Assembly: GCF_016464705.1 (NCBI RefSeq)
Contig: NZ_JAEHOB010000020.1
Coordinates: 1 to 58,930, forward strand
DNA length: 58,930 nucleotides
Reading direction: 5' to 3'
DNA from: Qaidamihabitans albus
Lineage (GTDB): Bacteria > Actinomycetota > Actinomycetes > Mycobacteriales > Pseudonocardiaceae
Both the position numbers and the translations under genes were made by a program. Positions 1 through 58,930 of this stretch are shown here, piece by piece (position 1 is the stretch's first letter; every line of letters starts with the position of its first letter). The notes beneath the pieces are model-generated. The model had not been told where the DNA came from, searched no databases, and was given only the letters and a program-made list of their open reading frames with translations.

Positions 1-265
1 CAACGAACCGGCAACCCACCCAACACCGGACCACCCTTCTAGCTGGTGCTAGCTGGTGAGGTCTCTCTTCCCGTGCCCGCTCTCACACCGGAGGGAGTGT
101 CGATCGAACGGTGTAAGCGGTCTTGGGTGGTTAGCTGGCTGTGCGGGACGGATGCGTCCTTCGAACGTCACCGTGCTTCGCGCCAGTTGACTTCGCTCGG
201 CCCGCCCTCTTGGTCTGCTCGCTGTCGCGGCCGTGGACGCGCCAGCCGCCCCCTTCGGAGATGCG
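1..265. other. Left-edge stretch with no supported gene
   Basis: I see no convincing gene here. TAGCTGGTG is directly repeated with a 10-base period at 40-58. The stretch lies next to a transposase fragment, so it may be insertion-sequence debris, but I could not identify terminal inverted repeats. Confidence 0.3.
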
Positions 266-409
266 ATAGCGGCGCCACCGGTTGACCCACTTTGACGTGC
301 AGGCACGGGAGATGCCGCGCTCTGTGGCCACTGAGCGATCGGGGCGCGTCTCGCAGCGCTCGATGAGCTGTCAGCATCCTTCGCTGAGTGGAGCATTCGG
401 ATGAACCAC
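266..409 (-). mobile_element. IS481-type transposase N-terminal remnant
   Basis: Reading the minus strand from a GTG at 409, the peptide begins VVHPNAPLSEG and hits a stop. After a frame change it continues QLIERCETRP, then ISRACTSKWVNRWRRY. This resembles the N-terminal helix-turn-helix of IS481-family transposases, which usually start with a short VHxNAPL-like segment followed by an ISRAxAxKWVxR helix. Homology stops after about 48 residues. The DDE catalytic domain is absent and the reading frame is broken, so this is a dead fragment. The family assignment rests on motif recognition only. Confidence 0.55.
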
Positions 410-426
410 GTTCTTGCCCTCAGCAT

Positions 427-555
427 CTAGCCGAAGAAGCCGTAGATCTTGCTGATTCGGCCCTGCTCGATCACCACGACATCCCCGCCCGTGGCTGCCG
501 AGGTGTTGGGGTCGACGTAGTACGCGTCTGGGGTGTCGCCGTTCTCACCCGTCAT
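427..555 (-). pseudogene. SnoaL/NTF2-like C-terminal fragment
   Basis: This 42-residue reading frame starts with an ATG that overlaps the stop of the neighbouring oxidoreductase remnant by four bases. Its tail (GGDVVVIEQGRISKIYGFFG) looks like the last two strands of a SnoaL-like nuclear-transport-factor-2 fold, where a VVxxExGRIxxxYxF pattern is typical. The family is normally 110-140 residues, so the N-terminal two thirds are missing. It is probably a deletion product in a decaying region. A free-standing small peptide cannot be excluded. Confidence 0.35.
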
Positions 556-1445
556 GATGTCCTCGGCTCCGGGGTGAACTGCTCGACCAGAGCGGCGTAG
601 CCCTTTCCTGCTTGGCCGGCAGTGATCGCCCGGTCCGCCAGCGCCTTGAACAGCCTGGGGAGGTCCGCGTTGACGCCCAGTCTTTTGCTCTCCTCGACAA
701 GGTGAGCCATTCCGCCCGCATGGGTGGCGAGCGTCGCGTCGTCGGGCGGGTAGGTGCCACTGTCCACCTGGTCGGCATAACCTGCCAGCCACCCGAGCGT
801 TCCCTGCGCCATCTGCACCGCGAACGGCGTGTAGGTGGACGCGTCGACGCCAGCGGTACCGAGCAGGGCCACTCCATGGAGCCAGGCGTTCAAGACGCCC
901 CACATCATGCTCAGGCCGGCGACGTCGTACAGAGCAGACAAGCCGTGGTCCTCACCGAGATAGCTGGCGGTTCCGAGCGCGTCGAGGACGAACTGCTGAC
1001 TGTCGAAGGCGGTCTTGGAGCCGCTCAGCAGGATCACTGCCTCGGCGGTGCCGATGGTCGGTGGGATGGCCATGATCGCACCCGTCCAGATAGTAGGCAC
1101 CTCGTTGCTCGGCCCATCGGGCCATCTCGCGGGCCTGCGCTGAGTCACCCGACGTCAGGTTGACCAGGAGTCGACTGTCGAGCTCGTCGGCGACTGGGGC
1201 CAACGCTTGCTGGAGTGACTGGTAGTCAGAGACGCAAGTGATGGTCACCGGGCTCGCGTTGACCGCACTGTTGGCTGAGTCGGCAAGCAGTGCCCCCCCC
1301 CCCGAGACATCAGTTCCCCTGCTTTGGCGGCCGTGCGGTTCCACACGGTGACCCGATGTCCCGCTTTGAGCAGCGCGCCCGCCAGCGCCCTGCCCATGAG
1401 CCCGAGTCCGATGATTGTCACGTCAGAATCCGTCTGGGAAGCCAT
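552..1445 (-). pseudogene. Imine-reductase-like NAD(P)-binding oxidoreductase, two frameshifts
   Basis: Three overlapping frames together spell one imine reductase / 6-phosphogluconate-dehydrogenase-fold protein of about 290 residues. Frame 1 (from 1445) has the dinucleotide motif IIGLGLMGRALAGALLKAGH followed by VTVWNRT. Frame 2 holds DSRLLVNLTSG and YYLDG. Frame 3 resumes with AIMAIPPTIGTAEAVILLSG and runs to LPRLFKALADRAI and the stop. The first shift falls at an 11-base C run (1293-1303). The second falls at a short GGG (plus strand ccc) near 1081-1083. All family landmarks survive, so the damage is either recent or a sequencing artefact, at least at the homopolymer. A MerR regulator is divergent and was probably its controller. 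Confidence 0.75.
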
Positions 1446-1461
1446 AGCGGCATGGTGGACG

Positions 1462-1477
1462 TTGATACCGGTGTGAA
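1462..1477. promoter_or_regulatory. Candidate MerR operator
   Basis: The imperfect dyad TTGATACCGGTGTGAA has half-sites matching at 6 of 8 positions. It lies between the divergent MerR gene and the oxidoreductase remnant. On the minus strand a TTGACC hexamer immediately precedes it, as in MerR-type promoters where the regulator binds between the -35 and -10. I infer that it serves both genes. Confidence 0.5.
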
Positions 1478-1492
1478 GGTCAAGGAGGAACG

Positions 1493-1897
1493 TTGCATAT
1501 CGGAGAGTTCAGCCGTCGGACTGAGGTCAACGCCCATCAGTTGCGGTACTACGAAGCACAAGGACTGTTGGCGCCGGACCGCACCGGGGCCGGGTACCGC
1601 GTGTACCAGGCGGATGTCGTCAAGGTGAAGCAGATCCGGCACCTCCTCAACGCCGGACTGTCAACCGAGGACATCGCCTACCTGCTGCCATGTGCAACCG
1701 GAGAAACCCCCGAACTCGCCGGCTGCCCCGAGCTCCTGGCAGCCATGCGAACCCGGCTGCGTCGCTTGGACGACCAGGTAGACACGCTGACCCGCTCCCG
1801 AGAGGCGTTAGCCCACTACATCGACGAAGCCGCACGAATCGGCAGCGAGACCTACGGCCCCTTCGGCGCGACCGCGCCGGAGCCAACCCCCGCCTGA
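1493..1897 (+). CDS. MerR-family transcriptional regulator
   Basis: This 134-residue protein opens with the MerR winged-helix signature: IGEFSRRTEVNAHQLRYYEA at residues 3-22, then GLLAPDRTGAGYRVY. The C-terminal half (LRRLDDQVDTLTRSREALAHYI) is the expected dimerisation coiled coil. The start is TTG at 1493 because AAGGAGG lies four bases upstream at 1482-1488. Two cysteines (in LLPCATG and AGCPEL) could be a sensing site, but they do not match a classic metal-binding loop. It is divergent from the broken oxidoreductase, with a dyad between them. MerR proteins twist a long-spacer promoter on effector binding. The effector here is unknown. Confidence 0.85.
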   Translation: MHIGEFSRRTEVNAHQLRYYEAQGLLAPDRTGAGYRVYQADVVKVKQIRHLLNAGLSTEDIAYLLPCATGETPELAGCPELLAAMRTRLRRLDDQVDTLTRSREALAHYIDEAARIGSETYGPFGATAPEPTPA

Positions 1898-1959
1898 GCA
1901 GGCCAACAGACCCGGCTATCGACCAGATCCGACGGCATCAACATCCTGCTCCGCAACAC

Positions 1960-2332
1960 CTAGTCCGGAGGGTGGTCGCCGGTCGCCCCGTCGATCAGCT
2001 CGCGGAGGATGTCCAGATGGCCCGCGTGCCGGGCCGTCTCCTCGATCATGTGGATGAGCACCCACCGCATCGACACGCTCTCGCCGAACGAGGCCGTGCC
2101 GACGCCCGCGACGTCGAGTTCGCCGATCACCCTGTCTGCGGCGGCCCGTGCCCGCCCGTAGAACCGGGGGATGTCGGCCGTCGTCTCGTGCGGCTCCGGA
2201 CGGTGTCGTCGGCTTCCGCAGCCGCTCGTCGTCGACGCCGTCGAGCTTCCACAGCACCACGTCGCGGTGCCGCTCCAGGCTTGCGTGCAGGCTTTCCTTC
2301 TCGGCACCGGTGAACGGCACTCGGCGGCTCAT
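1960..2332 (-). pseudogene. DinB/DUF664 family protein with internal deletion and frameshift
   Basis: The N-terminal frame starts at 2332 with [20 protein letters not shown] and [19 protein letters not shown] second frame continues [20 protein letters not shown], then [20 protein letters not shown] and [10 protein letters not shown]. Both halves are typical of actinobacterial DUF664 DinB-fold proteins (about 165-170 residues, putative metal-binding four-helix bundles). The middle of roughly 45-55 residues, which normally holds the LLGLVKHLA...WF helix and the first metal-ligand His, is missing at the junction near 2205. The sum is only about 123 residues and the frames differ. I conclude that a deletion inactivated the gene. 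Confidence 0.7.
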
Positions 2333-2395
2333 CCGCGGACGTAGCAGCCGGGTCCGACCGCGCCGCCGGTCTTCGCCCGCGCGGTAGCCTCCGGC

Positions 2396-3274
2396 TCAGT
2401 CCAGCGGAAGCGGCAGCACGTCGCCCGTCGCCTCCCGGAGCGCATCCCGCATCGCCACGCGGGGGGCAGGCAGACCCGTGAACTGCTCGACCTGGCCGAA
2501 GGCCTGATGCAGCAGCATGTCCAGCCCGGTGGCGACGCGGCCGCCACGATCGCCGACCGCCTCCGCGAGCGGCGTCGGCCAAGGGTGATAGATCACGTCG
2601 AGCACGCACCGCACCGCGGCGAGCTGCGCGAGATGCGGGACGACGGCGTCCGGCGGCACCGTGTTCACCAGCGCGGCGGCACCTGCCACGGCCTCGGCGA
2701 AGTCAGTGTCCGACCAGCGCAGGACCTCTGCCGACAGCCCCGCCCGCGCCGCGGCGGTGGCCGTCTCCGCCGCTCGCGCGGGCTCCCGCACGATCAACCG
2801 CACCCGCGTCAGCCCGAGATCGGCGAGGCCGGCGACGACCGCCGCGGCGGTGCCGCCCGCGCCGAGCACGACCGCGGTGTCACCGTCCGGCCGGAATCCG
2901 CCCGCGGTCCGCAGCGCGCCCACCACCCCGTCGACGTCGGTGCAGTCGGCGCGCCAGCCACCCGAGTCGAGGCGCACCAGAGTGTTGGCCGCCCCCACGG
3001 CCGAAGCGCGCTCGGTGGCCTCCGCGGCAAACTCCAGCGCGGCCCGCTTGCCCGGCATCGTCACCGACAGCCCGGCCCACTCCGGGCCGAGCCCGCTCAC
3101 CAGAGCGGGCAGGCCCTCGGCGTCCACCTCGATGCGGTCGTAGCTCCAGCCACCGAGGCCGAGGGCACGGTAGGCCGCACCGTGCAGCGCCGGTGACAGC
3201 GAGTGCGCCACCGGGCTGCCGAGAACGGCCGCGCGGCGCACGCTGCCCGTCTCCGACACCCGATCAGAAGACAC
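2396..3274 (-). CDS. aroE: Shikimate dehydrogenase (NADP-dependent)
   Basis: This enzyme reduces 3-dehydroshikimate to shikimate in the chorismate pathway, in the cytoplasm. It is 292 residues, slightly longer than the usual 270-290. The shikimate-binding SLSP motif is at residues 25-28, the catalytic lysine in MPGKR is K76, and the catalytic aspartate in DCTDVDG is about D113. The nucleotide-binding glycine loop GAGGTA is at about 138-143. The chosen GTG at 3274 overlaps the end of mltG by 11 bases. A second GTG at 3259 is possible. It is the last gene of the alaS-ruvX-mltG-aroE run, with overlaps throughout, which suggests one transcript. Confidence 0.95.
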   Translation of the reverse strand: MSSDRVSETGSVRRAAVLGSPVAHSLSPALHGAAYRALGLGGWSYDRIEVDAEGLPALVSGLGPEWAGLSVTMPGKRAALEFAAEATERASAVGAANTLVRLDSGGWRADCTDVDGVVGALRTAGGFRPDGDTAVVLGAGGTAAAVVAGLADLGLTRVRLIVREPARAAETATAAARAGLSAEVLRWSDTDFAEAVAGAAALVNTVPPDAVVPHLAQLAAVRCVLDVIYHPWPTPLAEAVGDRGGRVATGLDMLLHQAFGQVEQFTGLPAPRVAMRDALREATGDVLPLPLD

Positions 3275-4856
3275 CGCGGGCCTGTGCGTCCGCCACGTTT
3301 CTCTGGTGTTCCTCCAGAGTGGACGAGAAGCACGACAGACCGTTCTCCTCGCATTTCACGAAGAACACCCAGTCCCCGTCCGCAGGCTGGGTGGCAGCAG
3401 TGATCGCCTCGTTGCTCGGCGCCGAGATCGGCGTCGGGGGCAGCCCCGTGTTCTGGTACGTGTTGTACGCACCGGCCCTGGCCCGGTCCTCCGGCGTCGT
3501 CCGCACGGCGGGGCGGTCGAGCACGTAGTTCACGGTCGAGTCCATCTCCAGCCGCATGCCCTCGTCCATCCGGTTGTAGATGACGCGGGAGACCTTCTCG
3601 AAGTCGGTCTTCACGCCCTCTCGCTCGATCACGGAGGCGATCACCAGGATCTCGTAAGGGCTGTAGCCGCTGTCGCCGGCAACATCCGGCAGCCCCGCGG
3701 CCTGCAGGCGCAGCGCGGACTTCTGGAGCACCTCGGTGAGCAGTGTCCGCGCGTCCCAGCCAGGCCTTACGTGGTACACGCCGGGCGCGATCAGGCCCTC
3801 CAGCCTGCGGCCCTCCGGGGCCGCCGCCGCGTCGCCCGCCGCCCATTCCGGCACACCCAGCTCGGCGAGGTCCGCCGTGCCGGCGACCTGCCGCAGCTCC
3901 TCGGCCGGCACGCAGGTGCTCTCCCCGTTGAGGTCCGTGCAGGAAGCCTTGGACAACAGCGAGTACACGCCGTCGGTCACCGTTCCGTCGGGCTGCGTGA
4001 TGTCGTCGAGTTGCGTGCCCGCCCGCAGCTGCAGCTCGCCCACCCGCGTGTCGGGCTGCACCAGCCGGTTGACCGCGTTCTCCCCCGACGACTTGGTCTT
4101 CATGACGTAGTAGCCGGGCTGGATGCTGAGGATGCGGTTGTCCTCCTCGCTCGCCGCGACGAACGCCTTCGCGCTGGCGACCACGTCAAGCTCGGCGAGC
4201 TTGTCGCCGATCGCACGGGTCGAGTCGCCCTCCTCGATCTCGAGCAGGACGTCCCGCTCCCCCGCGCCCTCGTAGTCGTCGTAGCCGAAGCCGAGGACCT
4301 CGCGGGCGCCGTAGAAGGCACCCACGCCGAGCAGCACGATCACCGCGAGCGCGGCGATCCAGCCGAGGAACCGTTTCCCGCGCCGCGGCCTGCGCTCGCG
4401 TCGATCGGGGCGCTCGTCGTCGATGTACTCGGGCTCGGCGCGCTCGTCGTAGAAGCCGTCCTCGTCGTCATAGTCGCCGAAGTCGTCGGGGTCGCCGTAG
4501 CGGTCGTCGACGATCTCCTCGTCGAGCAGATCGTCGTACTCCTCGTCGGCGAACAGGTCTGGGCCGAGGTCGAGCACCTCGGTGGGGTTCTCGTCCGGCG
4601 GCACGCCGTCGTTGGCCGACCGGCGGCGGCGCCGCGGCGCATCCGGGCGCCGGGCAGGCGGCCGGACCGGCCGTTCCGCGGGCGGGTGCCCGGGTTCCGG
4701 AGCGCCGTGCCGGGGCCGCCGGGGCGGCGGGCGGCGCGCGGCGGGCGGCGGCTCCGCAGGCATGGGCCGCTCGGGAGGCGGCCGGTCACCTGGCGGCGGC
4801 ACCTGGGGCGGACGCGCGCGCCGCCGGCCGCCGTTGCGGTCGTAGGGGTCGGTCAC
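3264..4856 (-). CDS. mltG: Endolytic murein transglycosylase MltG
   Basis: MltG cleaves nascent peptidoglycan glycan strands near the membrane and sets strand length. The protein is 530 residues. It has a long Pro/Arg-rich then acidic disordered cytoplasmic tail (1-160), one membrane helix at about 163-183, a LysM-like region at about 200-280, and the YceG catalytic domain. The catalytic glutamate is E411 in IASVIEREG, followed by the conserved VIYNRM and LEMDSTVNY segments. The start overlaps the stop of ruvX by four bases (ATGA), so translation is probably coupled. The extended acidic tail is common in actinobacterial members and may be a docking or phosphorylation region (inference). Confidence 0.93.
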
Positions 4857-5347
4857 GAGCCCGCTCCCCTCGCGATCGCCGCGCCACGCGCGTCGAGCCA
4901 GCCCTGCAGGATCTCCACCGCCGCGGCCTGATCGACCACCGCGCGCTGCTTGCGGCCCTTGACGCCACGCTGGGACAGCATCCGACTCGCGCTGACGGTG
5001 CTCAGCCGCTCGTCGGCCAGCCGCACCGGCACGGGAGCGATCCGCTCCGCGACACGCCGGGCGTACTCGCCCGCGGTCACGGCCGCGGCGCCGTGCCGGT
5101 CCGCCAGCGTCCTCGGCAGTCCCACGATCACCTCGACCACCTCGTGTTCGGTGACAAGCCTCGCCAGCTCGTGGACGTCACTGTCGTTGTCCGCATCACG
5201 CGACAGCGTAACGAGCGGGCTGGCCAGGATCGGCGCGGGATCGCTCAGTGCGACACCGACCCGGACGGAACCGACATCGACGGCGAGCCGTCGGCCGGCC
5301 CCGGGATCCTGCTCCCCGGGCCGATCCGGCCGGACATCCTCGCTCAC
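4853..5347 (-). CDS. ruvX: RuvX/YqgF-type Holliday-junction resolvase-like nuclease
   Basis: This 164-residue RNase H-fold protein carries [15 protein letters not shown] (about 23-37), whose first Asp is the catalytic metal ligand. It then has [16 protein letters not shown] and [16 protein letters not shown]. The family acts on pre-16S rRNA processing and has been proposed to act on recombination intermediates. Which role applies here is not visible in the sequence. The GTG start overlaps the alaS stop by four bases, and its own stop overlaps the mltG start. The position between alaS and mltG is the standard actinobacterial order. Confidence 0.93.
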
Positions 5348-8013
5348 CCCGCGGACGCCGCGCTGACCGCGTTCCGCAGCGCCTCGATGGCCTGTTCGAC
5401 GCCCGCCGGGTTGGTGCCGCCGCCCTGTGCCATGTCGGCCTTGCCGCCGCCGCGGCCGCCGACCGCCCCGGCGAACGCGGGCACCAGGCTGCCCGCCGCG
5501 AGTCCCTTGTCCCGCGCCGCAGCGGTCGTCGCGACGACGAAGCTCACCTTCTCGCCGGACGGTGCGAACAGCGCGACGACACCCGGCCGCGAGCCGAGCC
5601 GGTTGCGGACCTCGCCCGCCAGCGCACGCACTCCACCGGCGTCGATGCCGTCGGCGAGCCGTTCCGCCACCAGCGCGACCCCGCCGACGTCCTTGGCCTT
5701 CTCGGCAAGCGAGCCCGCGGAACCGAGCACCTGCTGTACGCGCAGCTGCTCGATCTCCTTCTCCGCGCTGCGCAGGCGCTGGATCATGTCGTCGACCCGC
5801 GCCGGGAGCTGGTCGGTCGGCACCTTCAGAGTGCCGGCCAGTTGCGACACCAGCAGCTGCTCCTTGCGGACGTAACGCAGCGCGTCCTGCCCGACGAGCG
5901 CCTCGACGCGGTGGACCCCGGACCCGATCGACGAGTCACCGACGAGCTTGACCAGCCCGAGCTGGCCGATCCGCTCGACGTGCGTCCCACCGCACAGCTC
6001 GCGCGAGTAGTCGCCCATGTCGACGACCCGCACCTCGTTGCCGTACTTCTCGCCGAATAGCGCGATGGCGCCGAGTTCGAGCGCCTTGTCCTTCGTGGTG
6101 GTGTAGGCCTGCACCTCGACGTCGGTCTGCAGGTAGTCGTTGACCTCTTCCTCGACCTCGGTGAGCACGTCGGCCGACACCGCACCAGGTGTGGTGAAGT
6201 CGAACCGCATCCGGCCGGGCGAGTTCAGCGAACCGGCCTGCGTGGCGCGGCGGCCGTAGGCACCACGCACCGCCGCGTGCACCAGGTGGGTGGCCGAGTG
6301 CGAGCGCGCGATGGCCGACCGCCGGGTCGCGTCGACCGAGGCGGTGAGCTCGGTGTCCACGCCGACCTCACCGGCGAGCACCTCGACCCGGTGCACGAAC
6401 AGTCCGGGCACGAGCCGCTGCACGTCGTGCACCTTCAGCTCCACACCGCCCCCGACGAGCACACCGGTGTCGGCGATCTGGCCACCGCTCTCCGCGTAGA
6501 ACGGGGTGCGGTCGAGGATCAGCTCGGCCTTGCCGCCCTCGCCGACACTGCGCACGGGCACGCCGTCGGAGAGCAGGCCGATCACCCGCGTGCTCGCCTG
6601 CAGGTCGGTGTAGCCGAGAAACCTGGTCTCGCCGTGGTCCTCGAGCACCTGGCGATACACCGACAGGTCGCCGTGCCCGGCCTTACGGGAGGCGGCGTCG
6701 GCCTTGGCCCGCTGCCGCTGTTCCTCCATCAGCGTGCGGAAACCGTCCTCGTCGACCGAGAGCCCCTGCTCGGCGGCCATCTCGAGGGTCAGGTCGATCG
6801 GGAAGCCGTAGGTGTCGTGCAGCTGGAAGGCCTTGTCCCCGGCCAGCACGTCCCCGCCCGACCGCTTGGTCTGCTCGGCGGCGAGGTCGAAGATGCGCGA
6901 GCCGCTGGTCAGCGTCGCCAGGAAGGTCTCCTCCTCGGCGCGCATGACGTCGCTGATCCGGTCGTAGTCGCGGGCGATCTCCGGGTACGACGGGGCCATC
7001 GCGTCGCGGACGATCGCGGCGAACTCCGGCAGCACCGGTTCGTGCACGCCGAGCAGCCGCATCGAGCGCACGATGCGGCGCAGCAGCCGGCGCAGGACGT
7101 AGCCGCGGGCCTCGTTGCCCGGTGTGACGCCGTCGCCGATGAGCATCACGCCGGAGCGGGCGTGGTCGGCGATGACCCGGAACCGGACGTCGTCGGTGTG
7201 GTCGGCGCCGTAACGGCGGCCGGAGAACTCCTCGGCGCGGGCGATGACCGGCCGGACCAGGTCGGTCTCGTAGACGTTCGCCACACCCTGCAGCAGGTAG
7301 GCGACCCGCTCGACGCCCATGCCGGTGTCGATGTTCTTCTTCGGCAGCTCACCGATCACCGGGTGGCCCTTCTTCGGGCTGCCCTCGCCCCGGATGTCCT
7401 GCATGAACACCAGGTTCCAGATCTCCAGGTAGCGGTCCTCGTCGACGACGGGGCCGCCCTCGCGGCCGTACTCGGGACCGCGGTCGTAGTAGATCTCCGA
7501 ACACGGGCCGCCCGGGCCGGGCACGCCCATGTCCCAGTAGTTGTCCTCGGCGCCGCGGAACTGGATGCGCTCGGACGGCAGCCCCGCGATGTCCCGCCAG
7601 AGCGCGGCCGTCTCGGCGTCGTGCTCGTACACGGTGGCCCAGATACGGCCGGGGTCGAAGCCGAAGCCACCCTCGTCCTGCGAGCCGGTGATCAGCTCCC
7701 AGGCACGCTCGATCGCGCCTTCCTTGAAGTAGTCGCCGAAGGAGAAGTTCCCGGCCATCTGGAAGAACGTGTTGTGCCGCGTGGTCTTGCCGACCTCGTC
7801 GATGTCGCCGGTGCGCACGCACTTCTGCACGCTCGTCGCCCGCGGGTACGGCGGCGGCACCTCGCCGAGGAAGTACGGCTTGAACTGCACCATCCCGGCG
7901 TTGACGAACAGCAGGGTCGGGTCGTCCAGGATCAGCGAGGCACTGGGCACCCTGGTGTGCCCGTGCTTCTCGAAGTGCTCCAGGAACCGTTTGTTGATCT
8001 CGTGAGTTTCCAC
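5344..8013 (-). CDS. alaS: Alanine-tRNA ligase
   Basis: AlaRS charges tRNA-Ala and hydrolyses mischarged Ser- and Gly-tRNA. With the GTG start at 8013 the protein is 889 residues. I prefer this start because AAGGA lies five bases upstream and homologues begin [10 protein letters not shown]; an ATG/GTG 30 bases further upstream adds ten residues with no family match. Visible landmarks are [15 protein letters not shown] in the catalytic domain, [20 protein letters not shown], the editing-domain zinc ligands in [10 protein letters not shown] and ELCGGTHV, and a C-terminal C-Ala domain ending [13 protein letters not shown]-like (here [14 protein letters not shown]). Confidence 0.96.
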
Positions 8014-8166
8014 TGTCTTCCTTGCGGTGAGGCTGGGCGGCACGCGTCGTGCGCCGTGCCGGATTCTCGGTGCCTTCCCAAGCCCGCGAGGCGATCCGGT
8101 CGCCGGGGCTTCCGGCAGGCAGGGCGGTCGGGACGGCGGCGGAGAGCGCGCGGCGCTACGGCCGGA

Positions 8167-8484
8167 TCAGCCCTCCGCCCGGCGCGCTCGCCGGGCGGCG
8201 GACTCGGCGGCGTGCCGTCCGGCGGGCACATCCCGGCGCGGGGTCACGGTCCGCGGCAACCCCGAGCGCTGCTCCACCACGTCGTTCAGCTCCTGCTCCC
8301 GCTCACTCATTCCGGCGCGCACGTCAGCGCCGAAAGTTCCGAGGGCGCCGGCCAGCTCGCTGATGGCCTCCCCCAAGTTCGAGGCTAACCCCGCCGGGCT
8401 GGCTTGACGAGCGGTTTCGGTCGCCTTCCGGGACAGTGCGACGCCCGCGGCGACGCCCACGCCGAGCCAGAACAGCCGCTTCAT
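8167..8484 (-). CDS. Small membrane-associated actinobacterial protein (DUF6167-like)
   Basis: This 105-residue protein has an N-terminal hydrophobic segment (LFWLGVGVAAGVALSR, about 4-19). A helical stretch follows with LGEAISELAGALGTFGADVR, then a basic, Arg-rich tail. Its start overlaps the stop of the DUF948 gene by four bases, so the pair is co-translated. The same pair is typically found between rarA and alaS in actinobacteria. The function is unknown. The single anchor and helical body suggest a partner or accessory of the DUF948 protein. Confidence 0.75.
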   Translation of the reverse strand: MKRLFWLGVGVAAGVALSRKATETARQASPAGLASNLGEAISELAGALGTFGADVRAGMSEREQELNDVVEQRSGLPRTVTPRRDVPAGRHAAESAARRARRAEG

Positions 8485-8891
8485 CGCTTCCTGCCCTTCA
8501 GCCCGCGGCGCTTGTGCTTGCCGTCGGCGGCGGCCTTGCCCCCGTTCCGGCGCGCCCGCACGGCCTTGCTGATGCCGTACGACAGCGCCGCCGTCTTCAC
8601 CAGCGGGCCGCCGAGCGTCGCGGTGAACACCGAGGACAGGGCCGAGACGTTGCCCGACACCGTCTGCGCGTTGGCCGTGATGCCATCCACCCGCTCCAGC
8701 TGGGTGTTGACGTGCGTGATCGTGTCGTTCGCTCCGTGCAGCAACGGATCGGTGTTCTCGTGTGCCTTACGGATCGCGATCGTCGCCTCGTCGAGCGTGC
8801 GACCGAGCTTGATCAACGGGATCGCCAGCAACAACACCAGCAGCACGAAGGCGCCTGCGGCGATCAACGCGGCGATCTGCCCTGCCGACAC
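8481..8891 (-). CDS. DUF948 domain-containing membrane protein
   Basis: The 136-residue protein has an N-terminal transmembrane helix (IAALIAAGAFVLLVLLLAIP, about 6-25). It is followed by the DUF948 heptad-rich region, containing LGRTLDEATIAI and LERVDGITANAQTVSGNVSA, and a highly basic tail. The GTG start at 8891 has GGAGGAGGG upstream. DUF948 proteins are predicted cell-envelope coiled coils with no assigned reaction. It heads a two-gene unit with the DUF6167-like gene and lies 327 bases downstream of rarA, on the same strand. Confidence 0.82.
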   Translation of the reverse strand: MSAGQIAALIAAGAFVLLVLLLAIPLIKLGRTLDEATIAIRKAHENTDPLLHGANDTITHVNTQLERVDGITANAQTVSGNVSALSSVFTATLGGPLVKTAALSYGISKAVRARRNGGKAAADGKHKRRGLKGRKR

Positions 8892-8907
8892 GTGCCCTCC
8901 TCCAAGT

Positions 8908-9222
8908 TCAATGGCGACGCCAATTGCCGGTCAGGCTACCGCGCTCCGCCGCGTGCGGCCGGGCGGGCCTGGCGTTGCCATCACTCAGCGCTTCGGCACC
9001 ACGACGCTTCGGTACAGCGCCGCTGTCCCGCGGTTCCTCCGGACCGGATCCGAGCACGATCAGCTCACCCTTCTCGGCGGGCTGTCTCGTCCGAGCACGG
9101 TGCTCATCTGCAACCGCACCGTCTCCGGGGCCGGTATCGGCGGCCCCATCACGCCGGTGCCCAGTACGGCGAACGGTCGGCTGCTCCGCCGTTCGCCGCT
9201 CCTTTCCCTCCGGATGGGTCAC
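8908..9222 (-). CDS. Possible small hypothetical protein
   Basis: A 104-residue frame begins with a GTG that overlaps the rarA stop by four bases (GTGA) and ends 17 bases before the DUF948 start. The composition is charged and disorder-like, with only one hydrophobic patch ([14 protein letters not shown]). I recognise no family. The coupling to rarA argues for a gene. The bland composition and a comparable frame on the other strand argue against it. Confidence 0.35.
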
Positions 9223-10598
9223 CCGTCGCCGCGGATGGTGCGGCGCAGCCTGGGTACCCGCTCGGCGAGCGTTCGCTCGGCGCCGCGTGCCGTCGGGTGG
9301 TAGTAGTCCTCGCCGACCAGTTCGTCCGGCGGGTACTGCTGGGGCAGCACGCCTTCGGCGACATCGTGCGGATAGCGGTAGCCCTGGGCGTTGCCGAGCT
9401 TCGCGGCCCCCGCATAGTGGCCGTCCCGCAGGTGCGGGGGCACGGTGCCGATGCGGCCGGCGCGGACGTCGGCCAATGCCGAGTCGATCGCGGTGATCAC
9501 GGCGTTGGACTTCGGCGCGGTCGCCAGGTGCACCGTGGCCTGCGCGAGCGCCAGCCTGCCCTCCGGCATGCCGATGAACTGCACCGCGTGCGCCGCGGCG
9601 ACCGCCGACTGCAACGCGGTGGGGTCCGCCATGCCGATGTCCTCGCTGGCGTGCACGACCAGCCTGCGGGCGAGAAACCGCGGATCCTCCCCCGCCTCGA
9701 TCATGCGCGCGAGGTAGTGCAGCGCGGCGTCGACGTCGGAGCCGCGGATCGACTTGATGAACGCGCTGATCACGTCGTAGTGCTGGTCACCGTCGCGGTC
9801 GTAGCGGACCGCGGCCTTGTCCACGGTGGACTCCACTGTGCCGAGATCGATCGTGCGGTGCTCGGTCGCCCCGGCCGCGTCGGCCGCCGCCTCCAGCGCC
9901 GTGAGCGCGCGGCGGGCATCGCCCGAGGCCAGCCGGACGAGATGGTCCTCCGCCTCGGCGGTCAGCTCCAGCTCGCCGCCGAGTCCGCGCTCCTCGGCGA
10001 GCGCGCGGTGGATCAGGTCGCGGACGTCGTCATCGGTCAGCGGCCGCAGCTGGAGCACGAGCGAGCGCGACAGCAACGGCGAGACGACCGAGAACGACGG
10101 GTTCTCCGTGGTCGCGGCGACGAGCAGGACGGTGCGGTCCTCCACGGCCCCGAGCAGCGCGTCCTGCTGTGTCTTGGAGAACCGGTGCACCTCGTCGATG
10201 AACAGCACGGTGTTCTCGGCGTTGTAGCGGCGCCGGCGGCGGGCCTCCTCGATGACACCGCGTACCTCCTTGACCCCCGCGGACAGTGCCGAGAGCGCGA
10301 CGAACCGCCGTCCGGTGGCCGTGGACACCAGGTTGGCCAGCGTGGTCTTGCCGGTGCCCGGCGGACCGTACAGCAGCACCGAGGCGGGTGCGGCGCCCTC
10401 GACGAGCCTGCGCAGCGGGGCGCCCTCCCCGAGCAGGTGCTGCTGGCCGACGACCTCGCCGAGCGTCCGGGGCCGCATCCGCACGGCGAGCGGCGCCCCG
10501 GCCGGTACCGACCGGGGCACGGCGGGCTGCGCCGGTTCGGTGGGTTCGGGGGGCGGCGCCACGTCGGGGTTCACCGTGAAGAGTTCGTCCTGGTGCAC
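9219..10598 (-). CDS. rarA: Replication-associated recombination protein A (AAA+ ATPase)
   Basis: RarA/MgsA is a clamp-loader-like AAA+ protein acting at stalled replication forks. It has 459 residues, with Walker A in [14 protein letters not shown] (about 77-90), Walker B in [12 protein letters not shown], sensor 1 in [12 protein letters not shown], and a C-terminal tetramerisation part including [16 protein letters not shown] and [16 protein letters not shown]. The length is typical. GTG start at 10598. A small frame downstream may be translationally coupled. No LexA-type box is visible upstream, unlike ruvC and the radical SAM gene in this window. Confidence 0.95.
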
Positions 10599-10649
10599 AC
10601 CCCGACGGTAGTCGGCCCCACCGACACCCGCGGAGGCGCCGGGCCGCCG

Positions 10650-11588
10650 TCAGGCCCCCGCGGGTGCGGGCGCCTCGGGCCTGCGGGCGACTCGCTGCCC
10701 GTCACCGGGGTCCCTCGCCGGGGCGGCACCGGACACCGGCGGCCCGCCACCGCCGGGCCAGGCCCGCCGCAGGGCTCCCCGCAGCATGACGCCGGCTGCG
10801 TGGGGCACCAGGTCCCGCCCGCGCCGGTACAGCCACGGGACGCCCTTCAGCACGAGCCACCCGACGTGGTCCGCGGTACTCGGGGCCGCACCGCCCGAGC
10901 AGGTCAGGCTCACCGGCTCGGGAACCCGGTACCCCGCCTCGGCGACCAGGCCGGTGAAACCACTGGCCAGCAGCCGGTGACCGAACTCCGAGGGATGCAG
11001 GCGGTCCACGCTCCACGACGTCAGCTCGTAGGCGCCGGGCAGGCCGCCGAGATCGAGGCAGGGCGCCGCGTGCCGGGCGGTGACCACGTCGATGACGTGG
11101 TTGAGCGCGTCGATGCGGGACCGCAGCGCCCGGTGCAGGGATCCGGGCAGCCGGAAGACCCTGCCGTGATCATGGAACCGCACGGTGAGCACCAGTGCGC
11201 CCGCGGCGGTCAGCCCGGTCACCACCCGATCCAGGTCGGCCGCAACGGACCGTGGCTCGAAGTCCGAGCGCAGCGTGTCGTTCATCCCGGCGATCACCAG
11301 CGCGACGTCCGGGCGGTGGGCCAGCGCGGCGGGCAGTTGCCCGGTGCGCACGCAGCCCATGCGGGCGCCGGTGAAGGAGCAGTTGAGATAGGCGGCCGGC
11401 TCGATCCGCAGTGCTCCCGCGACCAGGGGGCCGACCCCGCGCCAGGCGCCACCCGGCAACGGGTCGCCGAGGCCGACCGCCGTCGAGTCGCCCAGTACCG
11501 CCAGCCTGCGCGGCACGACGCCGCGGTCCGCGCCGCTCGCGGTGCCGTTGCTCGCGGTGCCGTTGCCGTACCCGATGTCCTCGCCCAC
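10650..11588 (-). CDS. SGNH/GDSL-type hydrolase
   Basis: This 312-residue protein has the GDSL block LAVLGDSTAVGLGDPL with the nucleophile Ser in GDS (about residue 35). It also has the Asn block IAGMNDTL and the catalytic Asp-His pair in VDRLHPSEFGH. Members hydrolyse esters or acyl groups on lipids, sugars or cell-wall components. The substrate cannot be read from sequence. There is no signal peptide, and the N-terminus has a low-complexity GNGTASNGTASGA stretch. The C-terminal 100 residues beyond the catalytic core are basic and may bind a membrane (inference). No obvious operon partner. Confidence 0.85.
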   Translation of the reverse strand: MGEDIGYGNGTASNGTASGADRGVVPRRLAVLGDSTAVGLGDPLPGGAWRGVGPLVAGALRIEPAAYLNCSFTGARMGCVRTGQLPAALAHRPDVALVIAGMNDTLRSDFEPRSVAADLDRVVTGLTAAGALVLTVRFHDHGRVFRLPGSLHRALRSRIDALNHVIDVVTARHAAPCLDLGGLPGAYELTSWSVDRLHPSEFGHRLLASGFTGLVAEAGYRVPEPVSLTCSGGAAPSTADHVGWLVLKGVPWLYRRGRDLVPHAAGVMLRGALRRAWPGGGGPPVSGAAPARDPGDGQRVARRPEAPAPAGA

Positions 11589-11690
11589 GGGTACGACGAT
11601 CGGGCACCCAGGCTCACCCTCGATGATGCCCGGGTAACGGCCCGCGGGCGCGCCGGCGAATGCTCGGTGCCGGCCGTGCTTCCAGCGCCC

Positions 11691-12917
11691 CTAGCGGAAG
11701 GCCGGGTACAGGGCGAGTGCGAGGCCGGGCCCGAACCGCGCGTCCAGCGCGTCCGCGACGGTGGTGGCGTGTTCGGCCACGGCCTCGGCACCGTCACGCT
11801 CGGCGTGCCCGGCGAGCTCCCGCCACCAGGTGACGAGTGCCGCGGGCCTGCTGGTCGGCGACGCCGTCCTGACCTTCGCGAGTCCGGGCAGCAGCTCCCA
11901 CGTCGCCAGCCAGACGAGCAGCAGTTCGGCGTCGAGCAGGTGCGCCGACAGTTCGTCGTCGTCGGCCAGCGTGGGCCACAGTTCGGACACCTCGGACCGC
12001 CAGGCCGCGATCATGGCCTCGCTCATCCCGGCGGGCAGCGCCAGCGAGTCCGGGCTCGACACGAACGGCACCCGCAGGTGCGCGGCGTCGACGAGCGCGC
12101 TGCGGACACGGCCGCGCTCGAAGTCCAGGAACCGGACACCGTCGTCGGTCACCAGGTTGTTGTCCGGCCACAGGTCCACCGGGCTGAATGCCCGGCAGCA
12201 GGCCGAACGGGAGTGCTCGGCAGCCCGCTCGGCCGCCGCGCGCACCGGTTCCGGGGTCGGCACCCCCAGCGTGTCCTCGAGCACCGCGGGCAGTTGCGCG
12301 CACGCCACGACCGGGGTGGTGTCCGTGTCGTCCCCGACGACCGGCCGCGCCACGGGCCCCTCGACGGGCCTGGACCGGCCACCCAGCCTGCGCAGCAGCG
12401 CGTTGAAGTCCGCCTCCCGGTTCGCCGTGCTGAAGTGCAGCCTGCCCAGTGAGCGCGCCCACGACAGCAGCGCCGTCTCCGCGCCACGGGCGTCCGAGCC
12501 GTGGAGCTTGTCCTCCAGCGTCGGCGCGCGGCCCAGGTCGTCGATGACCAGCACCCGGTGCCCGCCGTCGTGAGCCAGCAGCTCGGGACACATCCGTTCG
12601 TCCGGCGGCAGTGCCGTGAACAGCTGGTAGCTCGCCGCCTCCTGGGCGAACGGATCCGTATCGCCCGGCCCCGGCGTGGCGGGGTAGTGCTTGATCACCA
12701 ACGTGCGCGGCAGCGCGAACGGCGATGCGGCGACCCGGGCCCTGACCACGACGGCCGGGCCACTCCCCGCGAGGTCCTCCGCATCAACGAGCGTGATCGT
12801 GCTGCCGAAGCGGTGCGCGAGCACCGACTCGGCGGCGGCGACCGCAGCCTCGATTGCCAGAAGTTCCGCTCCTGCTCCGACGGTCGAATCGTCGGTAGAG
12901 GAGGTGTCCACTGTCAT
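11691..12917 (-). CDS. Aminoglycoside-phosphotransferase-fold kinase-like protein
   Basis: With the ATG at 12917 (AAGG about ten bases upstream) the protein is 408 residues. The N-lobe lysine is in TLVIKHYP. The C-lobe has the Brenner-like loop SPVDLWPDNNLV, in which the usual HxD histidine is replaced (V-D), and FLDFERGRVR as the metal-binding DFE. The family phosphorylates small molecules such as choline, sugars or antibiotics. No substrate is implied by context. The missing HxD histidine leaves the catalytic Asp intact, so activity is uncertain rather than excluded. An in-frame extension to 13001 lacks support. Confidence 0.8.
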   Translation of the reverse strand: MTVDTSSTDDSTVGAGAELLAIEAAVAAAESVLAHRFGSTITLVDAEDLAGSGPAVVVRARVAASPFALPRTLVIKHYPATPGPGDTDPFAQEAASYQLFTALPPDERMCPELLAHDGGHRVLVIDDLGRAPTLEDKLHGSDARGAETALLSWARSLGRLHFSTANREADFNALLRRLGGRSRPVEGPVARPVVGDDTDTTPVVACAQLPAVLEDTLGVPTPEPVRAAAERAAEHSRSACCRAFSPVDLWPDNNLVTDDGVRFLDFERGRVRSALVDAAHLRVPFVSSPDSLALPAGMSEAMIAAWRSEVSELWPTLADDDELSAHLLDAELLLVWLATWELLPGLAKVRTASPTSRPAALVTWWRELAGHAERDGAEAVAEHATTVADALDARFGPGLALALYPAFR

Positions 12918-13142
12918 CGTTCTCGACCTTACTAGCGAGCGAGCAACGAAGACCACCGCGAATTCGGTGAACGTAACCGACGTGTGGCCGTTGCTCGACA
13001 AACGGCTGGAACCAGGTGTGTCAAGACCTGTCCGAAGTGCGCGAACGCGTCACCCCGGCAGGCCACCGCTGCCTACATACCGACCCGTGTCCTTCCGAAG
13101 CCGGGCGCCTGCTGCCGCGATACCGGGCCCTCGGCGCGCGTT

Positions 13143-13162
13143 GCCGGCCCACTGCGGCCGGC
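13143..13162 (-). terminator. Hairpin downstream of aspS
   Basis: GCCGGCC and GGCCGGC form a 7-bp stem with loop CACTGC, about 26 bases past the aspS stop. There is no U-tract, as is usual for actinobacterial terminators. Confidence 0.5.
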
Positions 13163-13187
13163 GCGTCTTCCGTATCCCGGTGCTCGG

Positions 13188-14954
13188 TCAGGCGCGCGGC
13201 GGCGGGGCCGCGTCGACCCCGGCCTCCTTGCGCTGCGCGGCGGTGATCGGCGCAGGGGCGCCCGTGAGCGGGTCGTAGCCACCGCCGGTCTTCGGGAAGG
13301 CGATGACCTCCCGCAGCGAGTCCGCACCGGCGAGCAACATCACGATCCGGTCCCACCCGAACGCGATGCCGCCGTGCGGCGGCGGCCCGAACTGGAAGGC
13401 GTCGAGCAGGAAGCCGAACTTCTCCTGCGCCTCCTCCTCGGAAAGGCCCATGATCTCGAAGACCCTCCGCTGCACGTCGGCACGGTGGATACGGATGGAG
13501 CCGCCGCCGATCTCGTTGCCGTTGCAGACGATGTCGTAGGCGTAGGCCAGCGCGTTGCCCGGGTCCGACTCGAACTTGTCGATCCACTCCGGTGTCGGCG
13601 AGGTGAAGGCATGGTGCAGTGCCGTCCACCTGCCGCCGCCGACCGTCACGTCGCTGGTGTCCTCGGCCGCCTCGAACAGCGGGAAGTCGACGACCCACAC
13701 GAACGACCAGGCGTCCTCGTCGACCATCCCGAGCCGGTGCGCGATCTCCACGCGGGCCGCGCCGAGCAACTGCCTGGCGTCGTTCGGCTTGCCCGCGGCG
13801 AAGAACACGCAGTCGCCGGGCCCGGCGCCGACGGCCGCGGCGAGGTTGTCCCGCTCGTACTCGGAGAGGTTCTTCGCCACCGGGCCACCGAGCGTGCCGT
13901 CGGCGCCGACGAGCACGTAGGCCAGGCCCTTGTGGCCGCGCTGTTTGGCCCACTCCTGCCACGCGTCGAGCTGGCGGCGCGGCTGGTCGGCACCGCCGGG
14001 CATGACGACCGCGCCGACGTAGGGCGCCTGGAACACGCGGAAGGGCGTGTCGGCGAAGAACTCCGTCAGTTCGGTGAGTTCGAGGTCGAAGCGCAGGTCC
14101 GGCTTGTCCGTGCCGTACTTCGCCATCGCCTCGGCGTAGGTGATCCGGCGGAACGGCCGCGGGACGTCGTGCCCGACGAGCTTCCAGAGCGCCACCAGCA
14201 CGTCCTCGCCGAGGGCGAGCACGTCGTCCTGCTGGACGAAGCTCATCTCGATGTCGAGCTGCGTGAACTCCGGCTGGCGGTCGGCGCGGAAGTCCTCGTC
14301 GCGGTAGCAGCGGGCGATCTGGTAGTACCGCTCCAGGCCGCCGACCATGAGCAGCTGCTTGAACAGCTGCGGCGACTGCGGCAGCGCGTACCACGAGCCC
14401 GGCTGGAGCCGGGCCGGGACGAGGAAGTCCCGCGCCCCCTCCGGCGTCGACCGGGTCATCGTGGGTGTCTCGACCTCCACGAAGCCCTGCTCGTGCAGCA
14501 CCTCGCGGGCCGCGCGGTTGACCTCGCTGCGCAGGCGCAGCGCGTGTGCCGGACCGCTGCGGCGCAGGTCGAGGTAGCGGTGCTTCAGGCGCACCTCCTC
14601 GCCCACCTCGACGCGCTCGTCGATCGGGAACGGCAGCACCGCGGACTCCGACAGCACGTCGAGGTCGGTGACCATTACCTCGATGTCTCCGGTGGAGATC
14701 TCGGGGTTCTCGTTGCCCTCCGGACGCCGCGCGACCTCGCCGGTGACCTTGAGGCAGTACTCCGCGCGGAACTGATGCGCCCGCTCGGCCATCTCGCCTT
14801 CCCGGAACACGACCTGGGCGACACCGCTCGCGTCCCGCAGGTCGATGAAGATCACCCCGCCGTGATCGCGCCGCCGGGCCACCCAGCCGGTCAGGGTGAC
14901 GGTCTGGCCAGCGTGCTCGGCACGCAGCGTGCCGGCGTCGTGAGTGCGGAGCAC
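13188..14954 (-). CDS. aspS: Aspartate-tRNA ligase
   Basis: AspRS charges tRNA-Asp (in many actinobacteria also tRNA-Asn for later amidation, which this window cannot settle). The 588-residue protein has an N-terminal OB-fold anticodon domain with [20 protein letters not shown], the class II motif 2 region [20 protein letters not shown], the bacterial GAD insertion, and motif 3 [16 protein letters not shown] near the C-terminus. The length matches bacterial AspRS. The start ATG/GTG at 14954 leads directly into [18 protein letters not shown], the usual N-terminus. It is monocistronic, with hairpin DNA after the stop. Confidence 0.97.
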
Positions 14955-15155
14955 TGTCGCAGGATCCTCTCGAAAGCGGTGGTCTCGGCGGTCACGGTCT
15001 GTTCAGCGGCATTCCGCCCGACGGCACAGGTTAACGAACCGGCCGGGGGCTTCCGCCACCAGGTTTCCCCGGCCCCGCCCCGGCACACGTCGGCACACGT
15101 CGGTCCGCCCCGGGGACGGCCACCGTCCTGCCGGGGCGGAAAGTCCGGCCGGCTC

Positions 15156-16229
15156 TCAGAGCAGCGTCATCTGCTCTCCCTCGCGGCCGGGACCATCTCG
15201 CGGCAGGCCGGCAGGCATGCTGCCCTCCGGCCACTCGGCCTTCTCGTCCCCGGGGACTCCGCGCTCCTCGCCGCCGGAACGCGGACCCAGTCCGTGCCGC
15301 CGCACGAGCGGGGCGACGCGGGCGGCCAGGCGGCGCCGGTAGCCCGGGTCGGCGTAGCTGCCGCGGGCGTACAGCTCCCGGTAGCGTGGCACGAGGTCCG
15401 GATGCCGGGCCGATAGCCACCGTCCGAACCATTCGCGCGCACCGGGGCGCAGGTGCAGTGGGATCACCGTGACACCGGTCGCTCCGGCGTCGGCCGCCGC
15501 GCCGAGCAAACCGTCGAGCGCCTCGGTGGAGTCGGTCAGCCACGGCAGGACGGGTGCGATGAACACCCCGCACGGCAGGCCGGCGTCCCGCGCGCGGCGA
15601 ACGAGGTCGAGCCGTGCCTGCGGGCCGGGGGTACCCGGTTCGAGGGTGCGCTGCAGTTCGCGGTCGAGCAGCGCGATCGACACCCCGAGACCGACCGGCA
15701 CGTCCGCGCTGACCGACTCCAGCAGCGGCAGGTCCCGCGTCAGCACCGTGCCCTTCGTGAGGATCGAGAAGGGGGTGCCCGAACCGGCGAGCGCCCTGAT
15801 GATCCCCGGCATGAGCCGGTAGCGGCCCTCGGCCCGCTGGTACGGGTCGGTGTTGGTGCCCATCGCGACGTGCTCCCGGTTCCAGCCAGGGCGGCGCAGC
15901 TGTGCCGCCAGCACCTCCGGCGCGTTGATCTTCACCACGACCTGCGTGTCGAAGTCACGGCCCGCGTCGAAGTCGAGATACGTGTGCGACTTGCGGGCGA
16001 AGCAGTACGCGCACGCATGCGAGCAACCCCGGTACGGGTTCACCGTCCAGCCGAACGGCACCCGCGACCCGCCCGGCACCTTGTTCAGCACCGAGCGGGC
16101 GTGGACCTCGTGGAACGTGACCCCCGAGAAGTCTGGTGGCTGCACGGAGCGGACCAGCCCGGACAGTCCGAGCAGCGCCTGCTCGGACTGTCCGGACTGG
16201 TCTCCGGCCCGCTGACCATCCCATCGCAC
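15156..16229 (-). CDS. Rv2578c/SplB-like radical SAM protein under LexA control
   Basis: This 357-residue radical SAM protein has the cluster motif C-x3-C-x2-C in GCSHACAYCFARK (C69, C73, C76). It also has NPYRGC before it, VVVKINAPEVL after it, GTNTDPYQ and FSILTKGT. It belongs to the Rv2578c / COG1533 (SplB-like) group, related to spore photoproduct lyase but without a proven reaction. A perfect SOS box lies just upstream. A GTG 18 bases further up lies inside that box, so I place the start at GTG 16229 (VRWDGQ, the usual family N-terminus). Codons about 10-26 contain a near-perfect 51-nt inverted repeat encoding a linker absent from the family pattern I remember. Confidence 0.9.
   Translation of the reverse strand: MRWDGQRAGDQSGQSEQALLGLSGLVRSVQPPDFSGVTFHEVHARSVLNKVPGGSRVPFGWTVNPYRGCSHACAYCFARKSHTYLDFDAGRDFDTQVVVKINAPEVLAAQLRRPGWNREHVAMGTNTDPYQRAEGRYRLMPGIIRALAGSGTPFSILTKGTVLTRDLPLLESVSADVPVGLGVSIALLDRELQRTLEPGTPGPQARLDLVRRARDAGLPCGVFIAPVLPWLTDSTEALDGLLGAAADAGATGVTVIPLHLRPGAREWFGRWLSARHPDLVPRYRELYARGSYADPGYRRRLAARVAPLVRRHGLGPRSGGEERGVPGDEKAEWPEGSMPAGLPRDGPGREGEQMTLL
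16152..16202. repeat. Near-perfect 24-bp inverted repeat inside the radical SAM gene
   Basis: The arms 16152-16175 and 16179-16202 match at 23 of 24 positions (single mismatch C16158/A16196) around a 3-base loop CGC. The key inner arm reads CCGGACAGTCCGAGCAG. In the mRNA it would fold about 27-77 bases after the GTG start. In the protein it encodes the SGQSEQALLGLSGL linker. Confidence 0.8.
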
Positions 16230-16237
16230 CCTGATAT

Positions 16238-16253
16238 TCGAACACACGTTCGA
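16238..16253. promoter_or_regulatory. LexA (SOS) box of the radical SAM gene
   Basis: TCGAACACACGTTCGA matches the actinobacterial SOS box TCGAAC-N4-GTTCGA at all twelve defined positions. On the minus strand a TTGACC (16259-16264) sits upstream as a -35. The right half of the box overlaps a plausible -10, TCGAAT, at 17 bases spacing. LexA bound here would block RNA polymerase. The start codon is only eight bases downstream, so the mRNA is probably leaderless or nearly so. Confidence 0.9.
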
Positions 16254-16288
16254 TCATCGGTCAAATCCTGCCGCCCGATCAGGTGGCG

Positions 16289-16975
16289 TCAGGTGGCGTC
16301 AGCCTTCGGCCCCTCCGCATCCTCGGACGACTCGGACGACTCGGAGGGCTCGGCGGTGTAGGCGGCGGTGGTGCGGTCGGCCGCGGCCCGCGCGGCCTCC
16401 GGGGCCGTCCCGGCCGCGACGCTCGCCTCGTACCACCGCTCGCTGCTCGCCGCCATGAACCGCCCGCCCTGCTCGGACATCATCCACGCCATGGTGTCCT
16501 GGTCCTCGGCCGATTCACCGGAGGACAGGTGCAGGGCAAGCCCCATCAGCGCCAGGTCCCAGCCGATGCCGACCGCGCCGGGCCCGAACTCGGCCCACCG
16601 TTCGTCGTCCACGTGCGCGACGTGCTCCAGCTCGAACCGGGTTCCGCCCTCGGGAGCGGCGGCGAGGCGGACCTCGATCCAGCTCACCTCTCCGCCGTAC
16701 TCCCAGGTCGCCGCGAAGCTCTTGGGCGGATCACACTGCTCGATCGTGCCTGCCGCGTTGTTCTCGATCTGGAAGCGCCCGTGCAGGCGCAGCTCACCCG
16801 AGACGGGCATGAACCAGCGCGGGATACGCTCGGGGTTGGTGCACGCGTCCCAGACGTCCTCCACGGTGGCGTCGTAGGTCTGCCGCACGGTCACGGTGCG
16901 GGCCTCCCCCGCCTCCAGCGTGCGGCTGCCGACCTGCCGCCGGACGGCGCTGATCTGGTGATCGACGTCGATCAT
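16289..16975 (-). CDS. SRPBCC (AHSA1-type) domain protein
   Basis: This 228-residue START/Bet v1-fold protein has TYDATVEDVWDACTNPERIP and RWFMPVSGELRLHGRF at the N-terminus, then ATWEYGGEVSWIEVRL. These are typical of AHSA1-like partners of ArsR regulators. Its ATG at 16975 overlaps the ArsR stop by four bases, so the two are co-translated. The C-terminus carries a Ser/Glu repeat (SESSESSED) made by a 9-nt DNA array (CTCGGACGA units, 16322-16350). The stop region is a 10-base direct duplication (16281-16300). Function: probable small-molecule binding or stress role, substrate unknown. Confidence 0.85.
   Translation of the reverse strand: MIDVDHQISAVRRQVGSRTLEAGEARTVTVRQTYDATVEDVWDACTNPERIPRWFMPVSGELRLHGRFQIENNAAGTIEQCDPPKSFAATWEYGGEVSWIEVRLAAAPEGGTRFELEHVAHVDDERWAEFGPGAVGIGWDLALMGLALHLSSGESAEDQDTMAWMMSEQGGRFMAASSERWYEASVAAGTAPEAARAAADRTTAAYTAEPSESSESSEDAEGPKADAT
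16322..16350. repeat. 9-nt tandem array at the SRPBCC gene 3' end
   Basis: The units are CTCGGACGA, CTCGGACGA, CTCGGAGGG and then CTCGG, encoding an ESS repeat on the minus strand. It resembles the array in the neighbouring ArsR gene. Confidence 0.7.
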
Positions 16976-17367
16976 GTGTCTCTCCTCTGCTCGGGTTCTT
17001 CTCCGTGGCCCCTCGGGGAACTCGGCGAACTCGGCGAACTCAGCCGTCGCCTGCGTTTGCCGCGGGCGAGTTCGGTCGCCAGCGCGTCGAGATGGGGCGT
17101 CCAGAAGCGGCGGAAGTGGTCGAGCCACGCGTCGACGTCCCGCAACGGCGCGGAGTTCACCGCGTAGAGACGCCTGGTCCCCTCGGCTCGCACGTTCGCG
17201 AACCCGTTGTCGCGCAACACCTTGAGGTGCTGCGACACCGCGGGCTGCGAGATGCCGAACTCCTGCTGGATCACCGCGCAGACGGCGCCGGAGGTCCGCT
17301 CGCCGTCGGCGAGCAGTTCGAGGATCCTGCGCCGCACCGGATCACCGAGAACGTCGAACGCGTGCAC
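16972..17367 (-). CDS. ArsR-family transcriptional repressor
   Basis: The 131-residue protein has the ArsR winged helix: VLGDPVRRRILELLADGER (6-24), then FGISQPAVSQHLKVLRDNGF and RRLYAVN. The metal-binding ELCVCDL motif is absent, as in the SRPBCC-partnered subgroup. The stop overlaps the start of the SRPBCC gene. A perfect 14-bp palindrome lies 21 bases upstream of the GTG start and is the likely autoregulatory operator. The C-terminal tail LSSPSSPSSPRG is produced by a 9-nt DNA repeat and is unusual for the family. Confidence 0.9.
   Translation of the reverse strand: MHAFDVLGDPVRRRILELLADGERTSGAVCAVIQQEFGISQPAVSQHLKVLRDNGFANVRAEGTRRLYAVNSAPLRDVDAWLDHFRRFWTPHLDALATELARGKRRRRLSSPSSPSSPRGHGEEPEQRRDT
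17012..17045. repeat. 9-nt tandem array at the ArsR gene 3' end
   Basis: The units are CTCGGGGAA, CTCGGCGAA, CTCGGCGAA and CTCAGC, encoding the SSP repeat. The unit shares CTCGG and the 9-base period with the array in the adjacent gene. Confidence 0.7.
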
Positions 17368-17387
17368 CGGCCAAGTGAATCAGAGGA

Positions 17388-17401
17388 GACTTATATAAGT
17401 C
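17388..17401. promoter_or_regulatory. Palindromic operator upstream of arsR
   Basis: GACTTATATAAGTC is a perfect 14-bp palindrome in the divergent gap between arsR and the aldehyde dehydrogenase. It contains TATATA in an otherwise GC-rich sequence. A TTGACT hexamer on the minus strand overlaps it. This is consistent with a promoter blocked by the ArsR dimer. Confidence 0.65.
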
Positions 17402-17510
17402 AATCTTTATACCAGGCTTCCGTTTCAACCAGTGGAAAGGCGCGCTGTGGGCGGCGCCGCAGCGGGGCACATGATGGCGCCATCGCGCAACGACACACTG
17501 AGGAGTGACT

Positions 17511-18971
17511 GTGGGTTTTCTCGACGGCGAGAAGTGGCACGGCCGGGTCTTCACCGGCTCGTGGGTACCAGCGGAGGGCGGCGAGTCCACCGTGACCGAA
17601 CCCGCCACCGGCGACGAGCTCGGCCGGATCGGCGGCGCCACCGCGGGCGACGTGACCCGGTCCGCGGCCCGCGCCGCCGAGGCTCAGCGCGAGTGGGCGG
17701 CGACCCCGTTCCACGAGCGGGCCGCGGTGCTCCGCCGGGCCGGCGATCTGTGGAGCCGGCACGCCGACGAGCTGCGGGACTGGCTCGTGCGGGAGTCGGG
17801 CAGCATTCCGGGGAAGGCCGACTTCGAGCTGCACGTGGCGGCGCAGGAGTGCTACGAGGCCTCCGCGCTGCCTTCACATTCGCTGGGCGAGCTCCTGCCG
17901 AGCGAGGCTCCCCGGCTGAGCATGGCGCGCCGGGTTCCGGCGGGCGTGGTCGGCGTGATCTCGCCGTTCAACGCCCCGCTCATCCTGTCGATCCGGTCGG
18001 TCGCGCCCGCGCTCGCGCTGGGCAACGCGGTCGTGCTGAAGCCGGACCCGCGTACCGCCGTCTGCGGCGGCGTCGCACTGGCACGGGTCTTCGAGGAGGC
18101 CGGGCTGCCCGCAGGGCTGCTGCACGTGCTGCCCGGCGGCGCGGACGTCGGGCAGGCGCTGATCGAGGACCCGCACGTGCGGATCATCTCGTTCACCGGC
18201 TCCACCGCGGCCGGGCGCGCCGTCGGGGAACTGGCCGGGCGGCACCTGAAGCGGGCGCACCTCGAACTGGGCGGCAACTCGGCGCTGATCGTGCTCGACG
18301 ACGCCGACATCGAGCAGACGACCAGTGCCGCGGCCTGGGGCTCGTTCTTCCACCAGGGCCAGATCTGCATGACCACCGGCCGCCACCTCGTGCACGAGTC
18401 GCTCTACGACGACTACGTCGCGCGCCTGGCCGAAACGGCGTCCCACCTCCCGGTCGGTAATCCCGCCACGGACCAGGTCGCACTGGGGCCGATCATCGAC
18501 GCCGCGCAGCGGGACAAGATCCACCGGCTGGTGACCGCCAGCGTCGAGGCGGGGGCAGGCCTCGTCACCGGCGGGGAGTACGACGGCCTGTTCTACCGGC
18601 CGACGGTACTGGCGGCGGCCGCGTCGTCGGTGCCCGCGTACGACGAGGAGGTGTTCGGCCCGGTCGCGCCCGTGGCCCGGTTCGGCAGCGTCGACGAGGT
18701 GGCCGCGCTGGCCGCGGACAGCGAGTACGGCCTCTCCCTCGGCATCCTCACCCGGGACGTGAACAAGGGCCTCGCCCTGGCCGACCGCATCCCGACCGGC
18801 ATCGCGCACATCAACGACCAGACCGTGAACGACGAGGCACACGCGCCCTTCGGCGGCGTGCGCGCGTCCGGCACCGGCTCCCGGTTCGGCGGCGCGGCGG
18901 CCAATGTCGAGGCGTTCACCGAGACCCGCTGGGTCACCGTACGCGGGGACGTCGCGGGCTACCCGTTCTGA
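17511..18971 (+). CDS. Aldehyde dehydrogenase (benzaldehyde-dehydrogenase-like)
   Basis: This NAD(P)-dependent enzyme oxidises an aldehyde to an acid. I choose GTG 17511 (486 residues) because AGGAG at 17501-17505 is correctly spaced for it but overlaps the alternative GTG at 17505. Catalytic residues are Glu252 in LELGGN and Cys286 in FHQGQICMT. Further landmarks are the cofactor segment ISFTGSTAAGR and EVFGPVAPV near the C-terminus. The sequence looks closest to benzaldehyde/vanillin-type dehydrogenases. It is convergent with an IclR regulator and next to a ThDP-dependent decarboxylase-like gene, so the aldehyde may come from decarboxylation of a 2-keto acid (inference). Confidence 0.9.
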   Translation: MGFLDGEKWHGRVFTGSWVPAEGGESTVTEPATGDELGRIGGATAGDVTRSAARAAEAQREWAATPFHERAAVLRRAGDLWSRHADELRDWLVRESGSIPGKADFELHVAAQECYEASALPSHSLGELLPSEAPRLSMARRVPAGVVGVISPFNAPLILSIRSVAPALALGNAVVLKPDPRTAVCGGVALARVFEEAGLPAGLLHVLPGGADVGQALIEDPHVRIISFTGSTAAGRAVGELAGRHLKRAHLELGGNSALIVLDDADIEQTTSAAAWGSFFHQGQICMTTGRHLVHESLYDDYVARLAETASHLPVGNPATDQVALGPIIDAAQRDKIHRLVTASVEAGAGLVTGGEYDGLFYRPTVLAAAASSVPAYDEEVFGPVAPVARFGSVDEVAALAADSEYGLSLGILTRDVNKGLALADRIPTGIAHINDQTVNDEAHAPFGGVRASGTGSRFGGAAANVEAFTETRWVTVRGDVAGYPF

Positions 18972-19017
18972 ACGCCTGTCCCTGACCAGGGCGGCGCGGC
19001 CTTGTGCCTGGTGACCT

Positions 19018-19062
19018 CTCGTGAGTGCGCACACGAGTTAGAACACTGTTACGCACTCACGA
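19018..19062. repeat. Dispersed gene-end palindrome, copy 1
   Basis: The arms CTCGTGAGTGC and GCACTCACGA enclose a core with CGAGTTAGAAC. It lies between the convergent aldehyde dehydrogenase and IclR genes, about 46 and 42 bases from their stops. By its asymmetric core it is oriented with the IclR strand. It is followed by a CACGAC hexanucleotide run (about 19057-19080). Confidence 0.8.
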
Positions 19063-19103
19063 CCACGACCACGACCACGAGCGCTGTCGCGGGGAGAGGA
19101 CTG

Positions 19104-19925
19104 TCAGCACGCTCCCCGCGACAGCGCAGGCAGGCGAGCCGACATGGCGCCGGCCGCGGCCCGCACGACCCTGCTGAGCCGGTCGACGTCCATTCGCTGC
19201 GATCGTCCGGTGACCGAGAGCGCCGCGACGACCTGCCCGTGATCGCCGAGCACCGGCGCCGCGATCGCGGAGACACCGGGTTCGGCCTCCTCGTGGTTGA
19301 TCCCCACTCCCCTGGCGACGGTGCGCTCCAGATCCTGGTGCAGCAGGCCGGGCAGGACGATCGTGTTGGGCGTGAGCCGGGACAGCCCCGCGTCGACCAC
19401 CCGCCGCAGCCGGTCCCGCCCGCCCCAGGCCAGGAACACCTTGCCCGTGGCCGTGCAGTGCGACGGCATCCGCCCGCCGACGCGTGAGCGCACCGCCATC
19501 GACTCCCGGCCGGTCACCTTCTCCACGAAGAGCGTGTAGACGCTGTCCGGCACGGCGAGGTGCACGTTCTCGTGGCTGGCCTCGTGCAACTGTTCGAGGT
19601 AAGGCAGCGCCGCCTGGCGCAGCAGCCGGTGCCGGGGCACCAGCTGGCCCAGCCGGAACAGCTTCGCCGCCAGCCGGTAGTGCCCCGGTCCGGACCGCTC
19701 GAGCGCGCCCCACTCCACCAGCTCACCGAGCAGCCGGTGGACCGTCGGCTTGGGCAGGCCGCTGCGCGCCGCGAGTTCCGCGAGCCCGAGGTCCGCCTCG
19801 CCCGGCAGGAAGGCGTCCAGCAGCGACAGCCCTCTGGCGAGCACCGACTTCGGTGCCGGTTCCTCGGCCTGGCCACTCTGCGCGCTCATCTGCGCGATGG
19901 TGGCCATCGCGGCGACCCCGGACAA
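19104..19925 (-). CDS. IclR-family transcriptional regulator
   Basis: This 273-residue protein has the IclR HTH at about 27-90 (SVLARGLSLLDAFL, LAELAARSGLPKPTVHRLLG). The effector domain holds the family signatures SHCTATGKVFLAW and VGINHEEAEPGVSAIAAPV. IclR proteins bind small carboxylates or aromatics and often control the adjacent catabolic genes. Here it lies 24 bases downstream of the ThDP enzyme on the same strand and faces the aldehyde dehydrogenase, so it probably regulates both. Several in-frame Met codons at the N-terminus leave the exact start uncertain. The first is used. Confidence 0.9.
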   Translation of the reverse strand: MSGVAAMATIAQMSAQSGQAEEPAPKSVLARGLSLLDAFLPGEADLGLAELAARSGLPKPTVHRLLGELVEWGALERSGPGHYRLAAKLFRLGQLVPRHRLLRQAALPYLEQLHEASHENVHLAVPDSVYTLFVEKVTGRESMAVRSRVGGRMPSHCTATGKVFLAWGGRDRLRRVVDAGLSRLTPNTIVLPGLLHQDLERTVARGVGINHEEAEPGVSAIAAPVLGDHGQVVAALSVTGRSQRMDVDRLSRVVRAAAGAMSARLPALSRGAC

Positions 19926-19949
19926 GCAGGGTTTTCATTCACCGAAAGC

Positions 19950-21668
19950 TCACACCGCGGGAACGTGCACGCTCACCACAGCCGAGCGGCCGGAGCGCAC
20001 GACGTCGAGCGCCTCCACCAGCACACCCTTGAGCTCACTGGCCACCCGCACCGTGCGGCCCCACGCGCCGCCCGCCGCCTCGGCGATGCCCGGCAGATCG
20101 GCCTCCGGGGCGAAGCTGACGTTGAAGTCGTCGCGCTCGGCGGCCACCCCGTCCGGATGCACACCGAGCGTGGACTGCTTCGGCGCCTTCCAGCCCTGGT
20201 TGTCGAAGATCACGGTCAGGCTCGGCGTGCCGTAGCGCCGGGCGACCCACTGGGCTGACGAGGGCACGCCGAAGAGGTACGAGCCGTCGCCGACGAGCGA
20301 GACGACGGTGCGGTCCGGCGCGGCGAGCTTGGCGCCGATCGCGGCGCCCGCGGACCAGCCGAGCGAACCACCGCCCGAGCCGAGCAGCGAGCCCGGCCGG
20401 GTACGCCGCAGGTGCTCGTTGACCACCTGGTAGTTGGTGATCGCCTCGGTCAGCACGAGCGTGTCGTCGTCGATGACCTCGCGCACGCAGGCCACCAGGT
20501 ACTCAGGCGTGATGACCTCACCGTCCGGGTGCTCCCGGCCGGCCAGCTCGCTGAGCTGGCGTTCGTGCTCCGCGGCCGCGGTCTCCGCCCGCCCGGCCAC
20601 GACATCCGGATCGGCGAGCTCGCGCGCCCGTTCGCGGAGCTGGGCCACTGCCGTGCCCAGGTCGGCGCGCGCGAAGCACTCGGCGGGCACGTGCCAGAGC
20701 GGCATCTGTTCCTTGACCGGGTCGATGTCGACCACGAACAGGCGGGCGCCGGCCGAGGGGCGGTTCTGGGTGGGGATCCAGGGCACGTCGCTGCCCAGCA
20801 CCAGTACGACGTCGGCGGCCTCGAGCAGCGGGTTGGCCTGCTGGGCGTTCCACTGGTAGCCCCAGTGCAGGGGGTGGTCGGCCGGGAAGTTCAGGTGCAT
20901 CGGCACGGACTCGATCACCGGCAATGCCAGCGACTCGCACAGCTCGACGAGGGCGGGTACCGCGTGCGGATCGCGGCCGAGATAGGACGTGACGACGACC
21001 GGGTTGCGCGCCCCGGCGAGCGCCTCCGCGATTCTCTCCACCACACCGGGCGCCAGCGCCGCGGGTGCCACCGGGCTGAACAGCGCGGGGTCGGCGTGCT
21101 GCTCGGGTACCTCGGCTTCCATGACCTCGCGCGGACCGACCAGGTAGACCGGGCCCGCCGGCTCGCTGCGAGCCAGTTGCAGCGCGCGGTGCACCAGTTG
21201 CTTGACGTTGTGGCCGGTGCGGATCTCGTTGTCGTACTTGGTGTAGCCGCGCACGATGCCGCGCTGGTCGTGCACGTCCTGGATCCACTGGATGAACTCG
21301 TTGCGGCTGCCGAGCAGCTCGCCTTCCTGGGTGAACGGCGAGGCACCCGCGTAGAGCAGGACGCCCACCCTGCCCTTGGCGGCGTTGTGCAGCATGCCAC
21401 CGATGTTCTGGGTGCCGCAGTCCACGTGGACGACCACGGCCTGCGGCACGCCGGTCAGCTGGGCGTAGCTGTGCGCTGCCGACATGGCGACGCTCTCGTG
21501 CGGGCAGATCACGAGTTCGGGCAGCGCGTCCGCGCCGTCTTCGGCCCGTGCCCGCGCGTAAGCCTCGACGAGGCCGGGATGGTCGCTGCCGAGGTTGGCG
21601 AACACGTACCGGACGCCGGCCTCGGCCAGCGCCTCCAGGAATGCCCTGCTCGTCGTGTATCCGCTCAC
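19950..21668 (-). CDS. Thiamine-diphosphate enzyme (acetolactate synthase / benzoylformate decarboxylase superfamily)
   Basis: This 572-residue protein has the three-domain architecture of 2-keto-acid ThDP enzymes. The cofactor-activating Glu is E58 in CPHESVAMSAAHSYAQ. The ThDP/Mg motif starts at GDGS (460-463) and ends at DNQ (489-491). The active-site loop NLGSDHPGL (25-33) carries Asp-His where benzoylformate decarboxylase has Ser-Asn, so a straightforward mandelate-pathway assignment is not supported. A substrate is not identifiable. Decarboxylation or carboligation of a 2-keto acid upstream of the neighbouring aldehyde dehydrogenase is a reasonable inference. The IclR regulator follows directly. 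Confidence 0.85.
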   Translation of the reverse strand: MSGYTTSRAFLEALAEAGVRYVFANLGSDHPGLVEAYARARAEDGADALPELVICPHESVAMSAAHSYAQLTGVPQAVVVHVDCGTQNIGGMLHNAAKGRVGVLLYAGASPFTQEGELLGSRNEFIQWIQDVHDQRGIVRGYTKYDNEIRTGHNVKQLVHRALQLARSEPAGPVYLVGPREVMEAEVPEQHADPALFSPVAPAALAPGVVERIAEALAGARNPVVVTSYLGRDPHAVPALVELCESLALPVIESVPMHLNFPADHPLHWGYQWNAQQANPLLEAADVVLVLGSDVPWIPTQNRPSAGARLFVVDIDPVKEQMPLWHVPAECFARADLGTAVAQLRERARELADPDVVAGRAETAAAEHERQLSELAGREHPDGEVITPEYLVACVREVIDDDTLVLTEAITNYQVVNEHLRRTRPGSLLGSGGGSLGWSAGAAIGAKLAAPDRTVVSLVGDGSYLFGVPSSAQWVARRYGTPSLTVIFDNQGWKAPKQSTLGVHPDGVAAERDDFNVSFAPEADLPGIAEAAGGAWGRTVRVASELKGVLVEALDVVRSGRSAVVSVHVPAV

Positions 21669-21972
21669 GCCACCACTTTCTGCTCCGGAGCCGCCGCACG
21701 GACCCTATCGCGGCCGCGCCACCGGGCGGCAACGGTCCCGTTTCGGTCACCGGAATCACCGGCGACACCGCGGAACCGAGCCCCGGCGCGGTACGTCCGA
21801 GCGGATGCGAGCACATCGTTTCCGCGGGTGACGTGGTGACGGCCGCGGCCGTCGGCGGACACGTCCGGCTGGGGGTCGGACGTGGGGCCTGCCCGTGCGC
21901 CACCACGTCACCCCGCCCGCCAATCGCGGAGCCGCCCCGCCCATCCGGGGCGGAGTGCAGGAGGATGGCCCG
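21669..21972. other. Divergent intergenic region between the ThDP enzyme and YibE/F
   Basis: These 304 bases contain no gene I can support. They must hold the promoters of both flanking genes. I see no clear -35/-10 pair, riboswitch-like fold or palindrome longer than about 7 bp. The right end contains the strong AGGAGG (21959-21964) of the YibE/F gene. Confidence 0.5.
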
Positions 21973-23349
21973 GTGCCGCGCGACAACTCCGCCGACGAGA
22001 CCGGCCCGATCCGCCGGGTGCCGGCCACGGCGTCACCGGCCTCCCCGCGCGAAGGGCGAGAGCGCCGCCCGGCCGTCCGCCAGCGGGCACCGGCCCGGAA
22101 GCCGTCCCCGGCAACGGATCACGGGCACGGACACGGGCACGGGCCGGCCGCTCCCGCTTCGCGCCGCATCCGCATCCTGCTCACCGCGCTGCTGGCTCCG
22201 CTGGCGCTGGCAGCCGTGGCCGGGGTGGCGCTGCTCTACCCGTGGGGCAGCGAGCCGCCGGTCAGCGAGACCGGCGCGGGCACGCCCGTCCACGGCGAAA
22301 TCACCACGGCCGCGCTCGGGCCATGCCTGGCGCCCGGGCAGGTGCAGGTCGGCGAGGCGCCTGCCGACGCAAGGCAGTGCCTCGACCTGGAGGTCTCGCT
22401 GACCGACGGGGAGGCGGCCGGACGGACGATCCGCAAGATGGTGGCGGTCGAGCCGAGCACCCCGAGGTTCGCCGCCGGCGACGAGATCGTGCTGTCCTAC
22501 AGCGGCGCCGGCGCCGCGAACCCGGACTCCTACCAGGTTGTCGACTTCCAGCGCGGGATGCCGCTCACCGTGCTGGCCGCGCTGTTCGCGGTCGCGGTCG
22601 TCGTCCTCGGCCGGTGGCAGGGGCTGGCCGCGCTGACCGCACTGGGGCTGAGCTTCGCGGTGATCGCCCTGTTCATCCTGCCCGCCGTCCTGGCGGGCGA
22701 GGACCCGCTGCTGGTCGCCATCGCGGGCGCGGGCCTGATCATGTTCGTCGCCCTGTACCTCACCCACGGCTTCTCCGCCCGGACGTCCGTGGCCGTGCTC
22801 GGGACACTGGTCAGCCTCGCACTCATCGGCGTCATCTCCGCCGTGTTCTCCGCGACCGCGGCGCTCACCGGCCTCGGTGACCAGACGTCCAGCCTGATCG
22901 CCTCGCTTGGGCACGGCATCGACGCGCGCGGTCTGCTGCTCGCCGGGGTGGTCATCGGCGCCCTCGGCGTCCTGGACGACGTCACGGTCACCCAGACCAG
23001 CGCGGTCTGGGAACTGCGGCGAGCGAATCCCGCGCTGAGCTGGCGCGAGCTGTACTCCGCGGCGCTGCGCATCGGGCGCGACCACGTCGGCTCGGCGGTG
23101 AACACCCTGGTCATGGCCTATGCGGGCGCGGCACTGCCGGTCCTGCTGATCGGGGCGCTCTCCGATGTCGGGGTCGGCTCGATCCTGACCTCCGAGGACA
23201 TCGCACAGGAGATCGTGCGGACACTGGCCGGCAGCATCGGCATCATCGCGGCCGTTCCGGTGACCACCGTGCTCGCGGCGCTGATCGCCGGCCGCGAGCG
23301 GGTGCCCGCCGGGACGGGCGACCACAGCAGTCACAGCGGTAACCCCTGA
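21973..23349 (+). CDS. YibE/F family membrane protein
   Basis: Start GTG 21973 has AGGAGG eight bases upstream, giving 458 residues. A disordered N-terminus with a His-rich HGHGHGHG stretch (about 50-57) precedes the first membrane helix (about 68-90). An extracytoplasmic domain of about 110 residues follows, then seven or eight helices including LTVLAALFAVAVVVLGRW and LIMFVALYLTHGF, and the conserved GVLDDVTVTQTSAVWELR loop. YibE/F proteins are predicted transporters of unknown substrate. The His run could bind metal, but that is speculation. No operon partner is obvious. Confidence 0.88.
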   Translation: MPRDNSADETGPIRRVPATASPASPREGRERRPAVRQRAPARKPSPATDHGHGHGHGPAAPASRRIRILLTALLAPLALAAVAGVALLYPWGSEPPVSETGAGTPVHGEITTAALGPCLAPGQVQVGEAPADARQCLDLEVSLTDGEAAGRTIRKMVAVEPSTPRFAAGDEIVLSYSGAGAANPDSYQVVDFQRGMPLTVLAALFAVAVVVLGRWQGLAALTALGLSFAVIALFILPAVLAGEDPLLVAIAGAGLIMFVALYLTHGFSARTSVAVLGTLVSLALIGVISAVFSATAALTGLGDQTSSLIASLGHGIDARGLLLAGVVIGALGVLDDVTVTQTSAVWELRRANPALSWRELYSAALRIGRDHVGSAVNTLVMAYAGAALPVLLIGALSDVGVGSILTSEDIAQEIVRTLAGSIGIIAAVPVTTVLAALIAGRERVPAGTGDHSSHSGNP

Positions 23350-23445
23350 TCACACGCGCCACAACGCCGGAGCCCGGCTCGGTGGACGCCCGCCCGGTGC
23401 GGTACGAAGTGCGTGACACTGGCCACCATCCGGGCAGGAGGCGCG

Positions 23446-23733
23446 ATGCCGGGTTCCGCTGCCGCCCTTCTCGGGGTTCCCCGCTCCGCACTGACCGCCG
23501 CCCGCCGTGCAGGCCGGTCCGTGCGCGACGCCGTCGAGGCACTGCCCAGGATCGTCGCCGTGCTCGGCGACGTGCGCGATACGAGCAGGCAGCTGGAACG
23601 GCTCGTCACCTTCGCGGCGCAGGAACTGCCCGAGATCGTCTACCAGCTGGAGGAGATCCGGGAACGGCTCGCCGCGATCGAGCGGAACCTGGCCGCGTCG
23701 AGCGGCAGGGAGACCGGGGCCGAACTCCGGTGA
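23446..23733 (+). CDS. Small hypothetical protein
   Basis: ATG 23446 has AGGAGG five bases upstream, giving 95 residues. The sequence is helical, with DAVEALPRIVAVLGDVRDTS and QELPEIVYQLEEIRERLAAI, which reads as an amphipathic coiled coil. There is no membrane segment or known domain. It lies 97 bases after YibE/F on the same strand and is convergent with the next gene. Similar short helical proteins occur in actinobacteria without known function. Confidence 0.65.
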   Translation: MPGSAAALLGVPRSALTAARRAGRSVRDAVEALPRIVAVLGDVRDTSRQLERLVTFAAQELPEIVYQLEEIRERLAAIERNLAASSGRETGAELR

Positions 23734-23748
23734 CGCCGTACCGCACGG

Positions 23749-24417
23749 TCATTCCAGGGTCGCCACGAACCGGCTGACGGCATCCATCGTGAAGCGCTGC
23801 GCGAACTTGCCCGAGGGGGCCGCGGACGCGAGACGGTACAGCGGGCGATCCGGCGCGGCGTCACCGCGCGCCTCCGACCGGAGCTGGGCCACCAGCAGCT
23901 CGGAGAACACCATGCCGTTGGCCTCGATGTTGTTCACCAGAGCGTCGGCGAGCCTGCGCAACGCGAGAATGCCCAGCTCCCGGCCGCCGGTGCCGGCGTA
24001 CAGCGCGAGGTCGATCTTGGCCGTCTGGCCCCGTTGCCGGGCGTTGACCAGCAGGCTCACCGTGCGCGTGCCCCGCACGTCGGTGACCAGCACGTCGATG
24101 CGCTGCGCCGCGACCAGGTCGATCCGCCGCGTGCGCCAGGTACGCACCACGACCGTCCTGCCTTCGAGCCAGAGTTGCCTGCGCGCGTTGAAGGACACGA
24201 GGTAGAGCAGCGGCAGCGCCACGACACCGGCCACGACGAGGCCGGCCACCTGACCGCCGATCAGTCCGGCGATCCCGCCGAACGCGGCGGCGAAGAGCAC
24301 CACTCCCACGAGTCCGGAGAGGCCACGGCGGCGCCGAGCGGCGGGGTTGTCCCCGTGCAGCGCGATGCGTTCGGGCTCCGGTGCGGGCTTGCGCTCGACG
24401 GGCTCTGGGTCGTTCAC
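23749..24417 (-). CDS. Membrane protein of unknown function, PH-like
   Basis: This 222-residue protein has a charged N-terminus and two adjacent membrane helices at about 34-75 (LVGVVLFAAAFGGIAGLIGG, VAGLVVAGVVALPLLYLV). A soluble domain follows with RQLWLEGRTVVVRTWRTRRI and DVLVTDVRGTRTVSLLVNAR, which looks like a bacterial pleckstrin-homology-type strand pattern. No catalytic motif is visible. The stop of the upstream MBL-fold gene (24414) overlaps this start by four bases, so the two are co-translated. Confidence 0.7.
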   Translation of the reverse strand: MNDPEPVERKPAPEPERIALHGDNPAARRRRGLSGLVGVVLFAAAFGGIAGLIGGQVAGLVVAGVVALPLLYLVSFNARRQLWLEGRTVVVRTWRTRRIDLVAAQRIDVLVTDVRGTRTVSLLVNARQRGQTAKIDLALYAGTGGRELGILALRRLADALVNNIEANGMVFSELLVAQLRSEARGDAAPDRPLYRLASAAPSGKFAQRFTMDAVSRFVATLE

Positions 24418-25082
24418 GGTGTCGTCAGGTCCTCTCGCAGGAAAGGATTCGTGGTTCTCTCTCGGCCGATGGTCGTCGTGGGCCCGTGCCCGGGCAGTAC
24501 GACGGTGTCGTCGGCGAGCGTCAGCAGTGCGCCGCGCAGCGACCGCACCAGTCCGGCGGGGTCGCCGCCCGGCAGGTCGGTGCGCCCGGCCGATCCGGCG
24601 AAGAGCGTGTCGCCGGTCAGCGCGAGCTGACCACCCTCCTCGCTCTCGACGCGGAACACGACCGATCCCGGCGTGTGCCCGGGAGTGTGGTCGACGGCGA
24701 TCCGGAGTCCGGCCAGCTCCAGCGGTCCTTCGCGCAGCTCCGCCACGTCGTCCGGCTCGCTGAGCGTCACCTCGCCGAACGCGGCGGACAGCTCCGGGCC
24801 AAGCCCGCGCAGCGGATCCGAGAGCAGCGGCCGGTCCTCGGGCCGGATGCGCACGGGCACGCCGTGCGCGTCCGCGATGGTGGCCGCCGAGTACACGTGG
24901 TCGAAGTGGCCGTGGGTGGCGAGCACGGTCGCGGGGCTTAGCCGGTGCTCGCGCAGCGCCCGCTCGACGGGCTCGGCGGCACCTTCACCTGGATCGACGA
25001 TCACGCAGTCGTGGCCCTCGGCCGTGGCGAGCAGATAGCAGTTGGCTTGGAACGCGCCGGCCGGAAACCCGACGACGAGCAC
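24414..25082 (-). CDS. MBL-fold metallo-hydrolase (glyoxalase II-like)
   Basis: I start at GTG 25082 because GGAGG precedes it and homologues begin at VLVVGFPAGAFQANCY. This gives 222 residues. The metal site HxHxDH is in THGHFDH (H57, H59, D61, H62). Further ligands are in HTPGHTPGSV, TGDTLF and PGHGP. The family hydrolyses thioesters such as S-lactoylglutathione or, in actinobacteria lacking glutathione, mycothiol-type thioesters (inference). It is co-translated with the downstream membrane protein and divergent from the cyclophilin gene. Confidence 0.9.
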   Translation of the reverse strand: MLVVGFPAGAFQANCYLLATAEGHDCVIVDPGEGAAEPVERALREHRLSPATVLATHGHFDHVYSAATIADAHGVPVRIRPEDRPLLSDPLRGLGPELSAAFGEVTLSEPDDVAELREGPLELAGLRIAVDHTPGHTPGSVVFRVESEEGGQLALTGDTLFAGSAGRTDLPGGDPAGLVRSLRGALLTLADDTVVLPGHGPTTTIGRERTTNPFLREDLTTP

Positions 25083-25207
25083 GACACTCCACCTCCGCTG
25101 TTGACCTGCCGACCACCCTAGCGGCCCCTGTACGGGGTCCTCACAGACTGTGCCCATAGACTGCCGCCACCGGAGCTGCTGACATCTAGAGGAATCTGGG
25201 AGGGCAG

Positions 25208-26058
<851 letters not shown>

Positions 26059-26059
<1 letters not shown>

Positions 26060-26853
26060 TGCGCGCGGAGGTCAACGGCGCTCCGGCCACCGCGGAGCAG
26101 CTCGCGGTGCCCGCGGTGGTCAACTACGGGCACTTCACGTCGATGCAGGTACGCGGCGGCCGGGTGCGCGGGCTGGAAGCCCACCTGCGGCGGCTGGCCG
26201 AGGGAACCCGGCTGCTGTTCGGCGGTGAGCTGGACACCGGGCTGGTGCGGCGGTACCTGCGGCACGCGGTCACCGGCACGGGCCCGGTCACCGCGCGGGT
26301 GACGATCTTCTCCCTCGCGGCACCCCGGGGCGGCGAGCCCGGCAGCGCGGCGCCGCCGGACGTACTGGTGGCCCTGCGGCCACCGAGCGAGGCGGCCGCA
26401 GGGCCGCTGCGGCTGCGCTCGGTGCACTACGAGCGTGTGCTCCCGCGGGTGAAGCACGTGGGGACGTTCGGCCTGTTCCACCACACCCGTGCCGCTCGGC
26501 AGGCCGGCTACGACGACGCGCTGTTCGTCACGAGCGACGCGCACGTGTCCGAGGCGTCGGTCTGGAACGCCGGCTTCTTCGACGGCGGCACGGTGATCTG
26601 GCCGCGGGCGCCGATGCTGGGCGGCGTCACGCAGGCACTGCTGAGCCGCGGCCTCGACCGGCTCGGGGTGCCCACGGTGACGCGGCCGGTGCCGCTGGCC
26701 GAGGCACGCACGCTGCGCTCCGCGTTCCTCTGCAATGCAGGCTGTGCCTGCCGTCCCGTCGCGGGCATCGACGACACCGCGCTGACCGTGGACCCGGAGC
26801 TCACCGCCCTGCTGGAGCGAGCCTACGACACCAACCCCTGGGAGCCCGTCTAG
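26059..26853 (+). CDS. Class IV PLP-dependent aminotransferase / aminodeoxychorismate lyase-like
   Basis: The GTG at 26059 overlaps the cyclophilin stop by one base, giving 264 residues. The fold-type IV signature is seen as VVNYGHFTSMQVRGGRVRGL at the N-terminus. The PLP lysine is in LPRVKHVGTFG, and SEASVWNAGF and MLGGVTQ complete the site. The family includes 4-amino-4-deoxychorismate lyase (folate pathway), D-amino-acid and branched-chain aminotransferases. The sequence alone does not decide. The typical actinobacterial annotation is aminotransferase IV. A perfect 23-bp hairpin starts at its stop codon. Confidence 0.85.
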
Positions 26854-26900
26854 CTCGTGAGTGCCTGCGCGAGTTCTAACTCGCGCAGGCACTCACGAGC
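26853..26900. repeat. Dispersed gene-end palindrome, copy 2 (perfect hairpin)
   Basis: Two 23-base arms (26853-26875 and 26878-26900) pair perfectly with a 2-base loop CT. The arms begin GCTCGTGAGTGC, and the core is CGAGTTCTAACTCG. It starts on the last base of the aminotransferase stop codon and ends ten bases before the convergent enoyl-CoA hydratase stop. It is well placed to terminate both. Confidence 0.9.
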
Positions 26901-26909
26901 GGTGGCCGG

Positions 26910-27698
26910 TCAGCGGTAGGTGAAGGTGGGTGGGCGGCGCTCAAGGAAGGCGGCGACCCCTTCCGCGTAGTCCTCGCCGTGCACGGCGGAGAGGCGGATC
27001 TCGGCAACCTCGTCGTCGCTCTCCTCGTGCCCGGCGAGGATCTTCTCGATGATCCGGTTCATGCCGCGGATCGAGGCCTGCGAGCGGGAGCACAGCGTGC
27101 GGACGAACTCCATCGTGCACTCCTCCAGCTCGTCCGGTGCGAAGACGTCGTTGACGAGCCCGATCTCGCGGGCCCGCGTGGCGTCGATCAACCCGCCGGA
27201 CAGCAGGAAGTAGCGGGCGTGCGCGGGCCCGACGAGCGCCACGAGCTGGCGGGTCGACACGAAGTCGTAGACGATGCCGAGCCTGGCCGGTGTGATCCCG
27301 AAGCGGGCATCGCTCGCCGCGAACCGGAAGTCGCTGGCCACCGAGAGCTGGCAGCCGCCGCCGATGCAGTTGCCCCGGATCATCGCCACGCTCGGCTTGC
27401 ACATCCCGGTGAGCGCGCGGACCGCGCCCTCGACCGCCCGGTCGTAGGCCGCCGCGCCCTCCGCAGACGAACGCAGGTCGGAGAACTCGCTGATGTCGGC
27501 GCCCGCGGAAAAGTCCTGTCCGGCCCCGGCGAGCACCAGGACCTTGACCGCGGGATCGTGTTCGACATCGGCGACGATCTCCGGAACGGCCGACCACATC
27601 CCGTAGCTGATCGCGTTCTTCTTCTCCGGCCGCGCGAAGGTCAGCCGCGCGACCTCACCGTCGCGCTCGAACTCGACCCCTTCGGTCCCTTCGCTCAT
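26910..27698 (-). CDS. Enoyl-CoA hydratase/isomerase family protein
   Basis: With the ATG at 27698 the protein is 262 residues, the usual crotonase length. Oxyanion-hole segments are GQDFSAGADISEF and RGNCIGGGCQLSVASDFRFA. The second catalytic Glu position of true hydratases is not conserved: the motif reads RLGIVYDFVSTRQL, as in divergent family members. It may therefore be an isomerase, decarboxylase or unknown-specificity crotonase. An in-frame open stretch upstream of 27698 overlaps rsh and is not coding. It is convergent with the aminotransferase and shares the palindrome. Confidence 0.88.
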   Translation of the reverse strand: MSEGTEGVEFERDGEVARLTFARPEKKNAISYGMWSAVPEIVADVEHDPAVKVLVLAGAGQDFSAGADISEFSDLRSSAEGAAAYDRAVEGAVRALTGMCKPSVAMIRGNCIGGGCQLSVASDFRFAASDARFGITPARLGIVYDFVSTRQLVALVGPAHARYFLLSGGLIDATRAREIGLVNDVFAPDELEECTMEFVRTLCSRSQASIRGMNRIIEKILAGHEESDDEVAEIRLSAVHGEDYAEGVAAFLERRPPTFTYR

Positions 27699-27733
27699 AG
27701 CCTCGCACCCTAGCGGTTGGGCCGGCGCGGGCC

Positions 27734-30100
<2,367 letters not shown>

Positions 30101-30188
30101 CCGCACCTCCAGCACTTGCCGGTTGATAGACACCAAGCGTAACGCGGCGGGGTGGCGATCTGTGCCCGCGGGCGGCCGGGGCCCTCCC

Positions 30189-30710
30189 TCAGCAGCTGCG
30201 CAGGGCGTGCACGGGGGTGCCGGACAGCCCGGATCGCCCGCCGAGCGCCGCGAGCTCGAGCACCACCGCGACGCCGGTCACGTGGGCACCGGCGCTCTCG
30301 ACGAGCTTCGCGGTGGCCGCCACGGTGCCGCCGGTGGCCAGCACGTCGTCGACGATCGCGACCCGCTGCCCCGCCCGCAACGACCCGGTCGGCAGTTCCA
30401 GCGTCGCGGTGCCGTACTCGAGCGCGTAGTCGACCCGGCCGGCGACCGACGGCAGCTTTCCCGGCTTGCGGACCAGCGCCACCCCGAGGCCACGCGCGTA
30501 GCCGACGGCCGCGGCCAGCACGAAGCCACGGGCCTCCACGGCGGCGAGCATGTCGACCTCGGAGCCGACCGCCTCACCGAGGGCGTCGATCACCGTGGCG
30601 AAGGCGGCGGCGTCGCCGAACAGCGGAGTGAGGTCCCGGAAGCAGATGCCCGGCTCCGGGAAGTCGGGGATCTCCGCGATCAGGTCGAGGGCCTCGTCCA
30701 GCTTCACCAT
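30189..30710 (-). CDS. apt: Adenine phosphoribosyltransferase
   Basis: The enzyme makes AMP from adenine and PRPP (purine salvage). It has 173 residues, typical length. The N-terminus [20 protein letters not shown] and the PRPP loop [17 protein letters not shown] are diagnostic. The gene starts 28 bases after the secF stop and precedes rel, the conserved actinobacterial order secD-secF-apt-rel. That linkage suggests shared transcription, with 88 bases before rel. Confidence 0.95.
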
Positions 30711-30738
30711 GTCCGCCCGCAGCGGCGTCGCGTCGTCA

Positions 30739-31998
30739 TCACCTCTTGCGCTTGCCGGTCGGCCGCCCGCCTCGCTGGGCCTTGGGCTGCCGCGCGGGCA
30801 CGCTGGCCGCCGCGGCGTAGGCCTTCTCCTTGCGGAGCTCGGCGTCCAGCGCCTCGTCGTCGGTCACGTCGAGCTCGGCCTCGGCCGCCGCCCTGCGGGC
30901 CTGACCGGCCCGCCGGGCCTGCACGCGTTCGGCGTGCTCGCGGTACTTCGGCTCCCGCATCTTGAGGGCGCTCAGCAGCGGCGTGGCCAGTAGCACCGAC
31001 GAGAGCACTCCGGCGCTCATGCCGGTGAGCAGCACGAGCGCGAGGTCCTGCAGCGTGCCTGCGCCGAGCAGGATGTAGCCGATGACCAGCAGGCCGATGA
31101 CGGGCAGCAGCGCGATCACCGTGGTGTTGATCGACCGCATCAGGGTCTGGTTGAGCGCGAGGTTGGCCGCCTCGGGGTAGGTCCGCCTGGTCAGCCCGAG
31201 CAGGCCACGGGTGTTCTCCTTGACCTTGTCGAACACCACCACCGTGTCGTACAGCGAGAACCCGAGAATGGTCAGCAGGCCGATGACCGTCGCCGGCGTG
31301 ACCTCGAGCCCGACGAGGGCGTAGACGCCCGCGGTCACCAGGATGTCGTGCAGCAGCGCGACGAGCGCGGCGATCGCCATCCACTTCTCGAAGTAGATGA
31401 CGAGGAAGATCGTCACGAGCACGAGGAAGACACCGAGCGCGATCAGGGCCTGCTTCGAGATCTCCCCGCCCCACGACGCGCTGACGGCGCTGTCGCTGAT
31501 CACCTGTGCGCTCGGCTGCCCGTTGCCCGCCAGCGGCTGCAGCTCCTCGAAGAACGCCTGCTTGACCTGCGCCACCTCGTCGGCGTTCAGGGTGTTGGAG
31601 CGAACCTGGATGGCGGCCGCGTCCCCGAGCCCGACCTGCTGGGCCTCCGAGGCGGGCTCACCCAGCGCGTCGGCGAAGACGCTCTTGGCCTCGTCCGGGG
31701 TGATCGGCCCCTGCGCGCCCTGCGCAGGCATCTGGATCTGCGTGCCGCCCTCGAACTCGATGCCGAGGTTGAAGCCACGTACCCCGAGCCCCAGGATACT
31801 GATCAGCGCGAGCACCGCGAAGAAGCCGAACCAGCGCCTGCGGTTGCCGACGATGTCGAACGCGCCCGTGCCGGTGTAGAGCCGGTGCAGCGTGGACTTC
31901 GTACCGGACGCGCTCGGTGATCCACCGGTGGCGTCCGTGGTCGGTGCCTTCTGCCCGGACTCCGCGGCCCTCGTCCCGTTCCCGTTCTCGCCGACCAC
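30739..31998 (-). CDS. secF: Protein translocase subunit SecF
   Basis: SecF works with SecD in proton-driven late steps of protein export. The protein is 419 residues, longer than the classic form because of disordered N- and C-terminal tails (basic end RGGRPTGKRKR). The signature LGIEFEGGTQIQM follows the first membrane helix (RWFGFFAVLALISILGLGVRG). The other five helices contain LLTILGFSLYDTVVVFDKVKE and RSINTTVIALLPVIGLLVIG. The GTG start is one base after the secD stop, and its AAGGAGG lies inside the secD end, so translation is coupled. Confidence 0.95.
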   Translation of the reverse strand: MVGENGNGTRAAESGQKAPTTDATGGSPSASGTKSTLHRLYTGTGAFDIVGNRRRWFGFFAVLALISILGLGVRGFNLGIEFEGGTQIQMPAQGAQGPITPDEAKSVFADALGEPASEAQQVGLGDAAAIQVRSNTLNADEVAQVKQAFFEELQPLAGNGQPSAQVISDSAVSASWGGEISKQALIALGVFLVLVTIFLVIYFEKWMAIAALVALLHDILVTAGVYALVGLEVTPATVIGLLTILGFSLYDTVVVFDKVKENTRGLLGLTRRTYPEAANLALNQTLMRSINTTVIALLPVIGLLVIGYILLGAGTLQDLALVLLTGMSAGVLSSVLLATPLLSALKMREPKYREHAERVQARRAGQARRAAAEAELDVTDDEALDAELRKEKAYAAAASVPARQPKAQRGGRPTGKRKR

Positions 31999-31999
31999 G

Positions 32000-33709
32000 T
32001 CAGGCCTCCTTCACGGCTGCGCCGACGCGGCCGGTGGCGCGGCGCCGTTGCTCGCCGAGTCTCTGCACCGTACCCAGACCGGACAGCTTCGGACTGGACA
32101 GCCTCTTCGACTTCGCGACCAGTGCCACCAGCGGATGCGTCACCAGGAAGACGACGGTCAGGTCCAGCACCGTGGACATGCCGAGGGTGAACGCGAAGCC
32201 CTTCACCTCGCCGACCGCGAGGGCGTAGAGCACGGCCGCGGCCAGGAACAGGATCGCGTCCGAGGCCAGGATCGTGCGCCGTGCGCGGACCCAGCCGCGC
32301 GGCACCGCGGAGCGGAACGTCCGGCCCTCTCTCATCTCGTCCTTGAGCCGTTCGAAGTACACGACGAACGAGTCGGCGGTGACACCGATGGCGACGATGA
32401 ACCCGGCGACGCCCGCGAGGTCGAGGGTGAAGCCGATCCATCGGCCGAGCAGCACCAGCACCGCGTAGACGATCGCCCCGGACAGGATCAGCGACAGCAC
32501 GGTCAGCACACCCAACATCCGGTAGTAGAACAGGCAGTAGATGAACACCAGGGCGATGCCGATCGCGCCTGCGATCAGGCCCGCCTCCAGCGACGCGAGG
32601 CCGAGCGTGGCCGACACCGTGGTCGCGTCCGAGGACGAGAACGACAACGGCAGCGAGCCGTACTTCAGCACGTCGGCCAGGTTCTTCGCCTCCTGCTGCC
32701 CGAACTGGCCGGTGATCTCCGTGCGGCCGTCGGGAATGGCCACGGTGATGTTCGGTGCCGACACGACCCGGGTGTCCAGCACGAACGCGGCGCGCTCGTT
32801 GATGTTGTTCGACGTGAAGTCGGCCCAGGTATCCGCGCCCTGACTCTTGAAGCTCAGGTTGACCACCCAGGCCCCGCGCTGGTCGTTGAAGCCGGCCGAG
32901 GCGTCCTCGATCTGGGTGCCTTCGAGGAAGACCGGCCCGAGGACGTACTTCTCGCTGCCGTCCTCGTTGCACGTCACCAGCGGCAGTTGTGGATCGTCGT
33001 TGCCGACGAGGGGGTCCTGCGCGGCACAGTTCAGCTGGGCCATCGCCTGCTGCTGCGCCTGCTGCGCCGCGAGCATGGCCGCCTGGTCGTTCGGGTCGGC
33101 CGGAACGAGCGCCGGGTTCTGCCGGACCTCCTTCGCCGCCTGGATCTCGGCGGCAATCTCGTCCTGGACGTTGCCGGAGTCCGGTGGCGGGCTCGGGTCC
33201 TGCGCCGGAGCGGCGCCGGGAGCGCTACCACCGCCGGTCGGCGGGGGATCCGGCGTCGCCGACGGCTCGCCGGACGGCTGCCCGGCCTCGCCCTGCTGCT
33301 GACCGCCCTGCTGCTGCGGCACCGCCGCAGCGGGCTGGGCGGTGATGACCTTGCGGAAGCCGAGCTTGGCGGTCCGGCCGAGGCTCTTGGCCTGCTCGCC
33401 CTCCTCGCCGGGAACGGTGATGATCACGTTCTGCCCGTCGAGCACGACCTCGGCGCCGCTGACACCGATGCCGTTGACGCGGGTCTCGATGATCTGCCGG
33501 GCCTGGTTGAGCTGCTCACGCGAGGGCTCGGCGCCGTCCGGCGTACGGGCCGTCAGCGTGACCCGGGTGCCGCCCTGCAGGTCGATGCCCAGTTTCGGGG
33601 TCGGCTTGCCGTCGCCGGTGAAGAACACCAGGGAGTACAGCGCCACGACGATCAGGGCGAAAAAGGCGAGATAGCGTCCCGGGCGGACGCGCCCGGCGGG
33701 AGGTGCCAC
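32000..33709 (-). CDS. secD: Protein translocase subunit SecD
   Basis: SecD has 569 residues. TM1 (YLAFFALIVVALYSLVFFTG) is followed by LGIDLQGGTRVTL. A long extracytoplasmic P1 domain carries a Gln/Pro/Gly-rich insertion at about 125-225 (QQQGGQQQGEAGQP), which is common in actinobacteria. The C-terminal five-helix bundle contains GVAGFIVAIGVTADSFVVYF. The gene is separated from yajC by 179 bases that contain two strong hairpins, in contrast to the tight secD-secF junction, so secDF may have its own promoter or be attenuated. Confidence 0.95.
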   Translation of the reverse strand: MAPPAGRVRPGRYLAFFALIVVALYSLVFFTGDGKPTPKLGIDLQGGTRVTLTARTPDGAEPSREQLNQARQIIETRVNGIGVSGAEVVLDGQNVIITVPGEEGEQAKSLGRTAKLGFRKVITAQPAAAVPQQQGGQQQGEAGQPSGEPSATPDPPPTGGGSAPGAAPAQDPSPPPDSGNVQDEIAAEIQAAKEVRQNPALVPADPNDQAAMLAAQQAQQQAMAQLNCAAQDPLVGNDDPQLPLVTCNEDGSEKYVLGPVFLEGTQIEDASAGFNDQRGAWVVNLSFKSQGADTWADFTSNNINERAAFVLDTRVVSAPNITVAIPDGRTEITGQFGQQEAKNLADVLKYGSLPLSFSSSDATTVSATLGLASLEAGLIAGAIGIALVFIYCLFYYRMLGVLTVLSLILSGAIVYAVLVLLGRWIGFTLDLAGVAGFIVAIGVTADSFVVYFERLKDEMREGRTFRSAVPRGWVRARRTILASDAILFLAAAVLYALAVGEVKGFAFTLGMSTVLDLTVVFLVTHPLVALVAKSKRLSSPKLSGLGTVQRLGEQRRRATGRVGAAVKEA

Positions 33710-33793
33710 GGTCGGTCGGTCTCCTCGAACTGGTTCAGCAGCTTACGGGTCGTTCGTGCCGGTGCTCGGCCGCCGTTCGTGAGACAGCGAACA

Positions 33794-33827
33794 CACGCAG
33801 CACCGAGACAGTACTCGGCGCTGCGTG
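33794..33827. promoter_or_regulatory. Hairpin upstream of secD
   Basis: CACGCAGC (33794-33801) pairs with GCTGCGTG (33820-33827). After one A/C mismatch, CCGAG (33803-33807) pairs with CTCGG (33814-33818) around the loop ACAGTA. It lies about 85 bases upstream of the secD start. GAACACAGTGTTC, nearly palindromic, follows at 33828-33840. Confidence 0.6.
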
Positions 33828-33845
33828 AACACAGTGTTCGACCCT

Positions 33846-33868
33846 CACCGGTGCGGTTCGCACCGGTG
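33846..33868 (-). terminator. Hairpin after yajC
   Basis: CACCGGTGCG and CGCACCGGTG form a perfect 10-bp stem with a 3-base loop GTT, about 21 bases after the yajC stop. It lacks a U-tract. It is a possible terminator or attenuator before secD. Confidence 0.6.
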
Positions 33869-33888
33869 ATGCGAAGGGTGCGTCTGCC

Positions 33889-34284
33889 CTACTTCTTGCC
33901 GTGCTCGAGCGGCGGTGCGACCTGGGCGCTCTGCTTGGAGTCGTCCTCCGAGTCGGCCGTCTCGGCGGCGGACTCGGACTCGTCCGCGGAGGAGAGCTCG
34001 TCGGTGTCGGCGTCCTCGTCGATCGGGTTGATCTTCTCGCGCACCGCCTGCCGCAGCCACGTCGTGACCAGGCCGTCGGCGATCTCGAGGTCGATCGTGC
34101 TCTCGTCGCTGGCGTCCGCCACCGTCGCGTACATACCCGACGTGGTCATGACCCGGTCGCCCTCGGTCAGGCTGTTCTGCAGCTCTTGCTGCTGGGCCTG
34201 CAACCTCTTCTGCTTGCGCGTGCCCATCACCAACGGGATGGCGACAACCAGCATGAGCAGCAGCGGCAGGAAAAGGCCTTCCAT
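33889..34284 (-). CDS. yajC: Preprotein translocase subunit YajC
   Basis: This small membrane partner of SecDF has 131 residues. An N-terminal helix FLPLLLMLVVAIPLVMGTRK (about 4-23) is followed by QQELQNSLTEGDRVMTTSGM, the YajC core motif, and an acidic C-terminal tail (DADTDELSSADESESAAET). The start ATG at 34284 is preceded by GGAG. It lies downstream of ruvB, with a terminator-like hairpin between them, and upstream of secD. Confidence 0.93.
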   Translation of the reverse strand: MEGLFLPLLLMLVVAIPLVMGTRKQKRLQAQQQELQNSLTEGDRVMTTSGMYATVADASDESTIDLEIADGLVTTWLRQAVREKINPIDEDADTDELSSADESESAAETADSEDDSKQSAQVAPPLEHGKK

Positions 34285-34358
34285 AATTCTCCATTCGAAG
34301 GACGCCGCCGCCTGGGCGATACGTCCCGAGTTTGTCTGGATGTGCTCTATCGAGTGTG

Positions 34359-34388
34359 CCAGGTGCTGCCGAGAAAGCCAGCACCTGG
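34359..34388 (-). terminator. Hairpin between ruvB and yajC
   Basis: CCAGGTGCTG (34359-34368) pairs perfectly with CAGCACCTGG (34379-34388) around a 10-base loop. It lies about 42 bases past the ruvB stop. It probably ends the ruvCAB transcript. Confidence 0.65.
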
Positions 34389-34412
34389 TATAGCCGCACC
34401 CGCAGATGCCCT

Positions 34413-34444
34413 GTCAGTCGAACAACGTGTCAGTCGAACAACGT
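34413..34444. repeat. 16-bp tandem duplication over the ruvB stop codon
   Basis: GTCAGTCGAACAACGT occurs twice without a gap (34413-34428 and 34429-34444). The right copy encodes the last residues and stop of RuvB on the minus strand. The left copy repeats them past the stop. Confidence 0.85.
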
Positions 34445-35494
34445 CGGCGCACCCTCCGCCCGCGCGAACTCCGCGGGCGGCGAGAGCCCGAGATGTTCCC
34501 ACGCGGACGCCGTGGCGACGCGACCGCGCGGAGTGCGCGCGAGCATACCCGCGCGCACGAGATACGGCTCACAGACCTCCTCGACCGTCGTCGTCTCCTC
34601 CCCCACCGCGACGGCGAGGGTGGACACGCCCACGGGGCCGCCGCCGAACGAGCGGACGAGCGCGGTGAGCACCGCCCGGTCGAGCCGGTCGAGGCCCAGT
34701 TCGTCGATGTCGTAGACGTCCAGCGCCGCCCTGACGACCTCCCGCGTGGCGCGGCCGTCGGCGCGGACCTCGGCGTAGTCTCGCACCCGGCGGAGCAGGC
34801 GGTTGGCGATCCTGGGTGTGCCGCGCGAACGCCGCGCGATCTCGGCCCTGCCCTCGTCCTCGACCACGATACCGAGGATCGAGGCGGCACGGGCGACGAC
34901 GAGCTCCAGTTCGGCGGCGGTGTAGAACTCCATCTGGCCGGTGAAGCCGAACCGGTCCCGCAGCGGCCCCGTCAGTGTTCCCGACCGGGTGGTGGCGCCG
35001 ACCAGCGTGAACGGCGCGATCTCCAGCGGGATGCTGGTGGCACCCGGCCCCTTGCCGACGACGACGTCGACCCGGAAGTCCTCCATCGCGAGGTAGAGCA
35101 TCTCCTCGGCCGGCCGGGCGATCCGGTGGATCTCGTCGATGAACAGGACGTCGCCCTCCGCGAGGTTGGACAGCATCGCGGCAAGGTCGCCCGCCCGTTC
35201 CAGCGCGGGGCCGGAGGTGATCCGGATGGCCGCGTCGAGCTCCGCCGCGATGATCATCGCCATGCTGGTCTTGCCGAGGCCGGGCGGCCCGGAGAGCAGC
35301 ACGTGGTCGGGCGGCACGCGGCGCCTGCGCGCGCTCTCCAGCACCAGCTGCAACTGCTCGCGCACCCTCGGCTGCCCGACGAAGTCGTCCAGCTTGCGCG
35401 GGCGCAGCGTCGTCTCCACCTCGCGCTCGCCCGTCTCCGGGAGCGCCGAAAGCGGGGCGGCGGCCGGCTCCTCGGTCATGTCCTCATCGTGCAT
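34430..35494 (-). CDS. ruvB: Holliday junction branch-migration helicase RuvB
   Basis: RuvB is the AAA+ motor of the RuvAB complex. It has 354 residues. Walker A is in [16 protein letters not shown], Walker B in [16 protein letters not shown], sensor 1 in [12 protein letters not shown], the arginine-finger region in GPLRDRFGF, and the C-terminal winged helix in [19 protein letters not shown]. It starts nine bases after the ruvA stop in the ruvC-ruvA-ruvB operon headed by a LexA box. Its end carries a 16-bp tandem duplication that leaves the protein unchanged. Confidence 0.96.
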
Positions 35495-35503
35495 CGGCGC
35501 CCG

Positions 35504-36103
35504 CTACTGCTTGCGGCCGAGGGTCGCCAGCGCGGCGCGCAGGACGCTCGACGTGTCCCCGGCACCGTCGGCCGCGACCTTCTCCACGGCCTGCTCGGCC
35601 TGCCTGACGGGAAAGCCCAGCCCGACGAGCGCCTCCACCACCTCGGCCCGCATGGCGGAGCCGGCGGGTGCCTGAGCCGTGTCCGGTGCGGCCGCGGGCT
35701 CGGCGGCCAGGACCTTGTCCCGCAGTTCCAGCGTGAGCCGCTCGGCACCCTTGCGGCCGATACCGGGGACCTGCGTCAGCACGGTGATGCTGCCTTCGGC
35801 GAGCGCGGTCCGCAGTTTGTCGGGTTCCAGCACGGCCAGCGCGGCCAGTGCGAGCCGGGGCCCTATCCCGGAGACGGTCTGCAACAGGGTGAACAGGTCG
35901 CGCGCGTCGGTGTCGGCGAACCCGAACAGGGTGAGCGAGTCCTCCCGGACGACGAGCGAGGTGTGCAGCCGCGCCTGCTCGCCGCGGCGCAGGGTCGCCA
36001 GCGTCGCCGGGGTGGCCTGCACGGCCATGCCGACCCCGCCGACCTCGATCACCAGGTGGTCGAGCCCGATCGAGAGCACCTCGCCGCGCACCGAGGAGAT
36101 CAT
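35504..36103 (-). CDS. ruvA: Holliday junction-binding protein RuvA
   Basis: RuvA binds four-way junctions and loads RuvB. With the ATG at 36103, overlapping the ruvC stop by four bases, it has 199 residues, the usual size. It has an N-terminal OB-fold ([20 protein letters not shown]), then two helix-hairpin-helix motifs ([19 protein letters not shown] and [19 protein letters not shown]). After a flexible linker comes the RuvB-binding C-terminal domain ([20 protein letters not shown]). Confidence 0.95.
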
Positions 36104-36690
36104 CTTTTCGCTCCCGTCGTCCCGTCCTTCGCGCTCCGGCGGGCCGCGGCCAGCCGGGCCCGGTGGGCACGGGCCAGCTCGGCGGCCCGCGCCTCCGCCT
36201 CCTCCAGCCGCGCGCGCATCGGCTCCCGCCACAGGTGGCAGATGGCCAGCGCGAGGGCATCGGCGGCGTCGGCGGGGCTCGGCTTCTCCACGAGCTTGAG
36301 CAGCCTGGTGACCATGCCCGTGACCTGCGCCTTGTCGGCTCTGCCGGAACCGGTGACCGCCGCCTTGACCTCACTCGGCGTGTGGAAGACGACCGGCAGC
36401 CCGCGGCGGGCGGCGCTCAGCGCCACCACGCCACCGGCCTGGGCGGTGCCCATCACCGTGCGCACATTGTGCTGGCTGAACACGCGTTCGACCGCGACGG
36501 CCCCGGGCCGGTAGGTGTCCAGCCACTCCTCGACCGTGTCCGAGATCCGCAGCAGCCGGGCCGCGACGTCGGCGTCGGCGTCGGTTCGCACCACGTCCAC
36601 GGCGACGCAGGTGATCGTGCGGCCGAGACCGCCATCCACCACACCGAGGCCGCAGCGGGTCAGCCCGGGGTCCACGCCGAGCACTCGCAC
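36100..36690 (-). CDS. ruvC: Crossover junction endodeoxyribonuclease RuvC
   Basis: RuvC resolves Holliday junctions. It has 196 residues. The acidic catalytic residues are visible: Asp7 in [11 protein letters not shown], Glu in [11 protein letters not shown], and two Asp near [12 protein letters not shown]. The C-terminal tail is basic and longer than in E. coli. GTG start at 36690 with GAAGGAG upstream. A near-perfect LexA box is 15 bases ahead of the start, and the three ruv genes overlap or nearly abut, so ruvCAB is DNA-damage inducible as in mycobacteria. Confidence 0.96.
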
Positions 36691-36705
36691 CGGGTCTCCT
36701 TCGCA

Positions 36706-36721
36706 ACGAACACCAGTTCGA
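36706..36721. promoter_or_regulatory. LexA (SOS) box of the ruvCAB operon
   Basis: ACGAACACCAGTTCGA matches TCGAAC-N4-GTTCGA at 11 of 12 defined positions. On the minus strand a TAGCCT hexamer (36728-36733) could be the -10, placing the box at the transcription start. The start codon lies 15 bases downstream. Confidence 0.85.
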
Positions 36722-36784
36722 GCACGAAGGCTACCGGTCTCCCCCGCCGCCTCCGCCGAGACTCGCCGGAGCGCCGCGGAAGGA

Positions 36785-37705
36785 TCAGGGCAGCCGGACG
36801 AGTGCCTGCACCGGGAGGTGGTCCGAGGGGTAGCGGCCGTCCAGCCGGAAGGGGTTGATCGCCGCGGCGATCACCTCGACCCTGGACCCGGCCAGCACCC
36901 AGTCGATCCGGTTCGCGCCCTCCACCGGGTCCCGGTAGTTCGGGAACGTCCCCCACGCGGGAGTGCGCCGCTCACCCGCGTCCCAGGTGTCGACCAGCCC
37001 GCCGTCGGTGACGAGGACGCGGTAGGACTCCGATCCCGGCGCCGGGGTGTTGAAATCGCCGGTCAGCACCACCGGGACGGCGGGATCGAAGCCGGCGATC
37101 CGGTCGCGCACGAGTTCGGCGCTGCGCACGCGCGAGTTCTCCGACCGATGGTCGAAGTGGGTGTTGACGTGCGTGAACTCCTTGCCCGTGCGGCGGTCGC
37201 GGAAGCGCACCCACGTCACCATCCGGACGACCGTGTTGCCCCACGACGTCGAGCCGATCACCTCCGGCGTGTCGGACAGCCAGAAGTGGTCGAAGGCGAC
37301 CGGCCGCACCCGGCGGGTGTCGAAGTACACCGCCATGAATTCGCCGCGGCTACCGCCCTCCCGGCCGAGGCCGATCCAGTCGAAGTACGGCGGCAGGTCC
37401 TCGGCAACCTGGCCGACCTGGTGGTACAGCGCCTCCTGCACGCCGAGCACCGTGGGCCGCTCGATCTCGAGGTACCGGGCGAGCACCGGCCTGCGGTCCG
37501 CCCACGAGTCCGCGGAGCCCGGCGCAGCGCCGGTGTCGTAGCGAATGTTGAACGAGACCACGTGCAGCCGGTCACCGGTCGCCTCCCCGATCACCGCCCG
37601 GCCCGGCCCGCCCCTGGTCCCGCCACGGGCGACACCACCGCCCAGCAGTCCGGCGACCCCGGCCACGCCGGCCATGCCCAGCGCGCTCCGCCGCGAAACG
37701 TCCAT
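36785..37705 (-). CDS. Tat-exported endonuclease/exonuclease/phosphatase family protein
   Basis: This 306-residue protein opens with a twin-arginine signal, [20 protein letters not shown], so it is probably secreted. The EEP catalytic blocks are all present: [43 protein letters not shown] and YPSDHLPVQ. Members hydrolyse phosphodiesters of nucleic acids, lipids or sugars. The substrate is unknown. The ATG start has GAGGAGG five to six bases upstream, and that Shine-Dalgarno can pair with a complementary sequence 13 bases earlier in the mRNA. Confidence 0.88.
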
Positions 37706-37710
37706 GACAA

Positions 37711-37739
37711 CCTCCTCGGTCTCTGCTGCTTCGAGGAGG
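37711..37739 (-). promoter_or_regulatory. Shine-Dalgarno-sequestering hairpin of the EEP gene
   Basis: In the mRNA, CCTCCTCG (from 37739-37732) is followed by a 13-base loop and CGAGGAGG (37718-37711), an exact 8-bp complement. The second arm is the ribosome binding site of the gene starting at 37705, so the stem would hide it. Confidence 0.6.
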
Positions 37740-37829
37740 ACTCTGTCCGGTGATCGTGTGCGGCGAGCCGCGAGCGGGCGAAGGAAAGGCGAACGGCGGC
37801 AGAACTCAAGGAACGTCCACTATGGACGG

Positions 37830-38348
37830 TCAGGGGCCGTTGCCGCCGGGCGTCCAGCTCTCCGGCGCACCGCTCACCGTGAGCACGGGCTGCCATTGCG
37901 CGAAGCCCTCCGGCGCGTCCCGGCTCCACGGCCAGTGTCCCTCCGGCGTCGGAACGATGATCTGCACCGCGGGGAAGTCGCCGTCGGGATAGACCAGGAA
38001 CGCGCTGCCGAAGAACTCCGGGTAGTGGCCACTGGCCACCTTCTCGAAGGTGATCGGGACGCCGTCGAAGAAGTCGTGGTAGAGCCTGCCGAACTCGAAC
38101 CGCTCCCCCGCCGCGGCCCGGTCCACGTACGCGTCGAGCAGTACCTGCGCCATGTCGCCGGGCAGCCCGACCACGACCGCCTCCGGCACGCCGTGCAGCG
38201 CCCACGCGCAGACGGTGAACGAGTACCCGGCACCGTTCTGGTCAGCGGCGACCGCGATGATCGCGTTGCCGTGTTCCTGGCCCTGGGCGACGATCCACTC
38301 GCGCAGTTCCTCGTCGTTGTCCGCAACGGTCTCGGTCACGGCGGACAT
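37830..38348 (-). CDS. DUF4262 domain-containing protein
   Basis: With the ATG at 38348 (MSAVTETV) the protein is 172 residues. It has the DUF4262 pattern: a helix with a conserved HG (QEHGNAIIAVAAD), then YSFTVCAWALHGVPEAVVVG and GERFEFGRLYHDFFDGVPIT. It ends in a Trp-rich part. No enzymatic role is known for the family. It is soluble. It lies between yebC and the Tat-exported gene on the same strand, an accessory position relative to the usual yebC-ruvC adjacency. Confidence 0.8.
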   Translation of the reverse strand: MSAVTETVADNDEELREWIVAQGQEHGNAIIAVAADQNGAGYSFTVCAWALHGVPEAVVVGLPGDMAQVLLDAYVDRAAAGERFEFGRLYHDFFDGVPITFEKVASGHYPEFFGSAFLVYPDGDFPAVQIIVPTPEGHWPWSRDAPEGFAQWQPVLTVSGAPESWTPGGNGP

Positions 38349-38403
38349 TGTGCCGTATCGCGGTGGCCGCGCACAGGACCCGCGCCCGGGTTTTCGCCGC
38401 CGA

Positions 38404-39153
38404 TCAGCCGACCTCGGCCAGTACCTCGTCGGAGACGTCGAAGTTCGCGTAGACGTTCTGCACGTCGTCGCAGTCCTCGAGGGCATCGATCAGCCGGAAC
38501 ACCTTCTTGGCGCCCTCGGCGTCCAGTGGCACGTTCACCGACGGCATGAAGTTGGCGTCGGCCGACTCGTAGTCGTAGCCGGCCTCCTGCAGCGCGGTGC
38601 GGACCGCGACCAGGTCGCCCGCCTCGGAGATGATCTCGAAGCTCTCCCCGAGATCGTTCACCTCCTCCGCGCCGGCGTCCAGCACCGCCATCAGCACGTC
38701 GTCCTCGGAGAGGTCCGCCTTCGACATCAGCACGACCCCCTTGCGGTTGAAGAGGTACGCCACGGAGCCCGGGTCCGCCAGCGAGCCGCCGTGCCGGGTC
38801 AGCGCCGTGCGCACCTCGCCGGCCGCACGGTTCTTGTTGTCGGTGAGGCACTCGATCAGCACGGCGACGCCGTTCGGGGCGTAACCCTCGTACATGATCG
38901 TCTGCCAGTCCGCGCCGCCGGCCTCCTCACCGGCGCCGCGCTTGCGCGCACGCTCGATGTTGTCCTGCGGGACGGAGTTCTTCTTCGCCTTCTGGATGGC
39001 GTCGTACAGCGTGGGGTTGCCTTCCGGGTCACCCCCGCCGGTGCGTGCCGCGACCTCGATGTTCTTGATCAGCCTGGCGAACAGCTTGCCACGCTTGGCG
39101 TCGAGGGCGGCCTTCTTGTGCTTGGTGGTCGCCCACTTGGAGTGGCCGCTCAT
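38404..39153 (-). CDS. yebC: YebC/PmpR-family regulator or translation factor
   Basis: The 249-residue protein begins [20 protein letters not shown] and continues [20 protein letters not shown], which is the family hallmark. The body includes [20 protein letters not shown] and the C-terminal acidic domain. YebC proteins have been described as transcriptional regulators and, more recently, as helping ribosomes at proline stretches. Either role is knowledge of the family. The position near ruvC and pdxT is conserved in actinobacteria. Confidence 0.94.
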
Positions 39154-39198
39154 CTCTCCTCCATCTGGATCAGTGCTTGCGCGGGACCGTACGGCACC

Positions 39199-39819
39199 CT
39201 AGGTGTCCCGCACGACGCGGACGAACAGCCGATGCACCCGCTCGTCGCCGGTGAGCTCGGGGTGGAACGCGGTGGCGAGCACCGTCCCTTGCCGGACCGC
39301 GACGATCCTAGCCGCCGCCGCTCCCGCGTCCCCGGTGTCCGGGATGCGGGCGAGCACCTCGACGCCCTCGCCCGTCTTCTCGACCCACGGCGCGCGGATG
39401 AAGATGGCGTGCAGCGGTCCGCCGTCGACGCCGGTGAAGTCGAGATCGCCCTCGAAGGAGTCCACCTGACGGCCGAAGGCGTTGCGCCGCACGACGATGT
39501 CCAGCCCGTCCAGCTGGTGCTGGTCCGGCCTTCCGTCGAGCGCCTGCTTCGCCAGCAGGATCATGCCCGCGCACGACCCGAAGGCAGGCAGACCTCCCGC
39601 GATCCGCTCGCGCAGCGGTTCGAGCAGGTCGAATGTGGCGAGCAGGCGCGACATCGTGGTGGACTCACCACCCGGCAGCACGATGCCATCCAGTTCGGAC
39701 AGCTCCTCCGGCCTGCGCACGGGCACCGCACGGGCCCCGGCGCGCTCCAGCATCGCGGCGTGCTCGCGCACGTCACCCTGCAGGGCGAGCACCCCGACGA
39801 CCGGCCGCACGTTCGACAC
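39199..39819 (-). CDS. pdxT: Pyridoxal 5'-phosphate synthase glutaminase subunit PdxT
   Basis: PdxT releases ammonia from glutamine for PdxS. It has 206 residues. The class I amidotransferase nucleophile is in [11 protein letters not shown], and the PGGEST motif precedes it. The His-Glu pair is in [16 protein letters not shown]. The partner pdxS is about 4.4 kb away on the same strand instead of adjacent, with azlCD, regulators and an MFS gene between them. Confidence 0.95.
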
Positions 39820-39913
39820 CCGAGATCCATCCTTCCGGCGATTCCGCTGGTCAACCCTAATGGCGCGGCGCGGACACCGATGAGGGGACCCGAGGTACCA
39901 CCGGGACGTCCGA

Positions 39914-40237
39914 TCAGGGCACCCCCAGCAGCCGCAGCCCGGCCGCCGTCCCTGCCGCTACCAGTACAACGACGACGAACGGGGCTTTCTTCCAGGCCAG
40001 CACCCCGCCCGCGGCGACCCCGGCGGGACGGGCGAACCCGGCGAACTCGTGCCCTTCCAGCAGGGCGGTCGTCGCGACGAGCGCGGCCAGCAGGACCACA
40101 GCCGCGACGGCCATCAGCCGCTCCAGCCGCGGCGAGAGCTCGATCCTGGAACGCAGCAACGGACCGGCGATGCGGAAGGCGAACGTGCCCGCGGCGAGCA
40201 CGACGGTGCACAGAACGAGAACGAGCGGGGTGCTCAT
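39914..40237 (-). CDS. azlD: AzlD-family branched-chain amino acid export subunit
   Basis: This 107-residue hydrophobic protein has three or four helices ([60 protein letters not shown]). It is the small partner of AzlC-type exporters. The ATG at 40237 overlaps the azlC stop by four bases, so the two are translated together. The substrate is inferred from the family: leucine analogues or branched-chain amino acids. Confidence 0.88.
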
Positions 40238-40935
40238 CGGCCCGCGACCTCCGTCCTCTTCGTCCGGCCCCCGGAGCCGAGCCCGGCCAGCACGCCGGCG
40301 AGCGCCAGCAGGACCGGCAGACCCGCGGGCAGGAAAGGCGCCGTGACCAGGGCGATCGCCACACCCACCAGGGCGGCCCTGCGCGTCGCTGGTTCCCGCA
40401 GCGAGGGCAGGAGAAGCGCGAGCAGCACCGCGGGGAACGCGGCGTCGAGACCGAGCACGGCGGTGTCGCTGACGGCCGTCCCGCCGAACGCGCCGAGCAC
40501 CACACCCACGTTCCAGCTCAGGAAGAGCCCGACCCCGCACGCCCAGTAGGCGGCGCGGCGCCGTTCGGTGTCCCGTTGCGCGAGCGCGAAGGCGACCGTC
40601 TCGTCGATCATCAGGTGGCTGCCTGCGATCCGCCGCGCCCAGCCCCCGCCGAGCACGTCGCCGACGGCGAAACCGAACGGGACGTGCCGGGTGTTGACCA
40701 GCAGGCCCGCGAGCACGGCGGCGACCGGGTTGCCGCCCGAGGCGACGATGCCGATGAACATGAACTGCGCCGCGCCGGCGAACACCACCAGGGAGAGCAG
40801 CATCGGCAGCCACAGCGGGAAGCCCGAGCTCACGGCGATCGCGCCGAACGAGACGCCGACGACGCCGTCGGCGACGCAGACCAGACCGATGTCCCTGGCG
40901 AGGTCTCGATCCAGGGTTCGCCATATCGAACGCAT
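40234..40935 (-). CDS. azlC: AzlC-family branched-chain amino acid permease
   Basis: Start ATG 40935 (MRSIWRTLDRD) gives 233 residues, the usual length. The family signature GVVGVSFGAIAVSSGFPLWL is followed by FAGAAQFMFIGIVASGGNP and LLVNTRHVPFGFAVGD. It forms an efflux unit with AzlD. The divergent XRE-cupin gene starts 68 bases away and probably controls it. The short AT-richer gap holds TATATT and, on the minus strand, a possible -10 close to the start. Confidence 0.9.
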   Translation of the reverse strand: MRSIWRTLDRDLARDIGLVCVADGVVGVSFGAIAVSSGFPLWLPMLLSLVVFAGAAQFMFIGIVASGGNPVAAVLAGLLVNTRHVPFGFAVGDVLGGGWARRIAGSHLMIDETVAFALAQRDTERRRAAYWACGVGLFLSWNVGVVLGAFGGTAVSDTAVLGLDAAFPAVLLALLLPSLREPATRRAALVGVAIALVTAPFLPAGLPVLLALAGVLAGLGSGGRTKRTEVAGR

Positions 40936-41003
40936 AGCATCGTATATTGGACAACGACGCGCACGTTCGTCAAGCCGAACAGAACGACTTCTGGAGCGAA
41001 CAG

Positions 41004-41570
41004 ATGGCCGAGGGCAGCAACGGCGGCGCCCCGCTCGCCGCGATCGCCGCGTCCCTGCAGCGCGAGCGCAAGCGGGCCGGACTCTCCCTGACCGAGGTGG
41101 CCCGCAGGGCGGGCATCGCGAAGTCCACCCTCTCCCAGCTGGAGTCCGGCACCGGGAACCCGAGCGTAGAGACACTGTGGGCGCTGGGCGTCGCGCTGGA
41201 CGTTCCGTTCGCGCGGCTGGTCGAGCCGCCGCGCCCGCAGGTCCAGGTGATCCGGGCCGGTGAGGGACCCGCGGTGTTCTCCGAGCGCGCCGACTACGTG
41301 GCGACGCTGCTCGCGTCCTGCCCGCCGAATGCGCGCCGGGACATCTACCTGATCACCGTGCAGCCCGGTACGCCGCGCGAGTCCGATCCGCACATGCCCG
41401 GTGTGGTCGAGCATGTCGTACTCTCGGCGGGCCGGGCGCGGATCGGCGTGGCCGACGACCCGGTCGAGCTGGCCCCCGGTGACTACATCGCCTATCCGGG
41501 CGACCAGGCGCACGTCTTCGAGGCGCTGGAACAGCACACGGTGGCGGTGATGGTCTCCGAACACGTGTGA
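41004..41570 (+). CDS. XRE-family regulator with cupin sensor domain
   Basis: ATG 41004 is chosen because GGAG lies seven bases upstream (188 residues). A TTG 57 bases upstream adds a segment with no domain match. The helix-turn-helix is at about 16-70 (LSLTEVARRAGIAKSTLSQL). The C-terminal cupin (about 100-185) includes GVVEHVVLSAGRARIGV and LAPGDYIAYPGDQAHVFEAL. Such proteins sense a small ligand and repress an adjacent transporter. It is divergent from azlCD, the probable target. Confidence 0.88.
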   Translation: MAEGSNGGAPLAAIAASLQRERKRAGLSLTEVARRAGIAKSTLSQLESGTGNPSVETLWALGVALDVPFARLVEPPRPQVQVIRAGEGPAVFSERADYVATLLASCPPNARRDIYLITVQPGTPRESDPHMPGVVEHVVLSAGRARIGVADDPVELAPGDYIAYPGDQAHVFEALEQHTVAVMVSEHV

Positions 41571-41611
41571 AATGAGCCGGTTCTCGTCGGCTCCGGCGCT
41601 AGCCTTGGCGC

Positions 41612-41839
41612 ATGTCCGACAACGCAGATCGGACCCCTCGGGAGCCCCGCAGCCGACGGCCACGGACGCGTGGTGCGCTCACGATCGCGTCGTACGTCGA
41701 GCGCGAGGAGTCCAGACTGGCCGCCGAAGGCCCCACCATGGATGGATGGCTAGCCGCCGTGCCCCTCGTGACCTGCGACGCCAAACTCGCCGGCGCCAAC
41801 GGCCACACCGCGAAGATCGAGCTGTTCCCGACGTCATGA
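41612..41839 (+). pseudogene. Toxin-antitoxin scar: antitoxin-like N-terminus joined to a PIN-domain tail
   Basis: A 75-residue frame. Its last part, VPLVTCDAKLAGANGHTAKI, is the pattern that ends VapC-type PIN ribonuclease domains (LPLVTxDARLA...). The N-terminal part is basic, then ASYVEREESRLAAEGPTMDG, which could be an antitoxin N-terminus. All other PIN acidic residues are absent. I read this as an in-frame deletion that fused the start of an antitoxin to the end of its toxin. A genuine small protein cannot be excluded. Confidence 0.4.
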
Positions 41840-41915
41840 AGAACGGGCCGGCCTCCGCGCGGACGCCGCCCCTGAGGGTGGTCCCGGCCTGCAAGCACGT
41901 CGCGACCTCCCGCGT

Positions 41916-43463
41916 TCAGCCGGCGGAGTCCCCGCCACCCGGGCGCAGCCGCCGCAACATGGTCACCGCCAGCACGGCGAGCACGGCGGAGACCGCGGCC
42001 GCGACCCCGGCGACCACGTTGAGACCGGTGGCGAAGGCGTCGCCCGCGGCGGCGAGCACCTCGGCGGCCAGGTTCGCCGGCAGCTCTCCGGCCGAGGCGA
42101 CGGCACCCGGCAGGGTCTCCCCGGCGGCCTCGGCCGCCTCCTCCGGCACCTCCGCCGGCAGCCCGTCGACGACCTGGGCGCGGTAGACGGCCGCGGCCAC
42201 ACTGCCGAGCGTCGCCACACCAAGTGCGACGCCGAGCTCACCGCTGGTCTCGGCCACCGACGACGCGGAGCCCGCCTTCTCGGGTGGCGCCGAGCCGACG
42301 ATCAGGTCGATCCCCAGCACACCCACGGGCGCCGCACCGAGAAAGCCGATGACGAGGCCGGTCGTCAGCAGCATCAGCCCTGATCCACGGTCGACCTGCG
42401 TGAGCAGCGCGAAGCCGAGCGCGGACACGACCAGCCCGGCCGCGATCACCATGGCGGGCCGCACCCGGCGCGCCAGCAGCGGGGCCATCAGCGAGCCGGC
42501 CACCAGGGCCAGCGCGGGCGGCATCAGCCACAGCCCGGCCCGCATCGGGGACAGTCCCTCCACCAGTTGCAGATACTGGCTGACGACCAGATAGCTCCCG
42601 CCCTGCAGGACCATGCCGAGCAGCAGGATCACCAGCGCGGCGCTGAAGGCCCGGTTGCGGAACAGCCGTGGATCCAGCAACGGGTCCGCAAGGCGCCGCT
42701 GCCTGCGCACGAAGACCACTGCGAACACCACCCCGGCAACCGTGGCCACGATCGCCGGCCAGCCCGCGTCCTCGCTCGCCAGCTCCTTGAGGCCGTATAC
42801 CACCGGCAGGATCGCCGCCAGTGACAGCGCGACGCTGGCCAGGTCAAGGCGGCCGGAGCCGGTGCCGCGACCACCGGGCAGCACGAACGGCGCCGACACG
42901 AGCAGCACCAGCATCACCGGGACGCCGAGGAGGAACACCGAGCCCCACCAGAACCACTCCAGCAGCGCGCCGCCGACCACCGGCCCGACCGCGCCACCAC
43001 CCATGAAACAGCTGACGAAGACACCGATGGCGAAGCCCCGCTGCCGTGGGTTCTGGAACATCGTGCTGATCAGCGCGAGGGACGAGGGCATCAGCGTCGC
43101 CCCGGCGATCCCGAGGAGCACGCGGGCGGCGATGAGCATCTCGGCGCTCACCGAGTAGGCGGCCAGCACGGACGCCGCACCGAAAGCGGTCGCGCCGATC
43201 AGCAGCAGCCTGCGCCTGCCGATCCGGTCGCCGAGGCCGCCCATCGTCACCAGGAAGCCCGCGATCAGGAAGCTGTAGCTGTCCATGATCCACAGCTGCT
43301 GGGTCTGCGTCGGCCGCAGGTCGGCGCTCAGGTGCGGCAGCGCGAGGAACAGCACCGTGTTGTCGACGGCCAGCAGCAGCGTGGGCAGGGCGAGCACCGC
43401 GAGCCCTGCCCACGCGCGCCTCCCGGCCCGCGGTACGGCCTCGGCGGAGGCATCCGACGTCAT
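41916..43463 (-). CDS. MFS drug-export protein, DHA2-like
   Basis: With the start at ATG 43463 the protein is 515 residues with about 14 membrane helices. The DHA2 landmarks are DNTVLFLALPHLSADL in helix 1, WIMDSYSFLIAGFLVTMGGL, GDRIGRRRLLLIG in the A-motif loop, and RVLLGIAGATLMPSSLALIS (motif C region). The extracellular C-terminal loop is Ala/Glu-rich. It probably pumps cationic or lipophilic drugs. It is divergent from a TetR gene whose operator overlaps the gap. A longer in-frame stretch upstream of 43463 runs into tetR and is not coding. Confidence 0.92.
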   Translation of the reverse strand: MTSDASAEAVPRAGRRAWAGLAVLALPTLLLAVDNTVLFLALPHLSADLRPTQTQQLWIMDSYSFLIAGFLVTMGGLGDRIGRRRLLLIGATAFGAASVLAAYSVSAEMLIAARVLLGIAGATLMPSSLALISTMFQNPRQRGFAIGVFVSCFMGGGAVGPVVGGALLEWFWWGSVFLLGVPVMLVLLVSAPFVLPGGRGTGSGRLDLASVALSLAAILPVVYGLKELASEDAGWPAIVATVAGVVFAVVFVRRQRRLADPLLDPRLFRNRAFSAALVILLLGMVLQGGSYLVVSQYLQLVEGLSPMRAGLWLMPPALALVAGSLMAPLLARRVRPAMVIAAGLVVSALGFALLTQVDRGSGLMLLTTGLVIGFLGAAPVGVLGIDLIVGSAPPEKAGSASSVAETSGELGVALGVATLGSVAAAVYRAQVVDGLPAEVPEEAAEAAGETLPGAVASAGELPANLAAEVLAAAGDAFATGLNVVAGVAAAVSAVLAVLAVTMLRRLRPGGGDSAG

Positions 43464-43477
43464 TCGCACCACCTTCT

Positions 43478-43510
43478 CTATAACATTACGTGTCGTAACG
43501 TAATTTATAG
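43478..43510. promoter_or_regulatory. TetR operator in the MFS/TetR divergent gap
   Basis: CTATAA-C-ATTACG and CGTAAT-TTATAG form an outer dyad, and TTACGTGTCGTAA (43486-43498) is a perfect inner palindrome. The region is AT-rich against a GC-rich background and lies 15 bases from each start codon, ideal for repression of both genes. Confidence 0.8.
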
Positions 43511-43524
43511 ATAGGATCGCTGCC

Positions 43525-44181
43525 ATGCAACCCAGTCGCGCAGCCACGCGAGCGGGCAGGCCACGGGACTCGCAGATCGACGTGGCCCTGCTCGACGCGA
43601 CGCTCGCCGTCCTCGACGAGTCGGGATACGGCCGGCTCACCCTGGAGGAGGTCGCGCGGCGGGCGGGCACCACCAAGCCGGCGATCTACCGCCGCTGGCC
43701 CACCCGCCAGCACCTCGTGCTCGCCGCCCTCGCGCGGCGGCTCGGCGAGGTCACGGTCCCCGACACCGGCTGCACGATGTGCGACCTCAACGAGGGCATC
43801 AGCGTCTTCGTCGCCGCCTTCCGGCGGATGCCACCGGACGTGCTCGGCCCGCTGCTCGCCGACTGCGCGACGCGCGACGAGCTGCGTGCGGACTTCATGA
43901 CCATGCTGTTCGACCCGCCTCGCGCCGCCGTCGAGCGGATGCTCACCAGCGCGATCGCGCGCGGGGACCTGCGTGAGGACGTCGAGCTGGACCTGACCCT
44001 CGACCTGCTCGGGTCACTCGTGCACTACCGGGTCCTGTTCGGTCACGCGCCGATCAGCGACGCCGAGATCGAGCGGGCCGTGGAGACCCTCCTGCGGGGC
44101 ATCGCCACCGACTACCCGCGCCTGCTGGAGCACAGCCGCGAACAGTCGGGCGACTCAGCGACCCACCAGCTGCACACATGA
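43525..44181 (+). CDS. TetR-family transcriptional repressor
   Basis: This 218-residue protein has an N-terminal HTH typical of TetR: DATLAVLDESGYGRLTLEEV, then ARRAGTTKPAIYRRWPTRQH. The C-terminal ligand domain (ETLLRGI region) resembles TetR_C_16-like forms. The divergent MFS exporter and the shared palindrome make it the probable repressor of the pump and of itself. Start ATG 43525 is close to the operator. It is convergent with pdxS, with a terminator between them. Confidence 0.92.
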   Translation: MQPSRAATRAGRPRDSQIDVALLDATLAVLDESGYGRLTLEEVARRAGTTKPAIYRRWPTRQHLVLAALARRLGEVTVPDTGCTMCDLNEGISVFVAAFRRMPPDVLGPLLADCATRDELRADFMTMLFDPPRAAVERMLTSAIARGDLREDVELDLTLDLLGSLVHYRVLFGHAPISDAEIERAVETLLRGIATDYPRLLEHSREQSGDSATHQLHT

Positions 44182-44184
44182 CGA

Positions 44185-44215
44185 CGGCCCGGCATCCCGT
44201 CGGGACGCCGGGCCG
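44185..44215. terminator. Bidirectional terminator between tetR and pdxS
   Basis: CGGCCCGGC (44185-44193) pairs with GCCGGGCCG (44207-44215). A further 4-bp inner stem follows one mismatch, with a 3-base loop. It lies 3 bases after the tetR stop and 11 before the convergent pdxS stop. Confidence 0.8.
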
Positions 44216-44226
44216 GTCCGGACGGA

Positions 44227-45141
44227 CTACCAGCCGCGCTCGGCGAGCCGGTGCGGCTCGGGGACGTCGTCGACGTTGATGCCCACCATGGCCTCACCGA
44301 GGCCACGGGACACCTTCGCCAGCACGTCCGGGTCGTCGTGGAAGGTGGTGGCCTTCACGATCGCCTCGGCCCGCTGGGCCGGGTTCCCGGACTTGAAGAT
44401 GCCGGAACCGACGAACACGCCCTCGGCGCCGAGCTGCATCATCATGGCCGCGTCCGCGGGCGAGGCGATGCCGCCCGCCGTGAACAGCACCACCGGCAGC
44501 TTGCCTGTCGCGGCGATCTCCTTCACCAGCTCGTACGGCGCCTGCAGGTCCTTCGCCGCCACGTAGAGCTCGTCCTCGGGCAGCGCGGCGAGCCTGCGCA
44601 GCTCCGTGCGGATCTTGCGCATGTGGGTGGTCGCGTTGGACACGTCACCGGTACCGGCCTCACCCTTCGACCGGATCATCGCCGCACCCTCGTTGATCCG
44701 GCGCAGAGCCTCGCCGAGGTTGGTGGCGCCGCACACGAACGGGACGGTGAACGCCCACTTGTCGATGTGGTTGGCGTAGTCGGCCGGGGTCAGCACCTCG
44801 GACTCGTCGACGTAGTCGACACCGAGGGACTGCAGCACCTGCGCCTCGACGAAGTGACCGATGCGGGCCTTGGCCATGACCGGGATCGACACCGTCGAGA
44901 TGATGCCGTCGATCAGGTCGGGATCGCTCATCCTGGCCACGCCGCCCTGCGCGCGGATGTCCGCGGGCACGCGCTCGAGCGCCATCACCGCGACCGCACC
45001 GGCGTCCTCGGCGATCTTCGCCTGCTCGGGTGTGACGACGTCCATGATCACGCCGCCCTTGAGCATTTCCGCCATGCCGCGCTTCACGCGCGCGGTGCCG
45101 GTCTCGGGCAGGGAGGAGTGCTGGGACAGGGCGTCTGACAC
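44227..45141 (-). CDS. pdxS: Pyridoxal 5'-phosphate synthase lyase subunit PdxS
   Basis: PdxS builds vitamin B6 (PLP) from ribose 5-phosphate, glyceraldehyde 3-phosphate and ammonia from PdxT. The GTG at 45141, with AAAGG upstream, gives 304 residues, the normal size. Landmarks are [20 protein letters not shown] at the N-terminus, [14 protein letters not shown] with active-site lysine, and the C-terminal phosphate loop [14 protein letters not shown]. It is separated from pdxT by an accessory block. Confidence 0.96.
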
Positions 45142-45348
45142 GGCGGGACCTTTCACGAAAGGGGGCTTTCCTTTTTCCCAGGATACGTGTGACGTGGACC
45201 GCTGACACAGGCCATTGCGCGGCAATCTCAGCAGTCCACTTCTCCACTTGTTCCGGCACCCCTTGCCGGTGACCCGGATCGGGTGTGTGATCGAGGGCAC
45301 ACCCTCGGAAACACCCGCCCGGACCATGTCGGCGCAAGGAGGCCCGCG

Positions 45349-47466
45349 ATGGCCGATAAGCAAGCGAAGAACGGGGACGCCGGAGCCGCGGTCGCTGTGG
45401 ACGATCCGCGCAAGCTGCGCAACGTCGTGCTGGTCGGCCCTTCCGGTTCCGGCAAGACGACGTTGACCGAGGCACTGCTCGTCGCGTCCGGCACGCTCGG
45501 CCGCGCTGGCTCGGTGGTGGACGGCACCACGGTGTGCGACCACGACCCGGCCGCGGTGCGGCAGCAGCGGTCGGTGGGGCTCGCGGTCGCCCCGATCGAG
45601 TACGGCGGCATCAAGATCAACCTGATCGACACCCCCGGCTACGCCGATTTCGTCGGCGAGCTGCGCGCGGGGCTGCGGGCCGCGGACGCGGCCCTCTTCG
45701 TCGTCTGCGCGGGCGAGGGCGTCGACCCGGCGACCGTGGCGCTGTGGCAGGAGTGCGCGGACGTCGGCATGCCGCGCGCGGTCGTGATCGCCCGGCTGGA
45801 CCATCCGCGGGCCGACGTCGACGGCGAGATCGCCGCGTGCCAGGCCGCGTTCGGTGCGGGTGTGCTCCCGCTGTACCTGCCTGCCGAAGGGGACCGGCAG
45901 GGCCTCGTCGGACTGCTCACGCAGCGCTTCTTCGACTACTCCGCGGGCTATCCGCCGACCGTCGGCGAACCAGGTCCCGCCGACCTCGCCAGGCTCACCG
46001 AGGCGCGCAACGAGCTGATCGAGGGGATCATCGCGGAGAGCGAGGACGAGACCCTGATGGACCGCTACCTCGGTGGTGAGGAGATCGCGGAGTCGACCCT
46101 GATCGCCGATCTGGAGACGGCCGTGGCGCGGGGCTCGTTCCATCCGGTGATTCCGGTCTGCGCGACGACCGGCGTCGGGCTCGCCGAACTGCTGGACGGC
46201 ATCGCCCGCGCGTTCCCTTCCCCACTCGAACACGCGGTGCCGGAGGTGTGCTCACCCGACGGTGTCCCGCGGCCCCGGCTGACCGCCGACCCCGGCGGCC
46301 CGCTCGCCGCGGAGGTCGTCCGTACCGCGGTCGACTCCTACGTCGGCCGGGTCTCGCTGGTGCGGGTCTTCTCCGGCACCCTGCGGCCCGAACGGCCGGT
46401 CCACGTGTCCGGCCACGGCCTCGCCGAGCGCGGCCACGAGGACCACGACGCCGACGAGCGGGTCGCGCACCTGTACTCGCCGCTCGGGACGAACCTGCGG
46501 GAGGTGCCGTACTGCGTCGCAGGCGACCTGTGCGCGCTCACGAAGGTCGGCACGGCCGAGACGGGCGACACCGTGTCCAATCCGGACGATCCGCTGCTCA
46601 TGAAACCGTGGACGATGCCGGAGCCCCTGCTCCCGGTGGCCGTGCTGGCCAGGACCCGCAGCGACGAGGACGCGCTGGCCCGTAACCTCTCCCGGCTCGT
46701 CGCGGGCGACCCGACGCTGCGGCTGGAACGCAACGCCGAGACCGCGCAGCTCGTGCTGTGGTGCATGGGCGAGGCACACGCCGACGTGGTGCTTTCCCGG
46801 CTCCGCGCGGGCGGCGCGGACGTGGGCACGGAAGAGGTGCGGATACCGCTGCGCTCGACGTTCGCAGGCAAGGCGACCGGGCACGGCAGGCACGTGAAGC
46901 AGTCCGGTGGCCACGGCCAGTACGCGGTGTGCGACATCGAGGTCGAGCCGCTCGAGCGCGGCGCGGGCTTCGAGTTCGTGGACAGGGTGGTCGGTGGAGC
47001 GGTGCCGCATCAGTTCATCCCGAGCGTCGAGAAGGGCGTCCGCGCGCAGCTGCAGAAGGGGCTCGTCGAAGGCCACCCGGTGGTGGACGTGCGGGTGGCG
47101 CTCGTCGACGGCAAGGCGCACAGCGTCGACTCCTCCGACGCCGCGTTCCAGACCGCGGGCGCGCTCGCGCTGAAGGACGCCGCCGCGAACGGTCGTGTCG
47201 TGCTGCTCGAACCGCTCGACGAGGTCACGGTCGACGTGCCGGACGAGCACGTCGGCGCGGTCCTCGGCGACCTCTCGTCCCGTCGCGGCCGGGTGCTCGG
47301 CACCGAGACGGCTCCGGGCGGGCGGACCATCGTCCGCGCCGACGTGCCGGCCACCGAACTGCTCCGTTATGCCATCGACCTGCGGTCGCTCACCTCGGGC
47401 AGCGCGACCTTCACCCGCCGCCACGCCCGCTACGATCCGCTGCCGGAAAGCCTCGCCGCCCGCTGA
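45349..47466 (+). CDS. Elongation factor G-like protein (EF-G2)
   Basis: ATG 45349 with AAGGAGG upstream gives 705 residues. EF-G domain order is kept: the G domain with P-loop [12 protein letters not shown] and [11 protein letters not shown], then domains II-V with [20 protein letters not shown] and [18 protein letters not shown]. The G4 element reads [12 protein letters not shown], with Ala-Arg-Leu-Asp in place of the canonical NKxD, and switch I reads [10 protein letters not shown]. It therefore probably binds GTP atypically. The role of actinobacterial EF-G2 in translation is not settled. It is divergent from pdxS. A palindromic repeat follows the stop. Confidence 0.92.
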
Positions 47467-47467
47467 C

Positions 47468-47512
47468 CTCGTGAGTGCCTACCCGAGTTCTAACTCGCCT
47501 GCGCACTCACGA
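47468..47512. repeat. Dispersed gene-end palindrome, copy 3
   Basis: The outer arms TCGTGAGTGC and GCACTCACGA pair over 10 bp, and the inner core CGAGTTCTAACTCG pairs over 6 bp. A non-pairing 5-base segment sits on each side. It begins one base after the EF-G2 stop and ends four bases before the convergent XdhC-like stop. Confidence 0.85.
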
Positions 47513-47516
47513 CCGG

Positions 47517-48050
47517 TCACCAGGCACTCAGAAAGTCGAATCCGCCGGTGCGGCCGTTGCGGTCGGCGAGCAGGCCGGCCAGGGTCGCGACGGCGATCTC
47601 CGGTGGTGTGCGGGAGCCGATGTTCAGGCCGACCGGCCGGTGCACCCTGGCGATGTCGTCCGGGGCGACGCCCAGCTCGGCGAGCGCGCCGACGTGCGGA
47701 CCGGGGTGGCGCGGGTTGCCCATGACGCCGATCCAGCGGGCCGGCCCGGCCAGCGCGTCGCGGAGCACCTCACCCAGCTCCGCGCGGTGATGGTCGGTGA
47801 CGACGACATCGGTGTCCTCGTCGAGCCGTGGTACACCGGCGACGATGTCGAAAGAGTCCTGCACCGACCGGGCCCGATCGGCGTCGGGCTCCACCAGGAC
47901 CGGCCGGAAGCCGAGGTCACGGCCGTACGTGAGCAGGTACCGTGCCACCGGCGAGGCGAAGACGGCGATCAGTGTCCGCGCCGTGGCGGGCTGCTCGGTG
48001 TCCCCGTGCGCCACGTCGCACGCCGGGTCGTGGGCTCCGCTGGCTGCCAT
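47517..48050 (-). CDS. XdhC-like Rossmann-domain protein
   Basis: This 177-residue protein matches only the C-terminal Rossmann half of XdhC/CoxI proteins: LIAVFASPVARYLLTYGRDL, VVVTDHHRAELGEVLRDAL, RWIGVMGNPRHP, and GLNIGSRTPPEIAVATLAGL. The N-terminal XdhC_CoxI domain is absent. Family members insert or sulfurate molybdenum cofactor in xanthine or CO dehydrogenases. No such enzyme is in this window, so the partner must be elsewhere or the function differs. It lies 27 bases downstream of the Nudix gene, on the same strand. Confidence 0.85.
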   Translation of the reverse strand: MAASGAHDPACDVAHGDTEQPATARTLIAVFASPVARYLLTYGRDLGFRPVLVEPDADRARSVQDSFDIVAGVPRLDEDTDVVVTDHHRAELGEVLRDALAGPARWIGVMGNPRHPGPHVGALAELGVAPDDIARVHRPVGLNIGSRTPPEIAVATLAGLLADRNGRTGGFDFLSAW

Positions 48051-48077
48051 GCCGGCCAGTCTGCCACGGTCCCGTCC

Positions 48078-49076
48078 CTAGTGGATCGACCGCAGCCTGC
48101 CGTCCCAGCCGGAATCGAGCAGCTCCGGCAGCAACTCCGCCAGCTGCACCGGGTAGACGGTCTCGGCGGTGTCGCACAGCTCCTCGGCACTCCACCACCG
48201 GTACTCGTCGACCGTGGAGACCTCGAGCTCGGTGAAGCCGGACGTGTCGATGCGCGGCTCGGCCGCGCCGGTGAGCTCGGCGACGAAGAACCATTCGTCG
48301 CCCTCGTAGCGGCGCCCGTCGAAGCTGAACTCCACCCGGCGGCGCCAGACCGGGCCGACCAGCCGGTCTCCCGGGATGTCCAGGCCGGTCTCCTCGCGCA
48401 ACTCGCGCGCCGCGGCCGAGCGCAGGTCCTCACCGTCCGCCACCTCGCCGCCCGTGGTGAACCAGAAGGACTCGCCGACGCGGCCCGGATCCCGACCGTT
48501 GAACAGCAGCACCCGCCGCTTCTCGTCGACCAGCAGCACACGTGCCGCCGTCCTCGGCGTCGGCCTGCCGCCTTCGGTGACCAGTGAAGGCTCGGCGATC
48601 TCGAAGTACTCGGGCAGCCGCGCCTTGCCGGCCAGCCGGAAGTAGCGGACCTTGCGCCTGCGGCGCAGGGCGAGCGTGTCGCGCACGGCGTCGTTGTAGA
48701 CCCTGCGCGCGATGACCACGCGATGCTCCGCGTCGGTCAGCTCGGCGGCGAGCGGCGCTGGCAGCCGGTGCCGGTCGACATCGGCGAGCAGGCGGGTGAC
48801 CTCGTTCTCCACGAGCTCCCGCTCGGGCCTCGGCGTGATCTCGGCGCCCTCGGTCGCCACCCGCAGGGCCTCCGCCTGCCCCGCAGGCAGCCCCGCGGCG
48901 GCCACCACCGTCCTGGCGACCACGGCGCGGCGGGCCAGCGCGGCGTCCAGCGCCGCCCAGGCCGCGTCCATCCGCACGTGCAGCCGGTCGAGCCGGTTGG
49001 CGGTGGCCACCAGCCACAGACCGCCCAGCACGACGACAACGGCAAGCACGGTGAGGAGCACGAGCAGTGCGCTCAT
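48078..49076 (-). CDS. Membrane-anchored Nudix hydrolase with LemA-like N-terminus
   Basis: The 332-residue protein starts with a membrane helix (LLVLLTVLAVVVVLGGLWLV), followed by a LemA-like helical segment (ATANRLDRLHVRMDAAWAAL). The C-terminal Nudix domain has an intact box: GEVADGEDLRSAAARELREE then TGL. Nudix enzymes hydrolyse nucleoside diphosphate-linked substrates. Its ATG overlaps the pimA stop by four bases, placing it in the phosphatidylinositol mannoside operon. That context may point to a lipid or sugar-nucleotide substrate at the membrane (inference). Confidence 0.88.
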   Translation of the reverse strand: MSALLVLLTVLAVVVVLGGLWLVATANRLDRLHVRMDAAWAALDAALARRAVVARTVVAAAGLPAGQAEALRVATEGAEITPRPERELVENEVTRLLADVDRHRLPAPLAAELTDAEHRVVIARRVYNDAVRDTLALRRRRKVRYFRLAGKARLPEYFEIAEPSLVTEGGRPTPRTAARVLLVDEKRRVLLFNGRDPGRVGESFWFTTGGEVADGEDLRSAAARELREETGLDIPGDRLVGPVWRRRVEFSFDGRRYEGDEWFFVAELTGAAEPRIDTSGFTELEVSTVDEYRWWSAEELCDTAETVYPVQLAELLPELLDSGWDGRLRSIH

Positions 49077-50215
49077 CGTGGCCCGTCCTGGACGGCGCTC
49101 ACCGTGCGCGGGTCGGCGGCGACGGCCGCCTCGTAGACCCGCAGCACCTGCGTGACGACGGTGCCCCAGTCGAACATCGCGACCCGCTCGCGCCCCGCCG
49201 CGGCGAGCCGCTCGCGCCGCGGCGGATCGGCGAGCAGCTCCCGCAGCGCGGTGGCGAGTGCCCCCGCGTCACCGGCCGGCGTCAGCACCCCGGCGCGGCC
49301 GTCGTCGAGCACCCGGCGGAAGGAGTCCAGCGCGCTGGCGACCACCGGGGTACCCGCGGCGAGCGCCTCCGTGAGGATCATGCCGAAGCTCTCGCCGCCG
49401 ATGTTGGGCGCGCAGTAGATGTCCACGCTGCGCAGCGCCCTGGCCTTGGTCTCGTCGTCGACCTGGCCGAGCAGGTCGATCCGGTCGGCGAGCCCGGGGC
49501 CGGCCTGGCGGCGCAGCGTGTCGGCCTCTCCCCTGCCGACCACGAGCAGCCGCAGCCCGGGCAGCTCGGGCGCCAGGCTCCGCAGCGCGTCGAGCAGCAC
49601 GCCCATGCCCTTGCGGGACTCGGTGAACCGGCCGACGAAGCCGATGGTGCCGCCCTCGCGCGGGTAGCCCTCCAGCGGGCGCGCGGCGGCGAAGAACGGC
49701 ACGTCGACGCCGTTGGGGATCTCCACGGCGTCGCCACCGAGATGCTCCACCTGCACGCGCCGGGCCAGCGCGGACACCGCGATCCGGGCCGTGACCTTCT
49801 CCAGCAGGGGCCGCAGCACCGGCTGGAACGCCGACAGCGTGCGGGAGCGCGGAGTCGAGGTGTGGAAGGTGGCGACGATCGGACCGTCGGCCACCTTCAG
49901 CGCCAGCAGCGACAGGCTGGGCGCGGCCGGTTCGTGCAGATGCAGCACGTCGAACGAGTTCTCCCGGATCCAGCGGCGGACCCGCGCGTAGGAGACCGGT
50001 CCGAACTGCAGCCGCGCCACCGAGCCGTTGTACGGGATGCCGAGGGCACGTCCCGCGGGATGCACGAACTCGGGCAGCTCGGCGTCCTCGTCGGCCGGCG
50101 CGAGCACGGACACCCGGTGCCCGCGGGAGAGCAGGACCTTCGCCAGGTCGACGACGTGGCCCTGTACTCCGCCCGGCACCTCGAAGGAGTAAGGGCACAC
50201 GATGCCGATGTTCAT
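49073..50215 (-). CDS. pimA: Phosphatidylinositol alpha-mannosyltransferase (GT4, PimA-like)
   Basis: PimA transfers mannose from GDP-mannose to phosphatidylinositol on the inner membrane face. It has 380 residues in two Rossmann domains. The N-terminus MNIGIVCPYSFEVPGGVQGH is diagnostic. The C-terminal GT4 motif ESFGMILTEALAAGTPVVAS carries the E-x7-E pair. The gene starts three bases after the acyltransferase stop and overlaps the Nudix gene, forming the pgsA-acyltransferase-pimA-Nudix operon typical of actinobacteria. Confidence 0.94.
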   Translation of the reverse strand: MNIGIVCPYSFEVPGGVQGHVVDLAKVLLSRGHRVSVLAPADEDAELPEFVHPAGRALGIPYNGSVARLQFGPVSYARVRRWIRENSFDVLHLHEPAAPSLSLLALKVADGPIVATFHTSTPRSRTLSAFQPVLRPLLEKVTARIAVSALARRVQVEHLGGDAVEIPNGVDVPFFAAARPLEGYPREGGTIGFVGRFTESRKGMGVLLDALRSLAPELPGLRLLVVGRGEADTLRRQAGPGLADRIDLLGQVDDETKARALRSVDIYCAPNIGGESFGMILTEALAAGTPVVASALDSFRRVLDDGRAGVLTPAGDAGALATALRELLADPPRRERLAAAGRERVAMFDWGTVVTQVLRVYEAAVAADPRTVSAVQDGPR

Positions 50216-50218
50216 CGC

Positions 50219-51133
50219 TCAGCCCGCTTTCCGCGCGCGCACCGGGTGCTCCCGCGGCAGGTCGGCCACCCAGAACCGCTGCATCATGTGCCAGTCGGTG
50301 GGGTGCGCGGCGATGTCGCCCGCGAAGATGTCGGCGAGCGCCTGGGTGGCCGCGGGCACCTCGGCCCGGTCGTTGACCCGGATCCGCGGGTGCACTCGCA
50401 GCCCCCAGCCGCCGTCGCTGAACCAGGATCCGACCGGCAGCAGCGCGGCGCCGGTGCTCGCGGCGAGCCGGGCCGGGCCGCCCGGCAGCCGCGCCTCCGC
50501 CCCGAAGAAGGTGACCGGGACACCGGAGGTGGTGAGGTCGCGGTCCGCGACGAGGCACACCACCCGGTTCTCCCGCAGGCGTTGGAGCAGCAACCGGAAC
50601 GACGCGGCGCCGTCGGCGGGCACCACCTCGAAACCGAGCGACTCGCGGTAGGCGACGAAACGCCGGTACAGGGAATCGGGCTCGAGCCGCTCGGCGACCG
50701 TGGTGAAGCGGCCGGAGTGACCGACGAGCCACACTCCGGCCACGTCCCAGTTGCCGCTGTGCGGCAGCGCCACGACCGCACCGTTGCCCTCCGCCAGTGC
50801 GGCGTCGAGGTTCTCCACCCCGCTGATCGTCCGGTCCGCCTCCCGGTACACCGCCGTGAGGTCCATCGACGGCAGCCGGAACGCCTCCTGCCAGTAACGC
50901 GCGTATGAGCGCAGCGAGCGGCGGGTGAGCTCGTCCAGCTCGACCGGGCCCGCCTGCGGCACGACGCGCGCGAGGTTGCTGCGCAGCTGCCGGACCTTCT
51001 CACCGTCCCGCCGGGCTGCGATGTCCGCGCCGAGCGAGAACGCCGCGGTCGCGAGCGTCTCCGGCAGCGCCCGCACCAGCCGCCAGCCGACGCCGTAACC
51101 CATATCGCCGAGCCGCCCGCCGAGGCCGCTCAC
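50219..51133 (-). CDS. Phosphatidylinositol mannoside acyltransferase (HtrB/LpxL-like)
   Basis: The GTG at 51133 overlaps the pgsA stop by four bases, giving 304 residues. The catalytic H-x4-D is in LPHSGNWDVAG. Other conserved stretches are RSYARYWQEAFRLPS and VPVTFFGAEARLPGGPARLA. It adds a fatty acid to the mannose of PIM1/PIM2 on the membrane. The position between pgsA and pimA is conserved in mycobacteria and relatives (Rv2611c type). Confidence 0.92.
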   Translation of the reverse strand: MSGLGGRLGDMGYGVGWRLVRALPETLATAAFSLGADIAARRDGEKVRQLRSNLARVVPQAGPVELDELTRRSLRSYARYWQEAFRLPSMDLTAVYREADRTISGVENLDAALAEGNGAVVALPHSGNWDVAGVWLVGHSGRFTTVAERLEPDSLYRRFVAYRESLGFEVVPADGAASFRLLLQRLRENRVVCLVADRDLTTSGVPVTFFGAEARLPGGPARLAASTGAALLPVGSWFSDGGWGLRVHPRIRVNDRAEVPAATQALADIFAGDIAAHPTDWHMMQRFWVADLPREHPVRARKAG

Positions 51134-51741
51134 GACCGTGCCTCCCGCGCGGAGCCCGCGAGCGCGGCCAGCCGCTGCAGCAGCGTGACGGCCGAAAGCG
51201 CGGCGAGCAGCCACAGCGAGACCTCCACCGCATGCGGTACGCCGAAGCCCTGCAGCCCCGTTCCCGCCAGTGCGATGATCAGCCGCTCGGCCCGCTCGAC
51301 GAGGCCGCCGTCGGCGGTGAGGCCGGACGCCTCCGCGCGGGCCTTGACGTAGGAGATCACCTGCGCGAGCACGAGGCAGATCAGCGCGGCGGCGGCCGCC
51401 CGCTGGTTGTCCGCCACCGCGAACGACCACCAGGTGATCGCGGCGAACAGCGCACCGTCGGCGAGCCGGTCGCAGGTGGAGTCGAGCACACCGCCGAACG
51501 GCGTGCCCGTCCCCCGGGCCCTGGCCATCGCGCCGTCGAGCAGGTCGAGCATCGTGAAGCCCCAGACCGCGAACGTGCCGGCCAGCAACATGCCCTGGGG
51601 AAAGAAGATCAGCGAGCAGGCGACCGCGCCCACGGTGCCGAGCACGGTCATGACGTTGGGCGTGAGGCCGACCCGGACCAGCGCGGCACCGATCGGATCG
51701 GTGACACGCGAGACGGAAGCGCGCGCGAAGATGTTGAGCAT
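51130..51741 (-). CDS. pgsA: Phosphatidylinositol phosphate synthase (CDP-alcohol phosphatidyltransferase)
   Basis: The ATG at 51741 (MLNIFARASVSRV) gives 203 residues. The CDP-alcohol phosphatidyltransferase signature D-x2-DG-x2-AR is in DLLDGAMARARGTGTPFGGV, followed by LDSTCDR. About six membrane helices follow. It makes phosphatidylinositol phosphate from CDP-diacylglycerol and inositol phosphate, the first step of the PIM pathway encoded by the next genes. A longer in-frame stretch upstream overlaps the MarR gene region and is not used. Confidence 0.93.
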   Translation of the reverse strand: MLNIFARASVSRVTDPIGAALVRVGLTPNVMTVLGTVGAVACSLIFFPQGMLLAGTFAVWGFTMLDLLDGAMARARGTGTPFGGVLDSTCDRLADGALFAAITWWSFAVADNQRAAAAALICLVLAQVISYVKARAEASGLTADGGLVERAERLIIALAGTGLQGFGVPHAVEVSLWLLAALSAVTLLQRLAALAGSAREARS

Positions 51742-51845
51742 CGGTCCTACGGGTGGCAGGTTGCTGCGTGGTCGGGTTGCCGGATGAACCCTATCGAGTC
51801 GCACCGACACAACCTGCACGTATGCCGCCGAAACGCCGTCGCCGC

Positions 51846-52373
51846 TCAGCCGCCGGCGCGCTCGCCGTCCTCGAGCCGCTCCATCTCCTCGGCCTCGGCT
51901 TCGGCGCACCGGGGTGCGAGCCTGTCCCTGATCGCGGCACTGATCTCACCGAGCCGGCGCATCTGCTCGGGGGTCAACGCGTCGAAAAGGCTGGCGCGCA
52001 CGGCTTCGACGTGCCCGGGCGCGGCGTCTTCGAGCGCGGCGAGGCCGGCGGCGGTGAGGTGCGCGAAGGCGCCCCTCCGGTCGGTGGGGCAGGACTCCCG
52101 GCGAACCCAGCCGCTGGCCTCCATCCTGGCGACCGCGTGGGAGAGTCTGCTGCGCGACGAGCGCGTGGCCGAAGCGAGCTCGCTCATCCGCAGGACGCGG
52201 CCAGGCGCCTCGGAAAGCACGACGAGGATCTCGTAGTAGGCGTGCGGCATCCCGGCGTCGCGCTGGAGCTGCGCCTCCAGATGCGCCCTGAGCATGTTGA
52301 CGGCCGCCGAGAAGTCACGCCAGACGCGCTGCTCCTCGTCGCTCAGCCAGGAGGTTCCGGACATGAGATCCAT
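51846..52373 (-). CDS. MarR-family transcriptional regulator
   Basis: Start ATG 52373 has AGGGG five bases upstream, giving 175 residues. Upstream in-frame ATG 52400 is inside the operator palindrome region and is unlikely. The winged helix is LSEAPGRVLRMSELASATRS, then SRLSHAVARMEASGWVRRES with the wing PTDRRGAFAHLT. The C-terminal helices form the dimer. It is divergent from a YceI gene with two TTGAG-N2-CTCAA palindromes between them, so it probably represses YceI and itself. Confidence 0.9.
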   Translation of the reverse strand: MDLMSGTSWLSDEEQRVWRDFSAAVNMLRAHLEAQLQRDAGMPHAYYEILVVLSEAPGRVLRMSELASATRSSRSRLSHAVARMEASGWVRRESCPTDRRGAFAHLTAAGLAALEDAAPGHVEAVRASLFDALTPEQMRRLGEISAAIRDRLAPRCAEAEAEEMERLEDGERAGG

Positions 52374-52384
52374 ACTACCCCTAG

Positions 52385-52450
52385 TTGAGCCCTCAATCAT
52401 CTTCGGTTAGAGTCCTGATTGAGAGCTCAACAAACGAGCTCGCCGCAGAT
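52385..52450. promoter_or_regulatory. Paired MarR operators
   Basis: Two 12-bp palindromes, TTGAGCCCTCAA (52385-52396) and TTGAGAGCTCAA (52439-52450), share TTGAG-N2-CTCAA with 54 bases between centres. That is about five helical turns, so two dimers would lie on the same face. Further matching bases (ATCA and TGAT) flank the inner sides, extending the symmetry. Confidence 0.8.
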
Positions 52451-52466
52451 CTCTTGGAGGAAACAG

Positions 52467-53021
52467 ATGACCACCAGCGCCGCGACCGCGGAGATTCCCG
52501 GCTACACCGTCGGCACCTGGGTGATCGACCCGGTGCACTCCGACGTCACGTTCACCGTCCGCCACCTCGGCGTATCGAAGGTCCGCGGCCGGTTCAGCAT
52601 CTTCGAGGGCGAGATCGTCACGGCGAGCGACCTGGCCGGCTCCTCGGTGACCGCGACGATCCAGGCAGGCAGCATCGACACCAACAACGAGCAGCGCGAC
52701 GGCCACGTCAAGAGCGCCGACTTCCTCGACATCGAGCAGTTCGAGACCCTGACCTTCCGCTCGACCGGTGTCCGGACCGACGGCGAGGACTACCTCGTCG
52801 ACGGTGAGCTGACCCTGCACGGCGTGACCAGGCCGGTGACCTTGCGCACCGAGCTCGGCGGCTTCGGCCCCGGCATGACCGAGGGCAGCACGGTGCTCGG
52901 TGTCTCGGCCTCGACGGAGATCAACCGCAGCGACTTCGGCGTCGGCGCCACGATCCCGGCCGCCGTCGTCAGCGAGAAGATCAGGATCGAGCTGAACATC
53001 GAGGCCGGGCTGCAGGCCTGA
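52467..53021 (+). CDS. YceI-family lipid-binding-like protein
   Basis: ATG 52467 with TTGGAGGA upstream gives 184 residues. The YceI lipocalin-like fold is recognised by WVIDPVHSDVTFTVRHLGVS, VRGRFSIFEGEIVTASDL and TLHGVTRPVTLRTELGGFGP. No signal peptide is seen, so it is probably cytoplasmic, as in many actinobacterial members. Family proteins bind isoprenoid-type lipids. The pairing with a MarR regulator that reads two operator sites suggests an inducible stress or lipid response (inference). It is inserted between HIT and pgsA. Confidence 0.9.
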   Translation: MTTSAATAEIPGYTVGTWVIDPVHSDVTFTVRHLGVSKVRGRFSIFEGEIVTASDLAGSSVTATIQAGSIDTNNEQRDGHVKSADFLDIEQFETLTFRSTGVRTDGEDYLVDGELTLHGVTRPVTLRTELGGFGPGMTEGSTVLGVSASTEINRSDFGVGATIPAAVVSEKIRIELNIEAGLQA

Positions 53022-53032
53022 GGAGCCGGAAC

Positions 53033-53599
53033 CTACCAGGCGTCGGCCAGCAGTTGCCGGGTGTCCCCGAGCAGCTGCGGCAGCACTTTCGTATGGCCGA
53101 CGACCGGCATGAAGTTGGCGTCGCCGCCCCACCTGGGCACCACGTGCTGGTGCAGGTGGGCGGCGATGCCCGCCCCGGCGATGACTCCCTGGTTCATCCC
53201 GATGTTGAACCCGTGGGCGCCGGAGACCGAGCGCACCACCCGCATCGCGCGCTGGGTGAACTCCGCGAGCTCGAGGGTCTCCTCGGTGGCCAGGTCCGTG
53301 TAGTCCGCGACATGGCGGTACGGCACGACCATCAGGTGCCCGGGGTTGTACGGATACAGGTTCAGCACCGCGTACACCGTGCGCCCGCGCGCGAGGATGA
53401 GCGCCTCGGCGTCCTCCAGGCTCACCAGCCTGCAGAACGGGCAGCCGGTCGGCTCGTCGCCCTCGGCCTTGTTCTCGCCCTGGACATAGGCCAGCCGGTG
53501 TGGGGTCCACAGCCGCTGCAGCGGGTCCGGGACCCCCACCCCGTCCTGGCCGACGATCTCCGGACCGGTGTCCGGCCGGCCCCGCTCGCCCTCACCGGC
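53033..53599 (-). CDS. HIT-domain protein (Ap4A-phosphorylase-like)
   Basis: The histidine triad is [10 protein letters not shown] near the C-terminus. Earlier blocks are [40 protein letters not shown] and [13 protein letters not shown]. The first CxxC may bind zinc. The family cleaves dinucleoside polyphosphates. The start is uncertain: TTG 53599 overlaps the thrS stop, and GTG 53539 is an alternative. The adjacency thrS-HIT-pgsA is the normal actinobacterial order, here with the MarR/YceI pair inserted after it. Confidence 0.88.
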
Positions 53600-55640
53600 C
53601 AACGAGGGCTCCCAGCGCCTCGGCGTTCGGCGACGCGTTCTCCCGGCGCGCAATCCAGCCCGCGATCGCGTCCACCGCCTCGGCCACGGGTACGGCGTTG
53701 ATCTGGCCGCCGTCCCGGAACCGGAAGGAGACGGCACCCGCCTCGACGTCCTTTCCGCCTGCCAGCAGCATGAACGGCACCTTCTGCGTGGTGTGGTTGC
53801 GAATCTTCTTCTGCATCCGGTCGTCGCCGGTGTCCACCTCGGCGCGAATCCCCTTCGCCCGCAACGCCTTCTCCACGCCGAGCAGATGGTCCACGTGCTC
53901 GTCGGCGATCGGGATGCCCACCACCTGAACCGGCGACAGCCAGGCCGGGAACGCGCCCGCGTAGTGCTCGGTGAGCACTCCGAAGAACCGCTCGATGGAG
54001 CCGAACAGCGCCCGGTGGATCACCACCGGGGTCTGCCGGGAGCCGTCCGGTGCCGTGTACTCCAGCTCGAACCGCCTGGGGTGGTTGAAGTCGAGCTGGA
54101 TGGTGGACATCTGCCAGGTACGCCCGATCGCGTCGCGGGCCTGCACCGAGATCTTCGGCCCGTAGTAGGCCGCGCCACCCGGGTCGGGGACGAGTTCGAG
54201 GCCGGACTCCTCCGCGGCCTGGCGCAGGGTCTCGGTTGCCTCGTCCCACTCCTGCTGCTCGCCGATGAACTTCCCGGACTCGCCCCGGGTGGACAGCTCC
54301 AGGTAGAAGTCGGAGAGGCCGTAGTCGGCCAGCAGGTCCAGCACGAACCGCAGCAGCGACCGCAGCTCGCCCGGCATCTGCTCCTTCGTGCAGTAGATGT
54401 GCGAGTCGTCCATGGTCAGCCCGCGCACGCGGGTGAGGCCGTGCACGACGCCGGACTTCTCGTACCGGTACACCGTCCCGAACTCGAACAGCCGCAGCGG
54501 AAGCTCACGGTAGGACCGCCCGCGGGACCGGAAGATCAGGTGGTGCATCGGGCAGTTCATCGCCTTGAGGTAGTAGTCCTCACCCTCGAACGGGATCGGC
54601 GGGAACATCGTGTCCGCGTAGTACGGCAGATGGCCGGAGGTGTGGAACAGCCCGCTCTTGGTGATGTGCGGGGTGTTCACGAACTCGTAGCCGGACTCCT
54701 CGTGCCGCCTGCGCGAGTAGTTCTCTAGCTCGCGGCGGATGATCCCGCCCTTCGGGTGGAACACGGCGAGCCCGGAGCCGATCTCCTCGGGGAAAGAGAA
54801 CAGGTCCAGCTCGGCGCCGAGCTTGCGGTGATCACGCCGCTCCGCCTCGGCGAGCAGCTCCAGGTAGGCGTCCTGCGCCTCCTGCGACTCCCATGCGGTG
54901 CCGTAGATCCGCTGCAGCTGCGGGTTCTTCTCGTCGCCACGCCAGTACGCCGCCGCCACGCGGGTCAGCTTGAACGCCGGGATGTGCTTCGTGGTCGGCA
55001 CGTGCGGGCCGCGGCACAGGTCGCTCCACACGCGTTCCCTGGTGCGCGGGTCGAGGTTGTCGTAGATGGTCAGCTCTCCCCCGCCGACCTCCATCACCTC
55101 GGAGGTGTCCACAGTGTCCAGCGAGCCTGCCTCGGACTTGAGGTCGACGAGCTCCAGCTTGAACGGCTCGCCTGCCAGCTCCTCCCTGGCCGCCTCGACC
55201 GAATCCACCACGCGGCGGGAGAACTGCTGGGATCCCTTGACGATCTGCTTCATGCGCTTCTCGAGCGCCTGCAGGTCCTCCGGGGTGAACGGGGTCTCCA
55301 CGGCGAAGTCGTAGTAGAAGCCGTCCCTGACCGGGGGCCCGATGCCGAGCTTCGCGTCCGGGAACTGCTGTTGCACGGCCTGCGCGAGCACGTGCGCGGC
55401 CGAGTGCCGGAGCACGCTGCGGCCGTCCTCGGTGTTCGCGGCGACCGGCTCCACCTCGACGTCCTCCGCCGGGGTCCAGGCCAGATCGCGCAGCGCGCCC
55501 TCCGGGTCCCGCACCACGACGACGGCTTCGGCGCCCTTGACCGGCAGCCCGGCCTCGCGCACCGCGGTACCCGCCGTAGTGCCTGCCGGTACCACCACGC
55601 GCTCGGCGGGCACGGCCGGGACTGACGACGGCTGGGACAC
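53592..55640 (-). CDS. thrS: Threonine-tRNA ligase
   Basis: ThrRS has 682 residues. There is a TGS-like N-terminus, then the editing domain with [20 protein letters not shown] (HxxxH zinc ligands). The catalytic domain has [20 protein letters not shown], the zinc cysteine in [11 protein letters not shown], motif 2 [20 protein letters not shown], and motif 3 [17 protein letters not shown]. The C-terminus is the anticodon-binding fold. It is preceded by 155 bases that include copy 4 of the palindrome. I saw no clear T-box or attenuator. Confidence 0.97.
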
Positions 55641-55749
55641 GGTGGGCTCCTTCGGCTGGCTGAGCTGTGCTGAAAGCTGCGCAGGGTCGTGCGCGGGTTT
55701 GTCCTACCCTGCCGATGCTATCCGCCGTCCACCGTTACCCCGCCGAGCC

Positions 55750-55795
55750 CTCGTGAGTGCGCACACGAGTTAGAACGCGGGTCGCCACTCACGAG
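55750..55795. repeat. Dispersed gene-end palindrome, copy 4
   Basis: CTCGTGAGTGC (left) and CACTCACGAG (right) enclose CGAGTTAGAAC. It abuts the stop codon of the sugar transferase (55796), and in the transcript direction it is the first sequence after the stop. It shares its left half almost exactly with copy 1. Confidence 0.8.
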
Positions 55796-57295
55796 TCAGT
55801 AGGCGCCCCGCCCGACGAGAACGGCGCGCGCGGTCTTCCACATGATCATCATGTCCAGCGCCAGCGACCAGTCCTCGACGTAGCGCAGGTCCAGCCGGAC
55901 GCTCTCCTCCCAGGAGAGCTCGCTGCGCCCGCTCACCTGCCACAACCCGGTGAGGCCGGGCTTCACGAGCAGGCGCCGGTGCACCTCGGGCGCGTACTGC
56001 GCGGTCTCCTCCGGCAACGGCGGCCGGGGCCCCACCAGTGACATCTGCCCGGTGAGCACGTTGAACAGCTGAGGCAGCTCGTCGAGCGAGTAGCGCCGCA
56101 GCAGCGCCCCCGCCCTCGTCACCCGCGGATCCTTACGGATCTTGAACAGTGGCCCCGCGCCCTCGTTGTCGCCCACCAGGCGCAGCCGCACCCGCTCCGC
56201 GTCGACGATCATGGTGCGGAACTTGAGGATCGTGAACACGTCGCCGTCGCGGCCGACCCGGCGCTGCCGGTAGATGACGGGACCACGGTCGCCCAGCTTG
56301 ACCGCAACGGCGATGGCGAGCATCAGCGGCGAGGCCACCAGCAGCAAGAGCGCCGCGCCCACCCGGTCGACGATCTCCTTGACGAACCGGCGGCCGCCGC
56401 TGAACGTCGGCGCGGTCACCCGCAGCAGCGGCATTCCCAGCACACCGGTGACGTTGAGCCGCGGCCCGGCGACGTCCATGAGCACCGGCGCGACGACCAG
56501 TTCGGCGGAGGTGCCCTCCAGATCCCAGGCCAGTCGCTGCAACCGGTCGGGGGTCCAGTACTGGTCCGCGGTGACGGCGACCACGCGATAGCCGCCGCGG
56601 CGTACCTGCTCGGCGAGCCCGTCGAGCCGTCCGACGACCGGAACGCCCTCCACCTCACCGCAGCCCTCGGAACCGGCGGGAGTGCAGACGGCCTCGACCC
56701 GCCAGCCGACGTGCGATGCCGCCCGGGTGCGCTCGATGAGGCCGGACACCGTGCCCGGATGTCCGGCGGCCATGACGGGCAGCAGGCACTGCCCGCGCCG
56801 CCTCGCCCGGTGCAGCACCCTGCGGAGCAGGAACCGCTCGGGAAAGACGACCAGCGCGACGGCGGGCACCACGTAGAAGACCCACGGCTGCACCTCCAGC
56901 GCGCCGGCCAGCAGCCCGCCGAACGCCACGAGCACGGCCGCGGAGATCAGGGCGCGGCCGAGCAGCCGGAACTCCTCGGCGCCCTCGCCGAGCCCGCGCC
57001 GGCTCCACGCCCTGCCGACGAACAACGATCCGACAACGGCGGCGAGCGTCCCGATCGCGTGTGGCTCGTCCACCCGGCCCGGACCGCCGATCAGCACGGT
57101 GCCCACCGCGATCACGGCCAGCGCGGCCAGCGAGTCGGCAGCGATCACCCAGCCGCGATATCGCCGTTCCCAGGCCATCATGGGGCCGGCGGGCACGGTG
57201 CCACGGCGGGGATCCCCGGCGGCGGAGACTGCGTGAAGGCCGAGCGGCGGCACCTCGTCCGATGGTCGCGATGACGGCCGCACCGACTCTGTCAT
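55796..57295 (-). CDS. Polyprenyl-phosphate sugar-1-phosphate transferase (WcaJ/CpsE-like)
   Basis: The ATG at 57295, with GGGAGG upstream, gives 499 residues. N-terminal helices (WVIAADSLAALAVIAVGTVL and others) precede a cytoplasmic NAD-binding-like domain (QCLLPVMAAGHPGTVSGLIE). The C-terminal phosphoglycosyltransferase has FVKEIVDRVGAALLLLVASP, YRQRRVGRDGDVFTILKFRT and RRYSLDELPQLFNVLTGQMS. It starts exopolysaccharide repeat assembly on undecaprenyl phosphate. It stands alone here with a long, AT-richer upstream region. Confidence 0.93.
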   Translation of the reverse strand: MTESVRPSSRPSDEVPPLGLHAVSAAGDPRRGTVPAGPMMAWERRYRGWVIAADSLAALAVIAVGTVLIGGPGRVDEPHAIGTLAAVVGSLFVGRAWSRRGLGEGAEEFRLLGRALISAAVLVAFGGLLAGALEVQPWVFYVVPAVALVVFPERFLLRRVLHRARRRGQCLLPVMAAGHPGTVSGLIERTRAASHVGWRVEAVCTPAGSEGCGEVEGVPVVGRLDGLAEQVRRGGYRVVAVTADQYWTPDRLQRLAWDLEGTSAELVVAPVLMDVAGPRLNVTGVLGMPLLRVTAPTFSGGRRFVKEIVDRVGAALLLLVASPLMLAIAVAVKLGDRGPVIYRQRRVGRDGDVFTILKFRTMIVDAERVRLRLVGDNEGAGPLFKIRKDPRVTRAGALLRRYSLDELPQLFNVLTGQMSLVGPRPPLPEETAQYAPEVHRRLLVKPGLTGLWQVSGRSELSWEESVRLDLRYVEDWSLALDMMIMWKTARAVLVGRGAY

Positions 57296-57734
57296 GGAGC
57301 CTCCCGCGTCATTCGGTTGTGGATCTTCCGCACGCGAACGCGTTCCGGAGATGACTCCACCGAGTAATCGGCCGTAGTGCACAGTTAGTAGCCGATCGAG
57401 GAATACATGCGGTGGTATCGGTGACGCTCGGCACAGCGTTACAGGTGACCAACGCCGGAGGGGCACCGTCCAAAGCAGATCGATCATGCGATCGGATAGC
57501 AGGAAGTTACGAACGGTGATCAAGGTGAGCGGGCCACCAACTACCGAAAGTGATCAGTTGATCGATGACATCACGCGGCCGGGCGTATCACCCGACCGGA
57601 CGCACTCAGCGCGACGTGAGGCGGATCACGGCAGGAATCGGCTCCCCGGCGCGCGGGTTGAAAAAGAGGAATGAGGGGAACACGGGGAAGACGGAAAAGG
57701 CCCGGCGTTGCCGGGCCTGGACCGTGATCTGCGT
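57296..57734. other. Long upstream region of the sugar transferase gene
   Basis: About 440 bases without a supported gene. It is visibly less GC-rich than its surroundings, with several TGATC/GATCA runs around 57475-57570, which could be nucleoid-protein (Lsr2-type) or regulator sites (inference). A short reading frame at 57486-57674 has no family match and poor codon character. The right end contains the tRNA-Val terminator. Confidence 0.5.
57698..57718 (-). terminator. tRNA-Val terminator
   Basis: AGGCCCGGC pairs with GCCGGGCCT around GTT. On the minus strand it is followed by TTTT, making a classic intrinsic terminator 17 bases after the tRNA. Confidence 0.85.
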
Positions 57735-57805
57735 GGGCGATACTGGGATCGAACCAGTGACCTCTTCGGTGTGAACGAAGCGCTCTCCCGCTGAGCTAAT
57801 CGCCC
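57735..57805 (-). tRNA. tRNA-Val (anticodon CAC)
   Basis: A full cloverleaf: acceptor GGGCGAT/ATCGCCC, D-stem GCTC/GAGC, anticodon stem CTTCG/CGAAG with loop TTCACAC, T-stem ACTGG/CCAGT with loop TTCGATC. The anticodon CAC reads GUG. The CCA is not encoded. Upstream on the minus strand, TACAGT and TTGTCG with 19-base spacing could be its promoter. Confidence 0.95.
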
Positions 57806-58208
57806 CTCGCGGTTGTGAGAACAGACTGTACCGGAGCCCGTTCGGCCGCCGACAAACGGGTGGTTCGAACCCACACACGCTGCGCACACGTATCGGTACG
57901 CAGCGAACAACAGCGAGCTAGCGAGCGTGCCACCGGCGGCAGGCACGGGAAGGGGATCGAGGTCACCTCCGACATTCGCGCGACGGTTCTATCGCCCACG
58001 CGTTAAACCGAGCAGTATGTACCGGGTGGACGATCAGCATGGTCGCGCGCGAGGGCCGACGAGCCGGGAGCGATGATGAGACGAACGGGTGGGCCCGGGA
58101 CACACGTCAGGGTGATCTCGAGCGGAACGGCGAGCGAGCCGGCACCCGGGCACGTCTCAGTGTCGAGCTCGGCCAGCCCGGCCGGGAAGGGAGCAGAAGG
58201 GTAAGACG
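57806..58208. other. Intergenic region between tRNA-Val and ssgB
   Basis: About 400 bases without a gene I can support. It must contain the minus-strand tRNA-Val promoter (near 57825-57855) and the plus-strand ssgB promoter. No palindrome or operator stands out. GC content rises towards ssgB. Confidence 0.5.
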
Positions 58209-58634
58209 ATGCGAAACGATCACGTGACGCTCCGGTCCACGGCGGTCTTCGACCTGCTTGCGCCTCGGACCCCGGCCGTGCCGGTGAAGGTGGAGCTCCG
58301 CTACGACACCCGCGACCCGTACGCCGTGGTGGCCGCGTTCCGCACCGGCCGGGCCGGCTGGGTCGAATGGGTGTACGCACGCGACCTCCTCGCCGACGGT
58401 CTGCTGGCCGAGGCGGGTGACGGCGACGTCCGGATCCGACCCTCGGTCGAGGACCCCGAATCGGTGCTGATCGAGCTGAACTCCCCCTCGGGGCACGCGA
58501 TGTTCGAGGCATCGGCGCAGGAGCTGGCCGACTTCCTGGACCGCACCTACGACGTCGTGCTTCCGGGCAACGAGCACCTGTGGGTGGACGTGGACGACGC
58601 GCTCACCCGCCTGATCCCGCACGATCTGGGCTGA
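58209..58634 (+). CDS. ssgB: SsgA-family sporulation/cell-division regulator (SsgB-like)
   Basis: This 141-residue protein begins MRNDHVTLRSTAVFDLLAPR and contains VELRYDTRDPYAVVAAFRTG and VEWVYARDLLADGLL, the SsgB signature. SsgB recruits FtsZ to future septa in sporulating actinomycetes. In non-sporulating relatives it is still conserved, and its role there is less clear. The length and lack of membrane segments are typical. ATG start with AAGGG eight to nine bases upstream. The tRNA-Gly/tRNA-Cys genes follow. Confidence 0.94.
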   Translation: MRNDHVTLRSTAVFDLLAPRTPAVPVKVELRYDTRDPYAVVAAFRTGRAGWVEWVYARDLLADGLLAEAGDGDVRIRPSVEDPESVLIELNSPSGHAMFEASAQELADFLDRTYDVVLPGNEHLWVDVDDALTRLIPHDLG

Positions 58635-58746
58635 TGGCGAGCCCGGTGGCGTGGGAGACACCCCCCGTTCACACGCGGCCTCGCGGTCCGATACAGTTCC
58701 TGCACACACCACGACAACGGGTCCCTGAGACACGGGGTCGCGGAAT

Positions 58747-58819
58747 GCGGACGTAGCGCAGCTGGTAGCGCATCACCTTGCCAAGGTGAGGGTCGCGGGT
58801 TCGAATCCCGTCGTCCGCT
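58747..58819 (+). tRNA. tRNA-Gly (anticodon GCC)
   Basis: Acceptor GCGGACG/CGTCCGC, D-arm GCGC/GCGC, anticodon stem TCACC/GGTGA with loop TTGCCAA, T-stem CGGGT..ATCCCG. The anticodon GCC reads GGC/GGU. Discriminator T; the CCA is not encoded. Confidence 0.95.
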
Positions 58820-58890
58820 CGACTGCGGCGGCACCCCGCAGTTGAACCGGGTTCACGGAGAAGCGGTCCGGCAATCCGGTTCAGACTCAC

Positions 58891-58930
58891 GGCGGAGTGG
58901 CCGAGTGGTTCAGGCAAGGGCCTGCAAAGC
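58891..58930 (+). tRNA. tRNA-Cys (anticodon GCA), cut by the window end
   Basis: The 5' 40 bases are present: acceptor GGCGGAG, D-arm with GAGTGGTTCAGGCA, then AGGGC and the loop CTGCAAA with anticodon GCA. The 3' half lies beyond the window. It follows tRNA-Gly, the usual actinobacterial pairing. Confidence 0.9.

Follow-up and report, generated by a model that had tools for sequence, protein, structure and literature searches.

Four palindromes at gene ends in the genome of Qaidamihabitans albus (GCF_016464705.1) are members of a large, dispersed, REPIN-like palindrome family of the Pseudonocardiaceae, borne by some of these soil actinobacteria. They were found in a window (the whole stretch of DNA analysed) of 58,930 nt, positions 1-58,930 of contig NZ_JAEHOB010000020.1. 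The reading we prefer, and in which comparisons of sequence give us moderate confidence, is that of a REPIN-like family with a putative mover which fills a bidirectional 3'-end hairpin slot, transcription termination being its predicted role.

Table 1. Palindrome copies in the window and the genes beside them; gene positions come from the independent gene calling of this analysis.
Feature	Position	Centre on + strand	Description
Copy 1	19018-19063	AG	46-base palindrome, hybrid (asymmetric) interior
Copy 1 neighbours	17511-18971 (+); 19104-19907 (-)		convergent genes
Copy 2	26854-26899; 26853-26900 with one further outer G-C pair	CT	perfectly paired
Copy 2 neighbours	26059-26853 (+); 26910-27698 (-)		gene and convergent gene
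Copy 3	47468-47513	CT	palindrome
Copy 3 neighbour	45349-47466 (+)		EF-G-like gene, 1 base between its stop and the copy
Copy 3, other side	47517-48014 (-)		gene with its stop 3 bases from the copy
Copy 4	55750-55795	AG	stop codon of gene 55796-57253 (-) adjoins directly

All four copies reported by the first-pass annotation are present as units of 46 bases (Table 1), and our own gene calls agree with its placement of copies 1-3 between convergent stop codons and of copy 4 against a stop. Copies 2 to 4 do lie zero or one base past a stop codon; the first G of the extended copy 2 is itself the last base of its neighbour's stop. Judged by eye, the interior pairs perfectly in one copy out of four (copy 2), and that of copy 1 is a poorly pairing hybrid. 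At up to one mismatch, the window contains 10 occurrences of the arm CTCGTGAGTGC, where 2.8 are expected; eight of them are the copies' own arms, two per copy. Matches to Rfam at or above the gathering score were limited in the window to two tRNAs, with no family matching at the palindromes.

A scan of the genome and its relatives for the arm pair, with a strict copy defined as TCGTGAGTG-(24..28)-CACTCACGA, gave 449 strict copies in the own genome (0 in the control) and revealed the element in 157 of 390 Pseudonocardiaceae genomes, at 0 to 489 copies per genome. Each unit has two inverted 9-base arms (TCGTGAGTG / CACTCACGA) set 26 bases apart around an interior which mostly pairs; arms and spacing are nearly invariant, and the interior differs from genome to genome. 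Across 857,958 bases of the own genome, 74 exact CGTGAGTG/CACTCACG pairs were counted, 73 of them with a gap of 26 bases, against 0 in one block-shuffled copy, and admitting up to 3 mismatches at gap 26 gave 81 pairs versus the 74 perfect pairs at all gaps. A further word pair with a gap of 14 (49 seen) was discarded as an overlap within the same elements in the 25 matches listed. Single arms are rare: 150 of the 164 occurrences of TCGTGAGTG in this genome fall inside elements and 14 outside, where about 4 are expected. In a sample of 78 copies of this genome, for which up to 2 mismatches in the arms were allowed, the arms differ from the consensus at just 6 of 1404 cells, and inspection of the copies with their flanks showed [C/G]TCGTGAG feet on both sides within variable surroundings. 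The same arms are also found on a few palindromes outside the Pseudonocardiaceae.

The asymmetric core described at first pass is the usual state, GTT-AG-AAC, but it is not universal, as many G003 copies among the matches listed read GTTATAAC. The AG centre showed no replication-strand bias over the initial 1.74 Mb of G191 (28 + / 38 -). Among 76 AG-centred copies, a non-matching half common to unrelated sites lies 3' of the centre in 14 and 5' in none. Copy number swings between close relatives, from 7 in G134 to 391 in G156 (each with 91-92% identity to G136 across the anchor region), and some species lack any copy within a genus that has the element. A plasmid search with one copy as query returned 6 records, the best E-value being only 0.6.

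In an alignment of 40 copies from this genome, a congener and Amycolatopsis, the covariation score of the element was 0.342, against 0.093 when shuffled and at most 0.087 when slid, and 90.8% of cells paired, compared with 75.6% in shuffles. In the 78 sampled copies, matches at the interior pairs 11-36, 12-35 and 13-34 are more frequent than in shuffles. Compensatory changes are present by the covariation score; in the same alignment of 40 copies there was no clear excess of pairs changed on both sides (9 versus 8.1, with 48 of 500 shuffles as high) or of further pair types (32 versus 29.3, 56 of 500 as high). In G191, interior positions 10, 12, 13 and 15 pair in just 29-56% of 45 copies, which we count against the preferred reading. 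As RNA, the element folds with a median energy of about -28 kcal/mol on both strands.

Position follows gene ends. In the own genome, 59 of 78 copies have a stop codon no further than 30 nt away and 42 of 78 lie in convergent gaps, against 10% and 11%, respectively, for random fully intergenic placement. Copies near a stop amount to 17 of 18 in G001 and 19 of 23 in four Amycolatopsis genomes; the corresponding figure in G191, merely 28 of 49 within 30 nt, also counts against the preferred reading. The first-pass annotation named two adverse outcomes, random placement and just four copies without compensation; the sequence analyses gave neither. Where neighbouring genes are codirectional, the upstream stop is no more than 30 nt away from 20 of 28 copies and the next start from 10 of 28; the orientation of the AG centre shows no significant preference with respect to the gene upstream (18 CT, 9 AG, 1 other). 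One copy starts 11 nt past a tRNA-Asp gene, and for 38 of 793 called genes the stop codon falls within a copy. A U-tract is absent in this genome (G000), where 17 of 156 ends carry at least three T in 8 nt against a background of 16%; G191 presents a weak T excess within 15 nt (TTT 21 versus AAA 6 among 128 ends).

Orthologous gaps show how the element comes and goes. Nine Amycolatopsis slots were compared across at least three genomes, and seven of them vary. Related genomes without the element often have an unrelated hairpin of like stability: 20 of 27 element-lacking alleles (two more, containing N, were excluded) fold into a hairpin stronger than the 5% tail set by random stretches of 100 nt. 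That related species can carry another hairpin at the very same position suggests that a hairpin may be needed there, though one of replaceable sequence. A hairpin is not always required, since at several tight convergent pairs G001 has a gap of 3-15 nt, with no hairpin by eye, where G000 has the element. Slot G156 62747, with no strong hairpin in three relatives, is also counted against the preferred reading. Element-free convergent gaps were not clearly richer in other hairpins when compared with matched windows (p=0.13); the excess which had appeared with unmatched windows lost its significance once these were matched. The element occupies both G000 and G001 at 9 of 253 orthologous gaps, where a hand calculation from the margins gives about 2, and the interiors at these shared slots differ wholesale. 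The orientation of the AG/CT centre differs between genomes at 5 of the 6 slots which hold the element in at least two.

The first-pass annotation had offered a selected hairpin, such as a bidirectional terminator family, or a REP-like mobile palindrome. Both proposals find partial support: this genome has no U-tract, and no match to the REP transposase known from other systems was detected there. Y1_Tnp/RAYT (PF01797) had no match in 22 of 24 chosen genomes, this genome included (G000, G001, G156, G200, G191, G136, G181, G147, G189, G198, G244, G245, G347 and nine others), the two matches being in G384 and G403; it was matched in 6 of 41 relatives, none of them G000, G001, G003, G004, G005 or G016. 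For want of a Y1_Tnp match, a RAYT-driven REP was dropped as an explanation in this genome. PMC3116915, PMC3733652 and PMC8049555 describe REPINs and REPs as short, high-copy extragenic palindromes with conserved ends and a less conserved, compensating spacer, lying in Pseudomonas and E. coli mostly between convergent or unidirectional genes, downstream of coding regions, with REP singlets as common remnants. Our element shares the high copy number, extragenic location, conserved ends, covarying spacer and gene-end position. It differs in that no RAYT was detected in most genomes examined, in having no consistent foot tag (neither GTAG nor CGTC, by inspection of 78 copies with flanks), in the rarity of single arms and in slots common to unrelated hairpins. 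The literature search, over open-licence papers, found no description of the element, which is apparently unnamed as had been supposed at first pass; matches to the exact arm words appeared unrelated from their titles and the start of their abstracts.

Like a MITE, the element is non-coding, bounded by inverted repeats, abundant and patchy between relatives. Unlike one, it has no target-site duplication in 78 copies (k=2, 8 versus 9.7 expected; k=3, 2 versus 2.7; k=4, 5, 7 and 8, 0; k=6, 1 versus 0.01), and a classical MITE was rejected on this ground. When the genes lying between adjacent copies were read by eye, in 0.86 Mb of G000 and 8 stretches of G191, neither a transposon with such ends nor a transposase was recognised. 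Two pairs of copies bracket defence-like ATPase genes. Neisseria DNA uptake sequences, a fixed word of about 10 bases that commonly stands behind genes in inverted pairs, resemble the element in both respects, but its word is seldom alone and its spacing is fixed too; an uptake-sequence reading was rejected because single arms are seldom found. In attC structures GTT/AAC stands at the ends of the site, whereas here it stands at the centre; integron-like attC sites, suggested by the capping of gene ends, were dropped by inspection. With bidirectional intrinsic terminators and U-poor hairpin 3' ends of actinobacteria the element has in common a stable hairpin past stop codons, usable on both strands and preferring convergent gaps; it differs from them in its missing U-tract in this genome, with a weak T excess in G191, in arms of constant sequence across hundreds of sites, in its asymmetric centre and in its patchy presence among related species.

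In the preferred reading, transcription from either side would make an RNA hairpin just past the stop, which may end or protect the transcript, and selection for a hairpin that works at 3' ends in both directions would therefore maintain the slot. The family would spread and renew its copies by a putative mechanism reading the arms and perhaps the asymmetric centre; the constant arms would serve propagation of the element, and the gene-end position would serve, or spare, the host. Hairpin exchange in slots fits a functional 3'-end hairpin, and the swings in copy number and genome-specific interiors fit a propagating palindrome. A bolder version, which we advance tentatively, treats gene ends as all-purpose hairpin slots contested by several unrelated families of palindromes, the resident hairpin being replaced whole while flanks and stops adjust; the TCGTGAGTG family would be moved by putative non-RAYT machinery recognising arms and asymmetric centre, would flip or remodel its interior in concert within each genome, and might sometimes bracket defence-gene cassettes.

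A purely selfish mobile palindrome of no benefit to the host, its gene-end bias arising because selection purges insertions elsewhere, is rather unlikely. Tight convergent gaps would be its safest sites, there being no promoter to break, and it would accommodate the unequal copy numbers of G134 and G156, genome-specific interiors, the tight G001 gaps, stop codons inside elements and the unoriented centre. It sits poorly with the scarcity of decayed copies and single arms, the preference of codirectional copies for the upstream stop, the other strong hairpins usual in element-lacking alleles and the capped tRNA gene. A DNA-level site for gyrase or a nucleoid protein, where converging transcription would pile up supercoils and the hairpin shape would be incidental to a dimeric two-fold site, is improbable: arms constant beyond mere pairing, constant 26-base spacing and the strongest enrichment in convergent gaps would suit it, but a protein touching only arms and centre needs no covarying interior, the slot accepts unrelated hairpins of similar stability, and some species of the same genus lack the element. 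A stationary terminator family of ordinary hairpins, evolving in place and alike through an RNA polymerase preference for the arms, could draw on the gene-end position, the hairpin energy on both strands, the weak T excess in G191, the same arms outside the family and the 353 U-poor structured versus 182 U-rich 3' ends given for Streptomyces clavuligerus in PMC8269248; it is the least probable of all, given presence or absence at orthologous gaps of related species, an asymmetric centre with no obvious reason to persist and the one-sided non-matching halves shared by unrelated sites.

How transcripts end in GC-rich actinobacteria without clear U-tracts is poorly settled. One constant word at hundreds of gene ends, together with element-free relatives, provides a natural experiment in which one and the same slot is filled by the element, by some other hairpin or not at all. 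Should the family indeed be mobile without a RAYT, a further way of spreading short palindromes would exist. Moreover, Amycolatopsis and its relatives are antibiotic producers, for which 3'-end hairpins working in both directions would be practical parts.

The four palindromes that the first-pass annotation had placed in the window, near 19018, 26853, 47468 and 55750, are all present there, and its placement at gene ends also holds, with three copies in convergent gaps and the fourth adjoining a stop codon. The element is 46 bases long, with 26 interior bases enclosed by an arm, which is CTCGTGAGTG or GTCGTGAGTG, and the inverse arm; the interior is centred on GTT-AG-AAC, or GTT-CT-AAC when read from the opposite strand. 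It has no match among the Rfam families. An unpaired GTCGTGAGTGC arm is found at window positions 14937-14947, inside the minus-strand gene 13188-14954 and near its start.

The element is abundant in Q. albus. In the 6.53 Mb assembly (63 contigs), the loose pattern GTGAGTG-N20..32-CACTCAC matched 457 times, against 0 in the control, and the strict pattern TCGTGAGTG-N24..28-CACTCACGA 449 times, while the congener (G001) had 141 and 135 matches, respectively. A detailed sample of 857,958 bases, comprising contig C1, 160 kb of contig C2 and the window, holds 74 perfect CGTGAGTG/CACTCACG pairs, 73 of them with a gap of exactly 26; its single block-shuffled copy held 0. Since the gap-26 set reaches just 81 at up to three mismatches, most copies have intact arms and a decayed tail is nearly absent. 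At least one strict copy was recovered in 157 of 390 family genomes and 20 of 46 genera (range 0 to 489 per genome, control 0), and the full range is seen inside one genus, read as Amycolatopsis. Few genomes beyond the family carry the element: in an order sample of 397 genomes (27 with a match), the non-family subset, counted by hand, contains it in 4 of 318 genomes, with 9 copies in total, mostly with other centres, and a class sample in 3 of 394, Q. albus included. The closest named match to a window protein belongs to Prauserella shujinwangii (89% identity, the window's own record possibly being excluded).

Genes were called by a simple codon-usage script trained on the Q. albus genome, not a published caller. 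On this basis 78 copies were distributed among convergent (42), codirectional (28) and divergent (7) gaps, with 1 elsewhere, and a stop codon lies within 30 nt of 59. Random placement put 11% in convergent gaps and 10% close to a stop, an imperfect match since it was restricted to fully intergenic positions and real copies may overlap the stop. The element occupies 41 of the 136 convergent gaps in the sample. Codirectional copies have the upstream stop within 30 nt in 20 of 28 cases and the next start within 30 nt in 10; if starts are rightly called, these 10 leave too little room for an ordinary promoter. For 38 of 793 called genes the stop codon falls inside the element, most commonly as the TGA of CTCGTGA, an offset shared by 27 gene ends. 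One copy begins 11 nt past a tRNA-Asp gene, so its role does not depend on translation. The near-stop bias recurs in the congener (17/18 copies) and in four Amycolatopsis genomes (19/23), and is weaker in a further relative, G191 (28/49, in regions picked for holding copies).

Arms are nearly invariant, with 6 of 1404 cells off consensus in the 78 Q. albus copies, taken at up to two arm mismatches, and 5 of 324 in 18 copies of the congener. The interior is variable, and pairs 11-36, 12-35 and 13-34 match above shuffles in Q. albus. Covariation was assessed on a set of exact-arm copies, 40 of the 98 distinct ones, drawn from Q. albus, the congener, Amycolatopsis and five named records; the invariance of their arms is by construction. 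Paired cells amounted to 90.8% vs 75.6% in shuffles, cells changed on both sides to 140 vs 60, and the covariation score to 0.342 vs 0.093, and no slid control exceeded 0.087. Neither the number of doubly changed pairs (9 vs 8.1) nor that of further pair types (32 vs 29.3) was outstanding in this set. Interior positions 10, 12, 13 and 15 pair in just 29-56% of 45 G191 copies, which counts against a pure pairing rule. The AG/CT centre is present in 76 of 78 Q. albus copies and all 18 of the congener; the base before AG and its partner A vary alike in the former (3/78 and 2/78) and in 9/18 and 1/18 copies of the latter. This centre is not universal, as many copies of another genome, G003, read GTTATAAC among the matches listed. 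A recurring non-matching half (AACACTGTTACG and kin) lies 3' of the centre in 14 of the 76 AG-centred Q. albus copies and 5' in none, and such copies often bear an extra outer TGGTCACC/GGTGACC pair. The symmetric form of the asymmetric half of this long form occurs in genus g3.

Comparison of Q. albus with its congener (325 reciprocal best hits, median identity 83.6%) yielded 253 orthologous gaps, with the element in both genomes at 9, in Q. albus only at 20, in the congener only at 3 and in neither at 221. Where both carry it, arms are kept and the interior follows each genome's own consensus. A survey of 15 additional species of Amycolatopsis, most of them 89-95% identical to G136 over longer anchor matches, found 13 slots, i.e. 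orthologous gene-end gaps, of which 4 could be placed in just a single genome and 9 in at least three; the element is in every compared genome at 2 of these 9 and missing from some at 7. Most element-lacking alleles at the variable slots hold another palindrome, e.g. ATGAAAGG... or GTGAAGG... hairpins. Excluding two alleles with N, 20 of the 27 element-lacking alleles folded were more stable than the 5% cut-off set by random stretches of 100 nt, -33.7 kcal/mol, in related species and at slots picked because one genome has the element, some of which exceed the 100-nt control. The exceptions are three short-gap alleles, a remodelled remnant, an interrupted element and two alleles at -32.9 and -30.8. 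Centre orientation differs between genomes at 5 of 6 slots with the element in at least two genomes, one of the five also having differing flanks. In G123 (L123), the element at the orthologue of slot G136:C14:50373 has its centre split right after GTTAG by about 150 extra bases. Like slots in Amycolatopsis (L095-L150) and in loci L151-L230 are filled by palindromes of other families (ATGAAAGG, GTGAAGG, CCTCTGAATGCGG and AACTCGCGTGATC arrays). Named species show a similar picture at the slot that follows the window's EF-G-like gene: besides the window, 5 of 80 loci have a flagged element. There, A. nivea has a degenerate copy, judged by eye; P. endophytica, A. xylanica and A. orientalis KCTC 9412 carry other strong hairpins; several other loci have short gaps without a hairpin, and a few end too early to judge.

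Element-associated features
Feature	Location	Genome or record
Long form with outer inverted repeat TGGTCACC ... GGTGACC	e.g. window 19018-19063; C1:306354; C1:426466; C2:94901	Q. albus (G000)
AAA_14 ATPase between two identical same-orientation copies	L058:9318-10981 (C1, ~549317-550980)	Q. albus (G000)
PtuA-like ATPase and PtuB-like protein between same-orientation copies	L231:1011-2976	G191
Element after EF-G-like gene		Amycolatopsis sp. 2-2; A. eburnea; A. vancoresmycina; A. rifamycinica; record named A. orientalis DSM 43388

Copy number swings between related species, from 7 in G134 to 391 in G156. Because copy number varies greatly, interiors are genome-specific and centres flip, the copies are being renewed. 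No target-site duplications were found among the 78 Q. albus copies, the REP-associated Y1_Tnp transposase (RAYT) had no match in 22 of 24 chosen genomes, Q. albus among the 22, and no other mover was recognised by eye between neighbouring copies in 0.86 Mb of Q. albus and eight G191 stretches. An N at L057:10721, in an element-bearing tandem duplication, points to an assembly join, which makes the duplicated pair at C1 530663/531129 a possible artefact. Anatomy and location agree with the published REPIN/REP descriptions (PMC3116915, PMC3733652, PMC8049555). The element behaves like a REPIN but is not classed among them, since RAYT and the REPIN/REP foot tag were both sought and neither was found to accompany it consistently.

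Two close same-orientation copy pairs, one in Q. albus and one in G191, bracket defence-like genes. The Q. albus ATPase, absent from the script's gene calls, weakly matches the candidate defence model PDC-S01 (E 8e-19), and PADLOC models assign the G191 genes to a Septu-type pair (E 2e-150 and 2e-93). Element sites may act as landing places, and two cases chosen from close pairs prove nothing in this respect.

Folded as RNA, the element reaches a median of about -28 kcal/mol on either strand. The usual U-tract after the hairpin is absent in Q. albus and weak in G191, where 21 of 128 ends have TTT in the first 15 nt and 6 have AAA, and element flanks often start with CCCC. U-poor structured 3' ends outnumber U-rich ones in Streptomyces clavuligerus (353 vs 182; PMC8269248), so the missing U-tract is still compatible with a 3'-end role. 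Complementarity between the element and other hairpins in Q. albus was not significant in matched windows (p=0.13). A putative function in termination or 3'-end protection is therefore considered likely.
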